A stretch of DNA of 64,000 bases from IMG/VR virus record IMGVR_UViG_3300036791_001436, positions 1 through 64,000 of that record; one strand, written 5' to 3'. Both the position numbers and the translations under genes were made by a program. This document shows positions 1 to 64,000 of this stretch, piece after piece. Source of the DNA: a virus. How positions within the stretch are numbered: the first letter of the stretch is position 1; each line of letters opens with the position of its first letter. The notes below the pieces were generated by a model, which was given only the letters and a program-made list of their open reading frames with translations, was not told the DNA's origin and did not search any database.

Positions 1-160
1 ATCAACTTTAATACTTGTGAATACACTATATCGTGTTTTTGTTATTTGTCTCTCTTCTACGAAAAAAACAAGTATACTTCGACTCTTCAGTAACGTCTAG
101 TATAGCAACGAATCTATACAACTATAGTTGCGCGGGCCCACGCCGGAAAAATCCTACCAG
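1..160. other. AT-rich non-coding left end
   Basis: This leader is clearly richer in A+T than the rest of the window and has no convincing gene. It holds A and T runs and a perfect 12-bp palindrome, CAACTATAGTTG, at 119-130. Its place just upstream of the terminase genes would suit a packaging-site or genome-end region, but nothing in the sequence proves this. Confidence 0.5.
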
Positions 161-196
161 GTTTGAAGTTCAACGGGGCCCGAACCATAACCCCAG

Positions 197-225
197 TTGA
201 TGGCCACGAGGAGATCCGCTATAAT
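197..225 (+). promoter_or_regulatory. Promoter P0, upstream of terminase genes
   Basis: TTGATG at 197-202, a 17-bp spacer and TATAAT at 220-225 match the spacing of the other promoters in this phage. The site lies inside the open frame that runs from 163, which argues that the first gene starts downstream, at 247 or 277. Unlike most of the family it lacks the full GCTATATAAT 10-mer and shows no clear CCAAAA dyad. Confidence 0.6.
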
Positions 226-246
226 ATACCCAAAGCGAGACCTTAC

Positions 247-1341
247 ATGCCAGAGCACCGCCAACCATACGGGGCGATGAGTGACAAGGAAGCGATCGAC
301 GCTCAGTTCACCGTCGTCAACGAGCACCTGCAGAACACCGACGATGCGGATGGACTTGGGGGCCTGAAACCCAAGGCCGAGGACCCCCAACCCAACCAAG
401 AGCCCCGCGAACGGGACACCGAGCAAGAGCCACGTGCGCTCACACCCTTCGACAATGCGAGCGCCCCCATCGTCCTGCCGGAGCACACAAGCAGAGCAGA
501 CGCCATCCACATCCTCTCAAGGGAGATCCCGAGCAATGAATATGGGTTCCCGCTCTTCTTCTACCGAAGCGATCTTCTTCCGGCGGAACTTGAACTCCTT
601 ACGCAGGGAGATCTTGATCAGGCAGCGGTCAGGCTCGACTATTCTGAAGGCTACCCTACGTATGGGGCCCAGAGTAGTCCTTGGTGGGAAAGACTTCCAC
701 ATGAGCCGGCCGAGCCCTACACAGCCTTCACCCGATACCTCGACCAACCCGAAACCGTCGGGATCCGACAAGTAACCTTGCTGGCGAGGGACGAGCGCCT
801 GACCACCGAGCAAGTGGTGGCGTGGGCTAGGGAATACTATTGGTCGCGCAGGGCCCATGTGTACGACGCGTTCATTACGGCCGCCGACAAGAAGCGGAAG
901 GAGTTCCTGCAGCGCAAGGTGGAAGGGACACACTACCGCCAAACGCAGGACATCATCGGCGACCTAATGCATGTGTTCGAGCCAGATGAACATGGCACCC
1001 CATGGTGGAAACGCCTCGAGCCAAAGGAGGCACTGGACGCGGTAGAGCGCATGATGAAGTTGCAGCGCCTCTCCGTGGGTCTCTCGGTGAACGGCAATGC
1101 TGGGATCACCGCCAACCCAATCGAAGGGTTCACTGTCGCTGCCGTGATGCGCGAGGTGACCAAGCAAGGTGCCATGGTCGCTGAGAACATGGACACCGAC
1201 CTAATGCGTGCTATGGCCTCGGCCGAAGATCCCAGCATGATCGCGCGTGCGCAACAGCTCATCATTCAGCTGCGACGCGGCACGCCGCCAGCCACACCGG
1301 GGCCCACGGGTGAACACTCTCAAAGCCAGCCCGCGCGATGA
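247..1341 (+). CDS. Candidate terminase small subunit / packaging protein
   Basis: I do not recognise a named domain. The gene lies directly before the large terminase, the usual place for the small subunit that recognises packaging DNA. The protein (364 aa from this start) is hydrophilic, with a low-complexity N-terminal third rich in Pro, Glu and Asp and a helical C-terminal half with many Arg and Lys residues. That is longer than typical TerS proteins (about 150-200 aa). The frame is open from a TTG at 163, but promoter P0 at 197-225 lies inside that extension, so ATG 247 or ATG 277 is more likely the start. Neither has a strong ribosome binding site. The TerS call rests on position only. 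Confidence 0.55.
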   Translation: MPEHRQPYGAMSDKEAIDAQFTVVNEHLQNTDDADGLGGLKPKAEDPQPNQEPRERDTEQEPRALTPFDNASAPIVLPEHTSRADAIHILSREIPSNEYGFPLFFYRSDLLPAELELLTQGDLDQAAVRLDYSEGYPTYGAQSSPWWERLPHEPAEPYTAFTRYLDQPETVGIRQVTLLARDERLTTEQVVAWAREYYWSRRAHVYDAFITAADKKRKEFLQRKVEGTHYRQTQDIIGDLMHVFEPDEHGTPWWKRLEPKEALDAVERMMKLQRLSVGLSVNGNAGITANPIEGFTVAAVMREVTKQGAMVAENMDTDLMRAMASAEDPSMIARAQQLIIQLRRGTPPATPGPTGEHSQSQPAR

Positions 1342-1360
1342 GCGATAGGTAAGCCATAGC

Positions 1361-3010
1361 ATGAGCTTTAGTTACTCCCCAGATTCCACCCTACGAATGG
1401 GCGCGCACTCCGAAGCGCAGCTCGCGGAACTTGTGGGTAATTACAAACTGACCCCGGCAACCTTAATGTCCGAGCTGTGCGACTGGTGGCTGCCAGCGCC
1501 CTTCCTCCAATACCTGTCGGCAGAAATCGCATGGGCGATCCATCGTGGGTCTTGCGGCCTTCTAGTTTCGGCCCCTCCACGGCACGGTAAGTCAAAACTA
1601 ATCACCGTTGCCACTCCTCTCTGGGTGCTAGAGAAGTACCCCGAGAAGCATGTCGTTGTCGCCACATACGGTGAGGATCTGTCCACCGACTTCTCCCGTG
1701 AAACCAAAGACCTGATCAATGGAAATCCGGACAAGCTCTCAGTCAGGCTTCGGCAAGATGTTAGGCGTGTCGCCAACTTCCTCACGACGAAAGGCGGCGG
1801 CCTCAAAGCAGTCGGTCTCCGTGGGACCATCACTGGGCGCGGTGCTGACGTTCTCGTCATCGACGACTACATCAAGGAGCCTAAGGAGGCGCTTTCTTAC
1901 GACTATCTGGAGGGTATCAAGACTTGGTACACAACTGTTGCCCGTACCCGTCTTGAGCCTGGTGCTGTGGTCATCATCGTGGCGACTCGGTGGGTCACTG
2001 GTGATCTTCATGGTCACATCGAGCGTCTCGAAGCACGTCGCCCTCGCCCATATTACAAGATCATCAAGATACCGGCGCTGGCTCTTCACACTGAGGACCC
2101 GAAGACAGGCCGCACGATTCCAGACTTCCTTGGCAGGATGGAAGGGGAACCGCTCTTCCCAGAACGGTACAACGCCGAAGCCCTAGAGGACATCCGGTAC
2201 GAACTGCAGAACCGGTGGTTCGAGGCGATGTTCCAGCAGAACCCCCTGGCCGATGACTCCGCAATCACCAACCCTGCGAACATACAGGACATCTCGGAGG
2301 AGGATTTTGCCGCTCTCCTCACCCGAACGGAGGAGCAAACTGGGCGCATAACGTGGGTTCGGAGCTGGGATCTGGCCTCAACCAAGGACGGTGGCGACTT
2401 CACAACCGGCCCCTTGCTCGCATGGGACAAGATGGACAAGCGCCTTTACATCGTCCAAATGCCCAGAGGACAGTGGAGCGCCGGCCGTGTAGAGACCCAA
2501 TTCAAGTACTATGACGAGGCGGATGACAGCGCAATCCCCTGGATAATCGAGCAAGAACCCGGCTCCCAAGGCGAGTATGCGGTCGAACATTTCCGCAAAT
2601 TGGCGCCAAAACGGCGCATAATCGAGATGAAATCGGCCAGTTCCGGTGCAAAACTGCTCAAAGCGGAGCCATTTCTGGCCGAAACCGAGCGCAAAGGCGT
2701 ATATATGCTGAAAGCGCCGTGGAATCGCGCATTTCTGGACGAATTCGCGTCATTCCCAGAGGGGATGAACGACGACCAGATCGACGCCATCGCCAATGGG
2801 TACAACCAGTTGGCAGGCAAAAAGCCCCTGCGGGCAGTGTGGGGCCGTAGCAAAGAGACGGCAGAGGCCAAGGCGAAACTGGATAAAGGTGGCGGGGTGG
2901 TCTCAGGACCCAACAGGGCAACCTGGGGTAGGAACCTGCCTCAGACAGTAAATACCCGTGAGGGCACCACAATGCGTGTCCGTAGAGCCATGTTTTCTCT
3001 AGGCAGGTGA
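1361..3010 (+). CDS. terL: Terminase large subunit (ATPase and nuclease)
   Basis: This is the packaging motor, which pumps DNA into the prohead and cuts the concatemer. The N-terminal ATPase has a Walker A-type loop APPRHGKS at residues 71-78, a Walker B strand VLVIDD at 164-169 and a coupling motif IIVATRW near 205-211. The C-terminal RNase H-like nuclease is marked by RSWDLAS near residue 335 and an acidic DDQIDAIA segment near 469, as in phage terminases. The length of 549 aa is normal. The second acidic residue after Walker B is Asp rather than the usual Glu. The gene starts 20 bases after its upstream neighbour and is followed 3 bases later by the portal gene. Confidence 0.95.
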   Translation: MSFSYSPDSTLRMGAHSEAQLAELVGNYKLTPATLMSELCDWWLPAPFLQYLSAEIAWAIHRGSCGLLVSAPPRHGKSKLITVATPLWVLEKYPEKHVVVATYGEDLSTDFSRETKDLINGNPDKLSVRLRQDVRRVANFLTTKGGGLKAVGLRGTITGRGADVLVIDDYIKEPKEALSYDYLEGIKTWYTTVARTRLEPGAVVIIVATRWVTGDLHGHIERLEARRPRPYYKIIKIPALALHTEDPKTGRTIPDFLGRMEGEPLFPERYNAEALEDIRYELQNRWFEAMFQQNPLADDSAITNPANIQDISEEDFAALLTRTEEQTGRITWVRSWDLASTKDGGDFTTGPLLAWDKMDKRLYIVQMPRGQWSAGRVETQFKYYDEADDSAIPWIIEQEPGSQGEYAVEHFRKLAPKRRIIEMKSASSGAKLLKAEPFLAETERKGVYMLKAPWNRAFLDEFASFPEGMNDDQIDAIANGYNQLAGKKPLRAVWGRSKETAEAKAKLDKGGGVVSGPNRATWGRNLPQTVNTREGTTMRVRRAMFSLGR

Positions 3011-3013
3011 CAC

Positions 3014-4558
3014 ATGAGCGACACAATCGACCGTCTTCCTAGGGTTGCCCGCAATCGGATCCCCGGAGTCGCCGCAGGTAAGGGAGGACTCCGCACAAAC
3101 GAGTTCGACCCCTTCTTCATGTTCAACCGCCTGTGGGGGTTCTTCTGGGGGAAGCGGGACTACTACAAGGTGTTCGGGTGGGACCCCGTCATCACCCCGC
3201 AGATGATCTACAGGATGTACCAGCGTGGCGGGATCGCCAAGCGGATCATCGAAGCCTACCCCAAAGAGACCTGGTCAGAACCTCCAGAGCTGCCGACAAT
3301 ATCGTCGAAGTTCGACAAGACCTGGGCGTCGATCGTGCTGGCTCTGGACCTCTGGACGGAGTTCTACAAGTGGGATAAGCTGAGCAGAATGGGCCGGTAC
3401 GGTGTGCTCCTCGTGGGGAACGGGGATGCCAACCTTGAGACCGAGATGACCACTATGCCCGCTACGGGCCCGGTGTATATCCAGCCATACTCGGAGATGA
3501 GCGCACAGATCACCCAGTGGCAGACAGACCCTCAGGATCCTAGATTCGGGCAGCCGCTGCAGTACACCATATACCCCGATCTCTTGGAGGCGCAGACACG
3601 CCCTCCGATGATGACGTCATGGGGGTTCCCCACTCGCCGCTCCTTCAAGTGTCACGCGTCGCGGATCCTCCATGCAGCGCAGGGCCCGCTAGAGGATAAC
3701 ATCTTCGGCACTCCGATGTTCGTCCCTATCTGGAACTATCTGACTGACCTCCAGAAGGTAGTTGGTGGTTCGGCGGAGAGCTACTGGTTGACCGCCAATC
3801 GTGGTCTGCAGCTCGACATCGACAAGGATATGTCCCTGGACCCAGAGGAAGAGGCGTCCTTGGATCAGGAGGTGGAGGAATACGGGGATCAGCAGCGGCG
3901 CGTCTTGCGCACTCGAGGAATTACGGCTCGGGATCTGGGTGCCAAAGTGGCTGACCCCAGAGGCCCTTACAGTGTCATCCTCCAGCTCCTTTCTGGATCG
4001 ACTGGCATCCCCACACGCATCCTCATTGGATCGGAAGCTGGTCACCTTGCCTCGACTCAGGACAAGTCTGCCTGGAGCCAAGAGGTTGAGGCATATCGAG
4101 CCCTAACTGCTGCCCCTAAGTTCCTCATTCCGTTCATCCAGATGTTGGTGAAGTGCAAGGTCCTTCCAGATCCGAAGGATAAGCTGGAACCCTTGTGGCC
4201 AGATGCGTATCGTGCGTCCCCCTTAGAGAGGGCGCAGACGGTGAATCAGTTGAGCACTGGGATCATGAACATTGCCCTGGCGATGTCCAAGATCGAGAAC
4301 CTGCTCAGCATCGAAGAGGCGCGTCGCATCATCGGGACCCCGTCGGACAACAAGATCTTCGAAGCCCAATCTGAGGATGTTCCCACTGGCGGGACAAAGG
4401 CGAAACTGCAGCCTCCTCCAGCGATTCCTGGGGGTGGGGCCGGTAAAGGTACTACTCCCGGTGGTGGTAACGAGGCAACTCCAGGGTCGTCGGATTCCTC
4501 GGGTGCTGCGGGTCCAGGATCATCTACCACTTCACCTGCTTCAGGCTCCGGCGCGTAA
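3014..4558 (+). CDS. Portal protein, DUF1073-like
   Basis: The portal is the dodecameric ring at the capsid vertex through which DNA enters and leaves. Its place right after TerL and its 514-aa length fit. The segments GIAKRIIEAYPKETW near residue 75 and YWLTANRGLQLDID near 255 resemble the DUF1073 portal family. The C-terminal 60 residues are Gly, Pro, Ser and Thr rich and probably disordered. Members of this family are sometimes named anti-CBASS Acb1 because of fusions elsewhere; I see no extra phosphoesterase domain here. Confidence 0.88.
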   Translation: MSDTIDRLPRVARNRIPGVAAGKGGLRTNEFDPFFMFNRLWGFFWGKRDYYKVFGWDPVITPQMIYRMYQRGGIAKRIIEAYPKETWSEPPELPTISSKFDKTWASIVLALDLWTEFYKWDKLSRMGRYGVLLVGNGDANLETEMTTMPATGPVYIQPYSEMSAQITQWQTDPQDPRFGQPLQYTIYPDLLEAQTRPPMMTSWGFPTRRSFKCHASRILHAAQGPLEDNIFGTPMFVPIWNYLTDLQKVVGGSAESYWLTANRGLQLDIDKDMSLDPEEEASLDQEVEEYGDQQRRVLRTRGITARDLGAKVADPRGPYSVILQLLSGSTGIPTRILIGSEAGHLASTQDKSAWSQEVEAYRALTAAPKFLIPFIQMLVKCKVLPDPKDKLEPLWPDAYRASPLERAQTVNQLSTGIMNIALAMSKIENLLSIEEARRIIGTPSDNKIFEAQSEDVPTGGTKAKLQPPPAIPGGGAGKGTTPGGGNEATPGSSDSSGAAGPGSSTTSPASGSGA

Positions 4559-4569
4559 CGTCGTAAATT

Positions 4570-4635
4570 CGGAACTGACATCCCCTCCGGCGGCCAGATT
4601 GCCGGCGCTCACGGGTGTCTTTTCGCCCCGTTAAG
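4570..4635 (+). repeat. Dispersed element copy A (partner at 47885-47940)
   Basis: About 60 bases that share long stretches with the reverse complement of 47885-47940, including GCTCACGGGTGTCTTT and CCCGTTAAGGG, in the same order and spacing. Both copies lie upstream of a family promoter (P1 here, P4 there) and point in the direction of transcription. The role is unknown; a regulatory RNA or termination structure in the leader region is possible. Confidence 0.6.
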
Positions 4636-4638
4636 GGC

Positions 4639-4678
4639 AATTTTACCCCTCCTCTCCCTGGTTACTGAGGGGAAAATT
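4639..4678 (+). terminator. Hairpin after portal gene
   Basis: AATTTTACCCC at 4639-4649 can pair with GGGGAAAATT at 4669-4678, with one bulged A. The A/T-rich base of the stem gives a short U or A tract on either strand. It lies between the portal stop and promoter P1 and could end the terminase-portal transcript. Confidence 0.5.
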
Positions 4679-4689
4679 AGCGCGCCGAA

Positions 4690-4750
4690 CCAAAAATATC
4701 GGTTGACCCAAATATCAGGTCTTGATGTCCTCGCTGTTGGGCTATATAAT
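4690..4750 (+). promoter_or_regulatory. Promoter P1 with upstream dyad
   Basis: TTGATG at 4722-4727, 17-bp spacer, TATAAT at 4745-4750 within the conserved 10-mer GCTATATAAT. A CCAAAAATATCGG half-dyad at 4690-4702 is centred about 61 bases before the predicted start near 4757. It would drive the small virion genes from 4789 onward. Confidence 0.75.
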
Positions 4751-4788
4751 ACTCTTGACTAGGAAGACCAGCGCGACGCGAGGCGAGG

Positions 4789-5256
4789 TTGCCCAGGCCA
4801 GCGGATCTTTCCGAGTACAACATCTTCCTTTCCTGCCAGGCCGGTAAGGATTGGTACGACGAAGCCATCCGCTTTGTAGATACCGACGCTCAGGGAGTGC
4901 AATCGGATTCGGATTGGTCCACGTACGCCGGGGTGAACATGTACTTCATCCCCTCTGGGTTGGAGGTGCTCCCGGTAGGTGTAAACCCGCTGATCTCTCC
5001 GACGCCTCCACCACCTCCACTAGTCAAGTTCAGCACACTGAGCACCCCGCCTGAGATCGCGTGGAACAACCCTGCGCAGCCGAATCCTGGCGGGATGACC
5101 TACTTCATGCTGGCGTGCCCCTCTGCGCAGAACTTGCTTACCGAGGGTAACTGGGATTTCACCGCGTACTTGACAGACGCAGCAGGCGTTGAAACCGCCG
5201 TCTTGATGGGCGTAGTTGAGGCTCTTCCAGTAGCAGGGTCGGGGCTCTCCTCATGA
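4789..5256 (+). CDS. Hypothetical virion-region protein
   Basis: I do not recognise this 155-aa protein. It is predicted to be mostly beta and loop, with a Pro-rich linker (SPTPPPPPL) near residue 68, and no signal peptide or membrane segment. It starts at TTG just after an AGGCGAGG purine stretch and is the first gene after promoter P1. The next gene overlaps its stop by four bases. The neighbours suggest a minor virion or assembly component. Confidence 0.6.
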   Translation: MPRPADLSEYNIFLSCQAGKDWYDEAIRFVDTDAQGVQSDSDWSTYAGVNMYFIPSGLEVLPVGVNPLISPTPPPPPLVKFSTLSTPPEIAWNNPAQPNPGGMTYFMLACPSAQNLLTEGNWDFTAYLTDAAGVETAVLMGVVEALPVAGSGLSS

Positions 5257-5657
5257 CGATCACCGTCGGGATCAAGGTTGTTCGCTCTCCTGGTGGTCCC
5301 CCTGGGCCAACTGGCTCAGCAGCAGGCCAGGACTTAGGGTGGATTGTCACCCAGGTGCTGATGCCTGGGGAGATCCTCGATTCGCCCCCGCTAGAGCGTG
5401 GGGCCACCTACGACCAGGTGATGTTCCATTCCCGCACGATGTTTGCGGCGCCTCAAAACATCACTGTCAACCAGTTCCGCCTCGGTGCGAAGATCGACTC
5501 CATCATAGTAGCGGTCCCTCAGAACGTAGTGGACCTGCTGTACGAGCTTCCCATCGCCCTAGTGGCGAACGCGCAGGACATCATGCAGTTGGTGTTGCCG
5601 TCCCCTGCGGATGCGCAATGCAAGGACATGACCTTCTCGTTGGGGAGCACACCATGA
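5253..5657 (+). CDS. Hypothetical virion-region protein
   Basis: An unrecognised 134-aa protein whose start overlaps the preceding stop (ATGA) and whose own stop overlaps the next start, so the three genes are probably translationally coupled. The N-terminal part has a short Gly-Pro stretch (SPGGPPGPTG). The rest looks like a compact alpha/beta domain without catalytic motifs. Confidence 0.6.
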   Translation: MTITVGIKVVRSPGGPPGPTGSAAGQDLGWIVTQVLMPGEILDSPPLERGATYDQVMFHSRTMFAAPQNITVNQFRLGAKIDSIIVAVPQNVVDLLYELPIALVANAQDIMQLVLPSPADAQCKDMTFSLGSTP

Positions 5658-5980
5658 ACCCCTTCAAGGCGAGCGCAAACGCTGGGACAGCAGTTGTCGA
5701 CGCAGGGCGCGTCTCGAGCATTGCACGCACCGTCGATGGCCACTTCGAAGCCCACTGCGACCTAGAGGTGTCCAGAGCTTGTCCCCAGTGCGGCGAGCCC
5801 AACCCCCGCACGAGCGACGATGGCGAGGTGTATTGCTGTCGGTGCCTATCGCTCCTACCGCCGGTGGAGAAGTACCCCCGCGTCGAAGACGTGCGCTTCA
5901 AGCCGCCGAAGATACCGCTGTTGGCGGCGGTCTTCTTGTGGGGCGCCCGCAAGCTACGTGCAATAGCAGGAGAACTCTGA
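5654..5980 (+). CDS. Small zinc-ribbon-like protein
   Basis: A 108-aa protein with a probable zinc site, CPQC near residue 41 followed by a CCRC cluster about 18 residues later. A short hydrophobic stretch (IPLLAAVFLWGA) near the C-terminus might lie in or on a membrane. It is coupled to the gene before it through an ATGA overlap and to the next gene, whose ATG shares the last base of its stop. Function unknown. Confidence 0.6.
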   Translation: MNPFKASANAGTAVVDAGRVSSIARTVDGHFEAHCDLEVSRACPQCGEPNPRTSDDGEVYCCRCLSLLPPVEKYPRVEDVRFKPPKIPLLAAVFLWGARKLRAIAGEL

Positions 5981-6285
5981 TGCAAGTCAACTACAAGGTT
6001 CACTCGGTCGGCCAGACCAAGACTCCGGTCACGGTGAAGTACAACGACAACGACGTCGAGGCGTTGATCCCCAGCGTCGAGGTGGAACTCACCTCCGATG
6101 CCGGCTTCACGCACACCTTCCGCTTCACCGATCCTGCCGATGTCGCTGAGGTGTCGGCGTGGGTGCCCGATCAGGAGGTCACCGTCCAGGTGTCCGCTGG
6201 TGCTGCACCTCCCCCGCCCGCCAAGGAAGCGCCGGCAGCCCCTGCGGCCGCGCCCGCTCCCGCGCCTGCTCCGGCAGCGGCGTAG
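5980..6285 (+). CDS. Hypothetical beta protein with Ala-Pro tail
   Basis: A 101-aa product with a predicted beta-sandwich-like first 70 residues followed by a low-complexity Pro/Ala tail, a common arrangement in small virion surface or assembly proteins. AGGAG lies seven bases before the ATG, a good ribosome binding site. No family recognised. Confidence 0.6.
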   Translation: MQVNYKVHSVGQTKTPVTVKYNDNDVEALIPSVEVELTSDAGFTHTFRFTDPADVAEVSAWVPDQEVTVQVSAGAAPPPPAKEAPAAPAAAPAPAPAPAAA

Positions 6286-6327
6286 GTCCCCTTCCCTCTC
6301 TTCCCTCTAGTTCCATAGGAGACAAGG

Positions 6328-6825
6328 ATGTCGGTACAAGGTATTGCAGTGGGCGGGGCTGGCGTCTCGCTAGGCTCTGAACTCCCCGGCAAGCTCCGGG
6401 AACTAGCGAAGAAGGGGTTGCTGTCGCTGGCCACAGCGTTCACCAACATCGGCGCGTCGATCGTCACCAACCGTATGATCCAAGCCGGCACCGCGCCGAA
6501 GTTCTTGGGCTGGGGCACTGGCGTCACTCCGGCAGCGGTCACCGACTTGGCGTTGCAGACGGAGAACGCCCCTACGGTCGGCGGTGGTCGAACGGTGGGT
6601 GCCGAGAGCCGGGTGACCACTTCGGTGACCAACGACACCTATCAGGTCACCGGGACCATCACAGCCACCTTGGCAGGGCCCACGGCGCAGACCGAAGCTG
6701 GCACGTTCGACGCGGCAACCGCTGGGAACATGCTGCTGCACTCGGTCTTCTCAGCCCTCAACCTGAACGCCGGCGATTCGCTCACGCCGACCTTCGGGCT
6801 GAAGTTCGTTCCTGGGGTGACCTGA
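6328..6825 (+). CDS. Hypothetical structural protein
   Basis: A 165-aa protein rich in Gly, Thr and Ala with the segment APKFLGWGTGVT near residue 52, a phrase seen in small phage virion proteins. The C-terminal half is predicted beta-rich. The ATG follows an AGGAG site. It lies in the cluster before the giant fibre-like protein and is probably a virion component; I cannot name it. Confidence 0.6.
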   Translation: MSVQGIAVGGAGVSLGSELPGKLRELAKKGLLSLATAFTNIGASIVTNRMIQAGTAPKFLGWGTGVTPAAVTDLALQTENAPTVGGGRTVGAESRVTTSVTNDTYQVTGTITATLAGPTAQTEAGTFDAATAGNMLLHSVFSALNLNAGDSLTPTFGLKFVPGVT

Positions 6826-7157
6826 TGGAATGGACGGCTCACTGTGGCTGCGTGTGCGCTATTCGCCCTGACGATGGTCAGCCGATAGCGCTGCTGCGGC
6901 CTTGTGCGTTCCATGCTTCGTCAGGGGCAACTCACGACGACGTGGCTGGCGAGAATCGAGCGATGTCCCTAGCCCGTAAGGCGCTAGTGGACGCGTACGA
7001 ACTCGACAACGACGTGATCACCGTCGAGATTGCAGACGGTGACCGTTGTGCGGTTGCTCGTGGCCCGAACGGCGAGAGCGCCCTGGTCCAGAAAGCCAGC
7101 CATGAGGAATACCTCGCCCAGCATGCGGAGGCGGCTAGCTTCGCCAGAAAGGGGTAG
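6825..7157 (+). CDS. Hypothetical protein
   Basis: A 110-aa protein whose ATG overlaps the previous stop by one base. The first 30 residues contain four Cys and two His (HCGCVC and CAFH), a possible metal site. The remainder is acidic and probably helical. Its stop lies three bases before the giant gene. Function unknown. Confidence 0.55.
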   Translation: MEWTAHCGCVCAIRPDDGQPIALLRPCAFHASSGATHDDVAGENRAMSLARKALVDAYELDNDVITVEIADGDRCAVARGPNGESALVQKASHEEYLAQHAEAASFARKG

Positions 7158-7160
7158 CCC

Positions 7161-10100
7161 GTGGGCTACTCACTGGTAGGCACTGGGGGCTACGGCTCCG
7201 GCGTTACGCTGACTGGTAGCAACTTCAGTGCTGTTACCGGCGGCTCAATAACGTTCTCCCAGCAGGCCTCTGAGGCGCTGGTCAATACCCCCTTGCCTCT
7301 GCCTGGTACGTTGTCAGGCCTAAGGGCTGATCAGGGGCCCTTCACAGCGCCTTTTGTAGGGACTCTCCGCAAGAACGGGGCGAACGCCAACCAGGTAGTC
7401 ACCGACGCTGTCCCCTTGGCAGGACAGGCAGCCACTAGCTTTCTGCGTGGTGACACCGTTGATATGTCCTGGGGCACAGCCACCGGGACGATCTCTCGCC
7501 TGCAGATGGTGTGGGTAGGTCAAGGGGCGGCGCACAGTGCTCTCTATGGCTCGGGAGCTTCCTCTGGCAGTGGCAATCCCTTCGGGCCAGCGAACAACCA
7601 CTTCTACCAGTGCCTCTTTGGACAGCAGGGAGGTCAGACAGTTAGTGCGGGCCCTGCGTATGCACAAGTTGGTGCCCCAGGGACGCTCCAGGGCTTTGCA
7701 GTCTGCGTCGCTAGTAATATCAATACTTCCCCTGTCACGGTCAGCGTCTATCAGAATGGGGCGGTTGCGACACAAGGGGTAACGGTTGGCGCCGGGATCA
7801 CCGGAGCATTCCAGGACACTACCAACACCACCCCCGTACAGTATGGCGACCTTATCTGCTCGCATCTGTACTCGAGCGACGGGATGAATCTCGCCTCGAT
7901 AGTGGTAGGGTTTGTTAGTAATGCGGGGCCACAGCACGATATCTTCGGCAACTGCAACGGTGCTATCGGGGCGAACGCCGTCACCTATGCGCCGATCTAC
8001 GGCTTCTACGCCCTCTACCAGAATACCATCGAGTCCGCACAGCAGGTCGTACATGGATTCCGAGTCAACCTTACTGGCCTGAAGGCGTACGCGTATAACC
8101 TAAATAACGCTACAGGCCCATCGACGATTAGGACGCGCATCAACGGCGCGAATGGCACTCTGCTAGTTACCGTTGGCGCAGGCCTGACAGGGTGGTTTGT
8201 AGATACCGCGCATACCGACTTCTTGGGGCCCACGGATAAGCTCTGCTACCAGGTGACTGCCGGGCCAGGGCCTGCTGGCAACGTCCTTCTGACCAACGTT
8301 GTAGGCGTCACCGAGATTGCGCCATTCCCGAGTCAGGTCTCCCCGACACGAGGATATTCACTCTTCGGGAATACCGGCGGCGCCGCAGCCGTAGGTGCAA
8401 ACACTTTCAGCATGCTAGGGGGCGGTAACGCTGCTTATAAGCAGGCTGTTGAAGCAAATGCCCAAGTTGCGATGCCCGTGGCGGGGGTGCTATCAAACCT
8501 GTCAATACAGGGACCGACTTCTGGTACCTTTACTGGGCGACTCCGTAAGAACCTCGCGAACGCCAACCAGCAGGTCAACGACGGCAATCTGTTTGTGCCA
8601 CCGGTTAACGACTATACGCTGAGCCCCTGGAGCCAATTCAACGTAACTGTCACGCCGGCAGCGACAACTAATCCTATTACTGGAGCGACAGACGCTCAGC
8701 TGGTAGTGCCTACTACCGCGAACAACGGCCACGTTGTTAACCAGACCATCAGTGTTAATGTCGCAGGCAACTATACGCTCAGCTGGTACCTTAAGGCGTC
8801 GGGCTATACCTACAACCGAATCCTGGTGCAACAGTCGGGTTTCTTCGCCTATGCAACATTCAACCTCTCTGGCGCAGGGTCGATGTTTGCCAGTGGGATA
8901 TCTGCATCTGGTGGGGTTACGTTCGTATCGGGGAGTATCGTATCGCTAGGTTCGGGCTGGTACCTTTGCACGCTCAATGTTGGCAACATCCTCACTACGT
9001 CCAGCATAATCGTTGAAGCTGGGCCGTGCGACAATACAGGCAACGCGACCTTCGCAGGTGATGGCACCTCAGGTGCCTACGAGTGGGGCGGAAGATTTGT
9101 GCTGACCAGCTCGGTGCCATCGACGCTGACTTCTAATGCATTCGATAACGTCGCACTAGGTGATACGATCGACCTAGCCTGGGATGCCAACACTTCGGGG
9201 CAGATCCAGCGTACGAGGCTAACTCTGGTTGGGAATCCGTACCACGGGGCAGTCTGGGGGTCCACCCCATACAACAACGCTACTACGGCCATCCCGATCA
9301 ACAACAGCGCCTACCATCAGTTTGTCGGCTTCAACCAGGCCTATCCAGGGCTAGCACAGTACCTTCAAAGGTGCCAGCTCAAGATAGGCGTTGCAGGCCT
9401 TATGCAAGGTCTAGGGCTGAACGCTCCTGTCAATGCGGCGGCTAGCAGCGTGACGCTCTCGCTCAACCTGAATGGTGCGACAGCAGCGCTGGGGCCCACC
9501 ATTGGAGCTGGGCTAACAGGCGCCTTCATCGACACCACCCGACAAGTTGCAGTGGTGCCGGGCGATCTCGTCTGCGGAAATACTCTGGCTATTCCGGCAT
9601 CGTTCAGCGTCTCGTCGGTTTGGGTGGGGTTCGTCAATCCCAGCGCCCCTAGCAACGACATCTGGTTTGGAGTCACCGCCGGTCTTGTGCAGACCGCTGG
9701 TGTCTACTTCCCGCTCGTTGGTGGTGGCCAGTACGGCGGTATTACCCCCGAATCAGTTGCTCAGACCGCGCACGGCTTTGCGGTTACAATGTCGGGCCTG
9801 CGTGTGTATGTGGACACCAGCACCTCGACGGCCCCCGCCTCGATCAACACCCGCAAGAATGGAGTCAACGGCAATCAGATTGTGACTATAGGGGCAGGGT
9901 TGACGGGGTGGTTCCAGGACACCGCCAACACCGACTCCTATGCCCCGACAGACCTGGCCTGCTACCGCTCTGTGGTAGGGTCTGCGGGCCTTAGCGGTGT
10001 GTACTACATTGGCGTCACCGAGACCGCCCCTCTCGCTCCCGCTCCTGCCATTCCAGCTAGGGGATGGTCGCTAGTCGGGATGACCAACTACGGTGTGCAG

Positions 10101-13100
10101 GGGTTCCAGACTGGAGCAGGGTTCACCCTGCCCCTTACCGAGTCGATGCGTTTACTGCAGGCCACTGAAACGGCAGGGCAACTCCCGATGCCGGTAGCAG
10201 GGACGCTCGGAGGACTGACCGCATCGCAAGGTGCGGTGACCGGCAACTGGAGCGCCCAGCTCCGGAAGAATAGCGCGAATGCCAACCAGGTCATCAATGA
10301 TGGCAACCTGGTGAAGTGGTGCAACGACTATACCCAGACCTCAGTGTGGGGCAACGGCGATGTCACCATCACTACCGCTGCGTTGGTCAATCCTATCACT
10401 GGGAGGCCCGATGCTCAAAAGGTCGTGCCAGATACCGTCAACACCTATCACTTCCTCAGTCAGCAGATTGCGGGCATACCGCAAGGAGCGACCACTACAC
10501 TGTCGGTCTACGCTAAGAACGCCAACTACAACTTCGCCTTCGTCCAACTCACCGATGGTACCATCTACGTTGGTGCCAACTTCGATCTGACCACCGGCGC
10601 AGTCACATATACCCAGGGCAGCGTCGCAGGGGCTACGCTGGTGTCGACTTCGGCTGTGGCAGTAGGGTCGGGCTGGTGGCTGCTGTCGGTCACGGTGATG
10701 TTCGCTGCGAGCTCGCCTAATATACAGATCTACGCTTTCCCGACAGGCGGTATCCCCTCCTACGCAGGCGATGGAACATCGGGTATCTACCTCTTCGGTG
10801 TGAAGGTTACCTGGGCTCCCGTATTGAACTCTGGTTCGGACTATACGAACCCAGCATGGATCCAGCAGGACGTTACGGTCACGCCAGCGGCCACATCGAA
10901 CCCGCTCACGGGAGCGAACGACGCTCAGAAGATCACCCCAGATACGGTCAATACTGGGCACCAGGTCCATCAGCCGATCTCGTTCGCTAGCGGCGTGGCT
11001 AATACGCTCACCGTCTATTGCAAGAATGCCGGGTACAACTTTGCCTTCATCTCGTTCAGTGACTTCGTCGCCAACGCGGCCGGTATCGTTGTTGACCTGA
11101 GCTCGGGCGAAATATTGAACATCCAGCAGGTCGGTAGTATGACGCTCGGGCTGTATTCGGCTGTGATGATGGCCAACGGCTGGTGGAAGATCACACTGAC
11201 GGGAACCGCTACCACCTCGCCAGTCCACGTGACGATCCATCCGTCCGCCACAGGAGGCACTGCACCGTTCGCAGGTGATGGAGTCTCTGGCATCTACGCC
11301 TATGGCGCGCAACTTACCCAAGCTGCCGCTGTTGCCCCACCGTTGACCTCGCTAGCCAAAGACACCTGCGTAATAGGCGACTTGATGTCGCTGTCATGGG
11401 GTGTTGCGAACGGCACTGGCACAGTGCAGCGCTTGCAGATGTCCCTGCTGGGAAGTGCATTGCACTCTGCCATCTATGGGAGTGCATATCCCAATACCAA
11501 TCCAGCCTCGTTCCCCGGCAACAACCACTTCTACATGCCCCTTTGGGGCTACATGATGGGAGCTGTCCTTTCGCAGCTGCCCTACGTCAATAATATGATT
11601 GGCGCAGCGGGGACATTGCAGAACCTGTCGATCAACCTGCCGATCAACAACATGACCGGCGCCAGCGCCTTCACGATCTACCAGAACGGGGCGGTTGCTA
11701 ACCTAGGACCGACTATCGGTGTGGGGCTCACTGGGATCTTCACAGACACCCGCCAGCTGCAGGTCAACCAAGGCGATATGGTCTGCACGCACCTGTTCGC
11801 TAGCGGTGGATCCTTCCTGCCAACTGGTCTCACTGTAGGGTTCGTCAATCCCAATGCGCCCGCCAACGACCTCAACGTTCACGTCTACGCCGGGCTGGTG
11901 GCTGGCACTACTACGTACTACCAGATCTACGGCGACTCGTTCAGTCTCGGCGGAGTCACTGAGGTGGTGGCGCAGACCGCCCACGGCTTCGGCGTTACGA
12001 TGTCTGGGATGCGGGTTGGTATCGCTACCAACACCACCACCTCGATCTCGACGGCGGCAATACGCGTCAATGGAGTAACAGGGAACTCTAAGGTCACCAT
12101 TGGCGTCGGCCTAACCGGCTGGTTCGTTGACAGTGTGAACCAAGACTTCTGTGGGTATACGGACAAGGTTGCCTATCAGGTAGTGGCGGGCGCAGGTTCA
12201 GGATCTCCCATTGTAGTTTCCTTCATTGGCGCCGTAGAGACTGCCCCTGCCAACCCGCCCAGTAGTGTGCTGATGGGCGCAAGCGGCAGTATTGGCATCG
12301 CTGCGACTACCGGCAACTTCTCTGGACTAGCGGGTTCAGGCTTCGTTGGGAGTGGCGTTACAGAATCGTTCATTGCATACCCAATGCCTGTAGCAGGCGC
12401 GTTCAGTGGCCTCTCGGTGCCCCCGAACGCAGGACAGACTGGTACCTGGACAGCCCAGTTCCGCAAGAACAGTGCGAATGGTGCCCAGGTGGTGACCAAT
12501 GCAGCCCTGAGTTCCCTCAATGTGGACCCTGTAGCGGCAGGCGATAAGGTAGACCTAGCTTGGGGTGCAGGTACATCAGGTTTGATCTGGGCCATTCAGT
12601 CAGTCTTCTCAGCGGCGTCTGATCACTGGGCGATCTACGCCTGCGGCCACCAAGCGGCCGGCGGGAACGTAAACGCTGGAGCTACCATCTACCCCAGGCT
12701 CTGCGGATCGCCTGGAGGCCAAACGACCGAAGCAAATGTGCAGTCTCAGATAGGGGCTCCGGGCACACTCTCAGGGTTAGTAGTCATAATTTCGTTGAAC
12801 GCTGCGACCGCCTCTTCAACTGCAGGGCTTCGTAAGAACGCTGCGAACGGCACACAGACAGTCACGATTGGAGCCGGCCTAACTGGACTCTTCCAAGATG
12901 TGACCCATACCGATGCGGTGGTGGTAGGCGACCTGATCAATGGGATCACCACTGCAGGTGCTGGCGGTACCATCAGCCTTATGGTAATAGGCGTAGCCTT
13001 CAAGAATACGGTCAACTTCCTTAGCGATCTCTTCGTGTCCGGGGTATCGTATACCGCGGCTGGATATGCTCGTATCTACGGGCAGAGTCTCGGCACCTTC

Positions 13101-15449
13101 ACTGAGGCGCAGGCGCAGGTCTCACATGGCTTCGCGACTAGGATGTCACGCTACTGGATCAACGTCACTACAAATACCTGCACGGCTCCATCGAACAGCA
13201 CGGTGCGTATCAACGGTGTGCAGGGGAATCAGGCTGTCACTGTTGGTGCAGGCCTGCTAGGCATCTTCACCGACGTGATCAATACCGACGCTGTAGGGCC
13301 CAACGATCTTGTCTGCTATGGCACCTTCCCTGGTGTTGGTGGTTCATTCCAGCCACTTACTATGGGCATCACTGAGAACGGGAATGTTACATACACCCCC
13401 AACATAGTGGCAAATGCTACGGCCGCGGTGGTGAGGGGCGCGAACACCATCTTGCGCTCGCCGGTATTGGCCAATGTGCCCACAGTGCAGAACCTGCGCC
13501 CCTTCAGGATTGTTCAGCAGCCGTTGATACCTACGCTTGCTCAGGCAGTGTCTCTGTACTTCCACGGCAGGCAGGTCTTCCATAACCGCATCATCGACAC
13601 CCCTGGGATCGGCATCATATACAAGAATGCCCTGAGGCCGATCAAGCCATTCGTTGCAGTGCAGTCGCCCTTGTCAAGGGGCACTGTGCGCATCCTCCTG
13701 ACTCTCAGCGGTGCAGTGAGCGAGTACTCTTCTACGGTGATTCGCGCCGCTGCCAATTACAGGGCGAATACCTTCCCGATAATGACTCAGAGGCTCGCCG
13801 CGACTATCATTCGGCACAATAACGAGCAGGTAGTTGCCCTGCTCAGGGAGAGCCTTGGACGTACCTTCCCGACGGTGATAGCCAATGTAGTGGCGCCGTA
13901 TGCGAATACGTTCGGTCGCGCGATGAAGACCGTGTCTACGGTAGTCGCCCTCTTCAACCGAGGGAGCCCACGGCTGTATCTGGTTGAGAGCACTCACGTA
14001 GTGGATCTGATCAACAAGGCAGCCGCTCGCCCAAGGATTATCAACGCTCAGACTATCCAGTGGGTTGCCTTTGCGCCTGCACGTGCATACCTGGCGCTGG
14101 TGGCGATAGTGTCGTTGCGCCCGAACAGAGTAGGTCGCGCTGCGCCTGCTGTCGTGAACACGCTCAATATCCACACCAAGGAGGCAGTCCGACTGATCCT
14201 CACCCAGGTGACGCAGATTGTATCATTGCGGAACGATGCGCTGCACCAAGCGGAGTATGTTGACGCCGCTACTACGCAACGGTTGCGCAACCGAGTTGCT
14301 CGTGCCGCTCCTGTAGTCGCGACGGTAGTGTCGTCGATCGTGGACTCGATAGTTCAGCTTGCAACAACTACTATCGCAACGGCAGTGAGCCTGTTGAGGA
14401 GGCGGGTACCTAACTTCCCGTTGGCTGAATCTGAACACGTAATGTCCTTCGACACGTACACGGTGAAGCGCCACGAGGCCACCAATGTGGTTACAGTGCA
14501 GTCGATCAGCTTCACCTTCGGTCGAGGGATGCTGGCAGTTACAGCAGTAGTGTCTCTGTTGGTGAAGGCGGTGCGGAACGCCGTGAAGCCGCTCGCCAAC
14601 GTCGTAGTCTTGTTCCAACACACAATCCCCACCTATCTCCTCGCGGCGAGCGAACATGTCGTGAGCATCGAGCATGATACGGTGAAAAGGCGTGAAGCTA
14701 CCAGCGTAGAGACCGAGCAGCTGTTCTCCCAACTGAAGGGACACACCTCCATTGGCGTGACACAGGGTGTGCCATCCTCCAGCAACAATGTAGGGAAGCC
14801 TTTGGCGGCAGTGGTAGTTTTCACTACTGAGTCGTTCCGTAAGGGTGCTACACATATCGTGCTCGCGGTGGCCAACACTATGGAACGAGTGGCATTCTCC
14901 ATTGCGCACCTTGAAGATCCTAACGCTGCCGTAGTCGCCATCGAGCGTGTAGCAGTGGTAGAGCGCCCCATCGATGTGGTGGCTACCGTCGTCTCCGCTG
15001 ATGTGAAGGCAATAGCCAAGCCTCTGGAAGCAATTGAGGTCCCGGTATCGCTGTTCACCAGGGTGACTCAGGTCCTGAGCTTCATCGCCGTCGCACCTGT
15101 AGTGACACTGCTAGGACGTGTAATCAACATCCGCAGAGTCATTATGGCTCCCGTCATAGCGTGGGTGCAGCTGGTTCGTCCCATGAGCGCTGTGGCTTTG
15201 GCAACCGTGTCGTCGCTGCTCGTGAGAGCTGTGACTCAACCTCGTACGGCTGTAATCACGGTCTCCTCAAAGCTGTTCATCCCGCTGTTGCGCTTCTTCC
15301 TAGCCGCTGCCAATGTTGTCGCCCATGGCGCCAACAATGCAGGCAAAGTGGCGCACGTCAACGCTATCGTCGTGCCAATGACCAAATACGTTGGTGGAAG
15401 GGTTAGAAGGCTCTTCCAATTCATGCGAGGGATATCACCTAGGAGCTAG
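7161..15449 (+). CDS. Giant repeat-containing tail fibre / surface protein (2762 aa)
   Basis: Residues 1 to about 2073 hold four large repeats, starting near 1, 397, 967 and 1702. Each opens with an LRKN-AN-QVV type segment and is followed by two shorter repeats with a GAGLTG-F-DT core, eight in all. Three jellyroll-like modules ending in GDGTSG-Y-WGGR or YGAQL are inserted at about 481-650, 1053-1223 and 1223-1387; they resemble the carbohydrate-binding-like modules common in phage fibres. Residues 2074-2762 change to a Val/Arg/Ala-rich, basic region with degenerate repeats (HVV or HVM segments near 2274, 2421 and 2494). It starts at GTG after AAAGGGG. It is probably an exposed fibre or decoration that meets sugars. 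It lies between packaging and head genes, not in the tail block, which is unusual. Confidence 0.75.
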   Translation: MGYSLVGTGGYGSGVTLTGSNFSAVTGGSITFSQQASEALVNTPLPLPGTLSGLRADQGPFTAPFVGTLRKNGANANQVVTDAVPLAGQAATSFLRGDTVDMSWGTATGTISRLQMVWVGQGAAHSALYGSGASSGSGNPFGPANNHFYQCLFGQQGGQTVSAGPAYAQVGAPGTLQGFAVCVASNINTSPVTVSVYQNGAVATQGVTVGAGITGAFQDTTNTTPVQYGDLICSHLYSSDGMNLASIVVGFVSNAGPQHDIFGNCNGAIGANAVTYAPIYGFYALYQNTIESAQQVVHGFRVNLTGLKAYAYNLNNATGPSTIRTRINGANGTLLVTVGAGLTGWFVDTAHTDFLGPTDKLCYQVTAGPGPAGNVLLTNVVGVTEIAPFPSQVSPTRGYSLFGNTGGAAAVGANTFSMLGGGNAAYKQAVEANAQVAMPVAGVLSNLSIQGPTSGTFTGRLRKNLANANQQVNDGNLFVPPVNDYTLSPWSQFNVTVTPAATTNPITGATDAQLVVPTTANNGHVVNQTISVNVAGNYTLSWYLKASGYTYNRILVQQSGFFAYATFNLSGAGSMFASGISASGGVTFVSGSIVSLGSGWYLCTLNVGNILTTSSIIVEAGPCDNTGNATFAGDGTSGAYEWGGRFVLTSSVPSTLTSNAFDNVALGDTIDLAWDANTSGQIQRTRLTLVGNPYHGAVWGSTPYNNATTAIPINNSAYHQFVGFNQAYPGLAQYLQRCQLKIGVAGLMQGLGLNAPVNAAASSVTLSLNLNGATAALGPTIGAGLTGAFIDTTRQVAVVPGDLVCGNTLAIPASFSVSSVWVGFVNPSAPSNDIWFGVTAGLVQTAGVYFPLVGGGQYGGITPESVAQTAHGFAVTMSGLRVYVDTSTSTAPASINTRKNGVNGNQIVTIGAGLTGWFQDTANTDSYAPTDLACYRSVVGSAGLSGVYYIGVTETAPLAPAPAIPARGWSLVGMTNYGVQGFQTGAGFTLPLTESMRLLQATETAGQLPMPVAGTLGGLTASQGAVTGNWSAQLRKNSANANQVINDGNLVKWCNDYTQTSVWGNGDVTITTAALVNPITGRPDAQKVVPDTVNTYHFLSQQIAGIPQGATTTLSVYAKNANYNFAFVQLTDGTIYVGANFDLTTGAVTYTQGSVAGATLVSTSAVAVGSGWWLLSVTVMFAASSPNIQIYAFPTGGIPSYAGDGTSGIYLFGVKVTWAPVLNSGSDYTNPAWIQQDVTVTPAATSNPLTGANDAQKITPDTVNTGHQVHQPISFASGVANTLTVYCKNAGYNFAFISFSDFVANAAGIVVDLSSGEILNIQQVGSMTLGLYSAVMMANGWWKITLTGTATTSPVHVTIHPSATGGTAPFAGDGVSGIYAYGAQLTQAAAVAPPLTSLAKDTCVIGDLMSLSWGVANGTGTVQRLQMSLLGSALHSAIYGSAYPNTNPASFPGNNHFYMPLWGYMMGAVLSQLPYVNNMIGAAGTLQNLSINLPINNMTGASAFTIYQNGAVANLGPTIGVGLTGIFTDTRQLQVNQGDMVCTHLFASGGSFLPTGLTVGFVNPNAPANDLNVHVYAGLVAGTTTYYQIYGDSFSLGGVTEVVAQTAHGFGVTMSGMRVGIATNTTTSISTAAIRVNGVTGNSKVTIGVGLTGWFVDSVNQDFCGYTDKVAYQVVAGAGSGSPIVVSFIGAVETAPANPPSSVLMGASGSIGIAATTGNFSGLAGSGFVGSGVTESFIAYPMPVAGAFSGLSVPPNAGQTGTWTAQFRKNSANGAQVVTNAALSSLNVDPVAAGDKVDLAWGAGTSGLIWAIQSVFSAASDHWAIYACGHQAAGGNVNAGATIYPRLCGSPGGQTTEANVQSQIGAPGTLSGLVVIISLNAATASSTAGLRKNAANGTQTVTIGAGLTGLFQDVTHTDAVVVGDLINGITTAGAGGTISLMVIGVAFKNTVNFLSDLFVSGVSYTAAGYARIYGQSLGTFTEAQAQVSHGFATRMSRYWINVTTNTCTAPSNSTVRINGVQGNQAVTVGAGLLGIFTDVINTDAVGPNDLVCYGTFPGVGGSFQPLTMGITENGNVTYTPNIVANATAAVVRGANTILRSPVLANVPTVQNLRPFRIVQQPLIPTLAQAVSLYFHGRQVFHNRIIDTPGIGIIYKNALRPIKPFVAVQSPLSRGTVRILLTLSGAVSEYSSTVIRAAANYRANTFPIMTQRLAATIIRHNNEQVVALLRESLGRTFPTVIANVVAPYANTFGRAMKTVSTVVALFNRGSPRLYLVESTHVVDLINKAAARPRIINAQTIQWVAFAPARAYLALVAIVSLRPNRVGRAAPAVVNTLNIHTKEAVRLILTQVTQIVSLRNDALHQAEYVDAATTQRLRNRVARAAPVVATVVSSIVDSIVQLATTTIATAVSLLRRRVPNFPLAESEHVMSFDTYTVKRHEATNVVTVQSISFTFGRGMLAVTAVVSLLVKAVRNAVKPLANVVVLFQHTIPTYLLAASEHVVSIEHDTVKRREATSVETEQLFSQLKGHTSIGVTQGVPSSSNNVGKPLAAVVVFTTESFRKGATHIVLAVANTMERVAFSIAHLEDPNAAVVAIERVAVVERPIDVVATVVSADVKAIAKPLEAIEVPVSLFTRVTQVLSFIAVAPVVTLLGRVINIRRVIMAPVIAWVQLVRPMSAVALATVSSLLVRAVTQPRTAVITVSSKLFIPLLRFFLAAANVVAHGANNAGKVAHVNAIVVPMTKYVGGRVRRLFQFMRGISPRS

Positions 15450-15451
15450 TC

Positions 15452-15616
15452 ATGGTTGACATCATCTTTGCCGTCCTCGTCGTGGTCGGCTTCATCTTCT
15501 GGTTCTTCGCCACCTTCCCGAACGCGCCCAATTGGTCGGAGCGTGTTGCCAGGGGCTTCTTCCTGGCTGCCTCGGTCGTCTTCGCCTACATGCTGCTCAC
15601 TACTCACACTCCGTAG
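15452..15616 (+). CDS. 54-aa protein with two membrane helices
   Basis: The product has two hydrophobic segments, residues 3-21 and about 35-50, joined by a short polar loop with two Arg and one Glu. AGGAG stands six bases before the ATG, and the gene begins two bases after the giant fibre stop. Two short helices suit a holin or other inner-membrane protein, but no lysis gene is next to it, so holin is only one possibility. Confidence 0.65.
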   Translation: MVDIIFAVLVVVGFIFWFFATFPNAPNWSERVARGFFLAASVVFAYMLLTTHTP

Positions 15617-15621
15617 GGGAC

Positions 15622-15682
15622 CCAAAAACTTTGGTGGACCAACGTTTCTGGTATTGATTGTGCCACCAACGTGCTATATAAT
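15622..15682 (+). promoter_or_regulatory. Promoter P2 with upstream dyad
   Basis: TTGATT at 15654-15659, 17-bp spacer, TATAAT at 15677-15682 in the conserved GCTATATAAT. CCAAAAACTTTGG, a near-perfect dyad at 15622-15634, is centred 61 bases before the predicted start. It would drive the head and tail genes from 15709 on. Confidence 0.8.
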
Positions 15683-15708
15683 GATTAGATGATCCGCCGA
15701 GGAAGCTG

Positions 15709-17760
15709 ATGCAAACTCAACTCCGGGAGATCGCGGTCCAGATCGGTGGCCAGGGCTCTGGCATGGAGCTCCGCACCGAAAGCTTCGACGGCACTGAATA
15801 TCTGGTCGCTCCCCTGGTGATGCTGGTCGAAGGGGTCATCCAAGGCGCGAATAGCTCGCAGCCGGAGTTCTGCCCTGCTCTGGAGCTGGACAAGGCTCCA
15901 CAGGGCTGGAATGGTCGCCCTCTGGTGATGAACCACCCGCAGTTGAACGGGGAGTTTGTTAGTGCCAACATCCCCGAGGTGTTGGAAGAGTGGGCGTTCG
16001 GCCACATCTTCAACGCGTCCGTCTCCGCAGGGAAACTCAAGGGCGAGGCGTGGATCGATACTGGGCGCGCCTCCGAGCGGGGCGGTGACTTCCAGAATGC
16101 CGTCGATCGGATCAACTCCGGTGAGCTCGTCGAGGTATCGACTGGGCTCTTCACCCAGGTGATTCCCAGTAAGGGGAGGTACAACAACTCCCGCTATTCA
16201 GGTGTTTGGTCTGGTATCGTGCCCGACCACCTTGCCATCCTGTCCAAGGGTGTCACAGGTGCGTGCTCGATAGAGGACGGTTGTGGCATACCTCGCCTCA
16301 ACCAGATCGCAGCGTGGCATCAGAAAGCCCCTGGACCAGTTAACACCTCCGCCCTTCGAGTTCATGCTCAGCCCGTCGATCAAGCCGCCGCGATCAAGGA
16401 CAATTGCTCCTGCGAGGGCAATGGTGCCCAGCCTATCGCCGTTGGCACGACAGGCATCGCAGCCACTGCGGCAGCGGTTGCTGCTGCGGTTGCACGTGTC
16501 CTTTCTCCAGGCGTCATTGGTGGGCCGGCGTGGGATCCAGCACCGATCAACGGTGGCAAGGTTGGGGGCGGAGACGGTCCCACCCGCACCACTGAAATGG
16601 CCGGTGCTGGAATCTCCCCAACATCGGTACCACCCCCGGGCACTGGGACTGGTGCGACGATACCGACCTCCGTAGATGACGATGCGGATGCGAGCGAAGA
16701 CTATGAGATGGTCTACGGCGATGACGCCGAGGCGACCGCTCTACGCCCTCCTCGTCCCGCCGACACCTCCTTCACGTCGATGTCCAAGCGTGCGCTCGTC
16801 GCCTACGGCAAGCGTATGCGCGATCAGTTGGAGGCGGCCAAAGGCACGCCGACCCAGCTCAGGGGCAACGCCCTCGACTCCACCATCGTCTTCTCGGACG
16901 TCGCGCAGATCCTTGCTGCGGCGATCGACGACAACTACGACACGATTACCGGCTACATGTACGTTGCGGCTGTGACTACAGATGTGGTCGTGGTCTGCGC
17001 GTATGATGACAATTGGAACCCGGTCTGCTACCAGATCGGCTATTCCATGGACTCCAACGGCAACGTGACGTTCACCGGCGAGCCCGAGCCAGTCATCATG
17101 CTGACGAGGATCGTCGCCCAACCTGACTCGGGTGTCACTGCGAACCAAGGAAGTACTACCATGACCGACAAGAACACCCCCGCCGCGCCGGCTGTGGCTT
17201 CTGCTCCTGCCGCGACTCCGACTGCAGTCCCCGCCACACCGCCGGAGCCCACGGTTGCAGTGGCGCCCACAGTGCTGTCGGTCGACGAGTACATTGCTGC
17301 CGCGCCTCCGGGCATTCGGGAGATGATGTCCTCCTCGATGCGTCTCTTCCAACAGCGGAAGGATACCCTGATCGCCGCGATCAAGGCCAACGGCCGCAAC
17401 AAGTTCTCCGACGAACGCCTCGCTGCGTTCTCCGTCGAGGACTTGGAGGTGCTCGCCGACCTCGCCTTCGATCCGCCGCCGATCAATCCGCGGCCCCTCA
17501 CCGAGGGTCGTGGAGGGAACGGCAATCCTCCGAATCCGTCCGCCGCTCCCGCAGCCAACGCTGCCCCGCCCAACTACTCAGGGCGAGCGGCACCCACCGC
17601 CGATGGCCCAGTGGTGATGGAAGATCAGGGAGGGGCGCCGCCTCCGCCCAAGGTCTTCGAAGGACGTCCTGCCTCCCGCTTCCAAAAGGGAGCAGGACTG
17701 AGCGCAGGCGCTGGTCGCCGTCCGATCAATCCGGACGATGCCACCGCCTCAATGAACTGA
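15709..17760 (+). CDS. DUF2213 head maturation protease / scaffold
   Basis: Residues 10-200 match the DUF2213 pattern: DGTEYLVAPLVMLVEGV, WNGRPLVMNHP, GEAWIDTGRA, LVEVSTGLF, PDHLAIL and GACSIEDGCG in order. That family stands where head protease-scaffold proteins lie in many phages. The middle (200-480) is low-complexity with a second folded stretch near 360-480. The last 200 residues are Pro/Ala-rich with a helical core (VDEYIAAAPPGIREMM), like a scaffold. It is the first gene after promoter P2. Proteolytic activity is inferred from the family and not from a visible catalytic triad. An in-frame internal start at 17161 may give the scaffold part separately. Confidence 0.8.
   Translation: MQTQLREIAVQIGGQGSGMELRTESFDGTEYLVAPLVMLVEGVIQGANSSQPEFCPALELDKAPQGWNGRPLVMNHPQLNGEFVSANIPEVLEEWAFGHIFNASVSAGKLKGEAWIDTGRASERGGDFQNAVDRINSGELVEVSTGLFTQVIPSKGRYNNSRYSGVWSGIVPDHLAILSKGVTGACSIEDGCGIPRLNQIAAWHQKAPGPVNTSALRVHAQPVDQAAAIKDNCSCEGNGAQPIAVGTTGIAATAAAVAAAVARVLSPGVIGGPAWDPAPINGGKVGGGDGPTRTTEMAGAGISPTSVPPPGTGTGATIPTSVDDDADASEDYEMVYGDDAEATALRPPRPADTSFTSMSKRALVAYGKRMRDQLEAAKGTPTQLRGNALDSTIVFSDVAQILAAAIDDNYDTITGYMYVAAVTTDVVVVCAYDDNWNPVCYQIGYSMDSNGNVTFTGEPEPVIMLTRIVAQPDSGVTANQGSTTMTDKNTPAAPAVASAPAATPTAVPATPPEPTVAVAPTVLSVDEYIAAAPPGIREMMSSSMRLFQQRKDTLIAAIKANGRNKFSDERLAAFSVEDLEVLADLAFDPPPINPRPLTEGRGGNGNPPNPSAAPAANAAPPNYSGRAAPTADGPVVMEDQGGAPPPPKVFEGRPASRFQKGAGLSAGAGRRPINPDDATASMN
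17161..17760 (+). CDS. Possible nested scaffold protein (internal start)
   Basis: ATG 17161 is in frame with the DUF2213 gene and is preceded by AAGGAAG about eight bases upstream. Translation from it would give a 199-aa Pro/Ala-rich protein made only of the scaffold-like C-terminal part. Lambda C/Nu3 and many other phages encode the scaffold this way. This is a prediction from start-site context; protein N-terminal data would be needed to show it. Confidence 0.45.
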   Translation: MTDKNTPAAPAVASAPAATPTAVPATPPEPTVAVAPTVLSVDEYIAAAPPGIREMMSSSMRLFQQRKDTLIAAIKANGRNKFSDERLAAFSVEDLEVLADLAFDPPPINPRPLTEGRGGNGNPPNPSAAPAANAAPPNYSGRAAPTADGPVVMEDQGGAPPPPKVFEGRPASRFQKGAGLSAGAGRRPINPDDATASMN

Positions 17761-17823
17761 TCCCGCGTGCGGGATTGCCCCTAGCGTAGTCCTTAGGTTT
17801 AGGGCTGCGAAGGAGATACAGAC

Positions 17824-18297
17824 ATGCTACGCACCGTTCCTATTGGCCTTCGCTCTGCCCAGATCAAGGAAGCGAACGTCCTGGACGCCGGCGGCATTTT
17901 GCCAGGCCACCTGATCGCATACGATGCCTTGGGCAACGTCACTCGCACAACTGTCGCAGGTACCGTGGCGACACGGGTCGCGATCGAGAACAACATCTTC
18001 GGCGGTGGCGGCGGCTGGACCTCTTCGCAGGTTCACGCGCCTCAGCAGGTGATCCCCGCCAATCCCTACTTGTCAGGGGACCAGTGCATCTTCGCCATGC
18101 TCGACATCGGCGCCGAGTTCCTCGCCCTGGTGGCGACGGGAGCTCCTGCGATCGCCGTGAACGATCCGCTCGAGTCCGCCGGCGATGGCACCGTCCGCAA
18201 GCAGCTGGTTGCAGGCCCCTATTCGCTCAGGGCGATGCAGGCTCTCACCAACACCTCAGGGGTTCCGCAGCAGCTGCGCGTCGAGGTGATCATCTAG
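17824..18297 (+). CDS. Probable capsid decoration protein
   Basis: A 157-aa protein between the scaffold gene and the major capsid gene, the usual place for the protein that coats and stabilises the capsid. The segment APAIAVNDPLESAGDGTVRK near residue 109 and a general beta pattern resemble phage decoration proteins. AAGGAGA lies upstream of the ATG. No catalytic motifs. The name is based on position and general resemblance. Confidence 0.65.
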   Translation: MLRTVPIGLRSAQIKEANVLDAGGILPGHLIAYDALGNVTRTTVAGTVATRVAIENNIFGGGGGWTSSQVHAPQQVIPANPYLSGDQCIFAMLDIGAEFLALVATGAPAIAVNDPLESAGDGTVRKQLVAGPYSLRAMQALTNTSGVPQQLRVEVII

Positions 18298-18346
18298 GCC
18301 GCGCCGTCGTCACTTACTCGCACGCGGCACAACGAGGAGGCACTAC

Positions 18347-19375
18347 ATGTATGGGATCAACGGACTAGCTGCCTCCGCCGGAGTCAGTGTCGATATCGCC
18401 AGGATGAGGACCGATGGCTCTGTCGGTGCCTCTGGTTCGGTCGCGCAGCGCCTCCTCCAATCTGGGATGAACGTCCAGGCGCTGCGCACGAACGGCACCC
18501 TCAGGTACGACGAGTGGAAGTTGTACGACAAGGTAGTCGTCGACGTCGCTCAGGAACGTCTGGTGGTTACCCAGGAACTGCTGTCAAGGGGATTGTCCTA
18601 CCCAATCCCCAACGCCCTAGGCGTCATGCAGATCCAATGGGAGACCATCAACGACCTCGAGCCGGCCGAGATGACGATGTCAGGGCTGAGCGAGGCGTCG
18701 AAGGACGAGATCAACTACGCCCTGAACTTCATGCCCGTCCCGATCATCCACAAGGAGTTCCAGCTGAACCTGCGTCAACTGGAAGCTGCTCGGAACCACG
18801 GCAACCCGCTCGACACGACCCAGGCAGAACTCGCCACCCGCAAGGTCGCGCAGTTCATCGAGGCGCTCATCTTCACCGGCGCCACGGTCTCGACGAACAA
18901 CGGCAACATCTACGGCTTGATGAACCACCCCAACCGCAACGTGGGTTCCGCGTCGGCGCCTTGGGGCGTGTACACCGCGACCCTCGGTGGTACGGTCACC
19001 GCCGACATTTCCGCGATGGAAGCCGCGCTCGTCGCGAAGCACATGTTCGGGCCGTACTTGCTCTTCATCCCCTACGCGACCTACATCGCCTGGGGACAAG
19101 ACTACAAGACCTACGCCGACACGACGATCCTCCAGCGCGTCCTCGAGATGCCTGGGATCGAAGGTGTCATCCCGACGCAGAAGTTCACCGGCAACGGCGG
19201 ACTCATGGTGCAGACCACCTCGGACGTCATCCAGATGGTCGACGGCATGCAGCCCACCCTCGTCGAGTGGGATACGCGCGGCGGCTTCGAACTGAACTAC
19301 CGGGTCATGGCGATCATGCTGCCCCGGGTCCGCGCAGACCAATATCTGCAGTCGGGCATCGCTCACTGGTCGTAA
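18347..19375 (+). CDS. Major capsid protein, HK97 fold
   Basis: A 342-aa protein with the features of HK97-fold shell proteins: an N-terminal arm, a long helix-containing P-domain and a beta-rich A-domain near the C-terminus, with the segment NNGNIYGLMNHPNRN near residue 184 that is typical of capsid and encapsulin-like shells. AGGAGG lies upstream of ATG 18347. Its place after protease/scaffold and decoration genes and before connector genes supports the call. No separate delta domain is seen, as the scaffold is encoded upstream. Confidence 0.9.
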   Translation: MYGINGLAASAGVSVDIARMRTDGSVGASGSVAQRLLQSGMNVQALRTNGTLRYDEWKLYDKVVVDVAQERLVVTQELLSRGLSYPIPNALGVMQIQWETINDLEPAEMTMSGLSEASKDEINYALNFMPVPIIHKEFQLNLRQLEAARNHGNPLDTTQAELATRKVAQFIEALIFTGATVSTNNGNIYGLMNHPNRNVGSASAPWGVYTATLGGTVTADISAMEAALVAKHMFGPYLLFIPYATYIAWGQDYKTYADTTILQRVLEMPGIEGVIPTQKFTGNGGLMVQTTSDVIQMVDGMQPTLVEWDTRGGFELNYRVMAIMLPRVRADQYLQSGIAHWS

Positions 19376-19482
19376 CGTTCGCCTACCGCTCGGCGCGCTA
19401 CGATAGCATGATCAGGGCCACCTAGCGAGCGGAGGGCAGCTGGGTGGCTCAGAGTTTAGATAGCCCTCCTGGAGGCCAGAGG

Positions 19483-20091
19483 ATGGCTGACGAACAATCT
19501 TCGACGAAGCCTGTGGCTCCCCCGAGGACGCCTCCTACCGATCCGTCGACTGGAGGCCCAGGCAACCCGGCTGTCGCAGTTCCGCAGAACCTGCAGAACC
19601 CGTCAGGCACCGCAGTGGCGCTGAATGAGCCCATCGACAATACCGTGGCGATGGAAGGCCGCAAGGCCTACATCGTGCGCGAGGGCAAGGAATTCAGTGC
19701 GATCGGTCCGATGGGTCGTCGAGACTTCCAGGCTGGCGAGACGATCCAGCTGCCTCCAGAGACGGCTCAGAACTTCAGCTCGCACCTCTACGATGCAGAG
19801 CCGGACGAAAGAACGCCGGTCGACATGATGCCTCCGCCTCCTCCGCCCAAGGGATCGGAGGAGATGTCGCCGGCTGAACGGCAGGCAGCGCTGGCACGCG
19901 CCGGTCAACAGGTTCCGCAGCAGACGGCGCCTGGACAGCCCGTGCAGACAGCTCCTCAGGCGCCTGCTCAGCCTCAGATCCCTTCAGAGAGCCCGAACCC
20001 GCCGAAGCCTCCGATGCCTCCTCCTTCGGAGTCGCCGGCCGAGAAGCAAGCTGAGGCAGCCGCTCCCAAGCCAGCTCCACCCAAGACGTAA
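19483..20091 (+). CDS. Proline-rich head protein
   Basis: A 202-aa product with a short folded core near residues 55-105 (KAYIVREGKEFSAIGPMG) flanked by long Pro/Gln/Ala-rich stretches. ATG 19483 has GGAGG seven bases upstream; an alternative GTG at 19444 in the same frame also has a GGAGG and would add 13 residues. The gene lies between capsid and connector genes, so a minor head or capsid-assembly role is likely. No family named. Confidence 0.6.
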   Translation: MADEQSSTKPVAPPRTPPTDPSTGGPGNPAVAVPQNLQNPSGTAVALNEPIDNTVAMEGRKAYIVREGKEFSAIGPMGRRDFQAGETIQLPPETAQNFSSHLYDAEPDERTPVDMMPPPPPPKGSEEMSPAERQAALARAGQQVPQQTAPGQPVQTAPQAPAQPQIPSESPNPPKPPMPPPSESPAEKQAEAAAPKPAPPKT

Positions 20092-20132
20092 CACTAGGCG
20101 GCGTGCAACTATCGGTGTGACGGTGACTACGG

Positions 20133-20549
20133 ATGACAGCTAGAGCGACAGATGCGGACGTCCGAACGCTGGTTGATATGCCAGCGAAGGACCCCACTAC
20201 GCTCTTCCTGTCTATGGCCAACTTGCTTGTCGAGGAAGAGCTAGTCCCCGCCGCACCGACTCTTTCGCCAGCTCGCCTGACCGCCATCGAGCAATTGCTG
20301 GCGGCGCACTTCTGTGTGCTCGCTCAGGAGCGTGGAGGGCTTACCTCATCGGCCCTGAACAACACGAAGGACACCTACTACACCATCAAGGGCACTGCAT
20401 TCGGGCTCGCCTCGACAAGGTTTGGAGCCCAGGCGATGCAGTTGGACGATACAGGCACTCTGGCGGCCCTACAGCAGAAGTCCGGCGGGACTGCCTTGTT
20501 TAGGGTTGCTGGCTATCCCTACGATTACGATTCGCCGGTGCTGCCATGA
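20133..20549 (+). CDS. Head-tail connector (adaptor-like)
   Basis: A mostly helical 138-aa protein. It starts with a pattern seen in adaptor proteins (TDADVRTLVDMPA), which bind below the portal. The C-terminal half ends in a beta-like tail. It is the first of four short connector-type genes between the capsid and tail tube genes, which is the standard order adaptor, stopper, joining protein, tail terminator. Its stop overlaps the next start. Confidence 0.65.
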   Translation: MTARATDADVRTLVDMPAKDPTTLFLSMANLLVEEELVPAAPTLSPARLTAIEQLLAAHFCVLAQERGGLTSSALNNTKDTYYTIKGTAFGLASTRFGAQAMQLDDTGTLAALQQKSGGTALFRVAGYPYDYDSPVLP

Positions 20550-20905
20550 CGGGTCCCTGCACGCGCATCCTCAACTCCATAGCCACCTACTGGGCGCCGC
20601 TCGGGCAGACCGACGACTTCGGCCAGCCGCTCTTGGACGCCCCGCAACTGGTGAACTCCAGGTGGCTGGACGAGGAGCAGTTCGTGCGCTCGCCGCAGGG
20701 TGACGATGTCAACTGCCATACCGTCGTCTATATCGATATCGACGTGGATCTGGAAGGGTACCTAGCAGAGGGTGACTACTCCTATCTGGCAGACCCTCGC
20801 AACCTCGGGCAGGATGGGCCTCAGTGGATGGGGCAGATCAAGCTGTTCAGCTCCACCCCAGACTTGCGGAACCTTGAGCGGGAGAGGAGGGCTCACCTGA
20901 CATGA
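20546..20905 (+). CDS. Head closure (stopper-like) protein
   Basis: A 119-aa acidic protein in the second connector position. Its start overlaps the previous stop and its stop overlaps the next start (ATGA on both sides). The fold cannot be seen from motifs; the call relies on gene order, length and tight coupling. Confidence 0.5.
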   Translation: MTGPCTRILNSIATYWAPLGQTDDFGQPLLDAPQLVNSRWLDEEQFVRSPQGDDVNCHTVVYIDIDVDLEGYLAEGDYSYLADPRNLGQDGPQWMGQIKLFSSTPDLRNLERERRAHLT

Positions 20906-21486
20906 GCCTCGCTCCCCGCCGTAGCGCCTATGAGATCCATAGCATCTCCCTTCAGAAAGAGCTCAAGGCCTCCGCTCGCGCTCAAGGGCGTGCGGTCTCT
21001 CGTGGTGGCCGAGGTCATGAAGGCGGTGCTGGTGGTGGTGTACATATCCCGTCTGGGACGATCCACCCAATCAAGATGAGCGTAGGCTCGGGCCACTACA
21101 CTGGCGACCTGGGAGAACAGCTGAACCAGCTGGAGAAGGACTTCACCTGGTACTGCAACCAGTTCGAAGAAGGGTCGATGGAGGTACTGCTGGCAGCGTT
21201 GGCACCCACGATAGAACTGGCGTCGTACTACTGCCCCAAGAAGACTGGCGCTCTGGCAGAGAGCGCATATCTAGAGGCAGAGACGTTCCGTAACGGCCAG
21301 CGCGTAGAGATGGGGTTCGCGAAGGGCGGCCATCCTGACTATGCGATCCCTGTGCATGAGGATGTGGAAGCGACACACGAGCCGCCTACCAAGGCCAAGT
21401 TCATGCAGGATGCCATTGACGAGGACTGGGGTAACGTCACTACCAGGATCGCTCAGGGATATCAGCTCATGTCGGGGTTGAAGTGA
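20902..21486 (+). CDS. Head-tail joining protein, HK97 gp10-like
   Basis: A 194-aa protein with the pattern of the HK97 gp10 family: CPKKTGALAESAYLEAE near residue 112, a central VEMGFAKGGHPDYAIPVHED and a PPTKAKFMQDAIDED helix near the end. Such proteins join the completed head to the tail. The first 60 residues are basic and Gly-rich, probably disordered. It is coupled to genes on both sides. Confidence 0.8.
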   Translation: MSLAPRRSAYEIHSISLQKELKASARAQGRAVSRGGRGHEGGAGGGVHIPSGTIHPIKMSVGSGHYTGDLGEQLNQLEKDFTWYCNQFEEGSMEVLLAALAPTIELASYYCPKKTGALAESAYLEAETFRNGQRVEMGFAKGGHPDYAIPVHEDVEATHEPPTKAKFMQDAIDEDWGNVTTRIAQGYQLMSGLK

Positions 21487-21992
21487 TGGCCAACACCCCA
21501 CCCCGCACTCCCAGCGTCGATCGGGTTGACAATGCTCAGATGGTGGCCAACCCTGCCTCTGCTCCTACTACCTACCCTACCATCTGGAGCCCTGCGTATG
21601 GCATCCAGTTGATCCTTCAGAGCGTGGGAGTGGTGGATGGCGACTCTGGATGGACCTCAGCATGTGGCCAAGAGCCTGACCAACCTGACAAGATGGTGAC
21701 GATCTACGACCGCGGCGGCCGTGCTCCCGAGGTGGTAGTAGGCATCAACTGGCCAGAGGTCCAGTTTATCGTGCGCGGGGGAAAGCTCGACTATAATGGG
21801 GCATATGGCCAGTGCATCGCAATTCGCAATGCGATCCAAGCCATTCCCGACCAACCCGTCTGGCCAGAACTCACCTCTGTGTGGGAGCGGACGGACATAC
21901 AGAATCTTGGCAGGGACGGTGCGAGCCGCCCCCGCCTTTCGATGAACTACCAGTTGATCACTACGCCGGCTGATCCCGGCTACAGAATGTAA
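21486..21992 (+). CDS. Tail terminator protein
   Basis: A 168-aa protein with the minor-capsid/tail-terminator pattern: VTIYDRGGRAPEV near residue 70, VQFIVRGGKLDYNGAY and IQNLGRDGASRPRLSMNYQ near the end. The terminator ring caps the tail tube and joins it to the head. ATG 21486 shares a base with the preceding stop; a GTG one codon upstream is also possible. The tail tube gene follows 20 bases later. Confidence 0.8.
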   Translation: MANTPPRTPSVDRVDNAQMVANPASAPTTYPTIWSPAYGIQLILQSVGVVDGDSGWTSACGQEPDQPDKMVTIYDRGGRAPEVVVGINWPEVQFIVRGGKLDYNGAYGQCIAIRNAIQAIPDQPVWPELTSVWERTDIQNLGRDGASRPRLSMNYQLITTPADPGYRM

Positions 21993-22012
21993 TTGTTAGA
22001 CAGGAGATCGTC

Positions 22013-23074
22013 ATGTCGAACAAAAGGCTGCAGATCTCGACGGACAACGTCAACTGGTATACCTTCCCAGGCTCGACGGCGGCGAAGAAGGTTGAACTCA
22101 ACTCGATCACTGACACGATCTTCGGTCAGCCCTTCGAGTCGATGAATCCGACCATTGGTCAGTCGGACTATTCCGGCGACTCCTACTTCAAGGGAGTGGC
22201 AGGGTACAATGCCCAGATCAAAGAGACGGGCATCCCGACGGTGATGACCTCTGAGCCGTGCACTCTGGTCTCCGGTAAGACTTACCAGATCACCAATCCG
22301 GCACACCGGCTGATCGTCGTCGAAGCCAACCTCATCATCATGGACGCCGGCGTCAACAAGGTCGCGAACGTGGCGTTCATCGACTATCTTGCCGGCACGA
22401 TCACCTTCGCGGCTTCCTATGTGGTCACCGGACCCGTCACCGTCACCGGCTCCTACTATCCTACGGCGACTCTGGCGAAGGCAAGGTCGTGGACTCTCAC
22501 GCAGACCCAGACTGAGATCGACGCCACCGACTACGACGATGCGCAAGCCACCAACGGGATGCGCACCTTCCTGCCAGGGCTGAAGAGCGTCAAGCTGGCG
22601 CTCCAGAGCATCTACTTCGCCTCCAACGCCTACATCTCCGACTTGCTCAGCCGGAGCACGGTGTACGTCGTCGGCGACCTCGAAGGGGCGACCACCCCCA
22701 ATATGGAAGTCTGGCGGGGGATGTTCCGCAAGGTGGACCACAACCAGCAGGGCAATCAAGGTGCGTTGGAAGAAGAGACCATCAACTACGACCTCTTCGT
22801 CTACAACAACCCCCTCATGTCGTTCCCCTTCAGCTGGTACGTAGCTGGTGGGTCGTCGATGCTCGCCATGGCTGTGCAGGAGGCGATCAACGCCTGGCAG
22901 CTGCAGACCACGATCTACATCCGCTACCTGCCGTCAGGCGTTACGGGTATGATCCCTCCAGATGGCTGGACGTCGGCTGCGATCGTCACCGAGGCGAGCC
23001 TTGCCAACGACTCCACCGGGCAGAACGTCTTCACCTTCAAGTTCCGCGCAACGGGGGCGCTCTCGAACGTCTAG
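22013..23074 (+). CDS. Major tail tube protein
   Basis: A 353-aa protein between the tail terminator and the tail chaperone genes, the fixed place of the tube protein in siphoviruses. It is beta-rich, with a central insertion (about 80-165) that may be an Ig-like domain on the outside of the tube, followed by the tube segment TLTQTQTEIDATDYDD, the sort of sequence seen in the inner tube domain. AGGAGA precedes the ATG. Confidence 0.85.
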   Translation: MSNKRLQISTDNVNWYTFPGSTAAKKVELNSITDTIFGQPFESMNPTIGQSDYSGDSYFKGVAGYNAQIKETGIPTVMTSEPCTLVSGKTYQITNPAHRLIVVEANLIIMDAGVNKVANVAFIDYLAGTITFAASYVVTGPVTVTGSYYPTATLAKARSWTLTQTQTEIDATDYDDAQATNGMRTFLPGLKSVKLALQSIYFASNAYISDLLSRSTVYVVGDLEGATTPNMEVWRGMFRKVDHNQQGNQGALEEETINYDLFVYNNPLMSFPFSWYVAGGSSMLAMAVQEAINAWQLQTTIYIRYLPSGVTGMIPPDGWTSAAIVTEASLANDSTGQNVFTFKFRATGALSNV

Positions 23075-23123
23075 CCCCTGACCCCACCTCTCCCTTTATC
23101 AACCCGAATGACAAGAGGCCAAC

Positions 23124-23597
23124 ATGTCATCCGATACCATGGAACCCGTCGGCGATGTGCCCGGCGTGACTACCACCGACGAAGAGGTTCTGCCTGCCGC
23201 CCCTGAGCCCAAGTTGGCTGACAAGGCCAATGGCTCCGAGAACGTCCTCGCAAATCCCACACGGGACCAGATCAGACAGGCGATCCTCGACTCCAAGCCT
23301 GAAACCGAGAAGGTGGTCTTCAACGGCGTCCTGGTGGAGCTGCACCAGCCTTCCCTCGAGGAACTGCTGAACGTTCGCGCCGGCGCAGAGGACGACAACA
23401 AGAAGGCGGTGGTCTCGATGATCATCACCTACTGCTACGTCCCTGGGACGAACATGAAGGTGTTCGAGGAGACCGACTACGATTCGCTCCTCTCCGTTCC
23501 TTTCGGGAAGGGCATGTCGACTCTGCTCGAAGGGTTCACCAAGCTCACGGGGGTGGATGTCACGGATGCCGATAAAAGAAAGGCTGAGGGGAGATAG
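23124..23597 (+). CDS. Tail assembly chaperone, upstream frame (G-like)
   Basis: A 157-aa protein with an acidic disordered N-terminus and a compact helical domain (KVVFNGVLVELHQPSLEELLN near residue 68). It lies between tail tube and tape measure, where nearly all long-tailed phages encode two overlapping chaperone frames. The second frame overlaps its 3' end and is +1 relative to it. The shared AAA-AGA site near 23575 could let a ribosome shift frame to give a longer fused form. Confidence 0.75.
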   Translation: MSSDTMEPVGDVPGVTTTDEEVLPAAPEPKLADKANGSENVLANPTRDQIRQAILDSKPETEKVVFNGVLVELHQPSLEELLNVRAGAEDDNKKAVVSMIITYCYVPGTNMKVFEETDYDSLLSVPFGKGMSTLLEGFTKLTGVDVTDADKRKAEGR

Positions 23598-23772
23598 CCT
23601 GCGCTGGATCATCATGACCGTCGCCTATGAACTCGGCAAGACGGAAGAGGAGATCGTTCACTGGTCTGTGACTACTCTGAAGCGGTGGTGGACGTTCTTT
23701 ATCGTCCGGGCTGAAGAGGAGGCTAAGGCCTATGAGCGGGCCCGTCGGAGAGCTGGAGCCGGCGGTCGTTAG
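23557..23772 (+). CDS. Tail assembly chaperone, downstream frame (T-like)
   Basis: A 71-aa reading frame (counted from ATG 23557) overlapping the end of the chaperone gene in the +1 (equivalently -2) frame. The non-overlapping part is helical and charged with WWTFFIVRAEEEAKAY, as in the T extension of G-T chaperones. It may be made by frameshifting from 23124 or by its own start; the GGGGTGG before ATG 23557 is close to the start codon. It ends 15 bases before the tape measure gene. Confidence 0.65.
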   Translation: MSRMPIKERLRGDSLRWIIMTVAYELGKTEEEIVHWSVTTLKRWWTFFIVRAEEEAKAYERARRRAGAGGR

Positions 23773-23787
23773 AGATGAGAGGGGCCG

Positions 23788-26700
23788 GTGCTAAACCTCG
23801 GTGACCTCACCTTTGGGATTACCGCGAACACTGCAGGGCTTCAGGCTGCACAGCAACAACTACAGTCATTCGGCCGTGCGTTACAGGGCACTGTAACCAA
23901 GGCGAAGGGTGACATCGACGCTACTACCTCTGCCCTGATACGGCAAGAGGGTGCGGCGCTACGTGCGCTGCAACAGGTGCAGAGCATGCAGAACCGGATC
24001 GCCTCTGGCGGTCTATCTCCTGCAGCAGCGTCACGTCTTACCACCCAACTTGAAAGTGCATTCACTAAGTTCTCGAGCGCACAGGCGCAGCGATCACCCT
24101 TAAACCAGTTGCAGCAATCACGCCAGGCCATAGCTTTCGCCGAACAGCTTCAGGATGTTGCCCGAGCCTTTACTTCGGAGACCGTTGCTGCAAGGCAAGC
24201 AGAGGCCGAAGCAAATGCTGTCCAGGCGGCTTTCGAAAAGCAGTCGCTGGCCGCTATGCGCGCAGAGAACTCTGTCATGCTGCTTCAGGAACGTCTGGAG
24301 CAAGCGGCAAAGGCAGGCGCTATCTCCCCTGCTCGCGCTGGCGCACTCTCTGGACAATTGACTGGAGCTCTAGGGGCACTGCGCGGCGAGACAACAGGCG
24401 CAGGTGCAGATCCTCTCAATGCGGAGGCGATGCTTGCCAGCTCCCAGAAGTTCAGTAACGCACTCGGCTCTGTCCGGAATGAACTGTCCCAGGCGCAAAG
24501 AGCTGCGGCTCCCTTCAACGCTGCGATGCGTGGTATCAGTGATGCGTTGATCTTGTCTACTGGCCCCTTCGGAATGATGGCGTTCCGCCTACGTGCAGTT
24601 ACCGACCTGATGAAGGAGTTCGGTGTTGTAGCCGGCGGCAGTGTAGCAGCTATTGTAGGCGTGGGCGTTGCCGTGTTCGGCCTGGGCGACGCTATGCTGC
24701 ATGCTATGATTAGTCTACAGCAGGTTGAAGTCACTCTGAAGGCCATCACGGGATCTAGTATAGTTGCCAATGAAGAAGTTGGGTACTTACGGGATACTGC
24801 CAACCAGGCAGGCCTTTCGTTCCAAACCTTGGGAGCAGTGTTCGGGCGCTTTGAAGCCGCTGCAACTGCGACTGGGCAGAGTCTATCCATAACGCACGAG
24901 GAGTTTACTAAGCTCTCCCTGATCATGGGCACCTTGCACTTAGGTACAGAGCAGGTGAATAACGTCGTGCGTACCATGGACGAGATCTTCTCGCAGGGGT
25001 ATGTGCAGACGAGGAACGTGGTTCGACAGCTGGCGACCGAACTCCCAGGCGCGATGGACATCTCTCGTGTAGCTGCTGCGGCCATGACTGGCCAGCTGAA
25101 GCTCACGGGGGCAGAGTTCACGAAGATGCTGTCCCAGAAGACGGTGTCAGGCCCTGAATTCGTCCAGGCGTTCTTGAAGGCCTACTCCGAGTTCATCAAG
25201 CTGGATCCCGCCAAGCCTATTGATACCTTGCAGGCCTCTATCAACCGCTTAGGCAACCAGTGGAACTATCTGCTCACTACTACCTCGGAGTCTACAGGAG
25301 CTACCAAACTCTTTAAGGACGTCATCACTGGGCTAGCAAATGGGATCCAGTCGCTACGGAATAACTTGTCGACCGTGCTGACCAACATTGCAGGGTTTGT
25401 AGGCGCTTTGGCAGGTATAGGCGCAGCGCTGGTCGTGATCTCGTCCTTCGCCCCTACAATCGCAGCATTTGCGACCGTCTGGAGAACCTTTGCCAATGCC
25501 ATAGTAATAGTGCGCAATGCGGAGACGATCCTAGCCGGTGTACAGGCGGCGCTCAACGCCTTGATGTCCGCCAATCCTATAGTGCTCGTCATACAGCTAT
25601 TCCTTTCGCTCGCTGCAGCTGTTGTGGGCGCCAAAGTTGCTATGGACTTGATGAACACTGCCATCATGACTAACAATGCCCAGATGGCGGACACTTCGGA
25701 TATTGACAACTACATCAAGAAGGAGAAGGACCTCAAGACCCAGGTCGATGAAGTGACTGCGGCTTACGCAAAGCAGGCTGGCGCAGCTCAGATCGCGACC
25801 CAGGGCCAGTTCATCCCTGCTCTGATTGCCCTTAATAAGGCGCAAAGGGACTTCGATGCGGAGTTGCAAGCTGCCCAGCAGATGGACATTGCGCAGGGCA
25901 TTCCCACTTCGATGGCGAATCAGAGCAAGGCTGTTCAAAGAGCGCAGTCCGTACTGGACGACGCTAAGCAAGCCTATCAGATGGCTCAGCAGGCCGGTAT
26001 CGACGCTGACAAGCGAGTGCAGGCCATTCAGGCGATCGCCGCTAAGCCTTCTGACCGAACCCTAGGAGTTGGGTCGGCAGGAGACGCTACTCACAAGGGA
26101 CCGAGCCCCTTCGCCGGGACGTCGGAGATCGAGAAGGTCATCCAAGAGGCGGCCGCCGCTCAACAACAAGTCAACGAACTGCTCGCCAATCCTACCGCCA
26201 ATACGAAGACGATCGAAGACCTCGCTAAGGCGCGAGAGCTGCTATACGACATCTCCCACTCGAAGGACACCCAGGCGCAGCTCAACGTCATCGTCAAGTT
26301 GATGAACGATGCAGGCGACAAGTCTATCGGTCTAGGCGCCCACCTTGACGAAGTTACCGCACACCTAGAAGCGTTCGTCAAAAAGGCACGTGAAGGGCAC
26401 GAGACTCTCAAGGACTGGGCAGATACGCAGGAGAGGATCAAGAAGGGCGCCGCAGATCTATCTTCTGAGCAGGAGAGGATCACCGCATTGGTAAATGGGG
26501 TGAACCCTGACTCGTTGGATATATTCAAGAAGCCTCTGGATGAGGCGAGGAAGCTCATTGGCGAGCTTCAACAGTTCCCTGCTCTGTTGGCAACTTTGGA
26601 GGAGCAATCGAAGGGAGCTCCAGGAGAGGACTTTGCTCACCGGCTTGCAAATATGATTTCCGGCGGAGAAGCACTGAAGGAGGCTGAGAAGCCTCTGCAG

Positions 26701-27927
26701 TTGATCAACGAAGATGCTCTGACAATGTCGACCAATCTGGCGTCGTTGAAGGCATCTTCTGTCGGTTCTATTCTCGACGTGGGCTATATGGAGCAGGCCA
26801 CGAAAGCGTTGCAGGGCCTTGACTCTGACGGCCTTGCGAAGGTTGAAGCGTCTCTGTCCCGCTTCGAGACGGTAACTGGGAGTGCCACTACAGACCTTGC
26901 GAACTTCCTTAAGACGCAGGCGCTCGTGCAGCAAGCGACTGACCTTCACAAGAAGGCGCTAGAAGACAACATCAAGGCCTGGCAGGACTGGGCTGACAAT
27001 ACGGTAGATTCCATCGGCAAGGTCCTCAACGGGACTGAGTCCCTGGGGACTGGCATAAAGGATATCTTCCACTCCCTGGCAACGACGATAATTAACGCCG
27101 CGCTCATTAATCCCATGAAGCTGGCGCTGAACCAGGGCATCTCCAACATGATGCAGGGGATTACCTCTGGCTTCGGTGCTACCTCTATGGGAGGTCTCTG
27201 GGGGACTATCGGCAATGTGATCAAGAGCGCGTTCGGGGGAGGTGCTCAGGGGTTCTCGGGTGCGGCCGGTACCTCGGCAGCTTTGGCAGCAACGACTTCG
27301 CTCACCGCTGCAACGACTGCAACTGCTGCCTCGACTACCGCACAGGGCATCGCCACCGCCACTGCCACTGCGTCGTTGGTAGCGTTCACTGGCGCCTTAG
27401 ATTTGGCTTCCGTTGCGGCCATGGGCTCTGCAACCAGTGGTATCACATCGTTCCTCTCGCCCCTGATTGGCGTTGGGACTCTGATGACGGTTGCTACGGG
27501 TACTCAAGGGCCCATCTCTGGTCCAGGCACTACCACTTCAGATTCCATCCTTGCAAGGGTGTCGAAGGGTGAATGGATCATCAACGCCGCGGTAGGTCAG
27601 CGGTATGGATCCTTGCTGCGTGCGATCACGACAGGCAAGGCTCTTCCTGGGTTCGCCTATGGAGGGTACGCTGGCAATGCGGCTGGTGACCTCTTCGTGC
27701 CAGGGGTTGGGTCGCAGGCAATGTCTGCAGCCATCACCAACGCCAACTCGACTGGGATAGACGCACGTGCGTATATCGATGCGCGCGGCGCAACTCCAGA
27801 CGCGGTAGCGGCCCTCAGAGACGAGATGCGGATCAGGGAGGCAAAACTGAAGTCGCAACTACCCCAGATCATCGATGCGCGTACGGTAGATAACCGAGTG
27901 CGCAATCGTTGGGGCATGGCGTACTAG
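23788..27927 (+). CDS. Tape measure protein
   Basis: The 1379-aa length protein sets tail length and is expelled at DNA injection. The N-terminus (LNLGDLTFGITANTAGLQAAQQQL) and the segment SINRLGNQWNYLLTTTSESTG near 478 fit the tape-measure domain family. Hydrophobic stretches lie near 280-305 and 530-610, with long helical, Gln/Ala-rich regions between. The C-terminus has GTTTSDSILARVSKGEWIINA, a common tape-measure end. At about 0.15 nm per residue the tail would be near 200 nm. The gene starts at GTG after GAGAGGGG. Confidence 0.92.
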   Translation: MLNLGDLTFGITANTAGLQAAQQQLQSFGRALQGTVTKAKGDIDATTSALIRQEGAALRALQQVQSMQNRIASGGLSPAAASRLTTQLESAFTKFSSAQAQRSPLNQLQQSRQAIAFAEQLQDVARAFTSETVAARQAEAEANAVQAAFEKQSLAAMRAENSVMLLQERLEQAAKAGAISPARAGALSGQLTGALGALRGETTGAGADPLNAEAMLASSQKFSNALGSVRNELSQAQRAAAPFNAAMRGISDALILSTGPFGMMAFRLRAVTDLMKEFGVVAGGSVAAIVGVGVAVFGLGDAMLHAMISLQQVEVTLKAITGSSIVANEEVGYLRDTANQAGLSFQTLGAVFGRFEAAATATGQSLSITHEEFTKLSLIMGTLHLGTEQVNNVVRTMDEIFSQGYVQTRNVVRQLATELPGAMDISRVAAAAMTGQLKLTGAEFTKMLSQKTVSGPEFVQAFLKAYSEFIKLDPAKPIDTLQASINRLGNQWNYLLTTTSESTGATKLFKDVITGLANGIQSLRNNLSTVLTNIAGFVGALAGIGAALVVISSFAPTIAAFATVWRTFANAIVIVRNAETILAGVQAALNALMSANPIVLVIQLFLSLAAAVVGAKVAMDLMNTAIMTNNAQMADTSDIDNYIKKEKDLKTQVDEVTAAYAKQAGAAQIATQGQFIPALIALNKAQRDFDAELQAAQQMDIAQGIPTSMANQSKAVQRAQSVLDDAKQAYQMAQQAGIDADKRVQAIQAIAAKPSDRTLGVGSAGDATHKGPSPFAGTSEIEKVIQEAAAAQQQVNELLANPTANTKTIEDLAKARELLYDISHSKDTQAQLNVIVKLMNDAGDKSIGLGAHLDEVTAHLEAFVKKAREGHETLKDWADTQERIKKGAADLSSEQERITALVNGVNPDSLDIFKKPLDEARKLIGELQQFPALLATLEEQSKGAPGEDFAHRLANMISGGEALKEAEKPLQLINEDALTMSTNLASLKASSVGSILDVGYMEQATKALQGLDSDGLAKVEASLSRFETVTGSATTDLANFLKTQALVQQATDLHKKALEDNIKAWQDWADNTVDSIGKVLNGTESLGTGIKDIFHSLATTIINAALINPMKLALNQGISNMMQGITSGFGATSMGGLWGTIGNVIKSAFGGGAQGFSGAAGTSAALAATTSLTAATTATAASTTAQGIATATATASLVAFTGALDLASVAAMGSATSGITSFLSPLIGVGTLMTVATGTQGPISGPGTTTSDSILARVSKGEWIINAAVGQRYGSLLRAITTGKALPGFAYGGYAGNAAGDLFVPGVGSQAMSAAITNANSTGIDARAYIDARGATPDAVAALRDEMRIREAKLKSQLPQIIDARTVDNRVRNRWGMAY

Positions 27928-27950
27928 CGCTAGGGAGAGGGTAAGAGGCC

Positions 27951-28649
27951 ATGGCAATTGTTCCTGCCCTAGCGATGCCGAGCCCCTTGCCGGTGAACTC
28001 GGTGACCTTCAATCTCACTCCGGTTCAGATGCTGACTCCTACCAATACAGGCGGGGGTGGTTTCATCCAGAGCATAGACCGTACCACTCCGATGTGGACA
28101 GCGAAGTATGTGACGCGCCCTCTGGCATCAACTGGCGGCAGCGCGTATCAAGCCTGGATTAGATGGCTTGACCTTCTTGAAGGGTCCAACTATCCTTTCC
28201 TGGCGTTCCATCCTCGCTTCCCAGTGCCTGCGGCGTTCATGTCGCAGATGCCTGGCGCGCTGACTTCAAAGCCATGGGGTGCGGCAACTGTTGTGTCAGC
28301 CAACAACTTCTCCGACCCTGGGTACATCATCAACGGGGTGCAACAGGGAACACTGACGGTGTCTGGGTTCACCGTTGGTACAGTATTGAGCCCAGGTGAC
28401 TTCGTCGCTTACCAGAACGGGAACCTCTTCCTCCTGTATAGGGTGTGCGACCAGGCAGGCCCAGGGGCCATCTCGAAGATCGCCGTGAAGCCCCGTCCTC
28501 AGGATGTGATCTCTACGTCACTGGCGCTGAACCTGTCCAAGCCCTGCTGCTCTATGAAGATGACCGCAGTTCCTGCATGGACTGACGATGTATCGTCGTT
28601 CCCCATCTGCACAATTATGGCAGCCCAGTATATGGAACGGGGGACGTAG
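27951..28649 (+). CDS. Distal tail / minor tail protein
   Basis: A 232-aa protein directly after the tape measure, where siphoviruses encode the distal tail or lambda M-like protein that starts the tip complex. The first half holds a PMWTAKYVTRPLASTGGSAYQAWIRW pattern seen in such minor tail proteins, and the rest looks like a beta domain. The next gene begins three bases after its stop. Confidence 0.65.
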   Translation: MAIVPALAMPSPLPVNSVTFNLTPVQMLTPTNTGGGGFIQSIDRTTPMWTAKYVTRPLASTGGSAYQAWIRWLDLLEGSNYPFLAFHPRFPVPAAFMSQMPGALTSKPWGAATVVSANNFSDPGYIINGVQQGTLTVSGFTVGTVLSPGDFVAYQNGNLFLLYRVCDQAGPGAISKIAVKPRPQDVISTSLALNLSKPCCSMKMTAVPAWTDDVSSFPICTIMAAQYMERGT

Positions 28650-28652
28650 CCC

Positions 28653-29402
28653 GTGGCACGAGCGTTTACCCCCGCACAACTACAGCTAATACAGGGAGGT
28701 CGTATTAAAGCCCGTCTCCTGGCATTGTTTGCCTTGGACTCAGGCAACTGGTATTTCTGTGATGACGTATGGGACATGTCAGATGGAACTAATACTTGGA
28801 TTGGTGCTTCTGCTCTTGCATCTTGCACTGACATCACTTCCGCCGCCGGATTCGCCGCCGAGTCCGCAACGATCATTATTGATGGAGACCGCCTATCACA
28901 GTCAGGCTTTACCGATCCTGCGTATCTCTTCCGGGAGATCATGTACGAGATGGTGCACCAGCGCCGGGTATACCTTTATTTAGGCCTAGCGCTGCCGGAC
29001 TCGAAGAACTTCACGCTGGTAGTCCCGATCTACACCGGGGTGATCAATAACTGCAAGGTGGTATACCCTGCCGTCGATGTTATGGGGTCCAAGGGGGGCG
29101 GTGATCCTTCTACAGTGCAGCCATCCCAGGGGCAGTTGATCATCACCCTGGATTCTATTGCCAGCCGATATAGTTCCTCGACATTCCGCACCCGCTCGCA
29201 CAACGACCAGTTGAACATTGACTCCTCGGATCAGTTCATGTCGTTCGTGAGCCGTTTGGTTGGTAATGAGCAGATCCTATACTGGGGCAAGAATCCTCCC
29301 AAGGCCATCCCCAACCAGGGATATCCGTACCAGGGCTCGGTCATAGGAGGGCAGTATAACCCCTACGACCCCTTCGGCGGGATACAAGGGAATACCTACT
29401 GA
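28653..29402 (+). CDS. Tail tip hub protein (DUF2163 / lambda L-like)
   Basis: A 249-aa protein with a ALFALDSGNWYFCDDVWDM start, WIGASALASCTDIT near residue 49 and a C-terminal LNIDSSDQFMSFV segment, features of DUF2163-type tip proteins. It occupies the second position of the tip module. The GTG start codon follows the previous stop by three bases and its last base is shared with the next start. Membership in the exact family is not certain. Confidence 0.65.
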   Translation: MARAFTPAQLQLIQGGRIKARLLALFALDSGNWYFCDDVWDMSDGTNTWIGASALASCTDITSAAGFAAESATIIIDGDRLSQSGFTDPAYLFREIMYEMVHQRRVYLYLGLALPDSKNFTLVVPIYTGVINNCKVVYPAVDVMGSKGGGDPSTVQPSQGQLIITLDSIASRYSSSTFRTRSHNDQLNIDSSDQFMSFVSRLVGNEQILYWGKNPPKAIPNQGYPYQGSVIGGQYNPYDPFGGIQGNTY

Positions 29403-29878
29403 TGTCCAGAGTTCATGACTGGGGACAGAGGCTGACGGAGTACATCGTGCAGTTGCGGTACGAGATGGACTGCGACTACAAGCACTTCGGGTATGATACT
29501 GGGGACCCGTTTGCAGTCAACTGCCTGACGTTTGCAGTAGGTGCTGCCCAGGTGATCACAGGGCGTTCCTATGCAGATGCGTTTGCTGGGTACACGGATC
29601 CCAAGAGTGCACTGCGGTACATGAGGTCAAAGGGGGAGAACCTCGGAGATGTGTTAGGCCTATACTTCCCGGAGAAGCCTTGTGCCTATGTGCAACGGGG
29701 TGATATCGTGCTGGTGCCAGCGCTGGAGCTCACCCCGTTCGGAGAGGGATGCTGCATTGCAGATCCGCCCCACTACTGGGGTTTAAGTGAAGGAGGTATA
29801 GGCTTCGGCCAGCTCACGGAGATCCTGCGAGCCTTCGCAGTTGATTCACTCCCGAGCCAATGGGAGGAGAAGGCTTAG
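29402..29878 (+). CDS. Tip-associated peptidase-like protein (DUF6950-like)
   Basis: A 158-aa protein in the place of the lambda K-like NlpC/P60 peptidase that helps cross the cell wall. It has a candidate catalytic Cys in FAVNCLTFAVGAAQV near residue 41 and a later PPHYWGLSEGGIGF segment holding a His. The usual DCSG around the Cys is changed to VNCL, so it may be a diverged or inactive peptidase. It overlaps the following gene by 19 bases. Confidence 0.6.
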   Translation: MSRVHDWGQRLTEYIVQLRYEMDCDYKHFGYDTGDPFAVNCLTFAVGAAQVITGRSYADAFAGYTDPKSALRYMRSKGENLGDVLGLYFPEKPCAYVQRGDIVLVPALELTPFGEGCCIADPPHYWGLSEGGIGFGQLTEILRAFAVDSLPSQWEEKA

Positions 29879-31893
29879 TGCCTATCGTTATTCCCATCAT
29901 AGCAGGGATTATTGTCGGCGCTGGCACGCTCGTTGGCGTCACTATCTCTGTCACCCTAGCCACTATGATCGCGTGGGGGCTAGTCCTAGGTGCGGCCATT
30001 GCTGCGTCGATGTTGCTGGCTCCCAAGGGGAATAAGTCGCTGTCCCAGGGGCAAGAGCTGGACGTCAAGTTGGATCCTACAATGCCCCGCCAGATAGTGG
30101 TTGGGCAGACAGCAACTGGTGGGAGTGTCATATGGGCATTCACCTACACTGACGATTCCACTCCCAATAAGTACCTGGTGCGTGTAATAGAACTGTCGGA
30201 CTACCCATGCTCAGGGTTCGTCAATGTGATGGAGGGATCGAACATCTACGGCCAGCTGCCGAATATTCTCAGCTTCGATGGGGACATCACTACAGGCTGG
30301 CACAACTGTCAACAGCACCTAGGGGCTGGCGGCGCCTACAAGATGATGGCGCGGCTGTACTTGGGGACGCTACCGACACAAGCCAAAGGGTCGATCACTC
30401 TCATAGCGAATCCCCAGCCAGGGAATACGGTCACCATCGGAGGGTCTGCGATCACCTTTGTGTCGTCGGGGGCCAGCGGGAGCGCCCAGGTGAACATTGG
30501 AGCGAACCTCGCCGCTACAGCACTGGCGCTGACATACGTGGTTGCTGCCTATGAGACCATATATGGAGTACGCCCAGTCAACGTCCCTGGCACTGGCCAG
30601 GTGAATCTGTCCGCTATGGCGGCTGGGACTCCGGGCAACGCCGTTCACCTTGCTACATCCAATCCTGGCGCGATCACCCTATCAGGGGCGACGCTGACAG
30701 GTGGTGGCAACGATGCCGTTGCAGACGCCAATCTCATTAACTGGTCTGGAGGTCAGTGGACGTCCAACCACAAAGGCTCAGGCATATGCTACTGCGCTAT
30801 GCGGTATACCTACAATACCGACGCGTTCCCAAATGGGGAACCGCAGCTGCAGTGGATCCTGCAAGGGGCTAAGATCTACGACCAGCGCCAGGATGCAACT
30901 CGAACGAATCCTACCCGTACTGGTAGCCAGCGGCTGACTGACCCAAATTCTTGGGCATACTCCGAGAACAGCGCAGTAGTCGCCCAACAGGTGATGAGAG
31001 GCTTCTACGTCAACGGCGTTCAGATCTTCGGCGCTGCGGCGCAGGACATTGACTTGCCAGATCCCATGCTGCTGGCCGCATACAACACCTGCGATATCCT
31101 TGTACCCTTACCAGTTGGCGGGTCTGAGAAGCAGTATCGCTGTGGTATAATGCTCACGGCCTCTGAGAATGTATCCCAAGACTTGCTTGAGCTGCAGTCC
31201 TCTATGGACGGGAACATCTACGACCGCTCTGGGATCATCACCATACTGCCGGGCGGGTCTCGTACTCCGCTGTTCACCCTTACGGACCAGGACGTCGTCT
31301 GGACAGAGGAGTCTTCTTGGCAGACGCTGGCCTCACTGGATACCCTCTATAATTCCGTTACTGGTTCGTACATTCCGCAATCGCAAGCATACGTTGAGAC
31401 GCCATTCCCTGTGCTACGCAATACGGCTTGGGAGACCGATGATGGCTCGCAATGTATTCCCAGGAACATCACCTACCGTGCGGTCACCTCTGATACACAG
31501 GTACAGCGGATCAACAAGAGGGTGCATGCCGGTTCACGCTTCCAGGGCACGATAGGGTTCGTGACGAACCTCAATGGTCTGCAGATGGAGCAAGGGGATT
31601 GGTTCCAGTTCACCTCGGCCAGGTGGGGGTTTGCGGGGAAGTACTTCGTTTGCACACAGGACACTCTGCTGCAGACCCTGCGCCTGGGATTCATCGGCTC
31701 GGAGATATCTCCCAACATAGACGGGTGGGTCCCTGCAATCGACTACAAGACTCCTACCGACACCGTCAGAGGGCAGACACTGCCGATCTTGTATCCAGGC
31801 GTTCCTCCATCCAACACCGTGTCCTCATCTGATGGGAGTAACCTGATCACCGACATCAACTTCACTGACCCCTTCTACTGGACTCTCTCGTAA
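29860..31893 (+). CDS. Tail tip host-specificity protein, J-like
   Basis: A 677-aa tip protein. The N-terminus has long hydrophobic stretches (VPIVIPIIAGIIVGAGTLVG and on to residue 50), common in lambda J relatives. The segment DILVPLPVGGSEKQYRCGIM near residue 415, the central SGIITILPGGSRTPLFTLTD and TFRV-like late domains match J-type tip proteins. An inserted beta domain at about 170-290 looks like an Ig-like or adhesin module. It joins the tail tip to receptor binding and ends just before the fibre gene. Confidence 0.82.
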   Translation: MGGEGLVPIVIPIIAGIIVGAGTLVGVTISVTLATMIAWGLVLGAAIAASMLLAPKGNKSLSQGQELDVKLDPTMPRQIVVGQTATGGSVIWAFTYTDDSTPNKYLVRVIELSDYPCSGFVNVMEGSNIYGQLPNILSFDGDITTGWHNCQQHLGAGGAYKMMARLYLGTLPTQAKGSITLIANPQPGNTVTIGGSAITFVSSGASGSAQVNIGANLAATALALTYVVAAYETIYGVRPVNVPGTGQVNLSAMAAGTPGNAVHLATSNPGAITLSGATLTGGGNDAVADANLINWSGGQWTSNHKGSGICYCAMRYTYNTDAFPNGEPQLQWILQGAKIYDQRQDATRTNPTRTGSQRLTDPNSWAYSENSAVVAQQVMRGFYVNGVQIFGAAAQDIDLPDPMLLAAYNTCDILVPLPVGGSEKQYRCGIMLTASENVSQDLLELQSSMDGNIYDRSGIITILPGGSRTPLFTLTDQDVVWTEESSWQTLASLDTLYNSVTGSYIPQSQAYVETPFPVLRNTAWETDDGSQCIPRNITYRAVTSDTQVQRINKRVHAGSRFQGTIGFVTNLNGLQMEQGDWFQFTSARWGFAGKYFVCTQDTLLQTLRLGFIGSEISPNIDGWVPAIDYKTPTDTVRGQTLPILYPGVPPSNTVSSSDGSNLITDINFTDPFYWTLS

Positions 31894-31899
31894 CCTCCT

Positions 31900-33081
31900 A
31901 TGGGCACAGCGGCATTCTCCTCGGACACCCACGTTACGACCCAGCAGCCTAATGGGCTGGGCCTGACGAAGGCTATCCTGTTTGCCTCGACCGGAGGCTC
32001 GCAGCAGCCTGCCCAGAGCGCTCAGACTCCTGTCATGCCGATCCAGGCGCAGGCGCTGTACTACTTGTCGTCTGACTACTATGTGCTGGCAGGGTTCAAC
32101 GGGCAGACATCCATTTCAGTCGTCTGGCTGGCTCAGGACCGAACGACTGTAGTAGCAGTGAACAACGTCTTCGGAAAGGACTATCGGGGAGCACCTGCTC
32201 CAGCGGCAGCTCTCTTGGGACTACAGCAGATCCTGGCAGCGCCTGTCAATGCCGTGTATGCGGTGACGTCGTATAACTGTACTTGGCCATCTGGTGCTTC
32301 GGCGGGGAGTGCATATGCAGGGTCAGGCACTGCACCTAACGCAGCCACCGGGTCTGGGGCTGGTATGCAGTTCAACCAGACTCAGGATCCTACCACCTAC
32401 CAGAACGGTGTGGCCGGGTCATATGTGGTTCCTAATGGGGCGGTATGGACGATCCCAGGAGGTGCCTCGTATGTGCGGATCAACTCCACGTGGGTAGTGA
32501 CCTCGAACGCAATTACGATATCCCCAGGTACCATATTGTTATCGACGCACAATATCGGGGCTCTCTCATTCGCGTTCCCTCCTGGTACGGGGTATTCCCA
32601 TGCGGACGTCTACCTGTGCGGTTGTGGAGGCAATGGGTCAGGAGTGAACACTGGGTCAGGGAAGAGCTACAGCGTTGCGGATGTTGGAGGCTCTGGTGCC
32701 AGCTCGTGCATCGCTACTGGGGTTGCAGTATCACCTGGGAGTTCAACGGTCAACTACAATCTGTCTGGGATTCCTGGGTCTCCTTCAACGCTAACTGGGG
32801 CAGGTCTCAATCTCATATGCCCCTCTGGGAACAGCGCGACTTCCAGTGCAGAAGGGGCTGCGCCAGCGCCAGCTACAGGGGGGACCACCAACTGGACTGG
32901 TAGAGCCGGCGGGCTAACCAACTCCTGGGATGGTGGGGGCTGCTATGATCCCAGTGGTGCCGTTGCCGACAACGTTACCGATGGCTCTGTAGGTTCTGGG
33001 AATGGGGTGGGAGGTGCAGGTACCTACTATTCACCCTCCGCTGGAGGTCCTGCGTTCTTACAGATCATCGCCCGTGCTTAG
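31900..33081 (+). CDS. Glycine-rich tail tip fibre, probable receptor-binding protein
   Basis: A 393-aa protein following the J-like gene by six bases. The N-terminal 110 residues look like an attachment domain and the C-terminal 170 residues are very rich in Gly and Ser, with GGSGASSC and SGSGNGVGG-type runs, as in phage adhesins that bind receptors through glycine loops. The call is by position and composition. Confidence 0.6.
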   Translation: MGTAAFSSDTHVTTQQPNGLGLTKAILFASTGGSQQPAQSAQTPVMPIQAQALYYLSSDYYVLAGFNGQTSISVVWLAQDRTTVVAVNNVFGKDYRGAPAPAAALLGLQQILAAPVNAVYAVTSYNCTWPSGASAGSAYAGSGTAPNAATGSGAGMQFNQTQDPTTYQNGVAGSYVVPNGAVWTIPGGASYVRINSTWVVTSNAITISPGTILLSTHNIGALSFAFPPGTGYSHADVYLCGCGGNGSGVNTGSGKSYSVADVGGSGASSCIATGVAVSPGSSTVNYNLSGIPGSPSTLTGAGLNLICPSGNSATSSAEGAAPAPATGGTTNWTGRAGGLTNSWDGGGCYDPSGAVADNVTDGSVGSGNGVGGAGTYYSPSAGGPAFLQIIARA

Positions 33082-33098
33082 AGGTTAGAGGTTAGAGG
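33078..33098 (+). repeat. Three tandem TTAGAGG heptamers over stop and ribosome binding site
   Basis: TTAGAGG is repeated three times without change. The first copy contains the TAG stop of the fibre gene, and the last supplies the AGAGG ribosome binding site five bases before ATG 33104. Copy number might affect translation of the next gene. Confidence 0.8.
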
Positions 33099-33103
33099 CC
33101 CCC

Positions 33104-33841
33104 ATGCTGCTCAACACTGACATTCGACTTGCCCCGCACACGCAGACCGTGGAACGCTGTTCCCTTGATGAGATGATGGCTGCTCGGGACCCTGACGTGT
33201 GGCCGTGGGTGAAGAGATACCGCTATATCACAGTCGAGGAGGTGCTCGCTGACTATGACGACTCAACTACGTCATTGGAGATCAAGAATTGTGCCTCCAC
33301 TGAGTACCTTAGGGAACACGTTGGGGACAACCTGCTGGACGTGAACGAGTACATGTATTCCCATGAAGAGTGGGGTCCAATGGTGTGCACCTGGACGATG
33401 TACTTGACCTTCGCCCACAATAATGCTCGGGTCCCTGAAGACGGCTCTGGGCCCCTAATGGCTCAGTGGATCCAGCACTATATGGCTTTGGCGTTGGTCC
33501 GCTTTCATCCCTGGTCGAGAGCGCGGGGCATGGTGGAGCAGCTACTGGCGCACCAGAACATGAAGTTTGTTTCTAGGGAGGCTGCTCAGATTGTGCTGGA
33601 CTATGTAGTTCAGGGGCATCCCAATCCAGGGAGGTTTTTGTGTAAGCCGGAGGTAGCGCCCAAGTTCGTAGGGGCAGGTTGGGCTCTGGAGCAGCTAGCA
33701 GCGTTTCCCGCCCCTGACTTTCCCCCGTCTTATGATCGCAAGCCTGACAAGCCTCCTCCTGATCAGGCGGAAGGGACCCCTGTCCATGAGCTCCCTTCCT
33801 TCCCTGTTCCTTCCCATTCTTCATCGGCTAAGAGTACGTAG
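33104..33841 (+). CDS. Hypothetical protein, last gene of the virion arm
   Basis: A 245-aa mainly helical protein I do not recognise. The first 190 residues look folded, with several Trp and His residues (YMYSHEEWGPMVCTWTMYL near 89), followed by a Pro-rich tail (PPPDQAEGTP). It starts after the triplicated TTAGAGG. As the last + strand gene before the convergent junction, it may be a tail accessory or a late non-structural protein. Confidence 0.65.
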   Translation: MLLNTDIRLAPHTQTVERCSLDEMMAARDPDVWPWVKRYRYITVEEVLADYDDSTTSLEIKNCASTEYLREHVGDNLLDVNEYMYSHEEWGPMVCTWTMYLTFAHNNARVPEDGSGPLMAQWIQHYMALALVRFHPWSRARGMVEQLLAHQNMKFVSREAAQIVLDYVVQGHPNPGRFLCKPEVAPKFVGAGWALEQLAAFPAPDFPPSYDRKPDKPPPDQAEGTPVHELPSFPVPSHSSSAKST

Positions 33842-33990
33842 GTTCGGTTCGCCCCTTTCCTTGCGTACTCCTTAGGGCAGGGCCTCCGATGGCCTCTCGG
33901 GGGTCCTGATCCCTATGCCTCTGCCCTCCAGAGTTCTCCCTCCATAGGGTGAGGGTCCGGCCTCTCCCTATCTATTCCGTTGCTGTAACG
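33842..33990. other. Convergent junction between the two arms
   Basis: The rightward virion genes and leftward replication genes meet here. No gene is seen. The stretch is rich in GGCCTC/CCTCTC runs; AGGGCAG near 33875 and CTGCCCT near 33923 could close a long stem, but no clear U-tract follows. Positions 33965-33983 carry a 19-base repeat also found after the primase gene. Confidence 0.5.
33965..33983 (-). repeat. 19-bp repeat at operon end, copy 1
   Basis: TCCCTATCTATTCCGTTGC (written on the + strand) is identical at 59515-59533. Each copy lies just downstream of the last codon of a leftward gene, seven and two bases beyond the stop. It may mark a 3' end processing or termination site. Confidence 0.6.
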
Positions 33991-34479
33991 CTAACCGAAC
34001 TCCCAAGGGAAGACGACCCAATTATTCGGTATCTCGGTACCAGGGAACGAGATCGGAGGGCGGTGCCCCTTGTAGAACATCACCGCAGTAGTGGCTTCAG
34101 GGAGTAGCCAGCGCGCCCAGGTCATAGTGCGCCCTGTATCCCAGAGGTCGTCGACGATCAGCGAGTCCGGGTTGTTGTACTTGGCTCGGTATTCTGGCAG
34201 AGTCATCTGCGGGCGCGGGAGCAGCTCCCCTAGTCGACGACCGTCCTTATACCCCATTACCCGAACGGATTCAAGGTTGGTCACGTTGAACCTATGGCTG
34301 AGCAGAAGGCCAGCGAACCACCCACCACGCCCTATAGCGAGCAATCGGTCAGGCTTGTACTTGTGCTCAAGCATAACCCTATGCAGGTGATTGACCGCTA
34401 GCTCCGCGGTCGCCCAACTGACGTATACCTTAGGTGCCGGCTCAGGAGCGACCGCGCGTGAGTTAAGCTCTGACGGCAT
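33991..34479 (-). CDS. Purine phosphoribosyltransferase, type I fold
   Basis: A 162-aa enzyme with the PRPP-binding motif VDDLWDTGRT at residues 109-118 and the preceding LLAIGRGGWFAGLLLS loop, as in xanthine/guanine phosphoribosyltransferases. ATG 34479 has AAGGAG eight bases upstream and lies 17 bases inside the end of FolE, so the two are coupled; an upstream ATG at 34527 lacks such a site. In this setting it could salvage guanine into GTP for FolE, but a link with deazaguanine synthesis is only inferred from position. Confidence 0.8.
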   Translation of the reverse strand: MPSELNSRAVAPEPAPKVYVSWATAELAVNHLHRVMLEHKYKPDRLLAIGRGGWFAGLLLSHRFNVTNLESVRVMGYKDGRRLGELLPRPQMTLPEYRAKYNNPDSLIVDDLWDTGRTMTWARWLLPEATTAVMFYKGHRPPISFPGTEIPNNWVVFPWEFG

Positions 34480-35209
34480 CGAAGAACTCCTTCCGCAGAG
34501 GCGGGTTGGTGAGGAATCGTCCGCCACAGCGGTCGGTGACAGTCTTGGAGTTTTGCTGTTGAGCGCCCCTGGCCTTCATGCACATGTGCGTTGCCTTGAT
34601 GCACACAGCGATGTCCGTGGTGCCGAGGATGTATGCCAGCGCCTCGTAGATCTGTGCAGTCAGACGTTCCTGCACTTGAGGGCGCCGAGCGAAGAACTCT
34701 GCCACACGGGCGAACTTGGATAGGCCGAGGAGTTTGCGGTTGGGAATGTAGGCGATGTGCGCCACCCCGTCAATAGGCATCAGGTGATGCTCGCATAGAC
34801 TCATGATCTGGATATCCTGCACCAGCACCATCTGGTCGTAGGCGCCGTGTGCTTCCTCTGGGGGAGGGGCGTTACTGCCGGTCCCTGTAGCGGCGGGGAC
34901 TAGTACGGGCCGAAGCACACCATTCGGCACCACCGTGCACTCAGGGAAGCGTTCGTAATCCAGGCCGGCACAGAACTCCTCAATGAACATCTTCGCATAC
35001 CGGGCCGGTGTACGCATTAGGGAAGGATTGGTCAGGTCCAGCCCAAGATGGTTCAGGGCGATGCACAAGGACTCTTCGATGTAGGACTCTGCCAGTTTGA
35101 AGTCCGGGTCGTCCTTGAGAGGGGTCTCGAACCCCATCTTGACAAGGTGTTTGCGGACCTCCTCGCCTAGGGCGGGGTTGGTGATGTACTCGCTACCGAG
35201 TCGTGCCAT
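34463..35209 (-). CDS. folE: GTP cyclohydrolase I
   Basis: Turns GTP into dihydroneopterin triphosphate, the first step of preQ0 synthesis. The zinc ligands of the family are present: Cys139 and His142 in SLCEHH and Cys210 in THMCMKARG; the QxxNSKT-type end is QQQNSKTVTDR. It has about 25 extra residues near 100-125 (Pro/Ala/Gly-rich). At 248 aa it is close to bacterial FolE. It overlaps DUF3310 upstream and the phosphoribosyltransferase downstream. It lies in the RNR operon rather than next to queCDE, but the same phage carries the whole pathway. Confidence 0.93.
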   Translation of the reverse strand: MARLGSEYITNPALGEEVRKHLVKMGFETPLKDDPDFKLAESYIEESLCIALNHLGLDLTNPSLMRTPARYAKMFIEEFCAGLDYERFPECTVVPNGVLRPVLVPAATGTGSNAPPPEEAHGAYDQMVLVQDIQIMSLCEHHLMPIDGVAHIAYIPNRKLLGLSKFARVAEFFARRPQVQERLTAQIYEALAYILGTTDIAVCIKATHMCMKARGAQQQNSKTVTDRCGGRFLTNPPLRKEFFDAVRA

Positions 35210-35492
35210 TCGTAGCCTCTGCCTGCTTGCGTTGCGCCATTTGGTCCATCTTGCGGCGGCGCTTGATTTCCCTGCGGACGAACCATAGAGCTTTCTCTAG
35301 GTCTTCGTACGGGCAAGGGTGCTTCTCGTCACACCGCCAGAGGTATTGCATGGCGCTGCCGATGTTGAACGGCATGTGCTCGACTATCTCGATGCACTCT
35401 ACGCCCGAGGGGTGATGGTTGTAATGAGGCGGGTGGTTGATCATATCTACCACCGCAGGCTCGTGTTCACGTGGAACGACTGTCATTGACAT
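35193..35492 (-). CDS. DUF3310 protein
   Basis: A 99-aa protein with the DUF3310 pattern: NHPPHYNHHPSGVECIEIVEHM near residue 19, then AMQYLWRCDEKHPCPYEDLEKALWF. Phages often carry this small family near nucleotide genes; the biochemical role is not established. It overlaps RNR by ten bases and FolE by 17, indicating translational coupling. Confidence 0.85.
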   Translation of the reverse strand: MSMTVVPREHEPAVVDMINHPPHYNHHPSGVECIEIVEHMPFNIGSAMQYLWRCDEKHPCPYEDLEKALWFVRREIKRRRKMDQMAQRKQAEATNGTTR

Positions 35493-37933
35493 GTGCTATA
35501 TCCGCATCCCTTACAGATCATGCATCCCGATTCAGAGACGTACTTGTATTCGTAGCACTTCGGGCACTGCTGGACCATCGCTGCCAGTATGCGCGCCTCG
35601 ACTGCACTGAAGTCCATGTCGATAAGCCGAGGCTTAGAAGGGCTCAGGGGCACCACCTTATGTTCCGGAGGCTCTGTAGCTGGCTGGTACAGAGGATCGA
35701 ACGGAGGGGTCATCTGCTCCAGCTTCGAGCCGATGTAGGCGACTAGACTGGGATAGTACTGGCCTTCTGCCCATGCCCCTTCCAAGCTGCTTAGCTGCTT
35801 CAGTTCCTTTGCCAGGTCTTCAAGGGTGAACCCGTACCGGAGTACTAAGCTCATGAGTAGGGAGGTAGTGGTCGTCCACTCCATGCTGCGCTGGTCTTTG
35901 GAGTTGAAGAATATCTCCCAGGGAGTTCCATCCGGAAGATAGTTGATCGTCAGGTAGAGGGCGGAGTTGAGGTTTGGCCAGCGGAGCTTGATTGTTCGGC
36001 CGACGAGCATTTCACTTCGCTCACGGCTGCCATTCCCGTTCGTGCCATTCTCTTGGTGCGGAGTCTCGTCAGGCGTCTCACCAGCCCGGGAGAGAATCGC
36101 TCCACGCACATCGCTAGGGCGATAAGTTGTACAGCCTTTGCAGCCGGCGTCATACGCGAGGGAGTAGACATTGCGGAACTCCTCAAACGTGGTCTCCTTG
36201 GGGAGGTTGATAGTCTTGCTGATGCTTGCGTCGATCCACTTCTGGCAGACTTCCTGCATCCGAATGTGTTCGTGGATCGCCACATCCTCTGCCGTGTTCA
36301 TATGGCGAGGGAGCTCGTCGTCGGGGTGCAGAGAATGCCAAAGCTTGGCAGCGTAGGAGTACTCGGTATAGGGTTTGTAGCTACCATCACCCTGCAGGAC
36401 GTTCCTCTGCATCTCGTGGGCGAACGTTGGCTCGAGCCCGCCGTCGATGTTGCCGTAGGCGATTGAGGTAGTGCCCGTTGGAGCGACGGTTAGGAGCACC
36501 CCATTCCGCAGACCGCGCTCCCGGATCCTATCTTGTAGGGTGTGGGGCAACATGGTGCCAGCGAACCCTTCGAAGAACTGCTCCGCAGAGAACTTCGGGA
36601 ATGGGTCCCGCTCGATGGAGAGTTCCACCGACGTCTCGTATGCAGTGATGCAGAGGGTCTGGATGATCTGCTCTGCCAGCTGGAAGCTGCGCACACTTCC
36701 GTAGCGGGTCCCCATCTGGGCGAATGCGTCGCCGAGACCAGCAACTCCGAGTCCCAAGCGGCGCTTGGCGATCTCTTCTTCACGTTGCTGTGGGAGTGGG
36801 TAGTTTGTGACGTCGATCACGTTGTCGAGGAATCTGGTGCCGATCCGTGCGACGGTCTTCAGGAGCTCGAAGTCGAAGTAGGCGTCGTCGGTGAATGGCT
36901 TCTGCACCATCCTGGATAGGTTCACCGCACCTAGGTTGCACGTACCGTGTGGCGGTAGCGGTTGCTCGCCGCAAGGGTTCGTACAGTGGATGTACTCGCA
37001 GTACTGCAGGTTGTTGAGGTCGTTGATGCGATCAATGAAGATGACACCGGGCTCTGCGTATTCATAGGTTGACTGAAGAATTTGATCCCAGAGATCTCGG
37101 GCTCGGTGGACTGCGTACACGTACTGCTTGAGTCCTGTCTCGTCTTCGTCCCAGTCCAGGTCGATCAACTTGCGAGGGCGCTCGAATGCAGGGGGAACGT
37201 CGAAATGTAGGTACCAGTCTTCGTCCTCTTCGATTGCTCCCATGAAGGCGTCGGAGATCAGGACGGACACGTTGAAGTTGGTCAGCCGACCCTTCTCATG
37301 CTTGGCGGTAACGAACTTCAGGAGGTCAGGGTGGGTGTCGCTGATGGTCGCCATCATGGCGCCGCGACGGTCTCCAGCGGACTTGACAGTTGAACATGCA
37401 GAATTCCAGGTATCCATAAAAGGAAGTGGACCTGATGCAACTGACCCCGTCCGTCTGAGAATGGCACCGGAAGGACGTAGCGTGGAGAAGTCAGTGCCGA
37501 TGCCGCCGCCTTGCTGCCCAGTGAGCATGATATGCTTGAGCGCATCTGCAATGAACTCCATGCTGTCTTCAATGCGGTCGTTGACGTAGCAGTTCATCAA
37601 GGTGACTACCTTGGCAGTGCCGGCGCCAGCCAGGATACGGCCGCCAGGCATCCAGAGGTAGTTCTTCATCGCCACTTCGGCGAGGTCTCGGTTCTTGGAA
37701 CCGATGTCACTCAGGTCCTTGACGTAGATCCCGGACACTACTCGCGAGCACAGATCGTCCCAGGTCTCGATGCCGTAAGCGTACTTGCTCTTGAATATGT
37801 CGGCGACCAGGGGGCTGGAGTAGATGTCGAAGGAGTCGTGCTCCTTCGGGCGCTGGGAGAGGGTGTTGCGTTCTGCTTCGAACCACTCTGCCGAATTGTA
37901 TTCAGGGGCTGGGGCTGGCTTACGGAGGGCCAT
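35483..37933 (-). CDS. nrdJ: Class II (B12-dependent) ribonucleotide reductase
   Basis: Makes deoxynucleotides from ribonucleotides without oxygen or a small subunit. Key residues: Cys115 in MNCYVN and Cys332 in TCNLG as the redox pair, and the radical site NPCGEQPLPP with Asn319, Cys321 and Glu323. GIGTDFSTLRPSG near 144 and TVAPTGTTSIAYGNI near 495 are family-like. The C-terminus has a Cys cluster from 790 (CPKC, CMICKGC, STC), suiting the swinging thiol tail. A peptide DMDFSAVEARILAAMV near residues 772-787, just before this cluster, looks like family A polymerase motif A, which is not expected in RNR. Length 816 aa. Confidence 0.92.
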   Translation of the reverse strand: MALRKPAPAPEYNSAEWFEAERNTLSQRPKEHDSFDIYSSPLVADIFKSKYAYGIETWDDLCSRVVSGIYVKDLSDIGSKNRDLAEVAMKNYLWMPGGRILAGAGTAKVVTLMNCYVNDRIEDSMEFIADALKHIMLTGQQGGGIGTDFSTLRPSGAILRRTGSVASGPLPFMDTWNSACSTVKSAGDRRGAMMATISDTHPDLLKFVTAKHEKGRLTNFNVSVLISDAFMGAIEEDEDWYLHFDVPPAFERPRKLIDLDWDEDETGLKQYVYAVHRARDLWDQILQSTYEYAEPGVIFIDRINDLNNLQYCEYIHCTNPCGEQPLPPHGTCNLGAVNLSRMVQKPFTDDAYFDFELLKTVARIGTRFLDNVIDVTNYPLPQQREEEIAKRRLGLGVAGLGDAFAQMGTRYGSVRSFQLAEQIIQTLCITAYETSVELSIERDPFPKFSAEQFFEGFAGTMLPHTLQDRIRERGLRNGVLLTVAPTGTTSIAYGNIDGGLEPTFAHEMQRNVLQGDGSYKPYTEYSYAAKLWHSLHPDDELPRHMNTAEDVAIHEHIRMQEVCQKWIDASISKTINLPKETTFEEFRNVYSLAYDAGCKGCTTYRPSDVRGAILSRAGETPDETPHQENGTNGNGSRERSEMLVGRTIKLRWPNLNSALYLTINYLPDGTPWEIFFNSKDQRSMEWTTTTSLLMSLVLRYGFTLEDLAKELKQLSSLEGAWAEGQYYPSLVAYIGSKLEQMTPPFDPLYQPATEPPEHKVVPLSPSKPRLIDMDFSAVEARILAAMVQQCPKCYEYKYVSESGCMICKGCGYSTCQ

Positions 37934-37941
37934 CGGTACCT

Positions 37942-38280
37942 CTACTGTGCGACGCGTTCAATCTCTGTGAAGGTATCCGTCTGCGGACGGATCGGCGGTG
38001 CAGTGCGGATCAGAGCGCGAAGGGTTACCACCTCGCATAGAGTATGGCCCTTCTTGCGGTGGCCACCCATCACCACGCGATCCATGAGCGTTGCCGCTCG
38101 ATCTGCGAGTCGTGGGCTGATCGAGAACTGCCCAAGGTTCTTGATGGCGGTTATCAGCACCCCTACGGTGAGTGCCCCGCTCCCGCGGAAGTATGCGTGC
38201 GACAGGATCCAGAATTGGGTAGTGGCCTGTTCGTTGGATTCTGGGTCATAGGCGGGCTTCGGTTGTAGTGACTTTATCAT
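37942..38280 (-). CDS. Hypothetical protein
   Basis: A 112-aa protein immediately upstream of RNR (eight bases). No family recognised; the centre is predicted helical and basic (RLADRAATLMDRVVMGGHRKKGH). It lies in the P3 transcript with RNR and FolE, but no function can be given. Confidence 0.6.
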   Translation of the reverse strand: MIKSLQPKPAYDPESNEQATTQFWILSHAYFRGSGALTVGVLITAIKNLGQFSISPRLADRAATLMDRVVMGGHRKKGHTLCEVVTLRALIRTAPPIRPQTDTFTEIERVAQ

Positions 38281-38309
38281 TGTTGGTCTTCCCCTATCCT
38301 CAACGAGGA

Positions 38310-38344
38310 TGAGCCCCCAGCCAGCGGTACCTGACTGAGGGCTC
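38310..38344 (-). terminator. Hairpin between proline-rich gene and RNR operon
   Basis: GAGCCC near 38311 pairs with GGGCTC near 38338, extended by CAG/CTG with one mismatch on each side, giving a stem of about nine base pairs. A second small hairpin, ATCCTC-AAC-GAGGAT, follows at 38297-38311. No U-tract, so attenuation or mRNA protection is as likely as termination. Confidence 0.35.
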
Positions 38345-38414
38345 CCCTTGTGTCACCTCGCGGATGTGTGCCGGCTTACAGGCACCGCAAGGCTTAGCAA
38401 GTCTGCGTTACCCG

Positions 38415-38921
38415 CTATGCCTTCGGCTGCGGGAGATCGGCCGGATGCGTTGGATGCGAGTCGGCGTCGATCACCACCCAGCGGAAGCCGACATAGGGGA
38501 TGTAGACGAGGATCATGACGTCGCCCTGCACCCCTCCGAGCGGCGGCCACACGGTGCCAGGCGGCAGCGCGATGGGATGCTCCGGCGTTCCCGTGACAAC
38601 CGGCGGCAGCGTGTTGTCCACGTGCGGCGGTGCTTCACCTCCCCAGATCCCCGGGGGAGGCGGAGGGAGAGTGTTGTCGGGCCCGACAGGCGGCGGCCAG
38701 AGACCCACAGCCGGCGGCAGTCCCTGATCCGGATGGGGAGGCGGAGCACCACCCCAGATCCCCGGAGGCGCTCCACCTGGGGCGATCGGGTGGCTCGGTG
38801 CCCCTGGACCCGGCCAGACGCTCGGCGGAGAACCGCCAGGTGCAATGGGGTGGGTAGGCGTTCCGCCTCCGCCACCGCTGTGTGCCAACGGTGTGATCAG
38901 GGCGAGGAAGGGTTCAGACAT
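38415..38921 (-). CDS. Proline/glycine-rich repeat protein
   Basis: A 168-aa protein. The first 115 residues are built of HPIAPGG and PPGIWGG-type short repeats, followed by a compact hydrophobic C-terminal domain (GDVMILVYIPYVGFRWVVIDAD). Proteins of this type are frequent in phages but have no known role. It is the first gene after promoter P3. It is probably disordered with a beta C-terminus. Confidence 0.7.
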   Translation of the reverse strand: MSEPFLALITPLAHSGGGGGTPTHPIAPGGSPPSVWPGPGAPSHPIAPGGAPPGIWGGAPPPHPDQGLPPAVGLWPPPVGPDNTLPPPPPGIWGGEAPPHVDNTLPPVVTGTPEHPIALPPGTVWPPLGGVQGDVMILVYIPYVGFRWVVIDADSHPTHPADLPQPKA

Positions 38922-39016
38922 AACTTCTACTCTCTCCTAAGTAGTGGCGTCTGCCACGGTTGAACGCACTTGTCTCGCCCCCGCCGTACTCTTCGGTCTC
39001 ACTATATGCTATAAGT

Positions 39017-39080
39017 ATTATATAGCATACTAGCGAAGGAATCAAGAGGCAAAATGATGGGCGCCCCAATTTACTTTTGG
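39017..39080 (-). promoter_or_regulatory. Promoter P3 with upstream dyad
   Basis: On the - strand: TTGATT (39045-39040), 17-bp spacer, TATAAT (39022-39017) in GCTATATAAT. CCAATTTACTTTTGG at 39066-39080 is a dyad about 63 bases before the predicted start near 39010. Directs transcription to the proline-rich, RNR, FolE and phosphoribosyltransferase genes. Confidence 0.8.
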
Positions 39081-39096
39081 CTCAGTCTTAGCCCTC

Positions 39097-41508
39097 CTAT
39101 GCCGCCTCCTGTAAGGGTTCCCACTCCTGCATTGCGTCCGAGTCCCAACGTTCACCGAACTTCGCATCGGCGACGAACGGCACTCGTGTAAGGCCCCAAT
39201 CTCTTGGTACTCTGGCCATCACCCCGAGCACGTACGTTAGCGATTCGTCCAAGGCCTGACGGTCCTGACGGATCTTGAAGTAGATGCTGTCGTGCACTAG
39301 GTTGCAGATCCTAGCATTCCACCGCTCGCGAAGCACGGGGGCCACCTCGCAGGCGGCCACGGTGTTGATGTCGGACGCCGTGCTTGAGTGGGGGTAGTTC
39401 GCGGCCTCGTTCTCAAGGTCGTGAAGGTTCTCGTAGCTGACCACACCCCACCTCTTTTTGCGTCCGAAGTTGGTGATCATCGTCCATCCTCGTGCAGGGG
39501 CTTTGCGCGAGTCCATGATGAACTCCTTTGCCCGAGGAAACTGGGCAAACCACCCATCGATGTACTCTTGCGCCACTTCGGTCGTGGTGTCGAATTCCTC
39601 TGCCAAGGTCCATGCAGTGCGCCCATATACGATACCAAACGTGACCGCTTTCGCTCTCATGTACTGCTCGTGGTTGTAGTTCTCCCCAAAGTATCGTCGT
39701 GACACAACCTTGTGGATGGAGGTCTTACCCTCCACGTAGATCTCGCATAGGGAAGGGTCGCCGCTCATAACAGCGAGGCATCGGAGCTCGGCTTGGTTCA
39801 GGTCAGCCTCAACTAACCACTCATCGGGGTCCGCAATGAACTGCCGACGGATGAAGGGACCGCGCTCCATGTTCTGTAGGTTGGGGTCCTTAGAGGCTAG
39901 ACGTCCATTCACAGTCCCATGGATCAGGTAGCTCGTATGAACCTTCCCGTCCTTGTATCTCCACCCGAGCGCGGGCTTAACGTAAGTGCCGTGGCGTTTG
40001 GCGAGCTTCCTTACGCGCTGGATGGGGCGCACAATGGGATGATTGTGCTTGCGCTGGATCTGGATGATCGCCTTGGCGTCTGTGGAAGTGCCGATGGGGC
40101 CTAGCTTCATCCGGTTGTATAGGAGATCCCCCAGCTGTGCTGGGGAGTTGACGTTGATCGGGGCCCCGCAGTACTTGATAGCGTATGGCTGGATCTTGGC
40201 AACTTCCGCTTCGATCTCATCCTTGCACAGCTTGTCGTTCGTTGCGACTACTTCTGGGTCTAGGAGGATACCTTCCAGTTCCACCTCTGCCAGCATTTCG
40301 GAGGCTGGGATCAGTACACGGCGGTACAGCTTGGAGAGGTGTGGGTCCTTAGTGATCCGGGGCTGCTGCGCAAAGAATATCTGGTGCGTCTTGGCAATGT
40401 CATATGCTTGGTACTTGTAGAGAGCCTCTCTAGGTACGAGAGCATACGAGCGGTCGGCTTTCTTGTACCGCTTCAGGTATTGGTCTAGTTCCGCCTTGTG
40501 ATGCGGAGCACCGAGTTCCCGTAGGGCAATTTGATCCAAGTCGTGCAGACCGCGCGTCTCGTTGAGCGCATAGGACTGTAGCATAGTGTCTTCATCGACA
40601 CGAGCTCGTATGCCTTCTGCCCGGAAAAACTTAACGTCAAACTTGCCGTTCTGCCAGATCCATCTGGGTCCACGGGACTCCATGAGCCTCCGGGTAAGAG
40701 ATTCGGCCCGCCAGATAAGGCGGTTCGGGATGATGTAGACATGCTCCCCATTCCACGTTACACCATGTGATATCATCCAGTCGCTGAGGAAGTCGAACCC
40801 AGAGGTCTCGATGTCCCCAGTCAGGTACGGTTGCTTGATGGCCTTATGTACGAACGCGGCATACTCTGGGATAGTTTTGATCACTCTGTAGGTAGGTGGC
40901 TCCCACACATCTGGTGGGCGGTCTTGTGCTAAGAGAACTGCCTTCTTCAGATCCCGCTGCCACTCCGAGTACCCTCCCCCACCTTGCTTCATCAGGAACG
41001 CAGGGTGCACCGCCAGTACTACTCCGTGCTTGGCGAGTGAGGTGGGGATGACTTGCCCACGCACACGGGTAATCTTGATGTTGGTAATGCCGGTTAGGCT
41101 TACGGCTGCATGCTGCCCTAGTGCCAGAATGACTTTGCGAGGGTGCGCGCGGATCTGGTTGATGAGCCGCTCGTGGCAAATGCTCACAGCCCGTGGCATC
41201 CGATCGTCGTCCTTCACCTTCGGGAAGCACTGGATCGCATTGAGGATGAGCGGTTTGATGTGGGGAGGCAGACCTACCTTTGCCAGGATGGTCTCTAGCA
41301 TCTCTCCTGAGGGCCCAACAAACGGGACCCCACGTGACAGCTCTTGCGCCCCTGGGCTCTCTCCGACTATCACGAATGGAGAATCAGCGGGGCCCCTTCC
41401 CCCTACTTTGAGCCCTCCGAAGGGACACCCATTGCAGCCTACTGGCCGCTGGTCTAGAGGGACCCTAGGAATGAGGCGTAGGGCGGACGCTAGAGGATGG
41501 ACAGCCAC
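39097..41508 (-). CDS. Uracil-DNA glycosylase fused to family A DNA polymerase
   Basis: An 803-aa fusion. Residues 1-195 form a family 4/5 uracil-DNA glycosylase-like domain with motif GESPGAQE (49-56), HPAFLM (168-173) and four Cys fit to bind an iron-sulphur cluster (25, 28, 94, 111). Then comes a 3'-5' exonuclease with Asp232 and Glu234 in GDIETSG and YDIAKTHQ near 397, followed by polymerase motifs A (VEADLNQAELR), B (RAKAVTFGIVYG) and C (LVHDSIYF). In motif C, Ser stands where Glu is common after HD; the catalytic Asp is kept. It is probably the replicative polymerase. A linked glycosylase could remove uracil from template or nascent DNA. It ends the operon driven by P4. Confidence 0.9.
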   Translation of the reverse strand: MAVHPLASALRLIPRVPLDQRPVGCNGCPFGGLKVGGRGPADSPFVIVGESPGAQELSRGVPFVGPSGEMLETILAKVGLPPHIKPLILNAIQCFPKVKDDDRMPRAVSICHERLINQIRAHPRKVILALGQHAAVSLTGITNIKITRVRGQVIPTSLAKHGVVLAVHPAFLMKQGGGGYSEWQRDLKKAVLLAQDRPPDVWEPPTYRVIKTIPEYAAFVHKAIKQPYLTGDIETSGFDFLSDWMISHGVTWNGEHVYIIPNRLIWRAESLTRRLMESRGPRWIWQNGKFDVKFFRAEGIRARVDEDTMLQSYALNETRGLHDLDQIALRELGAPHHKAELDQYLKRYKKADRSYALVPREALYKYQAYDIAKTHQIFFAQQPRITKDPHLSKLYRRVLIPASEMLAEVELEGILLDPEVVATNDKLCKDEIEAEVAKIQPYAIKYCGAPINVNSPAQLGDLLYNRMKLGPIGTSTDAKAIIQIQRKHNHPIVRPIQRVRKLAKRHGTYVKPALGWRYKDGKVHTSYLIHGTVNGRLASKDPNLQNMERGPFIRRQFIADPDEWLVEADLNQAELRCLAVMSGDPSLCEIYVEGKTSIHKVVSRRYFGENYNHEQYMRAKAVTFGIVYGRTAWTLAEEFDTTTEVAQEYIDGWFAQFPRAKEFIMDSRKAPARGWTMITNFGRKKRWGVVSYENLHDLENEAANYPHSSTASDINTVAACEVAPVLRERWNARICNLVHDSIYFKIRQDRQALDESLTYVLGVMARVPRDWGLTRVPFVADAKFGERWDSDAMQEWEPLQEAA

Positions 41509-42323
41509 TGCCGCACCGCCCTGATGTTGTCAAGTGCGTGTGGGTGGTCGTCCAGAGTTCCTTTCTCGAACCAGTTCTTCGGGCGAGGCTCTTGCTTGTG
41601 GCTCGGGCTTAGTTGTTGGGGATGGCGTATAGGGACTGCCGAGTCAATTCCTAACACCCCCGTCTGTCGAGCCGCCTGTAGATCATCCCATATGTTGTCA
41701 CTGAACCCCAGCAGGTGGATGTTGATGTCCGGCCGTATGAGATGGATGTACTGCACCGCCGCTGTTCGCATTGGCCCTAGTAGGCGAGGTACTCCTGCCC
41801 AGGTGATCAGCGGGAAGGCCTTGGTGTCCAGTAGGAAAGCGTCTGCGATGTTGGTGAACTCCTCCCAAGAGGGGCCATGCGTCACCAGCATGAATCCTTC
41901 GCTGAGGTCCACGATGTCACTTTGTACCCACTCACTGTAGGCGATCGTGCTACGGAGAGCGGTAATGTCGGCGCTGCCCATCTCATCTGGAAGTACTGGC
42001 ACTAGACGGAGGCGCGAGAGCCGATGGGCGTGGATGGGTTCGGCTGTGGAGATGGCCTTGAGCGCGGCCTCCATCACGTCTATCGGGATGGGTATCCCCA
42101 ACTCCACGATGCTGTTGTCCATGATCACGACAACGTCCCCGCCTGCAGTGGTGAGGATGTATTCTCTGAACCTAGCGGTGAACCGTTCTGGGAACTCCAG
42201 TACGTGGTGCGCCAGGAGGAGATGGTAGTCCCCGAATACAAAAGGGGACATCTCCTCCAGGATCTGGATGGGAGCAACAGGTGCGAACTTCGGGTGGTGG
42301 GTGGGGTGGTTGTTGATTGTCAT
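41490..42323 (-). CDS. dpdA: DpdA-like DNA 7-deazaguanine transglycosylase
   Basis: A 277-aa TIM-barrel enzyme related to tRNA-guanine transglycosylase. IMDNSIVELG (Asp69) corresponds to the first catalytic Asp segment (DSGGFQ) of TGT, and GIDSAVPIR (Asp227) lines up with the nucleophile segment FDCVLPTR. HLLGFSDN matches the loop between them. The zinc-binding Cys/His cluster of TGT is missing, as expected for DpdA. It would swap guanine in DNA for preQ0. ATG 42323 overlaps the queE stop (ATGA); the frame is open further upstream but that part overlaps queE. The TGT relationship is firm; DNA as substrate is inferred from the phage setting. Confidence 0.82.
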   Translation of the reverse strand: MTINNHPTHHPKFAPVAPIQILEEMSPFVFGDYHLLLAHHVLEFPERFTARFREYILTTAGGDVVVIMDNSIVELGIPIPIDVMEAALKAISTAEPIHAHRLSRLRLVPVLPDEMGSADITALRSTIAYSEWVQSDIVDLSEGFMLVTHGPSWEEFTNIADAFLLDTKAFPLITWAGVPRLLGPMRTAAVQYIHLIRPDINIHLLGFSDNIWDDLQAARQTGVLGIDSAVPIRHPQQLSPSHKQEPRPKNWFEKGTLDDHPHALDNIRAVRQWLSIL

Positions 42324-43171
42324 CGTGCGCGCTCGTTTCCCCAGATGAGTACGTGAAGTTGTGGCAGGTACTTCCAGTGTGCCAGTCGCCAGTCGTTCAG
42401 GAAGTCCTGCTCCAGAGAGTCCTTGAAGTCGCGGAGTAGCAGTTTGGGGATATCTTCGTCCCCCTCTGCTGCCTGAAATCCTCTGGCGGGAATTGGTGGC
42501 CACGGATTGCCGACAGAGAGGAATCGCTCCTCTCTTGGGAAGACGTAGTAGTCCAGGAGTGCATCCACTGTGATGGCGAACTCTAGGTCCAGTGCCGAGA
42601 AGACGATGACTTTGATGCTGGTCATGGTGCCACTGCAACGCATCAGGAAGTCGGAGAACTTATCTGGCTCGAACTTCTCTCCCATGCCAGGACCCTTTGG
42701 TGAGATGGTCACCTGGTTGCACAAGGCCACCCAGTCTTGCCAGATGGTCCCTTGGGTCTCTAGGGCGACCTTGAATCCTCGTTGTTGTAGGGAGCGGACT
42801 AGATCACCCCCTTCTTCCCAGATGGCTGGGTTGCCTCCGCTCAGAGTCACCCACTGAGCTAGCCGACCGCATTTTTGGGCGACCTCTTCCGCTATTTCCT
42901 CCGGGTACATCCACGTTGCGTGCGCGTGGATAACTTGAGGGATCACTGCGAACAGGGAGTCGCACATCCTGCAGCGGTAGTCGCAACCTCCTAGTCTGAC
43001 GAACATCGTTTTGGTGCCAATCATGACACCCTCGCCTTGGATGGTAGGGCCGAAGACTTCCATCACGGGGAGCTTGCCTCGCTTCCCTTCGTCCTGATCG
43101 GGGAGCGGTGCTGCCTTGAGCTGGGCTGCCTCAGTCGGGTCGGATCTCGTAGCTTGCGGAATTTCCGTCAT
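42320..43171 (-). CDS. queE: 7-carboxy-7-deazaguanine synthase (radical SAM)
   Basis: Converts 6-carboxytetrahydropterin to 7-carboxy-7-deazaguanine. It has the TIQGEG motif at 43-48, the radical SAM iron-sulphur motif CDYRCRMC (Cys63, 67, 70) and LSGGNPA near 114. At 283 aa it is a little longer than the bacterial enzyme, with a polar 30-residue N-terminal extension. It overlaps queD by 41 bases and dpdA by four. Confidence 0.92.
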   Translation of the reverse strand: MTEIPQATRSDPTEAAQLKAAPLPDQDEGKRGKLPVMEVFGPTIQGEGVMIGTKTMFVRLGGCDYRCRMCDSLFAVIPQVIHAHATWMYPEEIAEEVAQKCGRLAQWVTLSGGNPAIWEEGGDLVRSLQQRGFKVALETQGTIWQDWVALCNQVTISPKGPGMGEKFEPDKFSDFLMRCSGTMTSIKVIVFSALDLEFAITVDALLDYYVFPREERFLSVGNPWPPIPARGFQAAEGDEDIPKLLLRDFKDSLEQDFLNDWRLAHWKYLPQLHVLIWGNERAR

Positions 43172-43589
43172 GTTCCGACACTGTCACTTTCTCTAGTTGT
43201 ACCCGCCCGTCTGATTGGGAGGCGATGAAGGAGTAGGCGTGTTGGAAGATATGGGCAGCGAAGGCCTCGATCCCTACTTGTGGGAGCACTATGAGGTCTG
43301 CCGCTTTGGCGATCTGGAGTTCCCTGAATGTGCTGATCAGAGGATCGTCGGCAGCCACTAGCAGCTTATGGTCGAACTGCTCCTGGAGCCACATCTTCAG
43401 TTCCTTGAGCCCGCCGAAGTCCTGCACCCAGCCATTCTCGTCAAGGGCAAACGCCGAGAACTCGAAGTGGATCTTCAACGCATACCCATGCAGGTAGTGG
43501 CAGTGGGAATCCGATCGCCATTGCCTGAAGCAGCAGCTTAGACCTTGTTCGTGCCCATAGGTCTTGCTGCTAGTGAACCTATGTTCCAT
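43131..43589 (-). CDS. queD: 6-carboxytetrahydropterin synthase
   Basis: Makes 6-carboxytetrahydropterin from dihydroneopterin triphosphate. The catalytic Cys30 and LHGYALK segment match the CxxLHGHxF region, and SEHDGNSASYE near the C-terminus fits the Glu/Tyr active-site segment. The third zinc His of the usual HGH is a Tyr here (HGY, residue 36), while His13, His29, His31 and His34 are present. The length of 152 aa is normal for the family. It lies five bases upstream of the overlap with queC in a tightly packed block. Confidence 0.85.
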   Translation of the reverse strand: MEHRFTSSKTYGHEQGLSCCFRQWRSDSHCHYLHGYALKIHFEFSAFALDENGWVQDFGGLKELKMWLQEQFDHKLLVAADDPLISTFRELQIAKAADLIVLPQVGIEAFAAHIFQHAYSFIASQSDGRVQLEKVTVSEHDGNSASYEIRPD

Positions 43590-43594
43590 GGCTG

Positions 43595-44389
43595 CTACTC
43601 CGCCAGGTAGACGGTTGGGTCGTGGACGATCGCATCGTGGAACGCTTCCCTACGTGCGATACAGGTTGGGCAGACACCGCAGTGCCGGCTCTCACCTGCA
43701 TAGCAGCTCCAGGTGTCTGCGAAGTCGACGTCCAGGGAGTCACCGAGTTGCACGACTTCGGACTTCACCATGTGCACCAAGGGAACGCGAAGGCGCACCT
43801 TCCCGTAGGTGCCGATCTGGATGGCTGCCGCTTGCGCACCGAGGAACTCCAGAGTGCAGTCTGGGTATGCGTCTCTGGCTGCATCGTCGGCGTGCATCCC
43901 AGCGTAGAGAATGGCGTTGGCCTGTGCTAGGCTCTTCTCTGCTGCCATCACCCAGGACTGTGCCCTCGCTGCCATGATGCTGAGCATTGTCCCGTTGCGA
44001 TAGCTGACGTAGGTTGGGGAGATGCCTTCGGGAAGCTCCCCGTACGACATCTGGGGGATGGGTTCGTTCACTTCCTTGTCCACCAACATTCCCGTGAAGG
44101 ACCCTTGGATGTTGACAACGATGTGCTCGGCCTCGAACTTCTTGGCTTGCCTGCGGGCGTACTCGATCTCCTTCTTGTGCCGTTGCCCATAATCGAAGGT
44201 CAGGCACTCGATCTCAGCACTGGGGAATTGGTCACGAGCGAACGCCAGGACGGTGCTGGAGTCGACTCCTCCCGACAACATGACGAAGCACTTGGTGACC
44301 ACGAGCGGGGGCTTGGGTCTCGGATCCCTAAATGTCGAAGTCAGGGTCTGGGGTAGGTCTGACTCTGTGGAGGTAGGGTGATCGACCAT
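43595..44389 (-). CDS. queC: 7-cyano-7-deazaguanine (preQ0) synthase
   Basis: ATP-dependent conversion of 7-carboxy-7-deazaguanine to preQ0. The PP-loop SGGVDSST is at residues 39-46, TFDYGQRHKKEI follows near 65, YVSYRNGTMLS near 130, and the zinc cluster CYAGESRHCGVCPTC near 235. ATG 44389 has AGAGG upstream; an earlier ATG at 44431 lies deeper inside the HTH gene. At 264 aa it has no fused amidotransferase domain, so preQ0 and not the amidine form is the expected end product within this window. Confidence 0.93.
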   Translation of the reverse strand: MVDHPTSTESDLPQTLTSTFRDPRPKPPLVVTKCFVMLSGGVDSSTVLAFARDQFPSAEIECLTFDYGQRHKKEIEYARRQAKKFEAEHIVVNIQGSFTGMLVDKEVNEPIPQMSYGELPEGISPTYVSYRNGTMLSIMAARAQSWVMAAEKSLAQANAILYAGMHADDAARDAYPDCTLEFLGAQAAAIQIGTYGKVRLRVPLVHMVKSEVVQLGDSLDVDFADTWSCYAGESRHCGVCPTCIARREAFHDAIVHDPTVYLAE

Positions 44390-44636
44390 GTTGGCCTCTA
44401 GCTTGTGGGTCGGAGGGTGGAGACTGGGCAAGACGTCGGAGCTCGGAGATGGGGATGCGATAGTTGCGCCCCATGTACTCGCCCTTGATCTGCCCAGTCT
44501 TGATCCAGTTCAGTACCGTGTGGTAGTGTACGTGGAGTAACGGTGCAGCGCGACGAGGCGATATCCATCCTCGGAGGTTGAGGATCTCCGCCGCCGTGAG
44601 ACCGGCGACTTCTTCTTCAATGTCGTTGGGGGACAT
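44328..44636 (-). CDS. Small helix-turn-helix DNA-binding protein (excisionase-like)
   Basis: A 102-aa protein with a MerR/excisionase-type HTH: ISPRRAAPLLHVHYHTVLNW near residue 25 and a wing IKTGQIKGEYMGRNYRIP. The C-terminal 30 residues are a basic Pro-rich tail that overlaps the start of queC by 62 bases in another frame. It is the only clear sequence-specific DNA-binding protein seen in the window, so it is one candidate to bind the dyads upstream of the promoters. That link is speculation. Confidence 0.75.
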   Translation of the reverse strand: MSPNDIEEEVAGLTAAEILNLRGWISPRRAAPLLHVHYHTVLNWIKTGQIKGEYMGRNYRIPISELRRLAQSPPSDPQARGQHGRSPYLHRVRPTPDPDFDI

Positions 44637-44673
44637 GCCTCGTCACACCACACGCGGCCTCTGCGTATTGGCC

Positions 44674-45204
44674 TTACAAAGGGTTGCTGAAACCGCCCTG
44701 CGCCGCACCTTGCACCGGTGCCAGGACGTCCTTCACCTCGTTGCGGCGCTCGCCTTGGTAGAGGCGGATCCCCACCTTGGCGCGCAGCGGCTTGCCGAGG
44801 AGCAGGCCTTCGTCGGCGACGAGCTTCGGGTTGAAGTTCGTCACGATCAGTTCCGGTGCGACCTTCATGAGGAAGGACTTGCCACGGGCGATCATGTTCT
44901 CCGCCCAACTAACGTTCAGGAAGAGCTTCCTGTTGACGAGGTCCTTGGACTCGTCGTCGTCGACGGCCAGCTTGATCGCCCACATGGGCTTGCCGGCGGC
45001 ATTGGAGAGCTTGTACTCGCACTCCTCGATCGTGCTGGGGTAGAGTCCAGCCGGGAGCACAGGGAAGCCCTTGTCGGCTTCGACGTCGGTGAGGTCGACG
45101 GTGAAGCCTTCACCGCCCTCGTATTGCAGGCCTTGGGTGTCCTGCTCGTGCTCCTGCTCTTGAGACAGGTCGACTTCGTTGCCGTGTTCGTCGGTCATGG
45201 ACAT
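44674..45204 (-). CDS. DUF669-like protein (candidate ssDNA-binding)
   Basis: A 176-aa acidic protein whose central part, FPVLPAGLYPSTIEECEYKLSNAAGKP then RKLFLNVSW, resembles DUF669 proteins of phage recombination modules, which are thought to act as single-strand DNA-binding proteins. It lies next to a Sak4-like ATPase and a PD-(D/E)XK nuclease, the usual neighbours. The N-terminus is Glu/Gln-rich and the C-terminal tail ends in Gly/Phe residues. Confidence 0.68.
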   Translation of the reverse strand: MSMTDEHGNEVDLSQEQEHEQDTQGLQYEGGEGFTVDLTDVEADKGFPVLPAGLYPSTIEECEYKLSNAAGKPMWAIKLAVDDDESKDLVNRKLFLNVSWAENMIARGKSFLMKVAPELIVTNFNPKLVADEGLLLGKPLRAKVGIRLYQGERRNEVKDVLAPVQGAAQGGFSNPL

Positions 45205-45255
45205 GTTGGTTCCTTGGGCTTGGTTGGGTTTGGGTTAGGGGTTGGCCAGTTGAGG

Positions 45256-46317
45256 TTACGCCGGCTGCGCCAACTTGAAGGCAGCCATGATGCTGCCCAT
45301 AGTTGGGTTGTCGAAGTACGCCTGCTTATATGAAGCCCGACGATTCTTAGCGTCGAACTTCACTCCAGACTGGGGCTGGATATACAGTCGGCGTAGATCG
45401 GGTGAGCTGGGGTCTGCTTGTGAAACTACCATGTATCCCACCAGGTCGACGAACGACTGGATCTGCGTGGCGAGCTTGCCCGTCATCCAGGGAGTGAAGT
45501 GCATCTTCTTCAACTCGTCCTGGGCATAGGACTGCCCGCAAATGATGAGAAGGTTGATAGGCAGGTCGCGGAACGCTCTCACGATCGCCTGGATGGCGTT
45601 GTTGTTCTTCCTGAACTCTGGGAAGCCTGCGATCGGCATCTCGTCACCAGCTTCCCACGCCATCGCATCTGGCCCTACACCACCCAGCCCCATCACTTTG
45701 GCCAGGTTCATCTGTTCGATCTCCGTCAGGGAGTCGATGATGACAGTGCGAAAGCGGCGCAGACGGTCGATCTCTTCTGGAGGGACACCGAAGGTCTGGC
45801 TTTGGATCTGGCGTAGCACCGGTTCGTTGTTCGTGTCCCGCGCACGACAGTGGTGTTGCAGGAACTCGTAGATCTTCCGGAGCTGCTCGATCTGCGTGAC
45901 GCGCACCTCGTCGATCATCTCGTAGTTCAGCACACGGTCGTTGTCCTCCAGGACTAGCTCGCCGCCTTCTGCCGACAAGAGGAGGATGTCCTGCATTGAG
46001 GGAACATCGACTGCGCTGCCGCATAGTGTGGTCTTACCTGTCCCTGCTGGCCCATAGAAAAGAGCCTTGATGTAACGGTTCTTCAGGGGGCTAGAGATGC
46101 CGCCGATCTTGAAGAACGCAGGGTTGGGGACGCTCAGAGCAGTTCTGGTAGGACCCGCTCCTGCTTGAGCTGGCGCTGGTGCGATCTTGGGTGCTGGTGC
46201 TGGCGTGGGCGCAGGTGCGGTTGGTGTGGCCGGCTTGACAGGTGCCTGGCCTGGCTTCAGCGTAGTAGGAGCTGGTGAGGCGGGAGCAGTTGGGGTGCCT
46301 GTGGTGGTCATGGTCAC
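45256..46317 (-). CDS. RecA-like ATPase (Sak4-type)
   Basis: A 353-aa protein with a disordered Pro/Ala/Thr-rich first 60 residues and then a RecA/Rad51-type ATPase core: Walker A GPAGTGKTT at 89-97, DILLLSAEGG and a Walker B-like strand RTVIIDSLTEIE near 190. Single-domain phage enzymes of this kind (Sak4) aid strand annealing together with an SSB. Its start overlaps the stop of the nuclease gene (ATGA), a common pairing. Confidence 0.82.
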   Translation of the reverse strand: MTMTTTGTPTAPASPAPTTLKPGQAPVKPATPTAPAPTPAPAPKIAPAPAQAGAGPTRTALSVPNPAFFKIGGISSPLKNRYIKALFYGPAGTGKTTLCGSAVDVPSMQDILLLSAEGGELVLEDNDRVLNYEMIDEVRVTQIEQLRKIYEFLQHHCRARDTNNEPVLRQIQSQTFGVPPEEIDRLRRFRTVIIDSLTEIEQMNLAKVMGLGGVGPDAMAWEAGDEMPIAGFPEFRKNNNAIQAIVRAFRDLPINLLIICGQSYAQDELKKMHFTPWMTGKLATQIQSFVDLVGYMVVSQADPSSPDLRRLYIQPQSGVKFDAKNRRASYKQAYFDNPTMGSIMAAFKLAQPA

Positions 46318-47756
46318 TCGTGATCTACAAGGTTGATGGTCGGGTTGAGGCCAACTTCTTGGTTGCCTTCTTCCTCTTCCACACCGGCCGTCCTGAGGAC
46401 GACATGTGGGTCCGCACGCTCTCGGGTGTACTCGTCACCCTGAGAGGGGTCCTTCCATTCGGGAGGAGGCTTGAAGTCGTTGATGTCGTCAACGTCGTCT
46501 GCGGCGATCTCTGCCCGGTATTGATCTTCTCGCGACCGTTGCTGGATCAGCCCGAGGTCGATATCTGGAAGGCGGTCCTGTGGCACTCCCTGCAGGCGCT
46601 CGTGGAGCACACGGGGGTCAGGAAGTCGGGAGCGCCAAAGGCGATCCACTTCTAAGTCACGCTCACAGTAGTCTGCTTCTAACTCCAGCTCCCAGTCTCC
46701 GCCGTCGTCTAGGGATACGCACGGGCTCAGGAAGCTGCATAGGCGGAAGCAGTCACGTGTTGGGTTCGGGTACAGCGGGAGATCTGGGTTCAGCATGTCC
46801 TCCAACTCCAGGAGGATCAAGATCCCTTGTGACTGGATCTGTTGCACTGTACGGTTGATCTCATCCCGCCGTACATAGCGGTCGCGGTTCTCGTTCTCAG
46901 AGGAGGCCAGCGCCCATAGGAAGTCGATGTTGGCCTTAGGCGCGGCGTCGACGGAGTTGTAGAGGTCGAGTAGTCGCTGCCGGTATAGGGATTCAGAGGT
47001 CACTAGGTTCTGCGCTGTGGATACTTTCCCCGATTGCAGGATCCTGGGAGGGTCAGGGGCTCGCTTCCAGAACTGATGGTAGATCACCCCTACTACCGGT
47101 TGCTCGTAGATCTGCGCACCTGCCCACACGTATCGCGATACTTGCGGGTCAGTCATGTAGTGTTGGGTCTGGATAACCTTGGCGGTCTTGTACTCGTCGA
47201 TCAGGAGAGTGTCGTAGTCTCCCTGGACTACTCTGTCGATCGTACCGCGGTAGAGGATGATGTCAATCCCCAACTGGGCGCATAGGGCTTGGATGGTGGG
47301 GTTGATCGATGGGGTGATCGGGATCTCGAAGTTGACCTCTACCTGAGGTTCCGAGACTCCCGTGATTGGGTTTGGTGCCCAGAAAGTTTGGTCATTACGC
47401 TTATGGCGCAGCCAGTTGTACTGGTAGTACCGCATCATCTGCTGGCCGAGCACGAAGAGGTCAGCGTAGTCCGAGGGAAGATCGCGGACGTAGTTCTGCG
47501 CTGTGGCGATGCAGTAGGCGATGAAGGCGCGCTCGGCCGAGTCGAAGACCCGATACCCGTGGAAGTCTTCCAGCGCGTAGTGGACCCCCGACCCGAACCA
47601 GAGCGGGCTCGCCAAATGGATGGGCCCAAGGTTCATCTGGAGGTGGCTGCCCCAACCCCACTTCCGGCGACACTGCTTGAAGTTGATGGAGTCGCTCGTA
47701 CGGAAGATCGCAGCGTTGCGTCCATCTGCTAGCCGTGTCAGGTTGAGCCGACGCAC
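46314..47756 (-). CDS. PD-(D/E)XK nuclease, RecB/Cas4-like
   Basis: A 480-aa nuclease. The active-site pattern is Asp174 in GTIDRV and Asp187-Glu188-x-Lys190 in IDEYKTAK, followed by a helix with PQVSRYVWA. The FKQCRRKW segment at 26-33 and C-terminal CFRLCSFLSPC could hold an iron-sulphur cluster as in AddB/Cas4-type enzymes. It is the first gene after promoter P4 and is paired with the Sak4-like ATPase, suggesting a recombination exonuclease. Confidence 0.85.
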   Translation of the reverse strand: MRRLNLTRLADGRNAAIFRTSDSINFKQCRRKWGWGSHLQMNLGPIHLASPLWFGSGVHYALEDFHGYRVFDSAERAFIAYCIATAQNYVRDLPSDYADLFVLGQQMMRYYQYNWLRHKRNDQTFWAPNPITGVSEPQVEVNFEIPITPSINPTIQALCAQLGIDIILYRGTIDRVVQGDYDTLLIDEYKTAKVIQTQHYMTDPQVSRYVWAGAQIYEQPVVGVIYHQFWKRAPDPPRILQSGKVSTAQNLVTSESLYRQRLLDLYNSVDAAPKANIDFLWALASSENENRDRYVRRDEINRTVQQIQSQGILILLELEDMLNPDLPLYPNPTRDCFRLCSFLSPCVSLDDGGDWELELEADYCERDLEVDRLWRSRLPDPRVLHERLQGVPQDRLPDIDLGLIQQRSREDQYRAEIAADDVDDINDFKPPPEWKDPSQGDEYTRERADPHVVLRTAGVEEEEGNQEVGLNPTINLVDHE

Positions 47757-47795
47757 GCGTGAGATCCCTATGACTTGAACACATCCAATCTAACT

Positions 47796-47857
47796 ATACT
47801 ATACTAGATCAGAGGGGAAATCAACAGGAATCTTTTGGGCGGTCCATAAATTTATTG
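47796..47857 (-). promoter_or_regulatory. Promoter P4 with upstream dyad
   Basis: On the - strand: TTGATT (47824-47819), 17-bp spacer, TAGTAT (47801-47796). The -10 is weaker than in other members. CCATAAATTTATTG at 47844-47857 is centred about 61.5 bases before the predicted start near 47789. It reads into the nuclease, Sak4, que and polymerase genes. Confidence 0.65.
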
Positions 47858-47884
47858 TACCTCGCCGGAGGTAGTAAGGTGGGC

Positions 47885-47940
47885 AAATTCTCCCTTAACG
47901 GGGAGCGAAAGACACCCGTGAGCTCCTGCGAGGCTGGCCG
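47885..47940 (-). repeat. Dispersed element copy B (partner at 4570-4635)
   Basis: Shares long stretches with the reverse complement of 4570-4635. CTCCCTTAACGGGGAG (47889-47904) forms a hairpin with a TTAAC loop. It lies between the helicase stop and promoter P4, in the same orientation relative to its promoter as copy A is to P1. Confidence 0.6.
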
Positions 47941-47945
47941 TGGCC

Positions 47946-49496
47946 CTAGTCGGCGACAGACTCTGTGACCATAGCTTTTGCTCCCTTTGTTAGAAGGGTC
48001 TTGATGTGCTTCGGGTAGGTGAGGAGGCGGGTCACATTCCACCCCTTTGCCATGATATACTCCCACAGGTCGATGTCGAAGGTATCCTGGCATTGGCAGT
48101 AATAGGCGAAGCATGTGTCTTCCGAGGTGAGACGGTGGAGACGATCCTCAGCCTGTTCGTTCTCGTCCTTGTCCCACTCGTACCCGATGAAGGCGCAATA
48201 GCTGGCGTACGGTGCTAGCTCGAAGGATTCCGCGTACTTGATCGTGCACACGATCACCCCTGTTGGGGATTGGGACCATGCCTTGATGATCTCTTCCTGC
48301 TCTATCGGGTTCACTCCTCCTCTGAGGATCCAGGTTGGCAGGTTCCGTGCGTTGCGAAGGTAGTCCGCGAAGTGATCGCACGGTGCCCTATAGGGGGTGT
48401 ATATGACGTACTTCGAGATGTCGTTCTCGGCGAACTCGTCAGCCACTGCTTCGATCGCTGCGCCGACCCCTAGCTGCTCGTTGAGGGCCTTGGGACATAC
48501 TAGAGCCATCCGAGCAGCGTGGAGAGCAGCTAGTTCGTTGGCACGGACAATGAAATCCCCATCTGGTAACTCGGCGAGCGAGTCTTCCCGTAGGGACTCG
48601 TATAACTTCCGCTGCCAGGGCTCCAGTTCATACTCCAGCGGGAGCCGAACCTTGTCCTTCAGGTGCTTGGCTACCTGGTGCTTCTTGACACTGGTGAACC
48701 AAGGGGCTACTGCATTCTGCCACTGAGGTATGTTCTTGGGCCCTAGGATGGTCTTCCCGTACCCGGAGTCGTCAATCAGGCAGAACATGTTGACGTACTT
48801 CCAGTAGGAGCTCCAGGTTCGAGGGTCCAAGATGTTGAGCGCTGGCCAGATATCCTGGGGCCCCGTGGTGATAGCGCTACCAGAGAGGAAGATTTTGACC
48901 AGGGGGCGCGGTGAATAGGCTAGGTGCTGCTTCAGGAGTTTGAACGTGGCGGAGTCCTTATGGCGCATGTACCGATGGAACTCATCGAAGATCCATCCTG
49001 GGGACTTCCAGACCCATTGGGGAACAGCGTCCGTGGTGTTGACGTGCTTGCCAGTGCGACGTGCGCTGTCGGAGAGCAGAGTGGCCGCTGGGATGACGAA
49101 CACCTTGGCCTCTGGATTCCCCCATTGTTGAGCGCGAATGGCTCTCCCCTTGTCACCTACTGCGCTCTTTGGGGCGTACACCAACTGGACCTTGGCCGCA
49201 TCCTCTGGGAGCCACTTTTCTGTTTCCTTCTTGTAGGTACGGAGACCACGCCCAGTGGTGAGAACGATAAGGGGGTATGCATTAAAATGTCGGGCAATTA
49301 GCAGGGCGAGGATGGTCTTGCCTAGTCCCTTATCCACACCAAAGATATGTCTGCCGGCACGGAGACGGACCCCACGATCGTAGCAGACTAGTCCATAGGG
49401 GTGCAGCTCGATGTTCTGGGGGTAGGGTTGTTGTACATGACGGTTCTCGATGTACTGCTCGAACTCGTCCAGCTCCGCTTCTTGGGTCTGGGTCAT
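47946..49496 (-). CDS. SNF2-like superfamily 2 helicase
   Basis: A 516-aa helicase with motif I DKGLGKT (55-61), DEAD-like box IFDEFH near 168, SGSAI motif III near 206, and a motif VI-like QAEDRLHRL near 459. In SNF2 enzymes motif VI is QAxxRxxRxGQ; here the end differs. Phages often carry such helicases for replication restart or transcription-linked work. Its start overlaps the stop of the 113-aa gene (ATGA). Confidence 0.85.
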   Translation of the reverse strand: MTQTQEAELDEFEQYIENRHVQQPYPQNIELHPYGLVCYDRGVRLRAGRHIFGVDKGLGKTILALLIARHFNAYPLIVLTTGRGLRTYKKETEKWLPEDAAKVQLVYAPKSAVGDKGRAIRAQQWGNPEAKVFVIPAATLLSDSARRTGKHVNTTDAVPQWVWKSPGWIFDEFHRYMRHKDSATFKLLKQHLAYSPRPLVKIFLSGSAITTGPQDIWPALNILDPRTWSSYWKYVNMFCLIDDSGYGKTILGPKNIPQWQNAVAPWFTSVKKHQVAKHLKDKVRLPLEYELEPWQRKLYESLREDSLAELPDGDFIVRANELAALHAARMALVCPKALNEQLGVGAAIEAVADEFAENDISKYVIYTPYRAPCDHFADYLRNARNLPTWILRGGVNPIEQEEIIKAWSQSPTGVIVCTIKYAESFELAPYASYCAFIGYEWDKDENEQAEDRLHRLTSEDTCFAYYCQCQDTFDIDLWEYIMAKGWNVTRLLTYPKHIKTLLTKGAKAMVTESVAD

Positions 49497-49834
49497 GGGA
49501 GTTCGATCCCGTACTTCACTTTGAACCCCTCAACGAACCTGTTCAGTTCGTCGGCGATCTGCCCCATGCGGATCTCATCTGCCGGGGTGGGTTCTTCACT
49601 ACCAGGGTCGAGCATTGTCATTATGGAACCGAGGAGGTGTTGGGCTCCAGCGAAGAATGCCATGCGCATTTCCTCCAGTTGGATCTCCGGGGCGTCAGGA
49701 GGAATTGCCATCTCTCGCATGCCCAGCCACCCTGCTTCGATCAGCAGGCCGTCGGCAACCGCTTTCCTCGTGACCTTGGCGACAATTGCCTGTAGGCGTT
49801 CTCTGTCTTGAGCTTCGCGCTCTTCGTTGGTCAT
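49493..49834 (-). CDS. Hypothetical protein
   Basis: A 113-aa mostly helical acidic protein that I do not recognise. It is coupled to thyX and the helicase by four-base overlaps on both sides. The N-terminal 25 residues are charged and could form a coiled coil. Confidence 0.6.
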   Translation of the reverse strand: MTNEEREAQDRERLQAIVAKVTRKAVADGLLIEAGWLGMREMAIPPDAPEIQLEEMRMAFFAGAQHLLGSIMTMLDPGSEEPTPADEIRMGQIADELNRFVEGFKVKYGIELP

Positions 49835-50547
49835 GTCAGGTTCTCCGTTGCTCGGTGGTCGGGGATGTCAGGGAAGTATTTCATGATCGCATTCCAGCAC
49901 AGGTTTGCGATATGACGGTGCTCCTTCTGGGAACCTTCTTTTGTGCGCACACGGGTGTAGTGGTACCAGTCTCGTATGCGCCCGTTGAAGTACATCTTGG
50001 TTGGGGTGTTCCCTTCTGGGAGCACTACTCGGGCCTGCTCCTTAGCAATGCCTCTAGCGAGCGCCTGGTTGTAGACAGCGATGGCTCGGAGCCAGATTTC
50101 CCCTTGGGCGGCTAGCCACCACTCTTGGTCGCCGAGTTGTTGAGGATCACGAAGGTCAGGTTCTAAGGAACCTTGGCGGTTGATGGGGTCTTGGTATCGT
50201 AGTTCCCTGAGGATAGGACCTCTGATATCGGTCCCAACCTCAGCATAGCGCTGGGAGAATTCCTGGGGCTTTAAGGAGGAGTGTCGAAGGATCTGTCGCC
50301 CGATGTCACGAGTGGCGAGGATCTCGCATGTGGCATCCACCATCTCCAGTGGGGACCACTCCTCTCTCCTGATCAGACCGCGGATCAGTTTTGCTCCAGT
50401 CCTGTGGTTGGTCTGGTTGGCTTCGTTGCTCACGCGGGCATAGAATGCCAGCAGCTCCTGAGGGGTCTTGACCCCGTACACCTCCTGCAGTTCTTGGGTC
50501 GGCATGGAGATGGAGGTCACTCTTGCGTCATAACCGACTATGGTCAT
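49831..50547 (-). CDS. thyX: Flavin-dependent thymidylate synthase
   Basis: Makes dTMP from dUMP with flavin and folate. The signature RHRx7SxR appears as RHSx7SxRY at residues 88-101, so the third residue is Ser in place of Arg. The fold pattern (EWSPLEMVDATCEI, ILRH, FSQRYAE, ARVVLPEG) is otherwise normal, and the length of 238 aa is typical. The changed residue lies at the FAD/dUMP site; substitution is known to vary in the family, so activity is still likely but unproved. Confidence 0.88.
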   Translation of the reverse strand: MTIVGYDARVTSISMPTQELQEVYGVKTPQELLAFYARVSNEANQTNHRTGAKLIRGLIRREEWSPLEMVDATCEILATRDIGRQILRHSSLKPQEFSQRYAEVGTDIRGPILRELRYQDPINRQGSLEPDLRDPQQLGDQEWWLAAQGEIWLRAIAVYNQALARGIAKEQARVVLPEGNTPTKMYFNGRIRDWYHYTRVRTKEGSQKEHRHIANLCWNAIMKYFPDIPDHRATENLT

Positions 50548-50750
50548 TCCTCGTCCTCGTACTCCAGGTCACTGATGTGGCACGAGCGGTAGCGAGGGAA
50601 TTCGCTCCCCTCTGGTTGCCACCGCACCCAGGCTGCGCCTGCTGGATAGGGACACTCTGGGTCGGTGGCCAAGACTAGGACGCGGACGCCCGCTGGCAGC
50701 ACCTGGGTGGGGCCCACCCACTTCGCCCAGCGTTGCTTGTGTTCCTGCAT
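50544..50750 (-). CDS. Small hypothetical protein
   Basis: A 68-aa protein starting at ATG 50750, one base after the stop of the DUF7352-like gene. The frame is open further upstream but that part overlaps the neighbour and is low in information. The sequence CPYPAGAAWVRWQPEGSEF and an acidic C-terminus suggest a small beta domain. No known function. It overlaps thyX by four bases. Confidence 0.55.
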   Translation of the reverse strand: MQEHKQRWAKWVGPTQVLPAGVRVLVLATDPECPYPAGAAWVRWQPEGSEFPRYRSCHISDLEYEDEE

Positions 50751-50751
50751 G

Positions 50752-51045
50752 TTAGTGCACCGCTTCCTTCTCGACGAAGATGTGCCAGACGTACTCGCTG
50801 ATAGGCGGCTGGAGGACGGTGTCAACGTAGTCCTCGGGCTCGACATGAACTTCCGTGGTGTCTAGGTTCCACCCTGTGCCTACTATCCAGACCCTACGTG
50901 GCATTAAGGGTTGGCCCTCATCTACGAACGCCCACAGAGTCAGCTGTGGCCCTTGGAACGCTACCTTCAATATCTTGGAGCCCTTAGGCAGACGTAGCGT
51001 CTGCTGCGAAGTCAGGTTCAACGGGTACTTGAAGATGATGGCCAT
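50752..51045 (-). CDS. DUF7352-like protein
   Basis: A 97-aa protein with a pattern I associate with DUF7352, MAIIFKYPLNLTSQQTLRLP then AFQGPQLTLWAFVDEGQPLM and VGTGW. This small family is common in phages of many hosts, with unknown function. ATG 51045 has AGGA upstream and lies at the end of the previous gene (two-base overlap region). Confidence 0.7.
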   Translation of the reverse strand: MAIIFKYPLNLTSQQTLRLPKGSKILKVAFQGPQLTLWAFVDEGQPLMPRRVWIVGTGWNLDTTEVHVEPEDYVDTVLQPPISEYVWHIFVEKEAVH

Positions 51046-51046
51046 G

Positions 51047-51313
51047 CTATTGTCCTGGGCGTCCTGTCTTGATTGGGCGATTAGGGTTACGGCCTTTGAT
51101 GCGCGCCACACGAGGGCTCACCTGCTTCGGGAGTTCGGGGCCCCTCAACTTTGGGATGGGATAGAAGTGGCGACATAGGTGTCCTTCCGGACCTATGTGT
51201 AGCACGATCAAAGGCGGTATTGCGTGCTCTTGCCCACGAGCGAAGCACTCGCATAGGTTGTGCAGCGTGCACTCATGGTTATGACAGTAATCCTGCTCAG
51301 AGTTCGCGGCCAT
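51047..51313 (-). CDS. Small Cys/His-rich protein
   Basis: An 88-aa basic protein with a Cys/His cluster in its first 25 residues (CHNHECTLHNLCECF) and a later LCRHF, fit for one or two zinc ions. The C-terminal tail is Arg/Pro/Lys-rich. ATG 51313 overlaps the upstream gene by 17 bases; the site AAGGG is distant. A nucleic-acid-binding role is possible, no more. Confidence 0.5.
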   Translation of the reverse strand: MAANSEQDYCHNHECTLHNLCECFARGQEHAIPPLIVLHIGPEGHLCRHFYPIPKLRGPELPKQVSPRVARIKGRNPNRPIKTGRPGQ

Positions 51314-51890
51314 TAGGGGTGTAGCCCTTGTTGTCTTCCACTGGCGGTTCCAGATCCCAGTCTGTAGATTCTGCCGCATGGCGTGCGTAGTTGACTGCCT
51401 TGTCGAAGCTTCCGAACCCTAGAGCATAGTCCCGTTGGTTGTTCTGGGATTGGATCTTGAACACCTGGTACGGGTTACGGCGGGCTTCTTTGTTGTAGCG
51501 GACTTCGAAGTAGTTCACGCTGTCGGTGTACCCTGTCCGGTATGCCGTGCGGGTTATGAGGGACGTTGCCTCTGCTGGTATGAACGGTGGCAACACCTCT
51601 CGCCAGGGGGTCCTAACTGGGGTCACCTCTGCCTCTTTCCCCATCGCAGGGCTTGCCTCTGCCTCTTTCCCCACCTTGGCTGGCTGCTCATCGTTCAGGT
51701 CAGCTATCAAGTCTGCTACGTTGCTGAAGCTCTTAGTCTCGCCGGCCTCAGCGGCCCTGATAGCCTCTTGCGTCTCAGCGTTGGGCTGAGGTTCAGGCTC
51801 TGCTTTGATGTACGCCGGCCCGCTCCTGAACGAGGCTGGGGGCAGAGCGGGGGTCCACTTCCCTGTCTTGAGCCAATTGATCAGTCCCAT
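51297..51890 (-). CDS. Hypothetical protein
   Basis: A 197-aa protein. The first 90 residues are low-complexity with a short repeat (GKEAEASP, GKEAEVTP), preceded by a helix SFSNVADLIADLND. The C-terminal 100 residues look folded, with VNYFEVRYNKEARRNPYQVFKIQ. It starts six bases after the ligase stop. No family recognised. Confidence 0.6.
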   Translation of the reverse strand: MGLINWLKTGKWTPALPPASFRSGPAYIKAEPEPQPNAETQEAIRAAEAGETKSFSNVADLIADLNDEQPAKVGKEAEASPAMGKEAEVTPVRTPWREVLPPFIPAEATSLITRTAYRTGYTDSVNYFEVRYNKEARRNPYQVFKIQSQNNQRDYALGFGSFDKAVNYARHAAESTDWDLEPPVEDNKGYTPNGREL

Positions 51891-51896
51891 GGTGTT

Positions 51897-52928
51897 TTAC
51901 CCGATGTCTATTGGGTCGCGGAAGCCTTTGAAGACTGGCGTCCGCGGCGCGGTGTAGCCCCCACCGTATCCTTGGTGCTTAAATTTGACCGTCTTCCCGA
52001 TCAGCTGCTCCCGGAGGAGCCATAGGGATTCCTTTTCTGCCATGCTGAGACCGTCGAACACCCCGATGCTGAAGTGGATCTGGAGGTTCTGGGTTTCGTT
52101 GCCTAGGGGTGGGTAGTCCATTACTACCTGCAGAGCCCCTAGGCAGTCTAGGGCTACCAGGTTCTCCTGGTGCGCGGAGCGGCTTGTGAGCCCGAGTTCG
52201 TTCTCCGTCTGAGGGTTGTTGTTCTGGTAGCGGGGCTCATACCCTACGACCACTGCCTCCGCATCCTCGAACCGCTTCAGCTTCGTGAGCAGACCCTGTT
52301 TGGCGGTTGATCGACCGAATTTGTACCCTCCGATGCTGCGCCGCACGATCGCCCCTTCCCACCCCTGCTCGAGGAATTTGCGTTCCAGTTCGTAGATGTC
52401 GCCCAGTGTCGCTGCGGTCTCGTTCGGGACTACCACGATCTGCGCGCAGTACTCGCCGTTGGTGCCTCGCACCTTGATGGCCTTGTTGGCCACGAGGTCG
52501 AAAGAGCGTTCATGGGAGGACAGTTCGTTGATTAGCATCTGAGGGCGCCACCTGCGGATCGAGAAGTCCTCCGGCCACATGATGTCGAAGAGGTACACGG
52601 TGAACTCCGGGCTCCCCTCTTCGCTTCGGATCCCGGACATCGATGTTCGGAACACCGTTGGGTCGTAGGTGTGTCCAGAGATCACCTCGCCATCGCAGTT
52701 CATCAGTTCGAAGTGGAAGTCCTGCGCGAACTGTTGCAGGTACTTGTTAGCGTGAGGTTTCCACGAACGGCTCCTGGCGATGCCGTCACGGTCGAAGACC
52801 ACCCGCATCCCGTCGATCTTCGGCTGCACGTAGAGGAACTTGTCTTCCGCTAGGTGCGCGTGTACGATCTGCTCGTCGAACTTCTGCGCCGCGAGCATCG
52901 GCCTGATCTGTGTGTTCTCAGTGGTCAT
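51897..52928 (-). CDS. ATP-dependent DNA ligase
   Basis: A 343-aa phage-type ligase. Motif I PKIDGMR places the AMP-linked Lys at residue 37; motif III is NCDGEV near 78, IIIa FTVYLFDI near 110, IV EGAIVRR near 194 and V LTKLKRF near 214, followed by an OB-fold. It seals nicks in replication. It is in the P5 transcript and lies four bases after the ExoX-C gene. Confidence 0.92.
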   Translation of the reverse strand: MTTENTQIRPMLAAQKFDEQIVHAHLAEDKFLYVQPKIDGMRVVFDRDGIARSRSWKPHANKYLQQFAQDFHFELMNCDGEVISGHTYDPTVFRTSMSGIRSEEGSPEFTVYLFDIMWPEDFSIRRWRPQMLINELSSHERSFDLVANKAIKVRGTNGEYCAQIVVVPNETAATLGDIYELERKFLEQGWEGAIVRRSIGGYKFGRSTAKQGLLTKLKRFEDAEAVVVGYEPRYQNNNPQTENELGLTSRSAHQENLVALDCLGALQVVMDYPPLGNETQNLQIHFSIGVFDGLSMAEKESLWLLREQLIGKTVKFKHQGYGGGYTAPRTPVFKGFRDPIDIG

Positions 52929-52932
52929 GGCC

Positions 52933-53277
52933 CTACCTCCTCCGGTGCCTGACAGGGTCGATCACGTTCAGCAGATCGTACGCATCGTCGTCGAGGTCGA
53001 ATCGATCCGTGTTCCCATATGCCCATCGGCAATACTTGGGGTCTGCTCGGATGAGATCCTCTACGAGGACTCCTGCGTACTTCCCGAACTTGATAGTGTC
53101 GCCGAGACTGTACACTGTTCGTATGGAGGTGAAGCTACGGATCATCACCTCGGCGAAGTGGTTAGGGGTGATCCCTCGTTCCGCCGCTGTGTTGTAGAAG
53201 TCCTGAGCCACCTCGAATGGCACATCGATGACGATGCGCTGCACCTCTGGCTGGTTGGTTAGTGTCAGGGATCCCAT
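52933..53277 (-). CDS. ExoX-C-domain protein
   Basis: A 114-aa protein whose second half, TIKFGKYAGVLVEDLIRADPKYCRWAYGN, fits the small domain at the end of exonuclease X-like proteins. The exonuclease part itself is absent, so this is likely a stand-alone accessory DNA-binding domain. It is the first gene after promoter P5. Confidence 0.7.
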   Translation of the reverse strand: MGSLTLTNQPEVQRIVIDVPFEVAQDFYNTAAERGITPNHFAEVMIRSFTSIRTVYSLGDTIKFGKYAGVLVEDLIRADPKYCRWAYGNTDRFDLDDDAYDLLNVIDPVRHRRR

Positions 53278-53311
53278 GGTTGGCCTACCGCCTCCTTTTC
53301 GTCGTCATTAT

Positions 53312-53374
53312 ATTATATAGCACCCAACGAGTGACCTCAAGAGTCCAAATTGTGGTTGCCATTGTTTCTGTTGG
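53312..53374 (-). promoter_or_regulatory. Promoter P5
   Basis: On the - strand: TTGAGG (53340-53335), 17-bp spacer, TATAAT (53317-53312) in GCTATATAAT. A CCAAATTGTGG block lies near -45, as at P7, and a weaker CCATTGTTTCTGTTGG at 53359-53374 is centred near -61.5. The -35 overlaps the last codon of the DJ-1-like gene. Confidence 0.75.
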
Positions 53375-54011
53375 CTCGGGCCTTGTCGATCATCGCCCGG
53401 ACCTCTGGTGACATCTTCCGCTCATGCCCCTTAGGGGTGTATCCCGATTCTACCAGGCTGTACTTTGGTGGCCGGTCTTCTAGGATGTTGATGATCTCCT
53501 CCGCCCACATCTCCGACAGCATCTGGTTCTCTGCCGTTGCCATCTTCCCGTCCACCGTCAAGCTGACGGTTTGGAGTACGGCACCAAACTCCTCCAGCCG
53601 TTGTCGCGATCGGACTAGGGGGAAGAAGCTCACCCGCTTTCCTTGGGCAATTGGTGCTAGTGTAGGGACCGAACAACAGATGGCAGAGGTCATCTTGCCC
53701 TCGCCTTGAAACCCCCTCAGTAGTTGCTGCAAGTGGTCGTCCGTCCAGTAAGCCTCTGTGTCGGCCATGTTGCCTGACACCACTACGATCCCGTCTAGGG
53801 TTGGAGTGGAATGGGCCGTCACCGCCTCAAGAGGGCTGACTTGATAGACTGTCCTCTGGATAGTGTTGGGACGTAGTGTCAGCTCATCCCGGATTAGGGT
53901 TTCTTGCGACACGACTTCGAAGGAGTGCCCCTTTTTCTGGAGCACCCCCAACAGGGTCCACAGCTCATGGCCATTGTACCTCTTCGCACATACAACTAGC
54001 ACTTTGGACAT
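53337..54011 (-). CDS. DJ-1/PfpI-like protein
   Basis: A 224-aa protein with the class I amidotransferase-like fold of DJ-1/PfpI: VLVVCAKRYNGHELW at the start, DGIVVVSGNMAD near 73, and the nucleophile elbow TSAICCSVPTLA with Cys112, then SFFPLVRSR and TAENQMLSEMWAEEII as in DJ-1 TGxxP regions. Such proteins act on damaged or modified small molecules or as chaperones; the substrate here is unknown. They are uncommon in phages. It is transcribed from P6 with the 133-aa gene. Confidence 0.75.
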   Translation of the reverse strand: MSKVLVVCAKRYNGHELWTLLGVLQKKGHSFEVVSQETLIRDELTLRPNTIQRTVYQVSPLEAVTAHSTPTLDGIVVVSGNMADTEAYWTDDHLQQLLRGFQGEGKMTSAICCSVPTLAPIAQGKRVSFFPLVRSRQRLEEFGAVLQTVSLTVDGKMATAENQMLSEMWAEEIINILEDRPPKYSLVESGYTPKGHERKMSPEVRAMIDKARANRNNGNHNLDS

Positions 54012-54031
54012 GGCTGTGGCTCCTGTAGGGG

Positions 54032-54433
54032 TTAGACCGTAGTGTCGGTTGCTTGGGCGCTGCGCGCTTCGACTTCTTCGGGGGTGATCGGCACTGCGGC
54101 CACATCACGCTCGGCGCCTAGGTTCCCTTCTGTGGTTGCCATATCCGGCTTCCAGTTGGGGATCACGTTCCCCTCGTCGTCCATATCGAGACGCATCAGG
54201 TGCAGATCGCCGCCGGCCGCGAAGAGTTTGATCGGCAGACTGTGGCTGTTGATGTACGCGGTGAGTACGGAGCGAAGATAGGCTGGATTCTTTCCGAGCC
54301 CGGTGATGTCGATCTTGGCGACCCTGTAGTTGGTCTCCATGAACCCCTTGATGATCGGGTAGGAAACCCTACCACGCCGACCAAGACGTTCAGTGGGGAC
54401 ATCTGCGGGATCGACTTCGACGAACTTGACCAT
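54032..54433 (-). CDS. Hypothetical protein
   Basis: A 133-aa protein, first gene after promoter P6. ATG 54433 has AAGGA upstream; the longer frame from 54481 would start inside the leader next to the -10 and is rejected. The first 90 residues look like a compact alpha/beta domain (VSYPIIKGFMETNYRVAKIDI), the rest is acidic and disordered. Confidence 0.65.
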   Translation of the reverse strand: MVKFVEVDPADVPTERLGRRGRVSYPIIKGFMETNYRVAKIDITGLGKNPAYLRSVLTAYINSHSLPIKLFAAGGDLHLMRLDMDDEGNVIPNWKPDMATTEGNLGAERDVAAVPITPEEVEARSAQATDTTV

Positions 54434-54483
54434 TATGCTATTCCTTGACCTCTTGCCCTCAGGCATATTGATATAATACATAA

Positions 54484-54512
54484 ATCATATATGTATCAGA
54501 TGTAGAAGTCAA
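54484..54512 (-). promoter_or_regulatory. Promoter P6 (divergent family member)
   Basis: On the - strand: TTGACT (54512-54507), 17-bp spacer, TATGAT (54489-54484), in a very AT-rich stretch. It lacks the GCTATATAAT 10-mer and any clear dyad at -61. Spacing is the family's. Confidence 0.55.
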
Positions 54513-54541
54513 CAACTAATATATGTTCATCATAAAAATAC

Positions 54542-55111
54542 CTACGTCGGAGGTTTACCTTCCCAGTCACTACGCTTATTGCGCCCCTGCTCTTCGCTCG
54601 TAGCCCAACGGACTTGACGTGTCTTGCCGTCAGCTTGGTATGGTTGATAGTTGCCACGAGGATCGACTCTGTCTAGGGTATGATCCTTACTAGGTGCTGG
54701 CCCCATGAAGGCTATGAAGTTCGCCCAACCTTGTGGGTTATCCCTGTGCCATTCAGGACATACGATAACTCCCTTGGCTCCATAGTACGGATACCCTACG
54801 TGGTCTGGATGGTAGCATCTACGCATCATCATCCACCAAATACCCCGCTCACGGGGGAAGGGGTTGGCGTCCGCGTAGGTGATGCAGCCGCAGCTGCGCT
54901 TTGGCCATTTTGGGCGGAGGAGGTAGAATGCTGGCACGGACTCACGCTTACCACAGTCGCACTCAACCCTCCACCGGGAGTTCTGTGCTCCCTTGACGCT
55001 CACCCGCTGGATCACCGTTAGGTATCCAAACCTGGCTCCGGGGTACACTCCAACTTTACGCGCGCGCTCCGTACGCTTGTCAGCCTTGTGCTTGTGAGTG
55101 GCTTGTGGCAT
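54542..55111 (-). CDS. HNH-type homing endonuclease-like protein
   Basis: A 189-aa protein with an N-terminal zinc knuckle CDCG (51-54) and SCGC (73-76), then the phage endonuclease pattern IWWMMMRRCYHPDHVGYPYYGAKG, CPEWHRD and LDRVDPRGNYQPYQ, ending in RWATSEEQGRNKR. Such free-standing endonucleases are mobile genes that insert between phage genes. Its start codon lies in a 38-bp tandem repeat that separates it from the gene before it. Confidence 0.8.
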   Translation of the reverse strand: MPQATHKHKADKRTERARKVGVYPGARFGYLTVIQRVSVKGAQNSRWRVECDCGKRESVPAFYLLRPKWPKRSCGCITYADANPFPRERGIWWMMMRRCYHPDHVGYPYYGAKGVIVCPEWHRDNPQGWANFIAFMGPAPSKDHTLDRVDPRGNYQPYQADGKTRQVRWATSEEQGRNKRSDWEGKPPT

Positions 55112-55156
55112 CAGTCCTCAGCCTTGTGCTTGTGAGTGGCTTGTGGCATCAGTCCT
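55081..55156 (-). repeat. 38-bp perfect tandem duplication
   Basis: 55081-55118 and 55119-55156 are identical. On the - strand each copy carries TGATG, a stop-start overlap. The first copy in transcription order ends the 107-aa gene at 55149 and opens a 12-codon mini-frame (MPQATHKHKAED) that stops at the second TGATG, where the HNH gene starts. Confidence 0.9.
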
Positions 55157-55472
55157 CAGCCTCATATCGATGGGTGCGTTCCACCTCTGCGACCTTCCAT
55201 ACGCGCACGTTGTTGCCTTCCTTCCTGCACGTAACCCACCCGGAGCCTCCTAATAGCCATGCAGTGGCTGATACCCTGCTCGTTGAGACGCGGCGGATGA
55301 GTACCGAGTCGCCAATGTCAGCTGCTATCAGCGCCTTGATACAAGCCGAGATGCCTCTGGATCGGTGGCGTCCTTCGGGTATCGGGATGCCCTTCTCGAT
55401 CACAGGGTCCAGGTTTGTGATCGTGTCGGGATCGTGTTCGTCGTCGGGTGCTGGTTTGGGTGAGGGTGGCAT
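55149..55472 (-). CDS. Hypothetical protein (possibly DUF7303-like)
   Basis: A 107-aa protein with a Pro/Asp-rich N-terminus and a core of GIPIPEGRHRSRGISACIKAL, IGDSVLIRR and VRVWKV, a pattern seen in small phage proteins of unknown role. ATG 55472 has GGAG upstream and follows promoter P7; the longer frame to 55526 would include the promoter and is rejected. Confidence 0.65.
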   Translation of the reverse strand: MPPSPKPAPDDEHDPDTITNLDPVIEKGIPIPEGRHRSRGISACIKALIAADIGDSVLIRRVSTSRVSATAWLLGGSGWVTCRKEGNNVRVWKVAEVERTHRYEAED

Positions 55473-55497
55473 CACGTCTCCTTCCGCATCTATGTAT

Positions 55498-55541
55498 ATT
55501 ATATAGCACTCCTTATAGTCAAGCAAGAGTCCAAATTTAGG
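55498..55541 (-). promoter_or_regulatory. Promoter P7
   Basis: On the - strand: TTGCTT (55526-55521), 17-bp spacer, TATAAT (55503-55498) in GCTATATAAT. CCAAATTTAGG lies at 55531-55541, near -45, as at P5. No dyad is seen at -61. It would drive the 107-aa gene and the HNH gene. Confidence 0.75.
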
Positions 55542-55556
55542 GGCTAGGGGCTTGGG

Positions 55557-56123
55557 CTAAGTGCCGAAGATCAGATGATGGAGCAGGTGCCGCTCCGCGT
55601 CGCGAGCGTGCTTGAGTCCTTTGCTGTATAGATCCCACTGCATTAGCTTGTTGTCGGTGACGAAGGTCTTGCCGACGTAGGCCATCTGGAAGAGGATGGG
55701 TATTTGGAGCTGATGTGCGATTAGCCGGATCGCACCGATCAGCTGCAGGGTGTGTACCCCCGACCACTTGTGCTCTTCCGACTTCCAGCTGTAGACCTTG
55801 TAGTCCTCACACACCAACTGGATGGCAAGGGACTGGGCCTTTAGTGTGCTCAGCAACATCCCTATATCAGTTGCCCCACTTTCAAGGTGCTTGGTGTCCA
55901 TCTGCCGTAGGAGGATCCTGGTGTCCTTGTCCAAAGACATCGGGCGGATGGCTACTCCAGTGGTCTCTCCAGGGTCCAGTGCTACGATCGTGTGGTTGAT
56001 ATTGTCCTTCCAGTCCTTGGTCTGTTGGCGGGCGCTTCCGCGCACCTTCCAAAATAGGTCATTCGGGGTGACATACTCTACCCGCTCGTTCTGGTCCATC
56101 TCGTAGATGCCTGTGCTTGTCAT
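55557..56123 (-). CDS. RuvC-like resolvase
   Basis: A 188-aa RNase H-fold nuclease. Asp50 in IVALDPGETTG, Glu106 in VCEDYKVY and Asp175 in HARDAERHLLHH form the metal-binding set of RuvC-type resolvases. It would cut Holliday junctions or branched replication products before packaging. ATG 56123 has no strong ribosome binding site and no promoter is seen between it and the terminator at 56171, so its transcription is unclear. Confidence 0.8.
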   Translation of the reverse strand: MTSTGIYEMDQNERVEYVTPNDLFWKVRGSARQQTKDWKDNINHTIVALDPGETTGVAIRPMSLDKDTRILLRQMDTKHLESGATDIGMLLSTLKAQSLAIQLVCEDYKVYSWKSEEHKWSGVHTLQLIGAIRLIAHQLQIPILFQMAYVGKTFVTDNKLMQWDLYSKGLKHARDAERHLLHHLIFGT

Positions 56124-56157
56124 GTTGTTCTTGCTCTGTAGGTACTGTGGGGAAGCT

Positions 56158-56203
56158 TGGTGGAAGAAAACCCCAAGTCCGGGTCGATCAGTCGGACTTG
56201 GGG
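56158..56203 (-). terminator. Rho-independent terminator
   Basis: CCCCAAGTCCG (56171-56181) pairs perfectly with CGGACTTGGGG (56193-56203), an 11-bp stem with an 11-base loop. On the - strand it is followed by TTTTCTT. It would end the transcript from P8 that runs through the small genes at 56237-59304. Confidence 0.85.
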
Positions 56204-56236
56204 CTCCTTCCCGCCGGGTGCGTGTTCGGGGGGCGC

Positions 56237-56335
56237 CTACCGGCAGAAACTAAGGGCTAGGATCAGGGCCATCCCGACCGTTGCTACTGTGGTGATCCAG
56301 GCGCTCTCACGCTGCCGCTCCCGAGGCGAGCGCAT
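56237..56335 (-). CDS. 32-aa membrane peptide
   Basis: A short frame with a basic start (MRSPRERQRESAW) and one membrane helix (TTVATVGMALILALSFC). It lies between an 88-aa membrane protein and a strong terminator, in a stretch that would otherwise be empty. The upstream purine site (AGGTGCAG) is only fair. It may be a small toxin, lysis aid or chance frame. Confidence 0.35.
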   Translation of the reverse strand: MRSPRERQRESAWITTVATVGMALILALSFCR

Positions 56336-56354
56336 TCTGCACCTGTGGGGTCGC

Positions 56355-56621
56355 TCATCGACTGAACACCTTCCATACCAGGACTCCGACGCCGATCATG
56401 ACGCCCCAGAAGAAGAGGCCGCCGGCCCAAGCACTGATCCACATCTGCCAAGCGGCTACCGGCGCTCTCTCGGGATAGTGGTCACGTGGCAGATCCCAAG
56501 GTCGAGGAGGGGAAGAAGGAGGTACGCTGCCGTGTCTCGTCGCTCCCGTGGCCTTCGCGATGCCGTCGATCAGTCGTTCGACTTCGGGGTCGACGTCGGG
56601 ATGGGGTTCGATTTCAGGCAT
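56355..56621 (-). CDS. Small C-terminal membrane protein
   Basis: An 88-aa protein with an acidic/Pro-rich first 55 residues and a membrane helix at the end (AWAGGLFFWGVMIGVGVLVW). It overlaps the 91-aa gene upstream by 52 bases in another frame, a tight packing also seen elsewhere. A role at the inner membrane is likely; holin or superinfection factor are possibilities. Confidence 0.6.
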   Translation of the reverse strand: MPEIEPHPDVDPEVERLIDGIAKATGATRHGSVPPSSPPRPWDLPRDHYPERAPVAAWQMWISAWAGGLFFWGVMIGVGVLVWKVFSR

Positions 56622-56845
56622 GCCGCCTCCTCGCCCTTCCTGATGAAGGGCAACCCTTCGATCCTCCGACAGCGTTGGCAGTCAACGTCCATCGGGTTGC
56701 TACTGGCTAGTACCACCGGACCCCCACCCCAGCCGCGCCTCTGATAGGTTCCGTCTGACAGGCGCTGGACCATTATTCCGCACGCCGTACCGCCAGACGC
56801 TTTGTATAGGTAGTGGCGCTTCCGGGGATAGGACTTGACTGTCAT
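56570..56845 (-). CDS. Small Cys-containing protein
   Basis: A 91-aa protein with HYLYKASGGTACGI near residue 11 and VDCQRCRRI near 54, a pair of Cys motifs that may bind zinc, as in many small phage proteins of this type. Its start overlaps the stop of the 96-aa gene (ATGA). The C-terminal 20 residues overlap the next gene and are low-complexity. Confidence 0.6.
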   Translation of the reverse strand: MTVKSYPRKRHYLYKASGGTACGIMVQRLSDGTYQRRGWGGGPVVLASSNPMDVDCQRCRRIEGLPFIRKGEEAACLKSNPIPTSTPKSND

Positions 56846-57132
56846 CTGCGATGGTGGCCCCTATGGTAATGGTGATGGTGCCGGCCACGATGGTGGCGCG
56901 GCGGGTCTGCGGGCTGTACCGGCTTCATCACCGTCAGCGTGCGAGGGTTGGCCCGCTGCATGGTGGTGGCTTCGGCCTGCCGGATGATCCGGTAGTCGGT
57001 CTGGCAGAGCGTCGAGTAGGCGGTGATCGCCTCTGGAACGGTGAAGGCGTGAAGCATCGGTACGCGGACATCCGGCGCGAGCGACGGGATCAGCATCAGC
57101 GAGGCTGCGGCGATGATGACAGGGTCAGTCAT
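56842..57132 (-). CDS. Small protein with hydrophobic N-terminus and His-rich tail
   Basis: A 96-aa product. The N-terminus (MTDPVIIAAASLMLIPSLAP) could be a signal or membrane helix without a basic start. The C-terminus is very rich in His and Arg (HHRGRHHHHYHRGHHRR), fit for binding metal or nucleic acid. ATG 57132 has AGGAG nine bases upstream; the frame upstream is open but has no such site. Confidence 0.6.
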   Translation of the reverse strand: MTDPVIIAAASLMLIPSLAPDVRVPMLHAFTVPEAITAYSTLCQTDYRIIRQAEATTMQRANPRTLTVMKPVQPADPPRHHRGRHHHHYHRGHHRR

Positions 57133-57178
57133 AGTGGTCTCCTGTAGTCCTGGCCTCTTGATGAATGGGGCTAATCGA

Positions 57179-57219
57179 CGTGCTCCCTCCCGAGGGATAG
57201 GGGGAAAGGAGGGAGCACG
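57179..57219 (-). terminator. Strong hairpin after secreted protein gene
   Basis: CGTGCTCCCTCC (57179-57190) pairs perfectly with GGAGGGAGCACG (57208-57219), a 12-bp stem with a 17-base loop. No U-tract follows on the - strand, so it may pause RNA polymerase or protect the 3' end of the message. Confidence 0.55.
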
Positions 57220-57244
57220 CCGACCAGAGCCGCCTCGAAGCCCG

Positions 57245-58216
57245 TCAGTTACGGGGGGCTTTGGCACCTTCCGACGGTGGGGGATTCGGAATCGGTGCCA
57301 TCGTTCCCGACGGTTCAGCCTCGGGGGGCGGGGGTGGAGCTGCGTAGAGATACTGCGCAGGTGGAGGAGGTGGCGGCGGAGGCACGAAAGCGCTCGGCGG
57401 CTGGGCGTTCTGCCCGGCTTCAGGGCAGGGTCGGCCAACGTCGAGGAACGCCTGACGCACGTCTTTGTCCTGGCAGAGGATTGCACGAGCGGCTTCTCTG
57501 TCGCCGGTGAGGCTTGCGACCTCACGAGCGTAGAGACGCCGGTTGCAGTTGTGGTCCTCCCATGTGCTGCCGATCGAGAGACCCCACCCCATCCCGGTGC
57601 CCGACATGGAGGAGCTCCCCATGCAGGTGTCGGTGAGCGTCGTGGTCAGAGCCGGGGCCGAGACTTGAGCGACGGTCTTGATGTCCGCTGTGGTGTGCGT
57701 CGGCACGTTGGAGTTGAGGGTCACGCTTTGGGCGTTCCCTGCGTTGCTGGCTTGGTTGTTCGCCGCCGCGTTCGACGAGCCGCCGTTGGAGGTCGAATTG
57801 CCCCCCATCGCCGACGAAGTCGAGCTGCCACCTTGACCGCCGGTCGCCACGGAGTGCGAGAGCGAAGCCGAATTGGACTCGGAGGCCGAGCGGCTGGTGT
57901 TATCCGCCGATGACGACACGGGGGCGGCCGTAACGGTGGTCTGTTGTCCGCCGTTATTGGCTTGGGAGCCGCTGGCCGACACCGCACCCGAGTTGGAGTT
58001 CGAAGTTGAGGTCTGCGGACCCACCGTGGTGGTCTGCGGGCCGTTGGTGTTCGCGCCGTTCGAGTTGGTCTGAGCACCTTGGGACTGGGTCTGAACTTGA
58101 CCCTGGCCCTGCTGGGCGTTCGACGCGGCGTCAGAGGTTGAGGTTTGTTGGGCGTATGCGACAGGGTTGCCGCACAGCATGAGAGCGACCGCAGTGGTCG
58201 CGAGGAGTCGTTTCAT
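57245..58216 (-). CDS. Secreted Ser/Asn/Gln-rich protein
   Basis: A 323-aa protein with a clear Sec signal peptide (MKRLLATTAVALMLCGNPVAYA, cut after AYA). Residues 23-180 are low-complexity Ser, Asn, Gln, Thr, Gly and Ala with GPQTTTVGPQTSTS-type repeats. A Cys-containing segment follows near 195-268 (DTCMGSSSMSG, DHNCNRRLYAREVASL, ILCQDKDVRQAFLDVGRPC), then a Pro-rich tail. Four Cys could form two disulphides in the periplasm. The likely place is periplasm or cell surface. A phage-made secreted protein of this type is unusual; no function can be named. Confidence 0.7.
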   Translation of the reverse strand: MKRLLATTAVALMLCGNPVAYAQQTSTSDAASNAQQGQGQVQTQSQGAQTNSNGANTNGPQTTTVGPQTSTSNSNSGAVSASGSQANNGGQQTTVTAAPVSSSADNTSRSASESNSASLSHSVATGGQGGSSTSSAMGGNSTSNGGSSNAAANNQASNAGNAQSVTLNSNVPTHTTADIKTVAQVSAPALTTTLTDTCMGSSSMSGTGMGWGLSIGSTWEDHNCNRRLYAREVASLTGDREAARAILCQDKDVRQAFLDVGRPCPEAGQNAQPPSAFVPPPPPPPPAQYLYAAPPPPPEAEPSGTMAPIPNPPPSEGAKAPRN

Positions 58217-58249
58217 CTTGGCCCCACCTGGGTCTGAGGAGAAGGGAAA

Positions 58250-58278
58250 GAGGTGGAGGGCATGTGACCCTCCACCTC
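58250..58278 (-). terminator. Hairpin between the two secreted protein genes
   Basis: GAGGTGGAGGG (58250-58260) pairs perfectly with CCCTCCACCTC (58268-58278), with a seven-base loop. On the - strand the stem is followed by TTTCCCTTCTCC. A terminator or attenuator after the 114-aa gene is likely. Confidence 0.6.
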
Positions 58279-58345
58279 CCCTCGCGCCTAAGCACGCTGT
58301 TTGAGGGCAGGCGAGCTTAGGACGTGACTCGTGCTTCCCTGGCGC

Positions 58346-58690
58346 TTAGTGAGCCAGAGCGGCCGCGGTGCCGAAGCCCGTCTGGAACGAGAACCCGCCG
58401 CTGATGCTGGTCGGGGAGTTCGAGGTGGAGGCGTTGGCGGACGAGCCGGTCGTGGTCGTGTTGGCGGCCGTGGTGCTGAACACCGGCTGCAGCGAGAGAG
58501 CCGCAGAGGTGCTGTGCGTGGTGTTGGTCGCCGTCGAGGCCGCAGCGGTGGTGCCCGCACCGGCTTGCGCCGAGAAGGTACCGCTGGCGACGCCCGAAGC
58601 CGCCGTGGCGGAAGTGGCAGTGGCCGCAGCCGCCGCACCGGCGAAACCGAGCATGGCGACGACGGCCGCAGCCGCGAAGAACTTCTTCAT
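58346..58690 (-). CDS. Secreted Ala/Thr/Ser-rich protein
   Basis: A 114-aa protein with a Sec signal peptide (MKKFFAAAAVVAMLGFAGAAAA) and a mature part made almost only of Ala, Thr, Ser, Gly and Asn, ending in SISGGFSFQTGFGTAAALAH. No Cys. ATG 58690 with an AGGGAT site is preferred to 58711, as it opens directly with the basic signal-peptide start. It forms a pair with the 323-aa secreted protein downstream. Low-complexity amyloid-like or adhesive behaviour is conceivable, but not shown. Confidence 0.65.
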   Translation of the reverse strand: MKKFFAAAAVVAMLGFAGAAAAATATSATAASGVASGTFSAQAGAGTTAAASTATNTTHSTSAALSLQPVFSTTAANTTTTGSSANASTSNSPTSISGGFSFQTGFGTAAALAH

Positions 58691-58815
58691 ATGGGATATC
58701 CCTTGCTCCACAAAAGGTTTGATCCTCGGGCAAAGTTGTGGAGCGACCCCCCACCCGAGAATCCTGTTGAGCGCACAAGAAAGAAGTTCACTGAAGCCCT
58801 TGTGCGCAGGTGTGG

Positions 58816-59304
58816 CTATTCGGCAGCCGGCGCCTCCGTGGCGGGGGCTTCTGCCGAAGCCGGAGCCGCCGGAGCGGCAGGTGCTGCGGCCATCACTGGC
58901 TGCGCGGCTTTGTCGGGGCCGCCGGGCACCTTGTCGGTCGCCTGGAAGACGATCTGGTAGGCGACGTTCTTCCCTTCCAGGCGCGTGAGCTCCTTGGAGA
59001 TGGGACCGCGGCCGATCTTCTGGCTCCAGCGCGCGAGGATGTACTCCTTGCGTTTCATCGTGTCGCCGGCAGCGTAGGGATGGCCATCGGCCTTCACCAC
59101 GCCGGTGAGATCGGTGGCCGCTTGCGCGTCCAGCTTCAGAACAATGAAGCGGGAGTCGCCGGTGTTGGGCACCACCACGGGTGTGATCGTCGGGGCAGCG
59201 GGAGCGGCTGCAGCTTCGGCAGCGGGCGGGGCTTCGGCGACGGTTTCAGTGGCGGCTTCGGATGCGCTTTGATCCTGAGGATCGTGAGCGGGTTCCCTTG
59301 CCAT
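58816..59304 (-). CDS. Hypothetical protein with Ala/Pro-rich ends
   Basis: A 162-aa protein, first gene after promoter P8. Residues about 50-130 look like a folded domain (RFIVLKLDAQAATDLTGVV, YILARWSQKIGRGPISKEL), flanked by Glu/Ala/Pro-rich ends. ATG 59304 has AGGAGG eight bases upstream. No family recognised; cytoplasmic by sequence. Confidence 0.65.
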   Translation of the reverse strand: MAREPAHDPQDQSASEAATETVAEAPPAAEAAAAPAAPTITPVVVPNTGDSRFIVLKLDAQAATDLTGVVKADGHPYAAGDTMKRKEYILARWSQKIGRGPISKELTRLEGKNVAYQIVFQATDKVPGGPDKAAQPVMAAAPAAPAAPASAEAPATEAPAAE

Positions 59305-59396
59305 GGTTTGGCCTCCTTGGGGTGGTAGCGAGCGCTTGTAACGGTGTACTAGTGGTAGTGTCGCTGGGTACATCGCTGCTCTCACCGAACTCCATT

Positions 59397-59459
59397 AGTA
59401 TATAGAAGCTCTAATGGTCAATCAACGGTAGTTTTGGGGGCGACCAAAAATTATTTTTG
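59397..59459 (-). promoter_or_regulatory. Promoter P8 with upstream dyad
   Basis: On the - strand: TTGATT (59425-59420), 17-bp spacer, TATACT (59402-59397). The dyad CCAAAAATTATTTTTG at 59444-59459 is centred about 62 bases before the predicted start near 59390. It would drive the genes from 59304 down to the terminator at 56171. Confidence 0.7.
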
Positions 59460-59514
59460 TGCTACCTTTGGCCAGGCCTATGCTACGGCAATCCCTATCT
59501 ATCCCTCCGGCCTA

Positions 59515-59533
59515 TCCCTATCTATTCCGTTGC
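59515..59533 (-). repeat. 19-bp repeat at operon end, copy 2
   Basis: Identical to 33965-33983 and two bases beyond the primase stop on the transcribed side. A shorter related stretch (ATCCCTATCTAT) lies at 59491-59502. Confidence 0.6.
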
Positions 59534-59535
59534 GG

Positions 59536-62007
59536 TTACTTTTTGACTAGCTTGTACATCTGCTTGTTGTGTAGTGTGCGGCCGGGAACTAGACCTGCAG
59601 TGCTGGCAACGGTATGCTTGTTCAACTGTAGGTATCGGCCTAGAGACCGTGGTTCCTGAAGGACTTTGCAGTTGGCGAATTCTTCCTCCCCTGATGCCCA
59701 GGTAGAGATTTCTATAGCCGCCCATTCCTGGCTGTACACCCCCGCGCCGTTCTGCTCTTCCATCTCCGCAACGAACGCGACTAGTCCTTCTAAGGCCCAG
59801 TCTGCCTCGCTCAGACGCTCATCGCGGGAGGACTCTAGGTAGTCCTTCACCCATCCAGCGTCGGAAGGTGCTGCCCCAAAAATTTGTGCAGTGAGCGTAA
59901 GTAGCTGCTCGACGTTGATTAGCCGGTACTTCGCCTTATATCGTGTTGCCCACTTTTCGTGGTTGAATGCGGATCGCAGGAGGCGGTGCACGAACAAGAT
60001 GTGATGTGCCAGCCAGTTTGCCCGACCACCGAATCGCGCCAGTTGGTGGGAGGCCCATTCACCGTCGTACTCTAGTTCGTCCGTCCCCTTATCCAGCTCC
60101 GTGATGATTGAGCGTTGCACGATGTCAGCGTTGGTGAAGGGCTGCCGTATACTCGTAATCCCGAAGACGCAGCTCACGTGGATCTTGACTACTCCGGTAT
60201 TGGTGTAAAGTCGGCGCTGCTCGATGTTTGGCGCAGGCTCAGTAGTGAGTCGGCACAGCTCATCACTGAGCTTTTGCCGAAGCTGCGCATCCTGAAGCTG
60301 GACATTGTCAGTGACATAGAGTCCCCCGGAGTTCGCCACACCAGCCTGCCAGTCTCGTAGGTCGTTCGGAGTGTTTCTAAGGACTGCGCTACCTGTGAGG
60401 ATGTTGAGCCGAATAACGTACAGCGAAGACTTGCCGCTTCCGGCCTCTCCAGTAACGATCTCAACAGGAAGCTGCGTCTCTCGCCAACGGTAGAACCAAG
60501 GGGAGATGTAGTAGAGATAGGAAAGGAGGAGACGCTGGTGGTCCCCGCTTGACTCTTGTATACGTGCTCCCCTAAGAACATCGTACCAACGGTTAGGTAG
60601 GGGTCGTCCACTATCGCCCACGTCGTTGGTTTGAGTCTTGAGGGCCTCTCGGAACTCTTCCTCTGTGATGCCTTGGACATGTCCCGCCTCGAACAAAACG
60701 TTATCGTCCCCGTTGTTCAGGATGGCAATATGGTCTTTAGTGACTCGGACCTGCTGTCCGTCGTTCAGATGGTAGTAGAAGGTATCGCCGCGCCATGCGA
60801 GGATTCGCTCTGGAACTACTTCCTCAATAGGCTGTTCAGCGGAAAACTGGCCCGCCAGCCACGTCAAGGTGCGAACATCGCCTTGGTGTAGATTGTATTC
60901 CTTGAATAGAAGAATGCCCCAAGGGCTATCTGCGTACCCTGGTTCCTTCGGGTGCGGGAATATTACCTTAAGCAGCCTCTTCTCTTCAGCCTGGTAGTAG
61001 TATAGTTGACCTTCATCTGGGGCTCGGAGTCGTTGCCCTCGAGCGTCCAGATCTGTGAGAACTGCAAGGGCAACAGACTGCTGATCCTGTCGGGTAAGCG
61101 AATTACCTCTCTGCAGACGCTCGTTAATGTAGGCACTAATATTCGGGTAACGAGGAAAGGCGGTTCTGTCTGCAATACACCCACGGACAAGTTCTCGAAG
61201 TTTCTCCGGACCTCCGTCCTCGTGTAGCAGATAGTCGTCCAGCCCGGTCTTGTAGAAGAACGTCTTGAGGCCTTGATGCGTAGGCGGGGCTTTCCCGGCG
61301 AGAAGGGGTGGAAGATGACATTGACGGATTTGAGCCAACGGGATTCCACGACGACGAAGCTCGAAAGCAAACATCGCGGCGGCTCTAGCAACGGGTTCTT
61401 TAGCCCTTGGGCCATCCGTGTCATATACAAGGACAATAGGGATGTCGGCTTGTCGTATATAGTTGATGACATCTTCTAGCCCTTCAGCCAGAGTGGAGGC
61501 AAGCTCCACAGGCCTTTTGTTTCCTGGGAGCTTTGCCTTCAACTGGCCGTTGACTGAGGCTAGTTTGGTATCACGTGGAAGACTAATAGTGCGGTTACGC
61601 CAGCTGTCGACGCCGCTAAGAGAGCAACAAGGAAACCCGTTCTTGACAGCAGCGACGGCTTTCTTTTCCCCCTCCGTGACGAGAAGGTATTCCAGTTCAC
61701 CTCGGGAGGCCAATTCATTGATCAGCCCCCACAGTCTTGGCGGGAAGTAAACATGGTTTAGGCTCCCTATGACCTGACGATATTTGGCATCGTCGTCTTC
61801 TACGTCGAACAGCTTTACACGGTAGAAGGGAAGCGGGGTTCCCCTCAGCGAGAAGTAGGGAATAGCATAGCCGTCGCTGCCAACGGGCGCGCCGGTTGCT
61901 GCCTTCTCGGCCGGTGTCAAAGTCTTGGCCCGTATCTCCCCAGGCAGGATCCCTGACTGTGCCAGGTCTGCGAGAAGCTTCGGGCTGTACAGTTGATCCA
62001 CAGACAT
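59536..62007 (-). CDS. Primase-helicase (DUF3854/TOPRIM-like plus AAA helicase)
   Basis: An 823-aa replication protein. The N-terminal 200 residues have a TOPRIM-like pattern, VTEGEKKAVAAVKNGFPCCSLSG near 108 and IVLVYDTDG near 190, as in DUF3854 primases. From about 500 there is a helicase ATPase with Walker A GEAGSGKSS near 517 and a VTDNVQLQD strand near 565. It probably opens and primes DNA at the phage origin, as D5-like primase-helicases do. It follows the 150-aa gene and lies in the P9 transcript. No separate loader was found in the window. Confidence 0.82.
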   Translation of the reverse strand: MSVDQLYSPKLLADLAQSGILPGEIRAKTLTPAEKAATGAPVGSDGYAIPYFSLRGTPLPFYRVKLFDVEDDDAKYRQVIGSLNHVYFPPRLWGLINELASRGELEYLLVTEGEKKAVAAVKNGFPCCSLSGVDSWRNRTISLPRDTKLASVNGQLKAKLPGNKRPVELASTLAEGLEDVINYIRQADIPIVLVYDTDGPRAKEPVARAAAMFAFELRRRGIPLAQIRQCHLPPLLAGKAPPTHQGLKTFFYKTGLDDYLLHEDGGPEKLRELVRGCIADRTAFPRYPNISAYINERLQRGNSLTRQDQQSVALAVLTDLDARGQRLRAPDEGQLYYYQAEEKRLLKVIFPHPKEPGYADSPWGILLFKEYNLHQGDVRTLTWLAGQFSAEQPIEEVVPERILAWRGDTFYYHLNDGQQVRVTKDHIAILNNGDDNVLFEAGHVQGITEEEFREALKTQTNDVGDSGRPLPNRWYDVLRGARIQESSGDHQRLLLSYLYYISPWFYRWRETQLPVEIVTGEAGSGKSSLYVIRLNILTGSAVLRNTPNDLRDWQAGVANSGGLYVTDNVQLQDAQLRQKLSDELCRLTTEPAPNIEQRRLYTNTGVVKIHVSCVFGITSIRQPFTNADIVQRSIITELDKGTDELEYDGEWASHQLARFGGRANWLAHHILFVHRLLRSAFNHEKWATRYKAKYRLINVEQLLTLTAQIFGAAPSDAGWVKDYLESSRDERLSEADWALEGLVAFVAEMEEQNGAGVYSQEWAAIEISTWASGEEEFANCKVLQEPRSLGRYLQLNKHTVASTAGLVPGRTLHNKQMYKLVKK

Positions 62008-62071
62008 ACAGGGTTGGTACCCTTGTCACATCACCCCCAATGGGCGATCTGCATGGTGGTCGTCCTTGTGA

Positions 62072-62524
62072 CTATGCTGTTTGTTGGGGGGTCTGGGTTT
62101 GGGGTTCGTTGTCTGCTTGTTCAGCGGTGTATTGCTCCACCGTGAGAGTCTGTGGGCGCAGTTGCGCGTTGTACGGGTAGGTGTTATCTGCCCGGTGGTA
62201 GATGAGGTAGCTCATCGCACGACCTGCCGGCGTTTGAGCCGATAGGCGGGTGGCTGCCACTAGTCCCTTGGTCACCATCCTGTGGAGGACGGGACGCCAC
62301 ATCTTCGGAGGCAAGGAGGGGCCAATCCCCGTTTGGAGCATCGATGCCGAGACAAATGGGAAGATCGTCATGACGTGCATCAGACGGTCTTCAACATCCC
62401 TAAACAGCTCCTCCACCTGACTCTCAGTGTGAGTCGGCTGGATGAGGTGCACGACCGCAGGAACGTCGTCGACCTCCACTTCGGTTTCGGGGTCGGCTCC
62501 CGTGTCGTTAACTTGGTCGTTCAT
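62072..62524 (-). CDS. Winged-helix-like protein
   Basis: A 150-aa protein with an acidic N-terminus and a central helical region that could be a winged helix (LMHVMTIFPFVSASMLQTGI then WRPVLHRMVTKGLVAATRLS). The C-terminal 30 residues are Gln/Thr/Pro-rich. It is the first gene after P9 and just upstream of the primase-helicase, so an origin-binding or regulatory role is conceivable. Not recognised by name. Confidence 0.6.
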   Translation of the reverse strand: MNDQVNDTGADPETEVEVDDVPAVVHLIQPTHTESQVEELFRDVEDRLMHVMTIFPFVSASMLQTGIGPSLPPKMWRPVLHRMVTKGLVAATRLSAQTPAGRAMSYLIYHRADNTYPYNAQLRPQTLTVEQYTAEQADNEPQTQTPQQTA

Positions 62525-62556
62525 GTAATGCTCCTTACACTCTGTCTCAATTACAT

Positions 62557-62585
62557 ATTATATAGCACCCTATGGGGTCAATCAA
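62557..62585 (-). promoter_or_regulatory. Promoter P9
   Basis: On the - strand: TTGATT (62585-62580), 17-bp spacer, TATAAT (62562-62557) in GCTATATAAT. A CCCAAAG half-site lies upstream near 62595-62601, but there is no dyad at -61. It reads into the winged-helix-like and primase-helicase genes. Confidence 0.75.
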
Positions 62586-62614
62586 GAGGGCATCTTTGGG
62601 TTGAATAGTTCGCC

Positions 62615-63025
62615 CTAGAAACGCTTCACGTTGACGGTGGGCGTATCGGCGTCCGTCATGAAATCGTCCAGGATCCCCTGTGCTTCGAAGTAGTCCTTCG
62701 CCTTCTGCTGGTTCAACATACGCCGCGGGACGATCGTTTGGGAAGCCTCGTAGGTGTCACCGCGCTTCGTCCATGGCTGCTCACGCCCTAATTTGGCTTT
62801 CAGCAGGTCGACGTACAGCTTCTCCACCTTCTCGATGTCCTTCCGGAGAGCCTTGAGGGGGCCGATGTCGTCGATCAGCGCCACTGGCGTCACGTTCCCC
62901 ATCTTCGGAGCTTCCCTCTCGAACCAGGGCTGTAGGACTTTGAAGGCGGCCTCCCATTCCATCTCGCGCTGCGTCCGTTGCGGTGGCATGAGAGGGATGG
63001 CGTTGGCTGGTTGTGGGTCGCTCAT
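62615..63025 (-). CDS. Hypothetical helical protein
   Basis: A 136-aa protein with a central charged helix that may be a coiled coil (PLKALRKDIEKVEKLYVDLL). It is the last gene of the short P10 transcript and overlaps the 81-aa gene by four bases. Function unknown. Confidence 0.6.
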   Translation of the reverse strand: MSDPQPANAIPLMPPQRTQREMEWEAAFKVLQPWFEREAPKMGNVTPVALIDDIGPLKALRKDIEKVEKLYVDLLKAKLGREQPWTKRGDTYEASQTIVPRRMLNQQKAKDYFEAQGILDDFMTDADTPTVNVKRF

Positions 63026-63267
63026 GCTTCTATGTCTAGCCTCCAGGTTTGATTGCGGACGGAATTCCAGAGCTTGTCGACCGTGGACTTGAGATCCTCA
63101 CAGTCTTGCCACAAGGTTGATGCACACTCCTTGTCACCCTGCGACTTGAGCTGTTGCTCTCCTACTAGCCCGACGGCGATCGCATTGTTCATCACCCGCT
63201 CGATGCTGTTGATGCGGATGAGCTTGATGTCCTTTGCGGAGAGCTCCAGCTCGATTGTGACCTTCAT
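63022..63267 (-). CDS. Small hypothetical protein
   Basis: An 81-aa helical protein beginning with a short beta strand (MKVTIELELSAKDIKLI). No family recognised. ATG 63267 has AAGGAT upstream, and its stop overlaps the next start. Confidence 0.6.
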   Translation of the reverse strand: MKVTIELELSAKDIKLIRINSIERVMNNAIAVGLVGEQQLKSQGDKECASTLWQDCEDLKSTVDKLWNSVRNQTWRLDIEA

Positions 63268-63316
63268 GGTATCCTTCTGGTAGAGAGGTTGGGAACATCT
63301 GCTTCCGCGCGGTCTT

Positions 63317-63637
63317 TCACCCGTGGGCCGCGGTAGCGTGAGGGTCTCGGATCCACCCGATGTAGACGTCGCCGACTCTGTGGTGTACCTTACGTGGCGG
63401 CTTCGTCACCTCGTACAGAGCCCAAACGAACCCTTCCGGGGGCTGTTGGATGAAGGTTGGGCTGGCCCGGCGAAGGTTCGTACCGAACTTGTCTCCGTTC
63501 CGGGGACCGTCCCCTTCAACCTGTAGGATCTTGTACCCGTAGAATATGGGTGCCCCTTCCTGACTGATATTGGCGCTCATCTTCTCTTCCCTCGGTCTTG
63601 GGTTCTTGGGCGGTGCTGCCTTCTTGCCCCTAGGCAT
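63317..63637 (-). CDS. Small hypothetical protein, first leftward gene
   Basis: A 106-aa protein starting at ATG 63637 with GGAG upstream. The frame is open to 63748, but promoter P10 lies inside that part, so the shorter start is chosen. The N-terminal 20 residues are Lys/Pro-rich and the rest looks like a small beta domain (FYGYKILQVEGDGP, WALYEVTKPPRKVHHRVGDV). Probably an early gene; function unknown. Confidence 0.6.
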   Translation of the reverse strand: MPRGKKAAPPKNPRPREEKMSANISQEGAPIFYGYKILQVEGDGPRNGDKFGTNLRRASPTFIQQPPEGFVWALYEVTKPPRKVHHRVGDVYIGWIRDPHATAAHG

Positions 63638-63671
63638 GTACCTTTGCTCCAGATCTCCTACTTCACTATTC

Positions 63672-63700
63672 ATTATATAGCAACTTCCAGAGGGCTTCAA
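63672..63700 (-). promoter_or_regulatory. Promoter P10 (leftward half of divergent pair)
   Basis: On the - strand: TTGAAG (63700-63695), 17-bp spacer, TATAAT (63677-63672) in GCTATATAAT. The predicted start is near 63665, 63.5 bases from the centre of the shared dyad at 63721-63736. Confidence 0.8.
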
Positions 63701-63720
63701 GAGGCATTCGATTGGTCGGG

Positions 63721-63736
63721 CCAAAATCTTTTTTGG
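63721..63736. promoter_or_regulatory. Shared dyad between divergent promoters P10 and P11
   Basis: CCAAAATCTTTTTTGG, centred at 63728.5. The two -10 boxes lie at equal distances on either side, so the dyad is exactly central. It is the best candidate binding site for a regulator of the whole promoter family. Confidence 0.65.
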
Positions 63737-63756
63737 GTTCAACCCCATTTCGCCTC

Positions 63757-63785
63757 TTGAGGTCCCTTAGGGGTTGCTATATAAT
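63757..63785 (+). promoter_or_regulatory. Promoter P11 (rightward half of divergent pair)
   Basis: TTGAGG at 63757-63762, 17-bp spacer, TATAAT at 63780-63785 in GCTATATAAT. The predicted start is near 63792. It would drive the gene at the right edge of the window. Confidence 0.8.
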
Positions 63786-63812
63786 ATATAGAATGGAATT
63801 GGGGTGACGAGA

Positions 63813-64000
63813 GTGAGTCTGTACACCGCACGGCGGATCTCCAAAGAGCAGATCGCCATGACCAAGTGGGAAGCGGATCGCACCGACCCACTTGAAGTGT
63901 ACTACATATTTGGGTCCAAATGCTCTTGTCTCGGGAGCCTTAGACAACCATACTGCCGCCACATGCAAGTCCTAGCCGCGTTCCGCGAACTGCAGAGCAA
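63813..64000 (+). CDS. Partial gene with SWIM-like zinc motif
   Basis: Open to the window edge. From GTG 63813 (or GTG 63804 in the same frame) it reads 62 codons: a helical start (RRISKEQIAMTKWEADR), then YYIFGSKCSCLGSLRQPYCRHM. CxC-x8-CxH fits the SWIM zinc finger, a DNA- or protein-binding element. Only the N-terminal part is visible, so the family is uncertain. Transcribed from P11, opposite to the genes to its left. Confidence 0.55.
   Translation, partial: MSLYTARRISKEQIAMTKWEADRTDPLEVYYIFGSKCSCLGSLRQPYCRHMQVLAAFRELQS

Follow-up and report, generated by a model that had tools for sequence, protein, structure and literature searches.

The stretch of DNA analysed here (the window) covers 64 kb of a 75,339-b IMG/VR siphovirus record, and it raises the question of whether one promoter design, repeated on both strands, serves every gene block of a phage and, if so, what reads it. 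The record's relatives include the Brevundimonas phages MaInes and StAshley, isolates whose cultured host is Brevundimonas pondensis LVF1, and the host of the record's own phage is probably Brevundimonas-like. A megablast search of phages with the first 25 kb gave no match, viral-contig searches returned a single relative with the DNA polymerase and none with an 823-aa protein, and Rfam and tRNA scans were empty.

A sequence-only reading of the window had proposed twelve promoters (P0 to P11), each with a TTGAnn-like -35 hexamer 17 bp from its -10, eight of them with the same 10-mer. The spacing is indeed 17 bp at 12 of 12 sites, although the -35 is TTGCTT at P7, and the 10-mer, GCTATATAAT, occurs exactly eight times in the window (three copies on the plus strand, five on the minus) and nine times in the whole record, with zero copies of the pattern read backwards. 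The core takes the form TTGAnn-17/18-TATAAT, usually with CTC-TTGA and GCTATATAAT, and lies directly 5' of genes, with ribosome-site-like sequence downstream of the predicted starts; hexamers this near to TTGACA and TATAAT, 16-18 bp apart and 5' of genes, are those of sigma-70-type promoters. The housekeeping sigma-70 promoter of S. meliloti reads CTTGAC-N17-CTATAT (PMC2873474). The sites described here are like alphaproteobacterial promoters of this class in their CTTGA-like -35, 17-bp spacing and CTATA right at the -10, and unlike that of S. meliloti in that few of the -35 hexamers end in CA, the 17-bp register holds TATAAT instead of CTATAT, and a conserved upstream element is added.

Scored with a core matrix, the record's eleven TATATAAT sites reach 33.9-50.6 bits, as against best scores of 5.8-14.1 bits in 20 Markov-shuffled genomes, and in a leave-one-out analysis each still ranks among the top 14. 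Equally good sites inside genes, which the sequence-only reading had named as evidence against itself, did not turn up in the motif scan, since the strongest unrelated match within a gene is about 5 bits; the core family is intergenic and far above shuffles. Ten of the twelve sites (P1-P5 and P7-P11) make up one promoter family, most of them far above chance, and seven further members lie beyond the window, at 66029+, 68305-, 68410+, 69948+, 71574+, 73139+ and 74388+. The phage thus has about 17 copies of one design, which appear to switch on all of its gene blocks. The earlier proposal was therefore largely right and understated its case, and there is good support for its claim of one promoter class on both strands and in all gene arms. 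Within the spacer, an inverted repeat (GTCC..GGAC) that catches the eye proved barely above shuffles and no more than that of genic look-alikes.

Upstream of the core lies a composite element, made up of an A/T tract bounded by CC...GG at about -62, a GG-N4-CC (GGTCGACC-like) at about -52, and a second A/T tract at about -43 that is followed by CTC-TTGA. In a profile over 68 promoters selected on the core alone, CC lies 11-14 bp and GG 19-21 bp upstream of the -35, with A/T at distances of 6-10 bp and 23-31 bp, and a Gibbs alignment of the upstream regions yields 9.3 bits compared with 4.7-5.1 for shuffles. The outer -62 dyad varies in width from 13 to 17 bp and the inner gap is 4 in 14 of 24 cases; the spacing of the inner GG-N4-CC is the more constant of the two. 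A CCAAAA/TTTTGG-type dyad near -62, previously assigned to seven sites, is present at P1, P2, P3, P8 and P10/P11 (the last two having one dyad in common) and is weaker at P4. The CCAAATT-GG that had been read at P5 and P7 as a dyad shifted to near -45 is instead the proximal tract (ATTTGGACTC/CATTTTGNCTC), a feature of most members. The suggested separation of early and late sets by dyad position is not supported, as the -45 tract is common to nearly all members and the -62 dyad turns up in the structural and the replication arms as well as in those of small genes. Strong dyads occur mostly at promoters, at a fixed distance and on both strands, and dispersed stoperator-like repressor sites were ruled out on these grounds. 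The stoperators of Cluster A mycobacteriophages are mostly away from promoters, asymmetric and in a single orientation (PMC6550527). The likeness lies in the many related sites in one genome and in a lineage-specific sequence, whereas the sites here are at promoters and on both strands.

The element is kept in register across diverged relatives, and orthologous promoters retain it. A matrix trained on other phages only peaks here at the exact register, where it reaches 10.0 bits (3.7 at most after permutation); about half of this signal is the A/T profile alone, and 4.5 bits remain beyond it (permuted maximum 0.2). Matches in L018 and MaInes are weak or partial, the MaInes promoters being predicted at sites that include 22038+, 27020+, 5804-, 20715+ and 64678-, and three unrelated phages that infect the MaInes host lack the element. 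These figures bear on an alternative that needs no phage regulator, in which the alpha subunits of host RNA polymerase, or else a host A/T-binding protein, would recognise the upstream sequence as an UP-type element; the promoters would then be strong and constitutive, with timing set elsewhere. UP elements are read by the alpha C-terminal domain of RNA polymerase, according to work by Estrem et al. that PMC4390567 cites. The A/T fraction of 0.79-0.87 found 7-10 bp before the -35 (0.54 in controls) agrees with the UP proximal subsite (about -38 to -46), the cores are strong, the tracts at about -43 and -62 are A/T-rich, the A/T profile alone accounts for about half of the cross-phage signal, and a dyad width of 13-17 bp fits narrow-minor-groove reading and not a rigid dimer. 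The stretch from about -47 to -57, where the distal UP subsite would be A/T-rich, is nevertheless occupied by the base-specific, conserved GG-N4-CC, to which the 4.5 bits beyond the A/T profile belong, and the distal tract at about -62 lies about one helical turn farther upstream than the E. coli distal subsite. Given also that the element is confined to one phage group and goes unused by unrelated phages of the same host, we consider an UP-type element possible but rather unlikely.

The individual sites bear out this layout to differing degrees. P1 (4684-4750, plus strand; 41.6 bits), 3' of the portal gene, joins an upstream CCAAAAATATCGG-TTGA-CC to the core TTGATG-17-TATAAT, and its upstream element ranks in the top 0.01% of the genome by the cross-phage matrix; the site is kept in L030/L031. 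P2 (15616-15682, plus; 35.4 bits), with CCAAAAACTTTGG-TGGA-CC ahead of the core, lies 27 bp upstream of the ATG at 15709 of a maturation-protease-like gene and has orthologous promoters in G002, G009, G010, G011, G012, L032, L042 and MaInes. P3 (39017-39083, minus; 47.3 bits), with an upstream CCAAAAGTAAATTGG and the core, stands between the DNA polymerase and ribonucleotide reductase genes, and its orthologous promoters at G003 34352+ and G002 30048+ have the same dyad. Two of the ten sites have weaker cores: P4 (47796-47862, minus; TTGATT-17-TAGTAT, 17.8 bits), 5' of an exonuclease gene (GTG 47756), and P8 (59397-59463, minus; TTGATT-17-TATACT, 17.6 bits), with a strong upstream CAAAAATAATTTTTGG-TCGC-CC. 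Their upstream elements rank in the top 0.001% and 0.002%, respectively, and P4 has orthologous promoters at G002 20890+ and MaInes 64678-. P5 (53312-53378, minus; 45.2 bits), 35 bp upstream of the ATG at 53277, combines the core and a proximal AATTTGGACTC tract with a degenerate -62 dyad, CCAACAGAAACAATGG (upstream region in the top 0.06%). P9 (62557-62623, minus; 45.1 bits), which has the core and a proximal ACCCAAAGATGCCCTC and lies 33 bp upstream of the ATG at 62524, is without a distal dyad and has an orthologous promoter at G002 6040+. P7 (55498-55564, minus; TTGCTT-17-TATAAT with the proximal tract, 43.5 bits) likewise has no distal dyad, and its upstream element, in the top 4.7%, is unconvincing. 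P10 (63672-63738, minus; 37.1 bits) and P11 (63719-63785, plus; 47.8 bits) are the leftward and rightward halves of a divergent pair, both with core and upstream element (each in the top 0.02%), and have in common the A/T dyad CCAAAATCTTTTTTGG (63721-63736; 12 of 12 dyad matches), whose centre is 28.5 bp from the -35 hexamers of both.

That leaves two of the twelve. P0 (197-225, plus; TTGATG-17-TATAAT, likewise a weaker core, 15.2 bits), 5' of a terminase small-subunit-like gene (likely ATG 247), is plausibly an outlier of the family; it is without the upstream dyad, its core is kept in the near relative L030, and a MaInes promoter precedes the same gene. P6 (54484-54512, minus; TTGACT-17-TATGAT in an A/T-rich stretch) was rejected as a member, its 8.5 bits falling within the range of the shuffle maxima and GG-N4-CC being absent.

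Characterised phage activators offer a comparison. At the middle promoter Pm of phage Mu, the activator Mor acts with a partial UP element, and in place of the -35 there is a 16-bp Mor site with its centre at -43.5 (PMC4390567). Pm is alike in that a phage promoter joins an A/T tract to a site with an inverted repeat; here, by contrast, the -35 is intact at all members and the element is centred near -52/-62. The late promoters of phage P2 are activated by Ogr, have a dyad at about -55 at many promoters of one phage and lack a good -35. The dyad upstream of the -35 at many promoters of one phage is common to both systems, but here a TTGA -35 is present and the dyad of P2 is different; no Ogr/Delta-type zinc-binding activator was matched among the proteins scanned, which were part of the ORFs.

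A candidate regulator is provided by small HTH proteins of the IRYQHVRN family, encoded beyond the window at about 66752-67174 (plus) and 67694-68221 (minus) of the record and found in nearly all records of the lineage. When loci were fetched by the HTH protein alone, the element was present in 47 of 154 promoters (31%), as against 1 of 35 (3%) in controls, an enrichment that makes this family the leading candidate. Nearly all HTH carriers checked also have a DNA polymerase or terminase in common with the record's phage, so that kinship could account for the association. The search for a family member in G004, where the sequence upstream is different, gave none, and three carriers (L074, L083 and L084) have a different sequence 5' of their own HTH gene. 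In an AF2 model the HTH stretch has a pLDDT of about 90, within a weak whole model (68.6), and a sequence search against solved structures and a Foldseek search gave insignificant generic HTH matches only. The single dedicated regulator proposed earlier gains from the register kept across relatives, the absence from unrelated same-host phages and the HTH association, and is the leading reading; the regulator itself is a candidate. Because the cores are strong, the need for an activator is not obvious.

Might the HTH protein act negatively, the element being an operator for a repressor or modulator of the immunity or cro-like kind? Small HTH genes do sit under promoters of the family type, many of them divergent (67694-68221- of the record after 68305-; G001 39915-40217-; several in L018). 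We nonetheless think this improbable, as the element spans -39 to -72, upstream of the -35 and without overlap of the core, the spacer inverted repeat is not significant, and neither MaInes nor StAshley has an annotated integrase or lysogeny gene.

We tentatively favour, on the sequence evidence, phage-wide host sigma-70-type promoters for all arms, with an upstream element read by a putative phage-encoded factor for which the HTH protein is the candidate. Host RNA polymerase with its housekeeping sigma factor would initiate at the family promoters; an IRYQHVRN protein may bind GG-N4-CC as a dimer and help to keep the alpha C-terminal domain in place at the -43 tract, which would raise initiation in all gene arms, and at divergent pairs a single A/T dyad would serve both promoters. 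A broader and more doubtful extension is that a large group of alphaproteobacterial siphoviruses, related in replication but differing in packaging genes, might have one transcription code, in which the IRYQHVRN protein would read GG-N4-CC at about -52 on strong host promoters and drive small-gene, replication and structural arms together, divergent arms sharing a symmetric A/T element.

Host cell-cycle control, by CtrA or by GcrA with CcrM-methylated GANTC, would be another way to link many promoters. Some alphaproteobacterial phages (of Caulobacterales and others) are under CtrA control, through dyad sites in intergenic promoter regions (PMC9437464). Dyads lie in such regions here too, and of the 68 promoters 8 have GACTC ahead of the -35; the CtrA motif TTAA-N7-TTAA, however, is found nowhere in the record, MaInes, G002 or G003, and GANTC, with 236 copies genome-wide against about 279 expected, is absent at most promoters, making such control very improbable indeed. 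Other DNA-binding candidates in the record are an HTH_17 protein (44331-44636), an XRE-like protein (69536-69853, plus) and a winged-helix-like protein (62072-62524).

The favoured reading, with its putative phage factor, points to a single candidate regulator family and a single short contact site, and it is directly testable, as MaInes and StAshley, which have a cultured host, carry the element. A matrix built from some members finds promoters in others of only 30-60% protein identity, so that a transcription map can be carried over from member to member in a phage group that is known largely through metagenomes. Within the family, four right-end promoters make up a subclass with 18-bp spacers and a common AGTTATATTG block 3' of the -10.

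The window, which spans bases 1-64,000 of an IMG/VR virus record 75,339 b long, encodes a siphovirus gene set. Terminase, portal, head, tape-measure and fibre genes occupy the + strand as far as 33.8 kb. The - strand then carries, up to 63.7 kb, genes for ribonucleotide reductase, DNA polymerase, QueC/D/E, GTP cyclohydrolase, a Sak4-like protein, exonuclease, helicase and ligase; past that point small genes lie on the + strand. With terminase and capsid protein identities of 55%, the Brevundimonas phages MaInes and StAshley are the nearest annotated phages, and the record has its gene order in common with MaInes, so the host is likely an alphaproteobacterium.

Twelve sites, P0 to P11, had been proposed in the sequence-only reading as promoters with 17 bp between the hexamers, eight of them with a shared 10-mer; this geometry holds at 12/12, and GCTATATAAT is counted eight times in the window. 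A matrix of the core (TTGAnn-17/18-TATAAT) bears out the family: across the record, the eleven sites with TATATAAT score 33.9-50.6 bits, far above the best of shuffled genomes (5.8-14.1). Each of these sites is still within the top 14 in leave-one-out scoring, and a scan for equally good sites inside genes found none that came close. P6 scores inside the shuffle range and was left out of the count; P0 is weak, yet its position is conserved. Seven members lie beyond the window, namely 66029+, 68305-, whose core is weak (12.7 bits), 68410+, 69948+, 71574+, 73139+ and 74388+. The last four (6948-6967, 8574-8593, 10139-10158 and 11388-11407 of L009, the right-end locus of the same record) have 18-bp spacers and AGTTATATTG in common after the -10, forming a block, AGTTATATTG(G)AAG, immediately 3' of it that may mark the initial transcript or early genes. 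A two-copy repeat, GCTCACGGGTGTCTTTTCGC..CCCCGTTAAGGG..AATTT (4606-4650, +; 47924-47880, -), sits immediately 5' of P1 and P4; it can fold into a short G+C stem with A/T after it and is possibly a terminator preceding these promoters.

The upstream element was profiled at 68 intergenic promoters from the record and its relatives, selected on the core alone, with upstream sequence playing no part in the selection. In bp before the -35, the profile consists of C/T/C at 1-3, A/T at 6-10, CC at 11-14, GG at 19-21, A/T at 23-31 (A-rich, turning T-rich nearer the -35) and CC at 33-37, and Gibbs alignment of the upstreams gives 9.3 bits versus 4.7-5.1 for shuffled upstreams. The CCAAAA/TTTTGG dyad, which had been noted at a set offset, is strongly enriched there: 17/68 promoters have at least 10/12 matches, whereas shuffles average 0.08 and other offsets give 0-2; 3/46 genic look-alikes reach this level too. 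Because its width ranges from 13 to 17, this outer dyad is, judged by its sequence, not a rigid two-half-site operator. More constant is the inner GG-N4-CC (GGTCGACC, GGTTGACC, GGTCGCCC, GGGCGACC), centred near -52, whose GG and CC lie 18-19 and 12-13 bp, respectively, upstream of the -35; a rigid spacing (gap 4 in 14/24 cases) is suggestive rather than proven, since the search preferred gap 4 where several pairs were possible and the pair is enriched, not exclusive (24/68 promoters versus 2-11 in shifted windows). The divergent pairs P10/P11 and 68305-/68410+ each have a single A/T dyad in common, its centre 28.5/28.5 and 29/29 bp, respectively, from the two -35 hexamers, and this equidistance suggests that the symmetric tract acts in both directions.

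An upstream matrix trained on relatives only, and then used to score this record, gave a mean of 10.0 bits in exact register at 17 record sites, 6.8 and 3.9 bits one base either side and less than 0 at three bases, with a maximum of 3.7 bits for permuted columns; about half of the score is A/T profile, and 4.5 bits are base-specific versus a permuted maximum of 0.2. It places 14/19 sites within the genome's top 0.1%, and because P6 reaches the same range owing to its A/T richness, this matrix alone cannot define membership. The element is kept at promoters of orthologous genes: at P2, before a maturation-protease-like gene, at P3, between DNA polymerase and ribonucleotide reductase (CCAAAAGTAAATTGG in the record, CCAAAAGAAAATTGG and CCCAAAAAATCTTTGGG in the related records G003 and G002), at P4, before the exonuclease, and, in its proximal part, at P9, before the gene at 62.5 kb. 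P1 is retained in two related loci, L030/L031, with CCAGAAATATTGG. These comparisons show a conserved class of predicted promoters with a conserved, in-register upstream element, of which the open-licence literature searched held no description.

Half of StAshley promoters and 64% of MaInes promoters carry the element. Among unrelated phages of the MaInes host, intergenic core promoters number 0 in Babayka (scanned whole), 3 in 50 kb of Strzyga and 0 in 50 kb of Poludnitsa, none with the element. A sister group (record G004, comprising loci L065-L067, and L013, L014 and L027) has its own repeated promoters, mostly with 18-bp spacers beginning TTGTCC, and a different common upstream AAAATAGCACCNAANNGNACTC; in G004 the differing upstream sequence is AAAATAGCACC.

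The candidate regulator is a conserved HTH protein (66563-67174, +, likely start 66752). Its AF2 model has helices at 35-45, 49-56 and 60-68 (pLDDT about 90 there) and a long C-terminal helix, the rest being uncertain (overall pLDDT 68.6). A search with a profile of the protein found small paralogues bearing the IRYQHVRNVL signature in MaInes and in seven related contigs or loci (G001, G003, G009, G010, L018, L032, L033), a diverged paralogue in G011, another in this record (67694-68221, -), whose gene starts ~80 bp downstream of promoter 68305-, and no match in G004. In loci retrieved by the HTH protein only, contigs already used being left out, the element stands at 47/154 core promoters, for instance as GGTCGCCCATCATTTTGACAC ahead of the -35 in L112 and L101; the proportion is 1/35 in control loci without the protein, which were chosen by core pattern and are not ancestry-matched. 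Among nineteen records of HTH-retrieved contigs, 13 have a related terminase, and since six carriers are without one, element and HTH protein co-occur across different packaging genes. Common ancestry of the replication genes could nonetheless account for the association, given that five of these six carry a DNA polymerase related at 39-42% identity; the sixth (L115/L127) matched neither query. A one-to-one code is disfavoured by some carriers, L074, L083 and L084, in which a different sequence precedes the HTH gene itself. In a subgroup (L076, L083, L084, L086), CTGTCGATACGAAATAT lies upstream of the IRYQHVRN gene and CCATCCTATYAGGATGG spans the spacer of the promoter before it, an arrangement that looks like a self-control operator.

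Since the core resembles the alphaproteobacterial type CTTGAC-N17-CTATAT (PMC2873474), host sigma-70 polymerase would transcribe from this promoter class; its alpha C-terminal domain may contact the -43 tract, and an HTH dimer may bind GG-N4-CC. With cores this strong, a UP element read purely by the host is conceivable, though rather unlikely, and repression through the element is less likely given its position upstream of the -35 and the lack of annotated lysogeny genes in the two isolates MaInes and StAshley. The family resembles the late promoters of phage P2, but the intact -35 and the element position here depart from their definition. On the same two points it falls outside the definition of Mu Pm, an activator site plus UP tract, despite the likeness (PMC4390567). 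A stoperator system (PMC6550527) was rejected for the upstream element, as was CtrA control (PMC9437464), the motif being absent.

Among other features of the genome, a single 2762-aa open reading frame (7161-15449, +) lies between the portal and maturation-protease-like genes, with no Pfam match in its first 946 residues. An 823-aa protein (59539-62007, -), for which DUF3854 is the only match, and a weak one, is kept across the lineage and is 48% identical in MaInes. The QueC, QueD, QueE and GTP cyclohydrolase genes (42323-44431 and 34466-35209, -) suggest that the phage makes a 7-deazaguanine, perhaps for modification of its DNA, and the MaInes gene set points the same way.

Follow-up and report, generated by a model that had tools for sequence, protein, structure and literature searches.

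A separate lineage of DpdA-like transglycosylases in environmental phages, with predicted 7-deazaguanine DNA modification

Organization of the preQ0 cassette

The window analysed here is a 64,000-nucleotide stretch (positions 1 to 64,000) of a 75,339-base viral record from IMG/VR (IMGVR_UViG_3300036791_001436), whose host is probably alphaproteobacterial, given 55% identity between its terminase and the one in the Brevundimonas phages. Megablast of the region against phages gave no match, and no tRNA genes were found in the window. The cassette genes and their neighbours all lie on the minus strand (Table 1) and fall into two blocks. The first is transcribed in the order helix-turn-helix gene, queC, queD, queE, a gene for a 277-residue protein and UDG-PolA; the second, starting about 0.8 kb past UDG-PolA, comprises an open reading frame of 112 residues, a class II ribonucleotide reductase gene, a DUF3310 gene, folE and a phosphoribosyltransferase gene. 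Within each block, genes follow one another directly or share between a few and some tens of bases, like coupled operons. The placing of folE and queCDE in separate operons by the initial annotation is plausible, given the gap between the blocks and a promoter-like site matching at 10/12 positions (39045–39017), but the scan returned 6 such sites where 4.1 were expected. The phosphoribosyltransferase reading frame is listed with a GTG start at 34527 and has an internal ATG near 34479. Homologues of the helix-turn-helix protein precede queC in several relatives, and the DUF3310 domain is fused to a DpdA-like protein in Rhizobium phage RHph_I1_18 (locus L088).

Table 1. Genes of the cassette and associated features in the window
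Feature	Coordinates	Strand	Evidence
Xanthine-guanine-type phosphoribosyltransferase	33991..34527	-	PRK09177, E=5.8e-15
folE, GTP cyclohydrolase I	34463..35209	-	NF006824, 239 bits (cut-off 202)
DUF3310 protein, folE operon	35193..35492	-	PF11753, above cut-off
Class II ribonucleotide reductase	35483..37933	-	Lies between the 112-residue reading frame and the DUF3310 gene
UDG-PolA, family-4 UDG domain fused to family-A DNA polymerase	39097..41508	-	PF03167, PF01612 and PF00476
DpdA-like DNA-guanine transglycosylase (predicted), 277 aa, TGT-like	41490..42323	-	AlphaFold2 fold, structural matches, conserved residues, profile homology
queE	42320..43171	-	TIGR03365, 214 bits (cut-off 206); best PDB sequence match 5tgs, E=1.6e-42; CxxxCxxC intact
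queD, 6-carboxytetrahydropterin synthase, FRQWR...HC..LHGY type	43131..43589	-	PF01242, phrog_2389
queC, 7-cyano-7-deazaguanine (preQ0) synthase	43595..44389	-	PF06508; PP-loop and Cys cluster intact
Helix-turn-helix / excisionase-like protein, first in que operon	44328..44636	-	PF12728, TIGR01764
DJ-1/PfpI protein	53337..54011	-	PF01965, E=1e-10

Family models agree with the initial annotation that FolE, QueD, QueE and QueC are all encoded, QueD less strongly than the others. QueC scores 166 bits against PF06508 (cut-off 22, E=1.4e-48) and 147 bits against TIGR00364, just below the cut-off of 150; QueD reaches 71 bits with PF01242 (cut-off 22) and E=2.6e-42 with phrog_2389, and 42 bits with TIGR03367 against a cut-off of 89. 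The claim that all four retain their key residues stands for FolE, QueE (CxxxCxxC) and QueC (SGGVDSS and C-x7-CxxCxxC) and needs correcting for QueD, which retains the Cys and the Asp-His pair but, of its three canonical zinc His, only one, the other two being substituted. The same atypical type is encoded by immuto and by the Aminobacter plasmid pSR3, where the gene sits between queE and queC and the product is 53% identical; since both carry this type, the window QueD is most likely a working alphaproteobacterial form. No QueF-like gene was found, nor any Gat-QueC, the window QueC having no fused amidotransferase domain. Weak QueF matches in the records of some relatives fall where folE is found and were set aside.

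Fold, conserved residues and synteny of the transglycosylase

The 277-residue protein has no family match in Pfam, PHROGs or NCBIfam, and phmmer and profile searches of PDB sequences with it returned nothing relevant. Its AlphaFold2 model (pLDDT 92.5, pTM 0.90) is an alternating β/α barrel, for which the first 24 Foldseek matches in the PDB are tRNA-guanine transglycosylases (E 4e-6 to 3e-4). Among viral models, the best match by TM-score is a protein of Cellulophaga phage phiST, and the matches also include a mycobacteriophage 'queuine tRNA-ribosyltransferase'. Structure thus bears out the TGT-like nature first proposed for this neighbour of the que genes. Both Asp segments named in that proposal are present (D69 in MDNSIVEL, D227 in GIDSAVP), each Asp lying at the end of a barrel strand in the model, and the two are presumed to form the catalytic pair. 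The zinc cluster is likewise absent as proposed, the protein being devoid of cysteine.

Searching 50,697 phage records with tblastn recovered two Brevundimonas phages (43% identity), in which the order of genes is similar to that in the window, and Weizmannia phage Youna2 (26%). A five-member profile found 108 relatives in IMG/VR, from which 80 loci were kept and 62 non-redundant viral proteins or loci analysed; the family profile detected no relatives in 84,980 prokaryotic genomes. Cultured phages encoding the enzyme, annotated as 'hypothetical protein', include Brevundimonas phages StAshley and MaInes, Youna2 and Bacillus phage BSP7.

Residues D69, S71, E74, D113, G150, R186, H203, G206, D214, D227, S228, P231, R247 and N266 are invariant across the 62 relatives, position 180 is Arg or Lys throughout (R180 in the window protein), and the zinc motif of E. 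coli Tgt (CxCxxC...H) occurs in 0/62. Along the chain, D69 closes a strand, D113 follows the next, and Q/H149-G150, H203-LLG and D227 (last strand) come after in that order. We take this to match D102, D156, Q203, LMG and D280 of Zymomonas Tgt by order along the chain. Position 149 is Gln in 60/62 relatives and His in the window protein and one other member; the near-invariant Gln stands at the place of the base-reading Gln of TGTs, and the His of the window protein is a point against the reading. By position in a hand alignment, R180 would lie close to where Tgt has its Glu for recognizing the preQ1 amine, and the group of immuto, a phage with QueF, shows a different motif there; this is only a hint that an uncharged or acidic substituent may be favoured over preQ1.

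The gene's surroundings are nearly constant. The que/folE genes lie within 1.5 kb upstream on the same strand in 59/62 loci, and a PolA gene lies within 1.5 kb downstream, again on the same strand, in 60/62; folE is present in 39/40 records, the exception being a 31-kb fragment. The module queC-queD-queE-(folE)-transglycosylase-PolA recurs in approximately 80 environmental phage contigs. The only other recurrent genes around the transglycosylase are replication and helix-turn-helix genes, and no further conserved enzyme gene was found in the cassette.

Relationship to known transglycosylases

Profile comparisons connect the family to a known DpdA group. The family profile matches the DpdA of immuto (77 bits), a Rhizobium phage protein (60), CP220 gp056 (58) and CC_R7 (40), and when hhalign compares the window family with the CP220/immuto group, all motifs line up across 236 columns (E=6e-20). 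Neither DpdA1 of 9g/CAjan nor E. coli Tgt is detected by the family profile with hmmsearch, and since hhalign also gives no signal with either, the links to these two are drawn from structure and motif order only. In the tree, the window family forms its own clade (100/97 support), separate from the CP220/immuto clade (99/100); the CP220/immuto group and CC_R7 sit across a starred branch from it, and Youna2, BSP7 and the Rhizobium protein are basal on the window's side, although several long branches leave the deeper order unsure. The protein is TGT-like and homologous to the CP220/immuto DpdA group, and forms a separate, supported lineage.

The CP220/immuto group corresponds to phrog_19058, which we assume is, or includes, the DpdA3 of Cui et al. 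(2023, NAR 51:9214). The window protein does not match the phrog_19058 profile, yet its family is homologous to the group over the full length, the motifs DNSxxEL, PD, QG, HLLG and D[ST]xxP being aligned. The immuto DpdA gene also lies near que/folE genes, as in the window phage, and an XGPRT-like gene occurs in both groups. What distinguishes the window clade is its Arg or Lys at 180 together with R186, where the immuto group has AISFDYSY instead, and its UDG-PolA neighbour.

More remote systems resemble the window in part. DpdA1 of 9g/CAjan is encoded with the same pathway genes and beside replication genes, as here, but its similarity to the window protein in sequence or profile is undetectable; this enzyme has been shown experimentally to insert preQ0 or G+ in DNA (PMC6884629). 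Bacterial Tgt shares the TIM-barrel fold and the motif order along the barrel, and differs in having the zinc cluster, in being about 100 residues longer (375 aa in E. coli) and in lacking detectable sequence similarity. The same gene context is seen for gene 69 of HVTV-1 (PF20314, DUF6610), which lies beside folE in this archaeal virus, a halovirus bearing dPreQ1. Weak DUF6610 matches are found for Youna2, BSP7 and CP220 members (E 0.001–0.005), whereas the window protein itself gives none.

A phosphoribosyltransferase associated with the DpdA group

The phosphoribosyltransferase gene adjoins folE in the window and in relatives, and the nearest solved relatives of its product are purine and xanthine-guanine phosphoribosyltransferases (E about 1e-8). 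With the Brevundimonas homologue as query, relatives were found in only 22 of the 50,697 phage records: Campylobacter (7), Cellulophaga (5), Flavobacterium (4) and Brevundimonas (2) phages and four unannotated fragments or metagenome records. Eighteen of the 22 are phages of lineages in which a DpdA of the CP220/immuto/window type was found, such genes being present in CP220, CC_R7, phiST, immuto and the Brevundimonas phages; records within one lineage are not independent, and about four host lineages carry the phosphoribosyltransferase gene. Around immuto-type transglycosylase genes in IMG/VR, it lies within 3 kb in 64/80 cases and is present in all eight long records. No such gene was found in 9g, CAjan or HVTV-1, and 9/10 other DpdA1 records also lack it, the tenth giving one weak match. 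Across these phage records, then, the phosphoribosyltransferase occurs almost only with the CP220/immuto/window DpdA group.

Within the window family, 11 of 40 records (one of the 40 being immuto) carry the gene, and in seven of these folE is less than 250 bases away. The gene is missing from BSP7, from Youna2 and from the Rhizobium phage. Its absence from 29/40 records means that the phosphoribosyltransferase is not obligatory. The co-occurrence suggests that guanine released by base exchange is recycled, salvage being the simplest role we can infer. In the accessible literature we found no mention of a guanine-salvage partner enzyme for such systems.

Interpretation of the cassette

Homology, fold, invariant catalytic residues and near-invariant synteny agree with the initial annotation, in which a complete preQ0 pathway and a DpdA-like enzyme place a 7-deazaguanine in virion DNA. 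That this is a DNA-modification system is very likely, and with good confidence we read the cassette as a phage 7-deazaguanine system that works by base exchange and inserts preQ0. FolE, QueD, QueE and QueC would convert GTP to preQ0, and the TIM-barrel protein, as a member of the TGT superfamily, would exchange guanine in phage DNA for it: D227 would attack C1', guanine would leave and D69 would help the new base to bond. DNA modified in this way would resist host nucleases, so that bacterial defences probably fail to recognize the phage genome. The phosphoribosyltransferase would probably salvage the released guanine to GMP, feeding GTP to FolE and pulling the exchange forward. Counting against this reading are the undetectable similarity to the tested DpdA1 group, the His at position 149, the loss of canonical zinc ligands from QueD and the patchy distribution of the phosphoribosyltransferase.

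The final base is the part of this reading with the strongest competitor. The initial annotation predicted preQ0 itself, which the lack of QueF and Gat-QueC makes the default; that argument is from absence, however, a DJ-1/PfpI gene is present in the window and relatives differ in their downstream enzymes, so that preQ0 is only the simplest reading. There is perhaps a one-in-four sort of chance that the same system ends in another base: preQ0 would be inserted (or altered first), and either the DJ-1/PfpI protein or an enzyme of the host would turn it into a different 7-substituent, for example the amide (dADG). The DJ-1/PfpI protein has a class I amidotransferase fold, and homologues occur in 5/39 other records, in two of them inside the que cassette (L016 and L049), making it a candidate, though unproven, modifier of the 7-substituent. 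Immuto encodes QueF, and in phiST the transglycosylase occurs with queD, queE and folE while queC has no match; this group of enzymes therefore works with different bases. The related Campylobacter phages, in which no DpdA was recognised in 2019, are reported to be highly modified by dADG (PMC6884629). Against conversion, the DJ-1 gene is absent from 34/40 records, the cassette has no further conserved enzyme gene, and Rosebush and CAjan, with the same preQ0 genes and no amidotransferase, carry dPreQ0, which deletion of dpdA abolishes in CAjan (PMC6884629). CAjan gp46 ('FtrA domain'), considered as a DJ-1 counterpart, proved unrelated.

It is very improbable that the protein acts instead on tRNA and boosts the queuosine pathway like a cellular TGT. 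The TGT fold would suit such a role, and raising the host's Q has been proposed as the role of phage que genes that come without a DpdA (PMC6884629), but the missing zinc cluster throughout the 62 relatives, the short chain (277 aa), the fixed place beside a DNA polymerase gene, the homology to a group for which action on DNA is annotated or inferred and the lack of phage tRNA genes in the window all speak for DNA. Slightly less probable still is a nucleotide route as in 2-aminoadenine phages, in which preQ0-MP made by the phosphoribosyltransferase would undergo reduction and phosphorylation before the phage polymerase incorporates it: the phosphoribosyltransferase gene adjoins folE, with ribonucleotide reductase and PolA nearby, but in the collected loci it is the transglycosylase gene that always accompanies the cassette, the phosphoribosyltransferase appearing in only 11/40 records, and CAjan needs dpdA for its modification (PMC6884629).

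Base exchange in DNA is the preferred explanation. This kind of system is already known; the enzyme lineage is new and widespread in environmental phages. The initial annotation had not extended to the CP220/immuto homology, the fixed polymerase neighbour, the atypical natural QueD, the phosphoribosyltransferase association, the distance from the experimentally tested DpdA1 or the standing of cassette plus polymerase as a widespread phage module. Naming the enzyme makes StAshley, MaInes, Youna2, BSP7 and the environmental phages predicted DNA-modifiers that can be tested directly, widens the range of sequences known for DNA-guanine transglycosylases and brings in a guanine-salvage enzyme as a possible partner. 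More tentatively, the window may hold a new, deep lineage of DNA-guanine transglycosylase working in a closed cycle, in which expelled guanine is recaptured by the XGPRT and returned via GTP to preQ0 synthesis; if this is true, the phage could exchange most or even the whole of its guanine.

Genes accompanying the transglycosylase

The gene next to that of the window transglycosylase encodes a single fused protein whose uracil-DNA glycosylase (UDG) domain retains GESPG, HPA and the Cys ligands. Where members of the transglycosylase family have a PolA neighbour, that neighbour mostly carries a comparable UDG domain. The window also encodes a DJ-1/PfpI protein, homologues of which sit between queC and queD in one compared locus (L016) and directly after queE in another (L049).

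Further genes of the window
Feature	Position	Strand	Remark
DJ-1/PfpI protein	53337-54011	-	AIC nucleophile-elbow motif
Family-4 UDG domain fused to family-A polymerase	39097-41508	-	
NrdJ, class II (adenosylcobalamin-dependent) ribonucleotide reductase	35483-37933	-	Member of the folE operon

The folE operon of the window encodes a DUF3310 protein. In Rhizobium phage RHph_I1_18 (L088:7956-9224) one protein combines DUF3310 with a DpdA-like domain.

DpdA-like proteins in other phages

CP220 gp056 (L086:9968-10744), annotated 'hypothetical protein', shares 44% identity with the DpdA of Flavobacterium phage immuto, a homologue of the window transglycosylase. Hutinet et al. 2019 found no transglycosylase in Campylobacter phages, and gp056 is probably the enzyme missed there. 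HVTV-1 gene 69 (L092:33803-34963), which adjoins folE, belongs to PF20314 (DUF6610), a family with weak matches to proteins of CP220, Youna2 and BSP7; DUF6610 may itself be a DpdA family. Cellulophaga phage phiST encodes a DpdA-like protein, gp042 (L202:4548-5327), close to queD-queE-folE and a polymerase gene. QueC has no match anywhere in the phiST genome, so gp042 may insert a base from an earlier stage of the pathway than preQ0.

Follow-up and report, generated by a model that had tools for sequence, protein, structure and literature searches.

UP elements are sites for the C-terminal domains of the RNA polymerase alpha subunits (alpha-CTD) at sigma70 promoters, as exemplified by rrnB P1. 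Class I activators of the CRP, lac type act from position -61.5. In UP elements, the distal subsite extends from -58 to -45 (PMC2613000). The early promoters of phage T4 are described as "uber" promoters that combine UP, -35, TGn, and -10 elements (PMC2988021). In bacterial bidirectional promoters, a single polymerase can bind the symmetric core in either orientation (PMC12825309, PMC10268837). The RpoD promoters of Caulobacter follow the pattern TTGaCgS / GCtANAWC, for which 10–19 bp between the motifs were used (PMC8144410).

The locus compared here with these systems lies in a window that comprises bases 1–64,000 of a 75,339-bp record of a tailed phage. The nearest cultured phages are the Brevundimonas phages MaInes and StAshley (terminase, 55%; DNA polymerase, 47%; an 823-aa protein, 48%). 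Megablast to known phages gave no match, a search of viral contigs with the 823-aa protein gave none either, and no terminase relatives were found in the bacterial genomes searched for a host. The parts of the divergent pair are listed in Table 1. Each promoter has a 17-bp spacer and matches the hexamers at 10 of 12 positions, and the pair thus combines -35 and -10 hexamers, a spacing within the range of 16–18 bp, and orientation toward genes as in sigma70-type pairs. The predicted transcription starts (63665 and 63792) are 127 bp apart and the -35 boxes 57 bp; the genes begin 28 bp (leftward) and 12 bp (rightward) past the predicted starts. The initial annotation had described an equal -35/17/-10 layout with a common 10-mer, and this is borne out to the base, since GCTATATAAT is exact in both promoters. 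The 10-mer has eight copies in the window and nine in the whole record, and shuffling predicts 0.72 in the window with one mismatch allowed. It had also placed the midpoint of the -10 boxes at the center of the dyad, about -63 from the starts. The -10 boxes, the -35 boxes, and CCAAAATCTTTTTTGG indeed all center on 63728.5, approximately -63.5 relative to the predicted starts.

Table 1. Positions of the parts of the divergent pair and of the helix-turn-helix-like proteins (window coordinates unless stated otherwise)
Feature	Position	Strand	Remarks
Leftward -10 box TATAAT	63672..63677	-	10-mer GCTATATAAT at 63681-63672
Leftward -35 box TTGAAG	63695..63700	-	CCTC just ahead of box
Leftward proximal element CGACCAATCGAAT	63706..63718	-	about -53 to -41
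Common distal A/T dyad CCAAAATCTTTTTTGG	63721..63736	both promoters	center 63728.5, about -71 to -56
Rightward proximal element CCCCATTTCG	63743..63752	+	about -49 to -40
Rightward -35 box TTGAGG	63757..63762	+	CCTC just ahead of box
Rightward -10 box TATAAT	63780..63785	+	10-mer GCTATATAAT at 63776-63785
First leftward gene	63317..63637	-	106 aa, without family match
First rightward gene	63804..64000, on to 64109 in record	+	GTG start, 101 aa
Three groups of small helix-turn-helix-like proteins	58816-59310; L009 6752-7174 (record 66752-67174); L009 7694-8221 (record 67694-68221)		motif GYS..DIA..L..YQ.VRN

Judged by their boxes, both cores are near-consensus for a host housekeeping sigma factor. 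Compared with the Caulobacter RpoD pattern (PMC8144410), GCTATATA fits GCTANAW, the -35 begins with TTGA, and the 12 bp between the motifs fall within the range used, whereas the phage -10 runs on as a full TATAAT. The fit of the -10 agrees with the Brevundimonas-infecting relatives, from which alone the host is deduced. Homologues of the first rightward gene occur in MaInes, with 32% over 100 aa, and in the related genome G011, and genes further to the left include homologues of MaInes genes.

The symmetry of the pair exceeds chance. Among the 150,424 centers in the 75,339-bp record, 63728.5 is the most symmetric at a half-width of 63 bp (39/63; mean 16.1, sd 3.6), in statistics that, like those of the motifs below, cover a single genome and relatives in modest number. 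The symmetry stems chiefly from the two promoter cores, whose 40-bp arms (63666–63705 and 63752–63791) are 78% complementary. The inner 16-bp dyad by itself is ordinary, with 6/8 positions and 757 centers equally good. The two cores agree at 31/40 bases, which ties for first place in 55 comparisons among promoters with a 17-bp spacer; such likeness does not in itself demand an inverted duplication.

The dyad is a phage-wide upstream element and not unique to the pair. Sixteen sigma70-type promoters were picked in the record by their cores alone, in lists that rest on consensus, and approximately 14 of them combine an A/T tract near -61, recognized by eye (for example CCAAAAATATCGG, CCCAAAAACTTTGG, CCAAAAGTAAATTGG, CAAAAATAATTTTTGG, and CTAAAATTTTTTCGG), with a second A/T block near -43; those at 55526 and 62585 lack the tract. 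Its recurrence at the same distance speaks for an element with an effect on every single promoter. A de novo motif search in the 55 bases upstream, with no position given, returned CAAAATTTTTTT in 13/16 promoters, 30–36 bp ahead of the -35 box. The log-likelihood ratio (LLR) of the distal A-tract/T-tract motif was 60.5, against 35.1 ± 2.5 in shuffles run with fewer restarts, and that of the block near -43, of the CCATCATTTTG type, was 57.8 against 26.6 ± 2.1. The A/T profile of the 16 promoters has two maxima, at -61 and -43, with a trough near -51. Both maxima return in a set of 28 promoters on related contigs, which were mostly reached via the terminase and are mostly fragments, and GACCAAAA is the commonest distal form there. 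Among 21 held-out promoters of more distant relatives no sharp -61 peak was found and the proximal peak alone is clear; three of these relatives (L214, L215, and L217) instead have two GACCANAAAAT-like units spaced by 11 bp.

The centers of the dyads or A/T blocks lie mostly between -60.5 and -64, with the tract spanning about -67 to -57. The CC..GG dyad varies in length from 13 to 17 bp in this phage, and the C/G flanks of the tract are only modestly above those of control A/T runs. The E. coli UP distal consensus is matched at 9/11 positions or better by 7/16 promoters, compared with 0.2% of random windows. The distal tract occurs beside early-region, replication, and structural genes alike. 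Toward the right end of the record, four promoters that point rightward and have an 18-bp spacer (69924, 71550, 73115, and 74364, in L009) make up a separate subclass; from the -10 box onward into the predicted transcript they share TATAATAGTTATATTGGAAG or a close version of it. Three further phages (L026, L027, and L037) have the same CTCTTGA / TGCTATATAAT core in many repeats; their upstream block differs, being CAAAATAGCACC near -55.

We assign a probability of about 0.5 to the reading that two host-sigma promoters share an upstream element that is most likely contacted by the alpha subunits of RNA polymerase in a UP-like manner. Promoters of the host sigma70 type would fire outward at a conserved border of leftward and rightward gene blocks, and each bears the upstream module usual for the phage, in which the A/T block lies near -43 and the A/T tract near -61. 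Where two such modules overlap, a single tract would serve both promoters and the layout would turn symmetric. Since each arm needs its own element at the same place, for alpha or for an activator, overlapping directional elements would yield a dyad. Two polymerases may then abut at the common tract and either compete for it or alternate on it. The sequence, positions, and recurrence of these parts are observed; the promoter activity and the alpha contact are what we infer. The pair would mainly be a neat case of an ordinary phage promoter design and less a new type of switch.

Several results point to alpha contact, namely the near-consensus core boxes, the de novo distal motif at promoters picked by core alone, the return of both A/T peaks in the promoters of relatives, the match to the E. 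coli UP distal consensus, and the dyads centered in two further pairs (see below). As in UP elements, A/T-rich blocks lie upstream of the -35 box, and the proximal block (-46 to -40) falls on the proximal subsite (-45 to -37). The distal tract resembles the A-tract/T-tract of the UP distal consensus, but it is centered near -61 and not within -58 to -45, it is common to two promoters, and alpha contact is predicted here. Because the canonical distal subsite begins about one helical turn further downstream, we have not classed the tract among the UP elements. The alpha-contact reading is weakened by this position, mostly upstream of the subsite and where class I activators sit, by the frequent CC/GG borders, and by the distant promoters in which the proximal peak is clear and the distal one is not.

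The position is also what gives weight to a less probable but serious alternative, in which CCAAAA..TTTTGG, at about -61 to -64, is the site of a dimeric factor of the phage or host that activates both promoters via alpha, with the -43 block as the docking site of alpha. The initial annotation had proposed such control of both directions by one bound protein, as at class I promoters, and its pair is real, with a common element at a class-I-like distance. Element centers match the class I position at single promoters and pairs, an A/T-rich block lies between dyad and -35 box, and relatives again have the CC..GG borders and copies of GACCAAAA. A unique common operator is not supported, since the dyad is phage-wide, and a rigid dimer operator, as would be expected of a class I activator, is weakened, because the length of this dyad is not constant and because its flanks are modest against other A/T runs. 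Recognition of A/T sequence fits this variable half-site spacing and these weakly special flanks better. Candidate factors exist in the three groups of helix-turn-helix-like proteins (Table 1), which are conserved in MaInes and several relatives; genes of this kind stand immediately behind promoters with the element, among them one arm each of the 68358 and G012 pairs described below. However, their assignment is weak, with best E values of 0.0016 (PHROGs) and 0.013 (PDB). The cores also look strong unaided, and the element stands ahead of genes of every apparent class, which favors polymerase contact over a stage-specific activator. In a scan of 63641–63820, no CtrA (TTAA-N7-TTAA), CRP, FNR, LexA, or IHF pattern was found, so there is no CRP-like site as at lac, and GANTC occurs at 63815 only, outside the pair. 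Going by sequence, the alpha C-terminal domains would explain the element at least as well as a bound regulator.

It is improbable that the symmetry is incidental, with ordinary back-to-back promoters separated by a mere A/T-rich spacer. Phages often have divergent promoter pairs, as a loose scan of viral contigs matched at least 120 contigs (among the matches listed, mostly A/T-rich unrelated phages), the inner dyad is not rare, and the orthologous pair of MaInes and StAshley is without it; yet the tract keeps its position at most promoters of the record and a midpoint dyad is found in three pairs. We consider even less probable a repressor operator or switch, in which both promoters would be closed by a phage repressor bound at 63728, or mutual exclusion of the polymerases would leave one direction in use at a time. 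The symmetric position, at which the polymerases would meet, and the helix-turn-helix-like genes would suit it, but the element is clear of the -35 and -10 boxes, where repressors usually bind, it is also present at single promoters, and no integrase or lysogeny gene was found among the genes examined. A bidirectional promoter with a symmetric core was rejected. The locus has pseudo-symmetric DNA with predicted divergent transcription as those promoters do (PMC12825309, PMC10268837), but it contains two complete, separate cores and only the upstream element is common. As a tentative suggestion, a phage family might use a dedicated regulator, perhaps one of its helix-turn-helix-like proteins, or an alpha-CTD site displaced to -61, and drive or balance the leftward and rightward programs from a single copy exactly between divergent promoters, in a layout that recurs at 63728, at 68358, and in a distant relative.

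A second pair lies outside the window, at 68329 (-) and 68387 (+), with -35 boxes 58 bp apart and a dyad around AAAATTTAATTT whose center, 68358.0, is the exact midpoint. The pair falls within L009 8221–8415 (record 68221–68415), and its leftward arm, a predicted promoter, precedes a small helix-turn-helix-like gene. In the distant relative L196, with a terminase 42% identical, a pair at 5896/5950 sits between outward-running genes with a distance of 54 bp, a dyad at 5923.5, and a midpoint at 5923.0. In all three pairs (63728.5, 68358.0, and L196), an A/T dyad is thus centered no more than 0.5 bp from the midpoint. MaInes and StAshley have the same gene boundary with divergent CCTCTTGAAG -35 boxes 91 bp apart, and no shared dyad was found at this orthologous pair. 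In G011 the nearest pair is 145 bp apart, and G012 has a pair 93 bp apart with separate elements. Because the boundary is kept in relatives while spacing and dyad differ, the divergent boundary is old and the compact shared form particular to some lineages and recurrent. Both this set and the T4 early promoters are phage-wide near-consensus host-sigma promoters with additional conserved A/T-rich upstream sequence; T4 differs in phage, host, and spacing, and the description considered here does not mention one tract shared in a divergent pair (PMC2988021).

A promoter type consisting of a core and two upstream A/T blocks is thereby defined for little-studied relatives of Brevundimonas phages, and it allows transcripts to be predicted across their poorly annotated genomes. 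The pair also offers a small, naturally occurring system in which to ask if two outward-facing polymerases can be served by one upstream element.

Other genes of the window were also observed. A 2762-aa open reading frame (7161–15449) lies between structural genes and has no Pfam match. The family A DNA polymerase (39097–41508) carries a uracil-DNA glycosylase domain at its N-terminus (Pfam PF03167, E 7.8e-21). Homologues of the MaInes GTP cyclohydrolase and 7-deazaguanine synthesis enzymes are encoded at 34463–35209 and 42320–44431, which suggests a modified guanine in the phage DNA.
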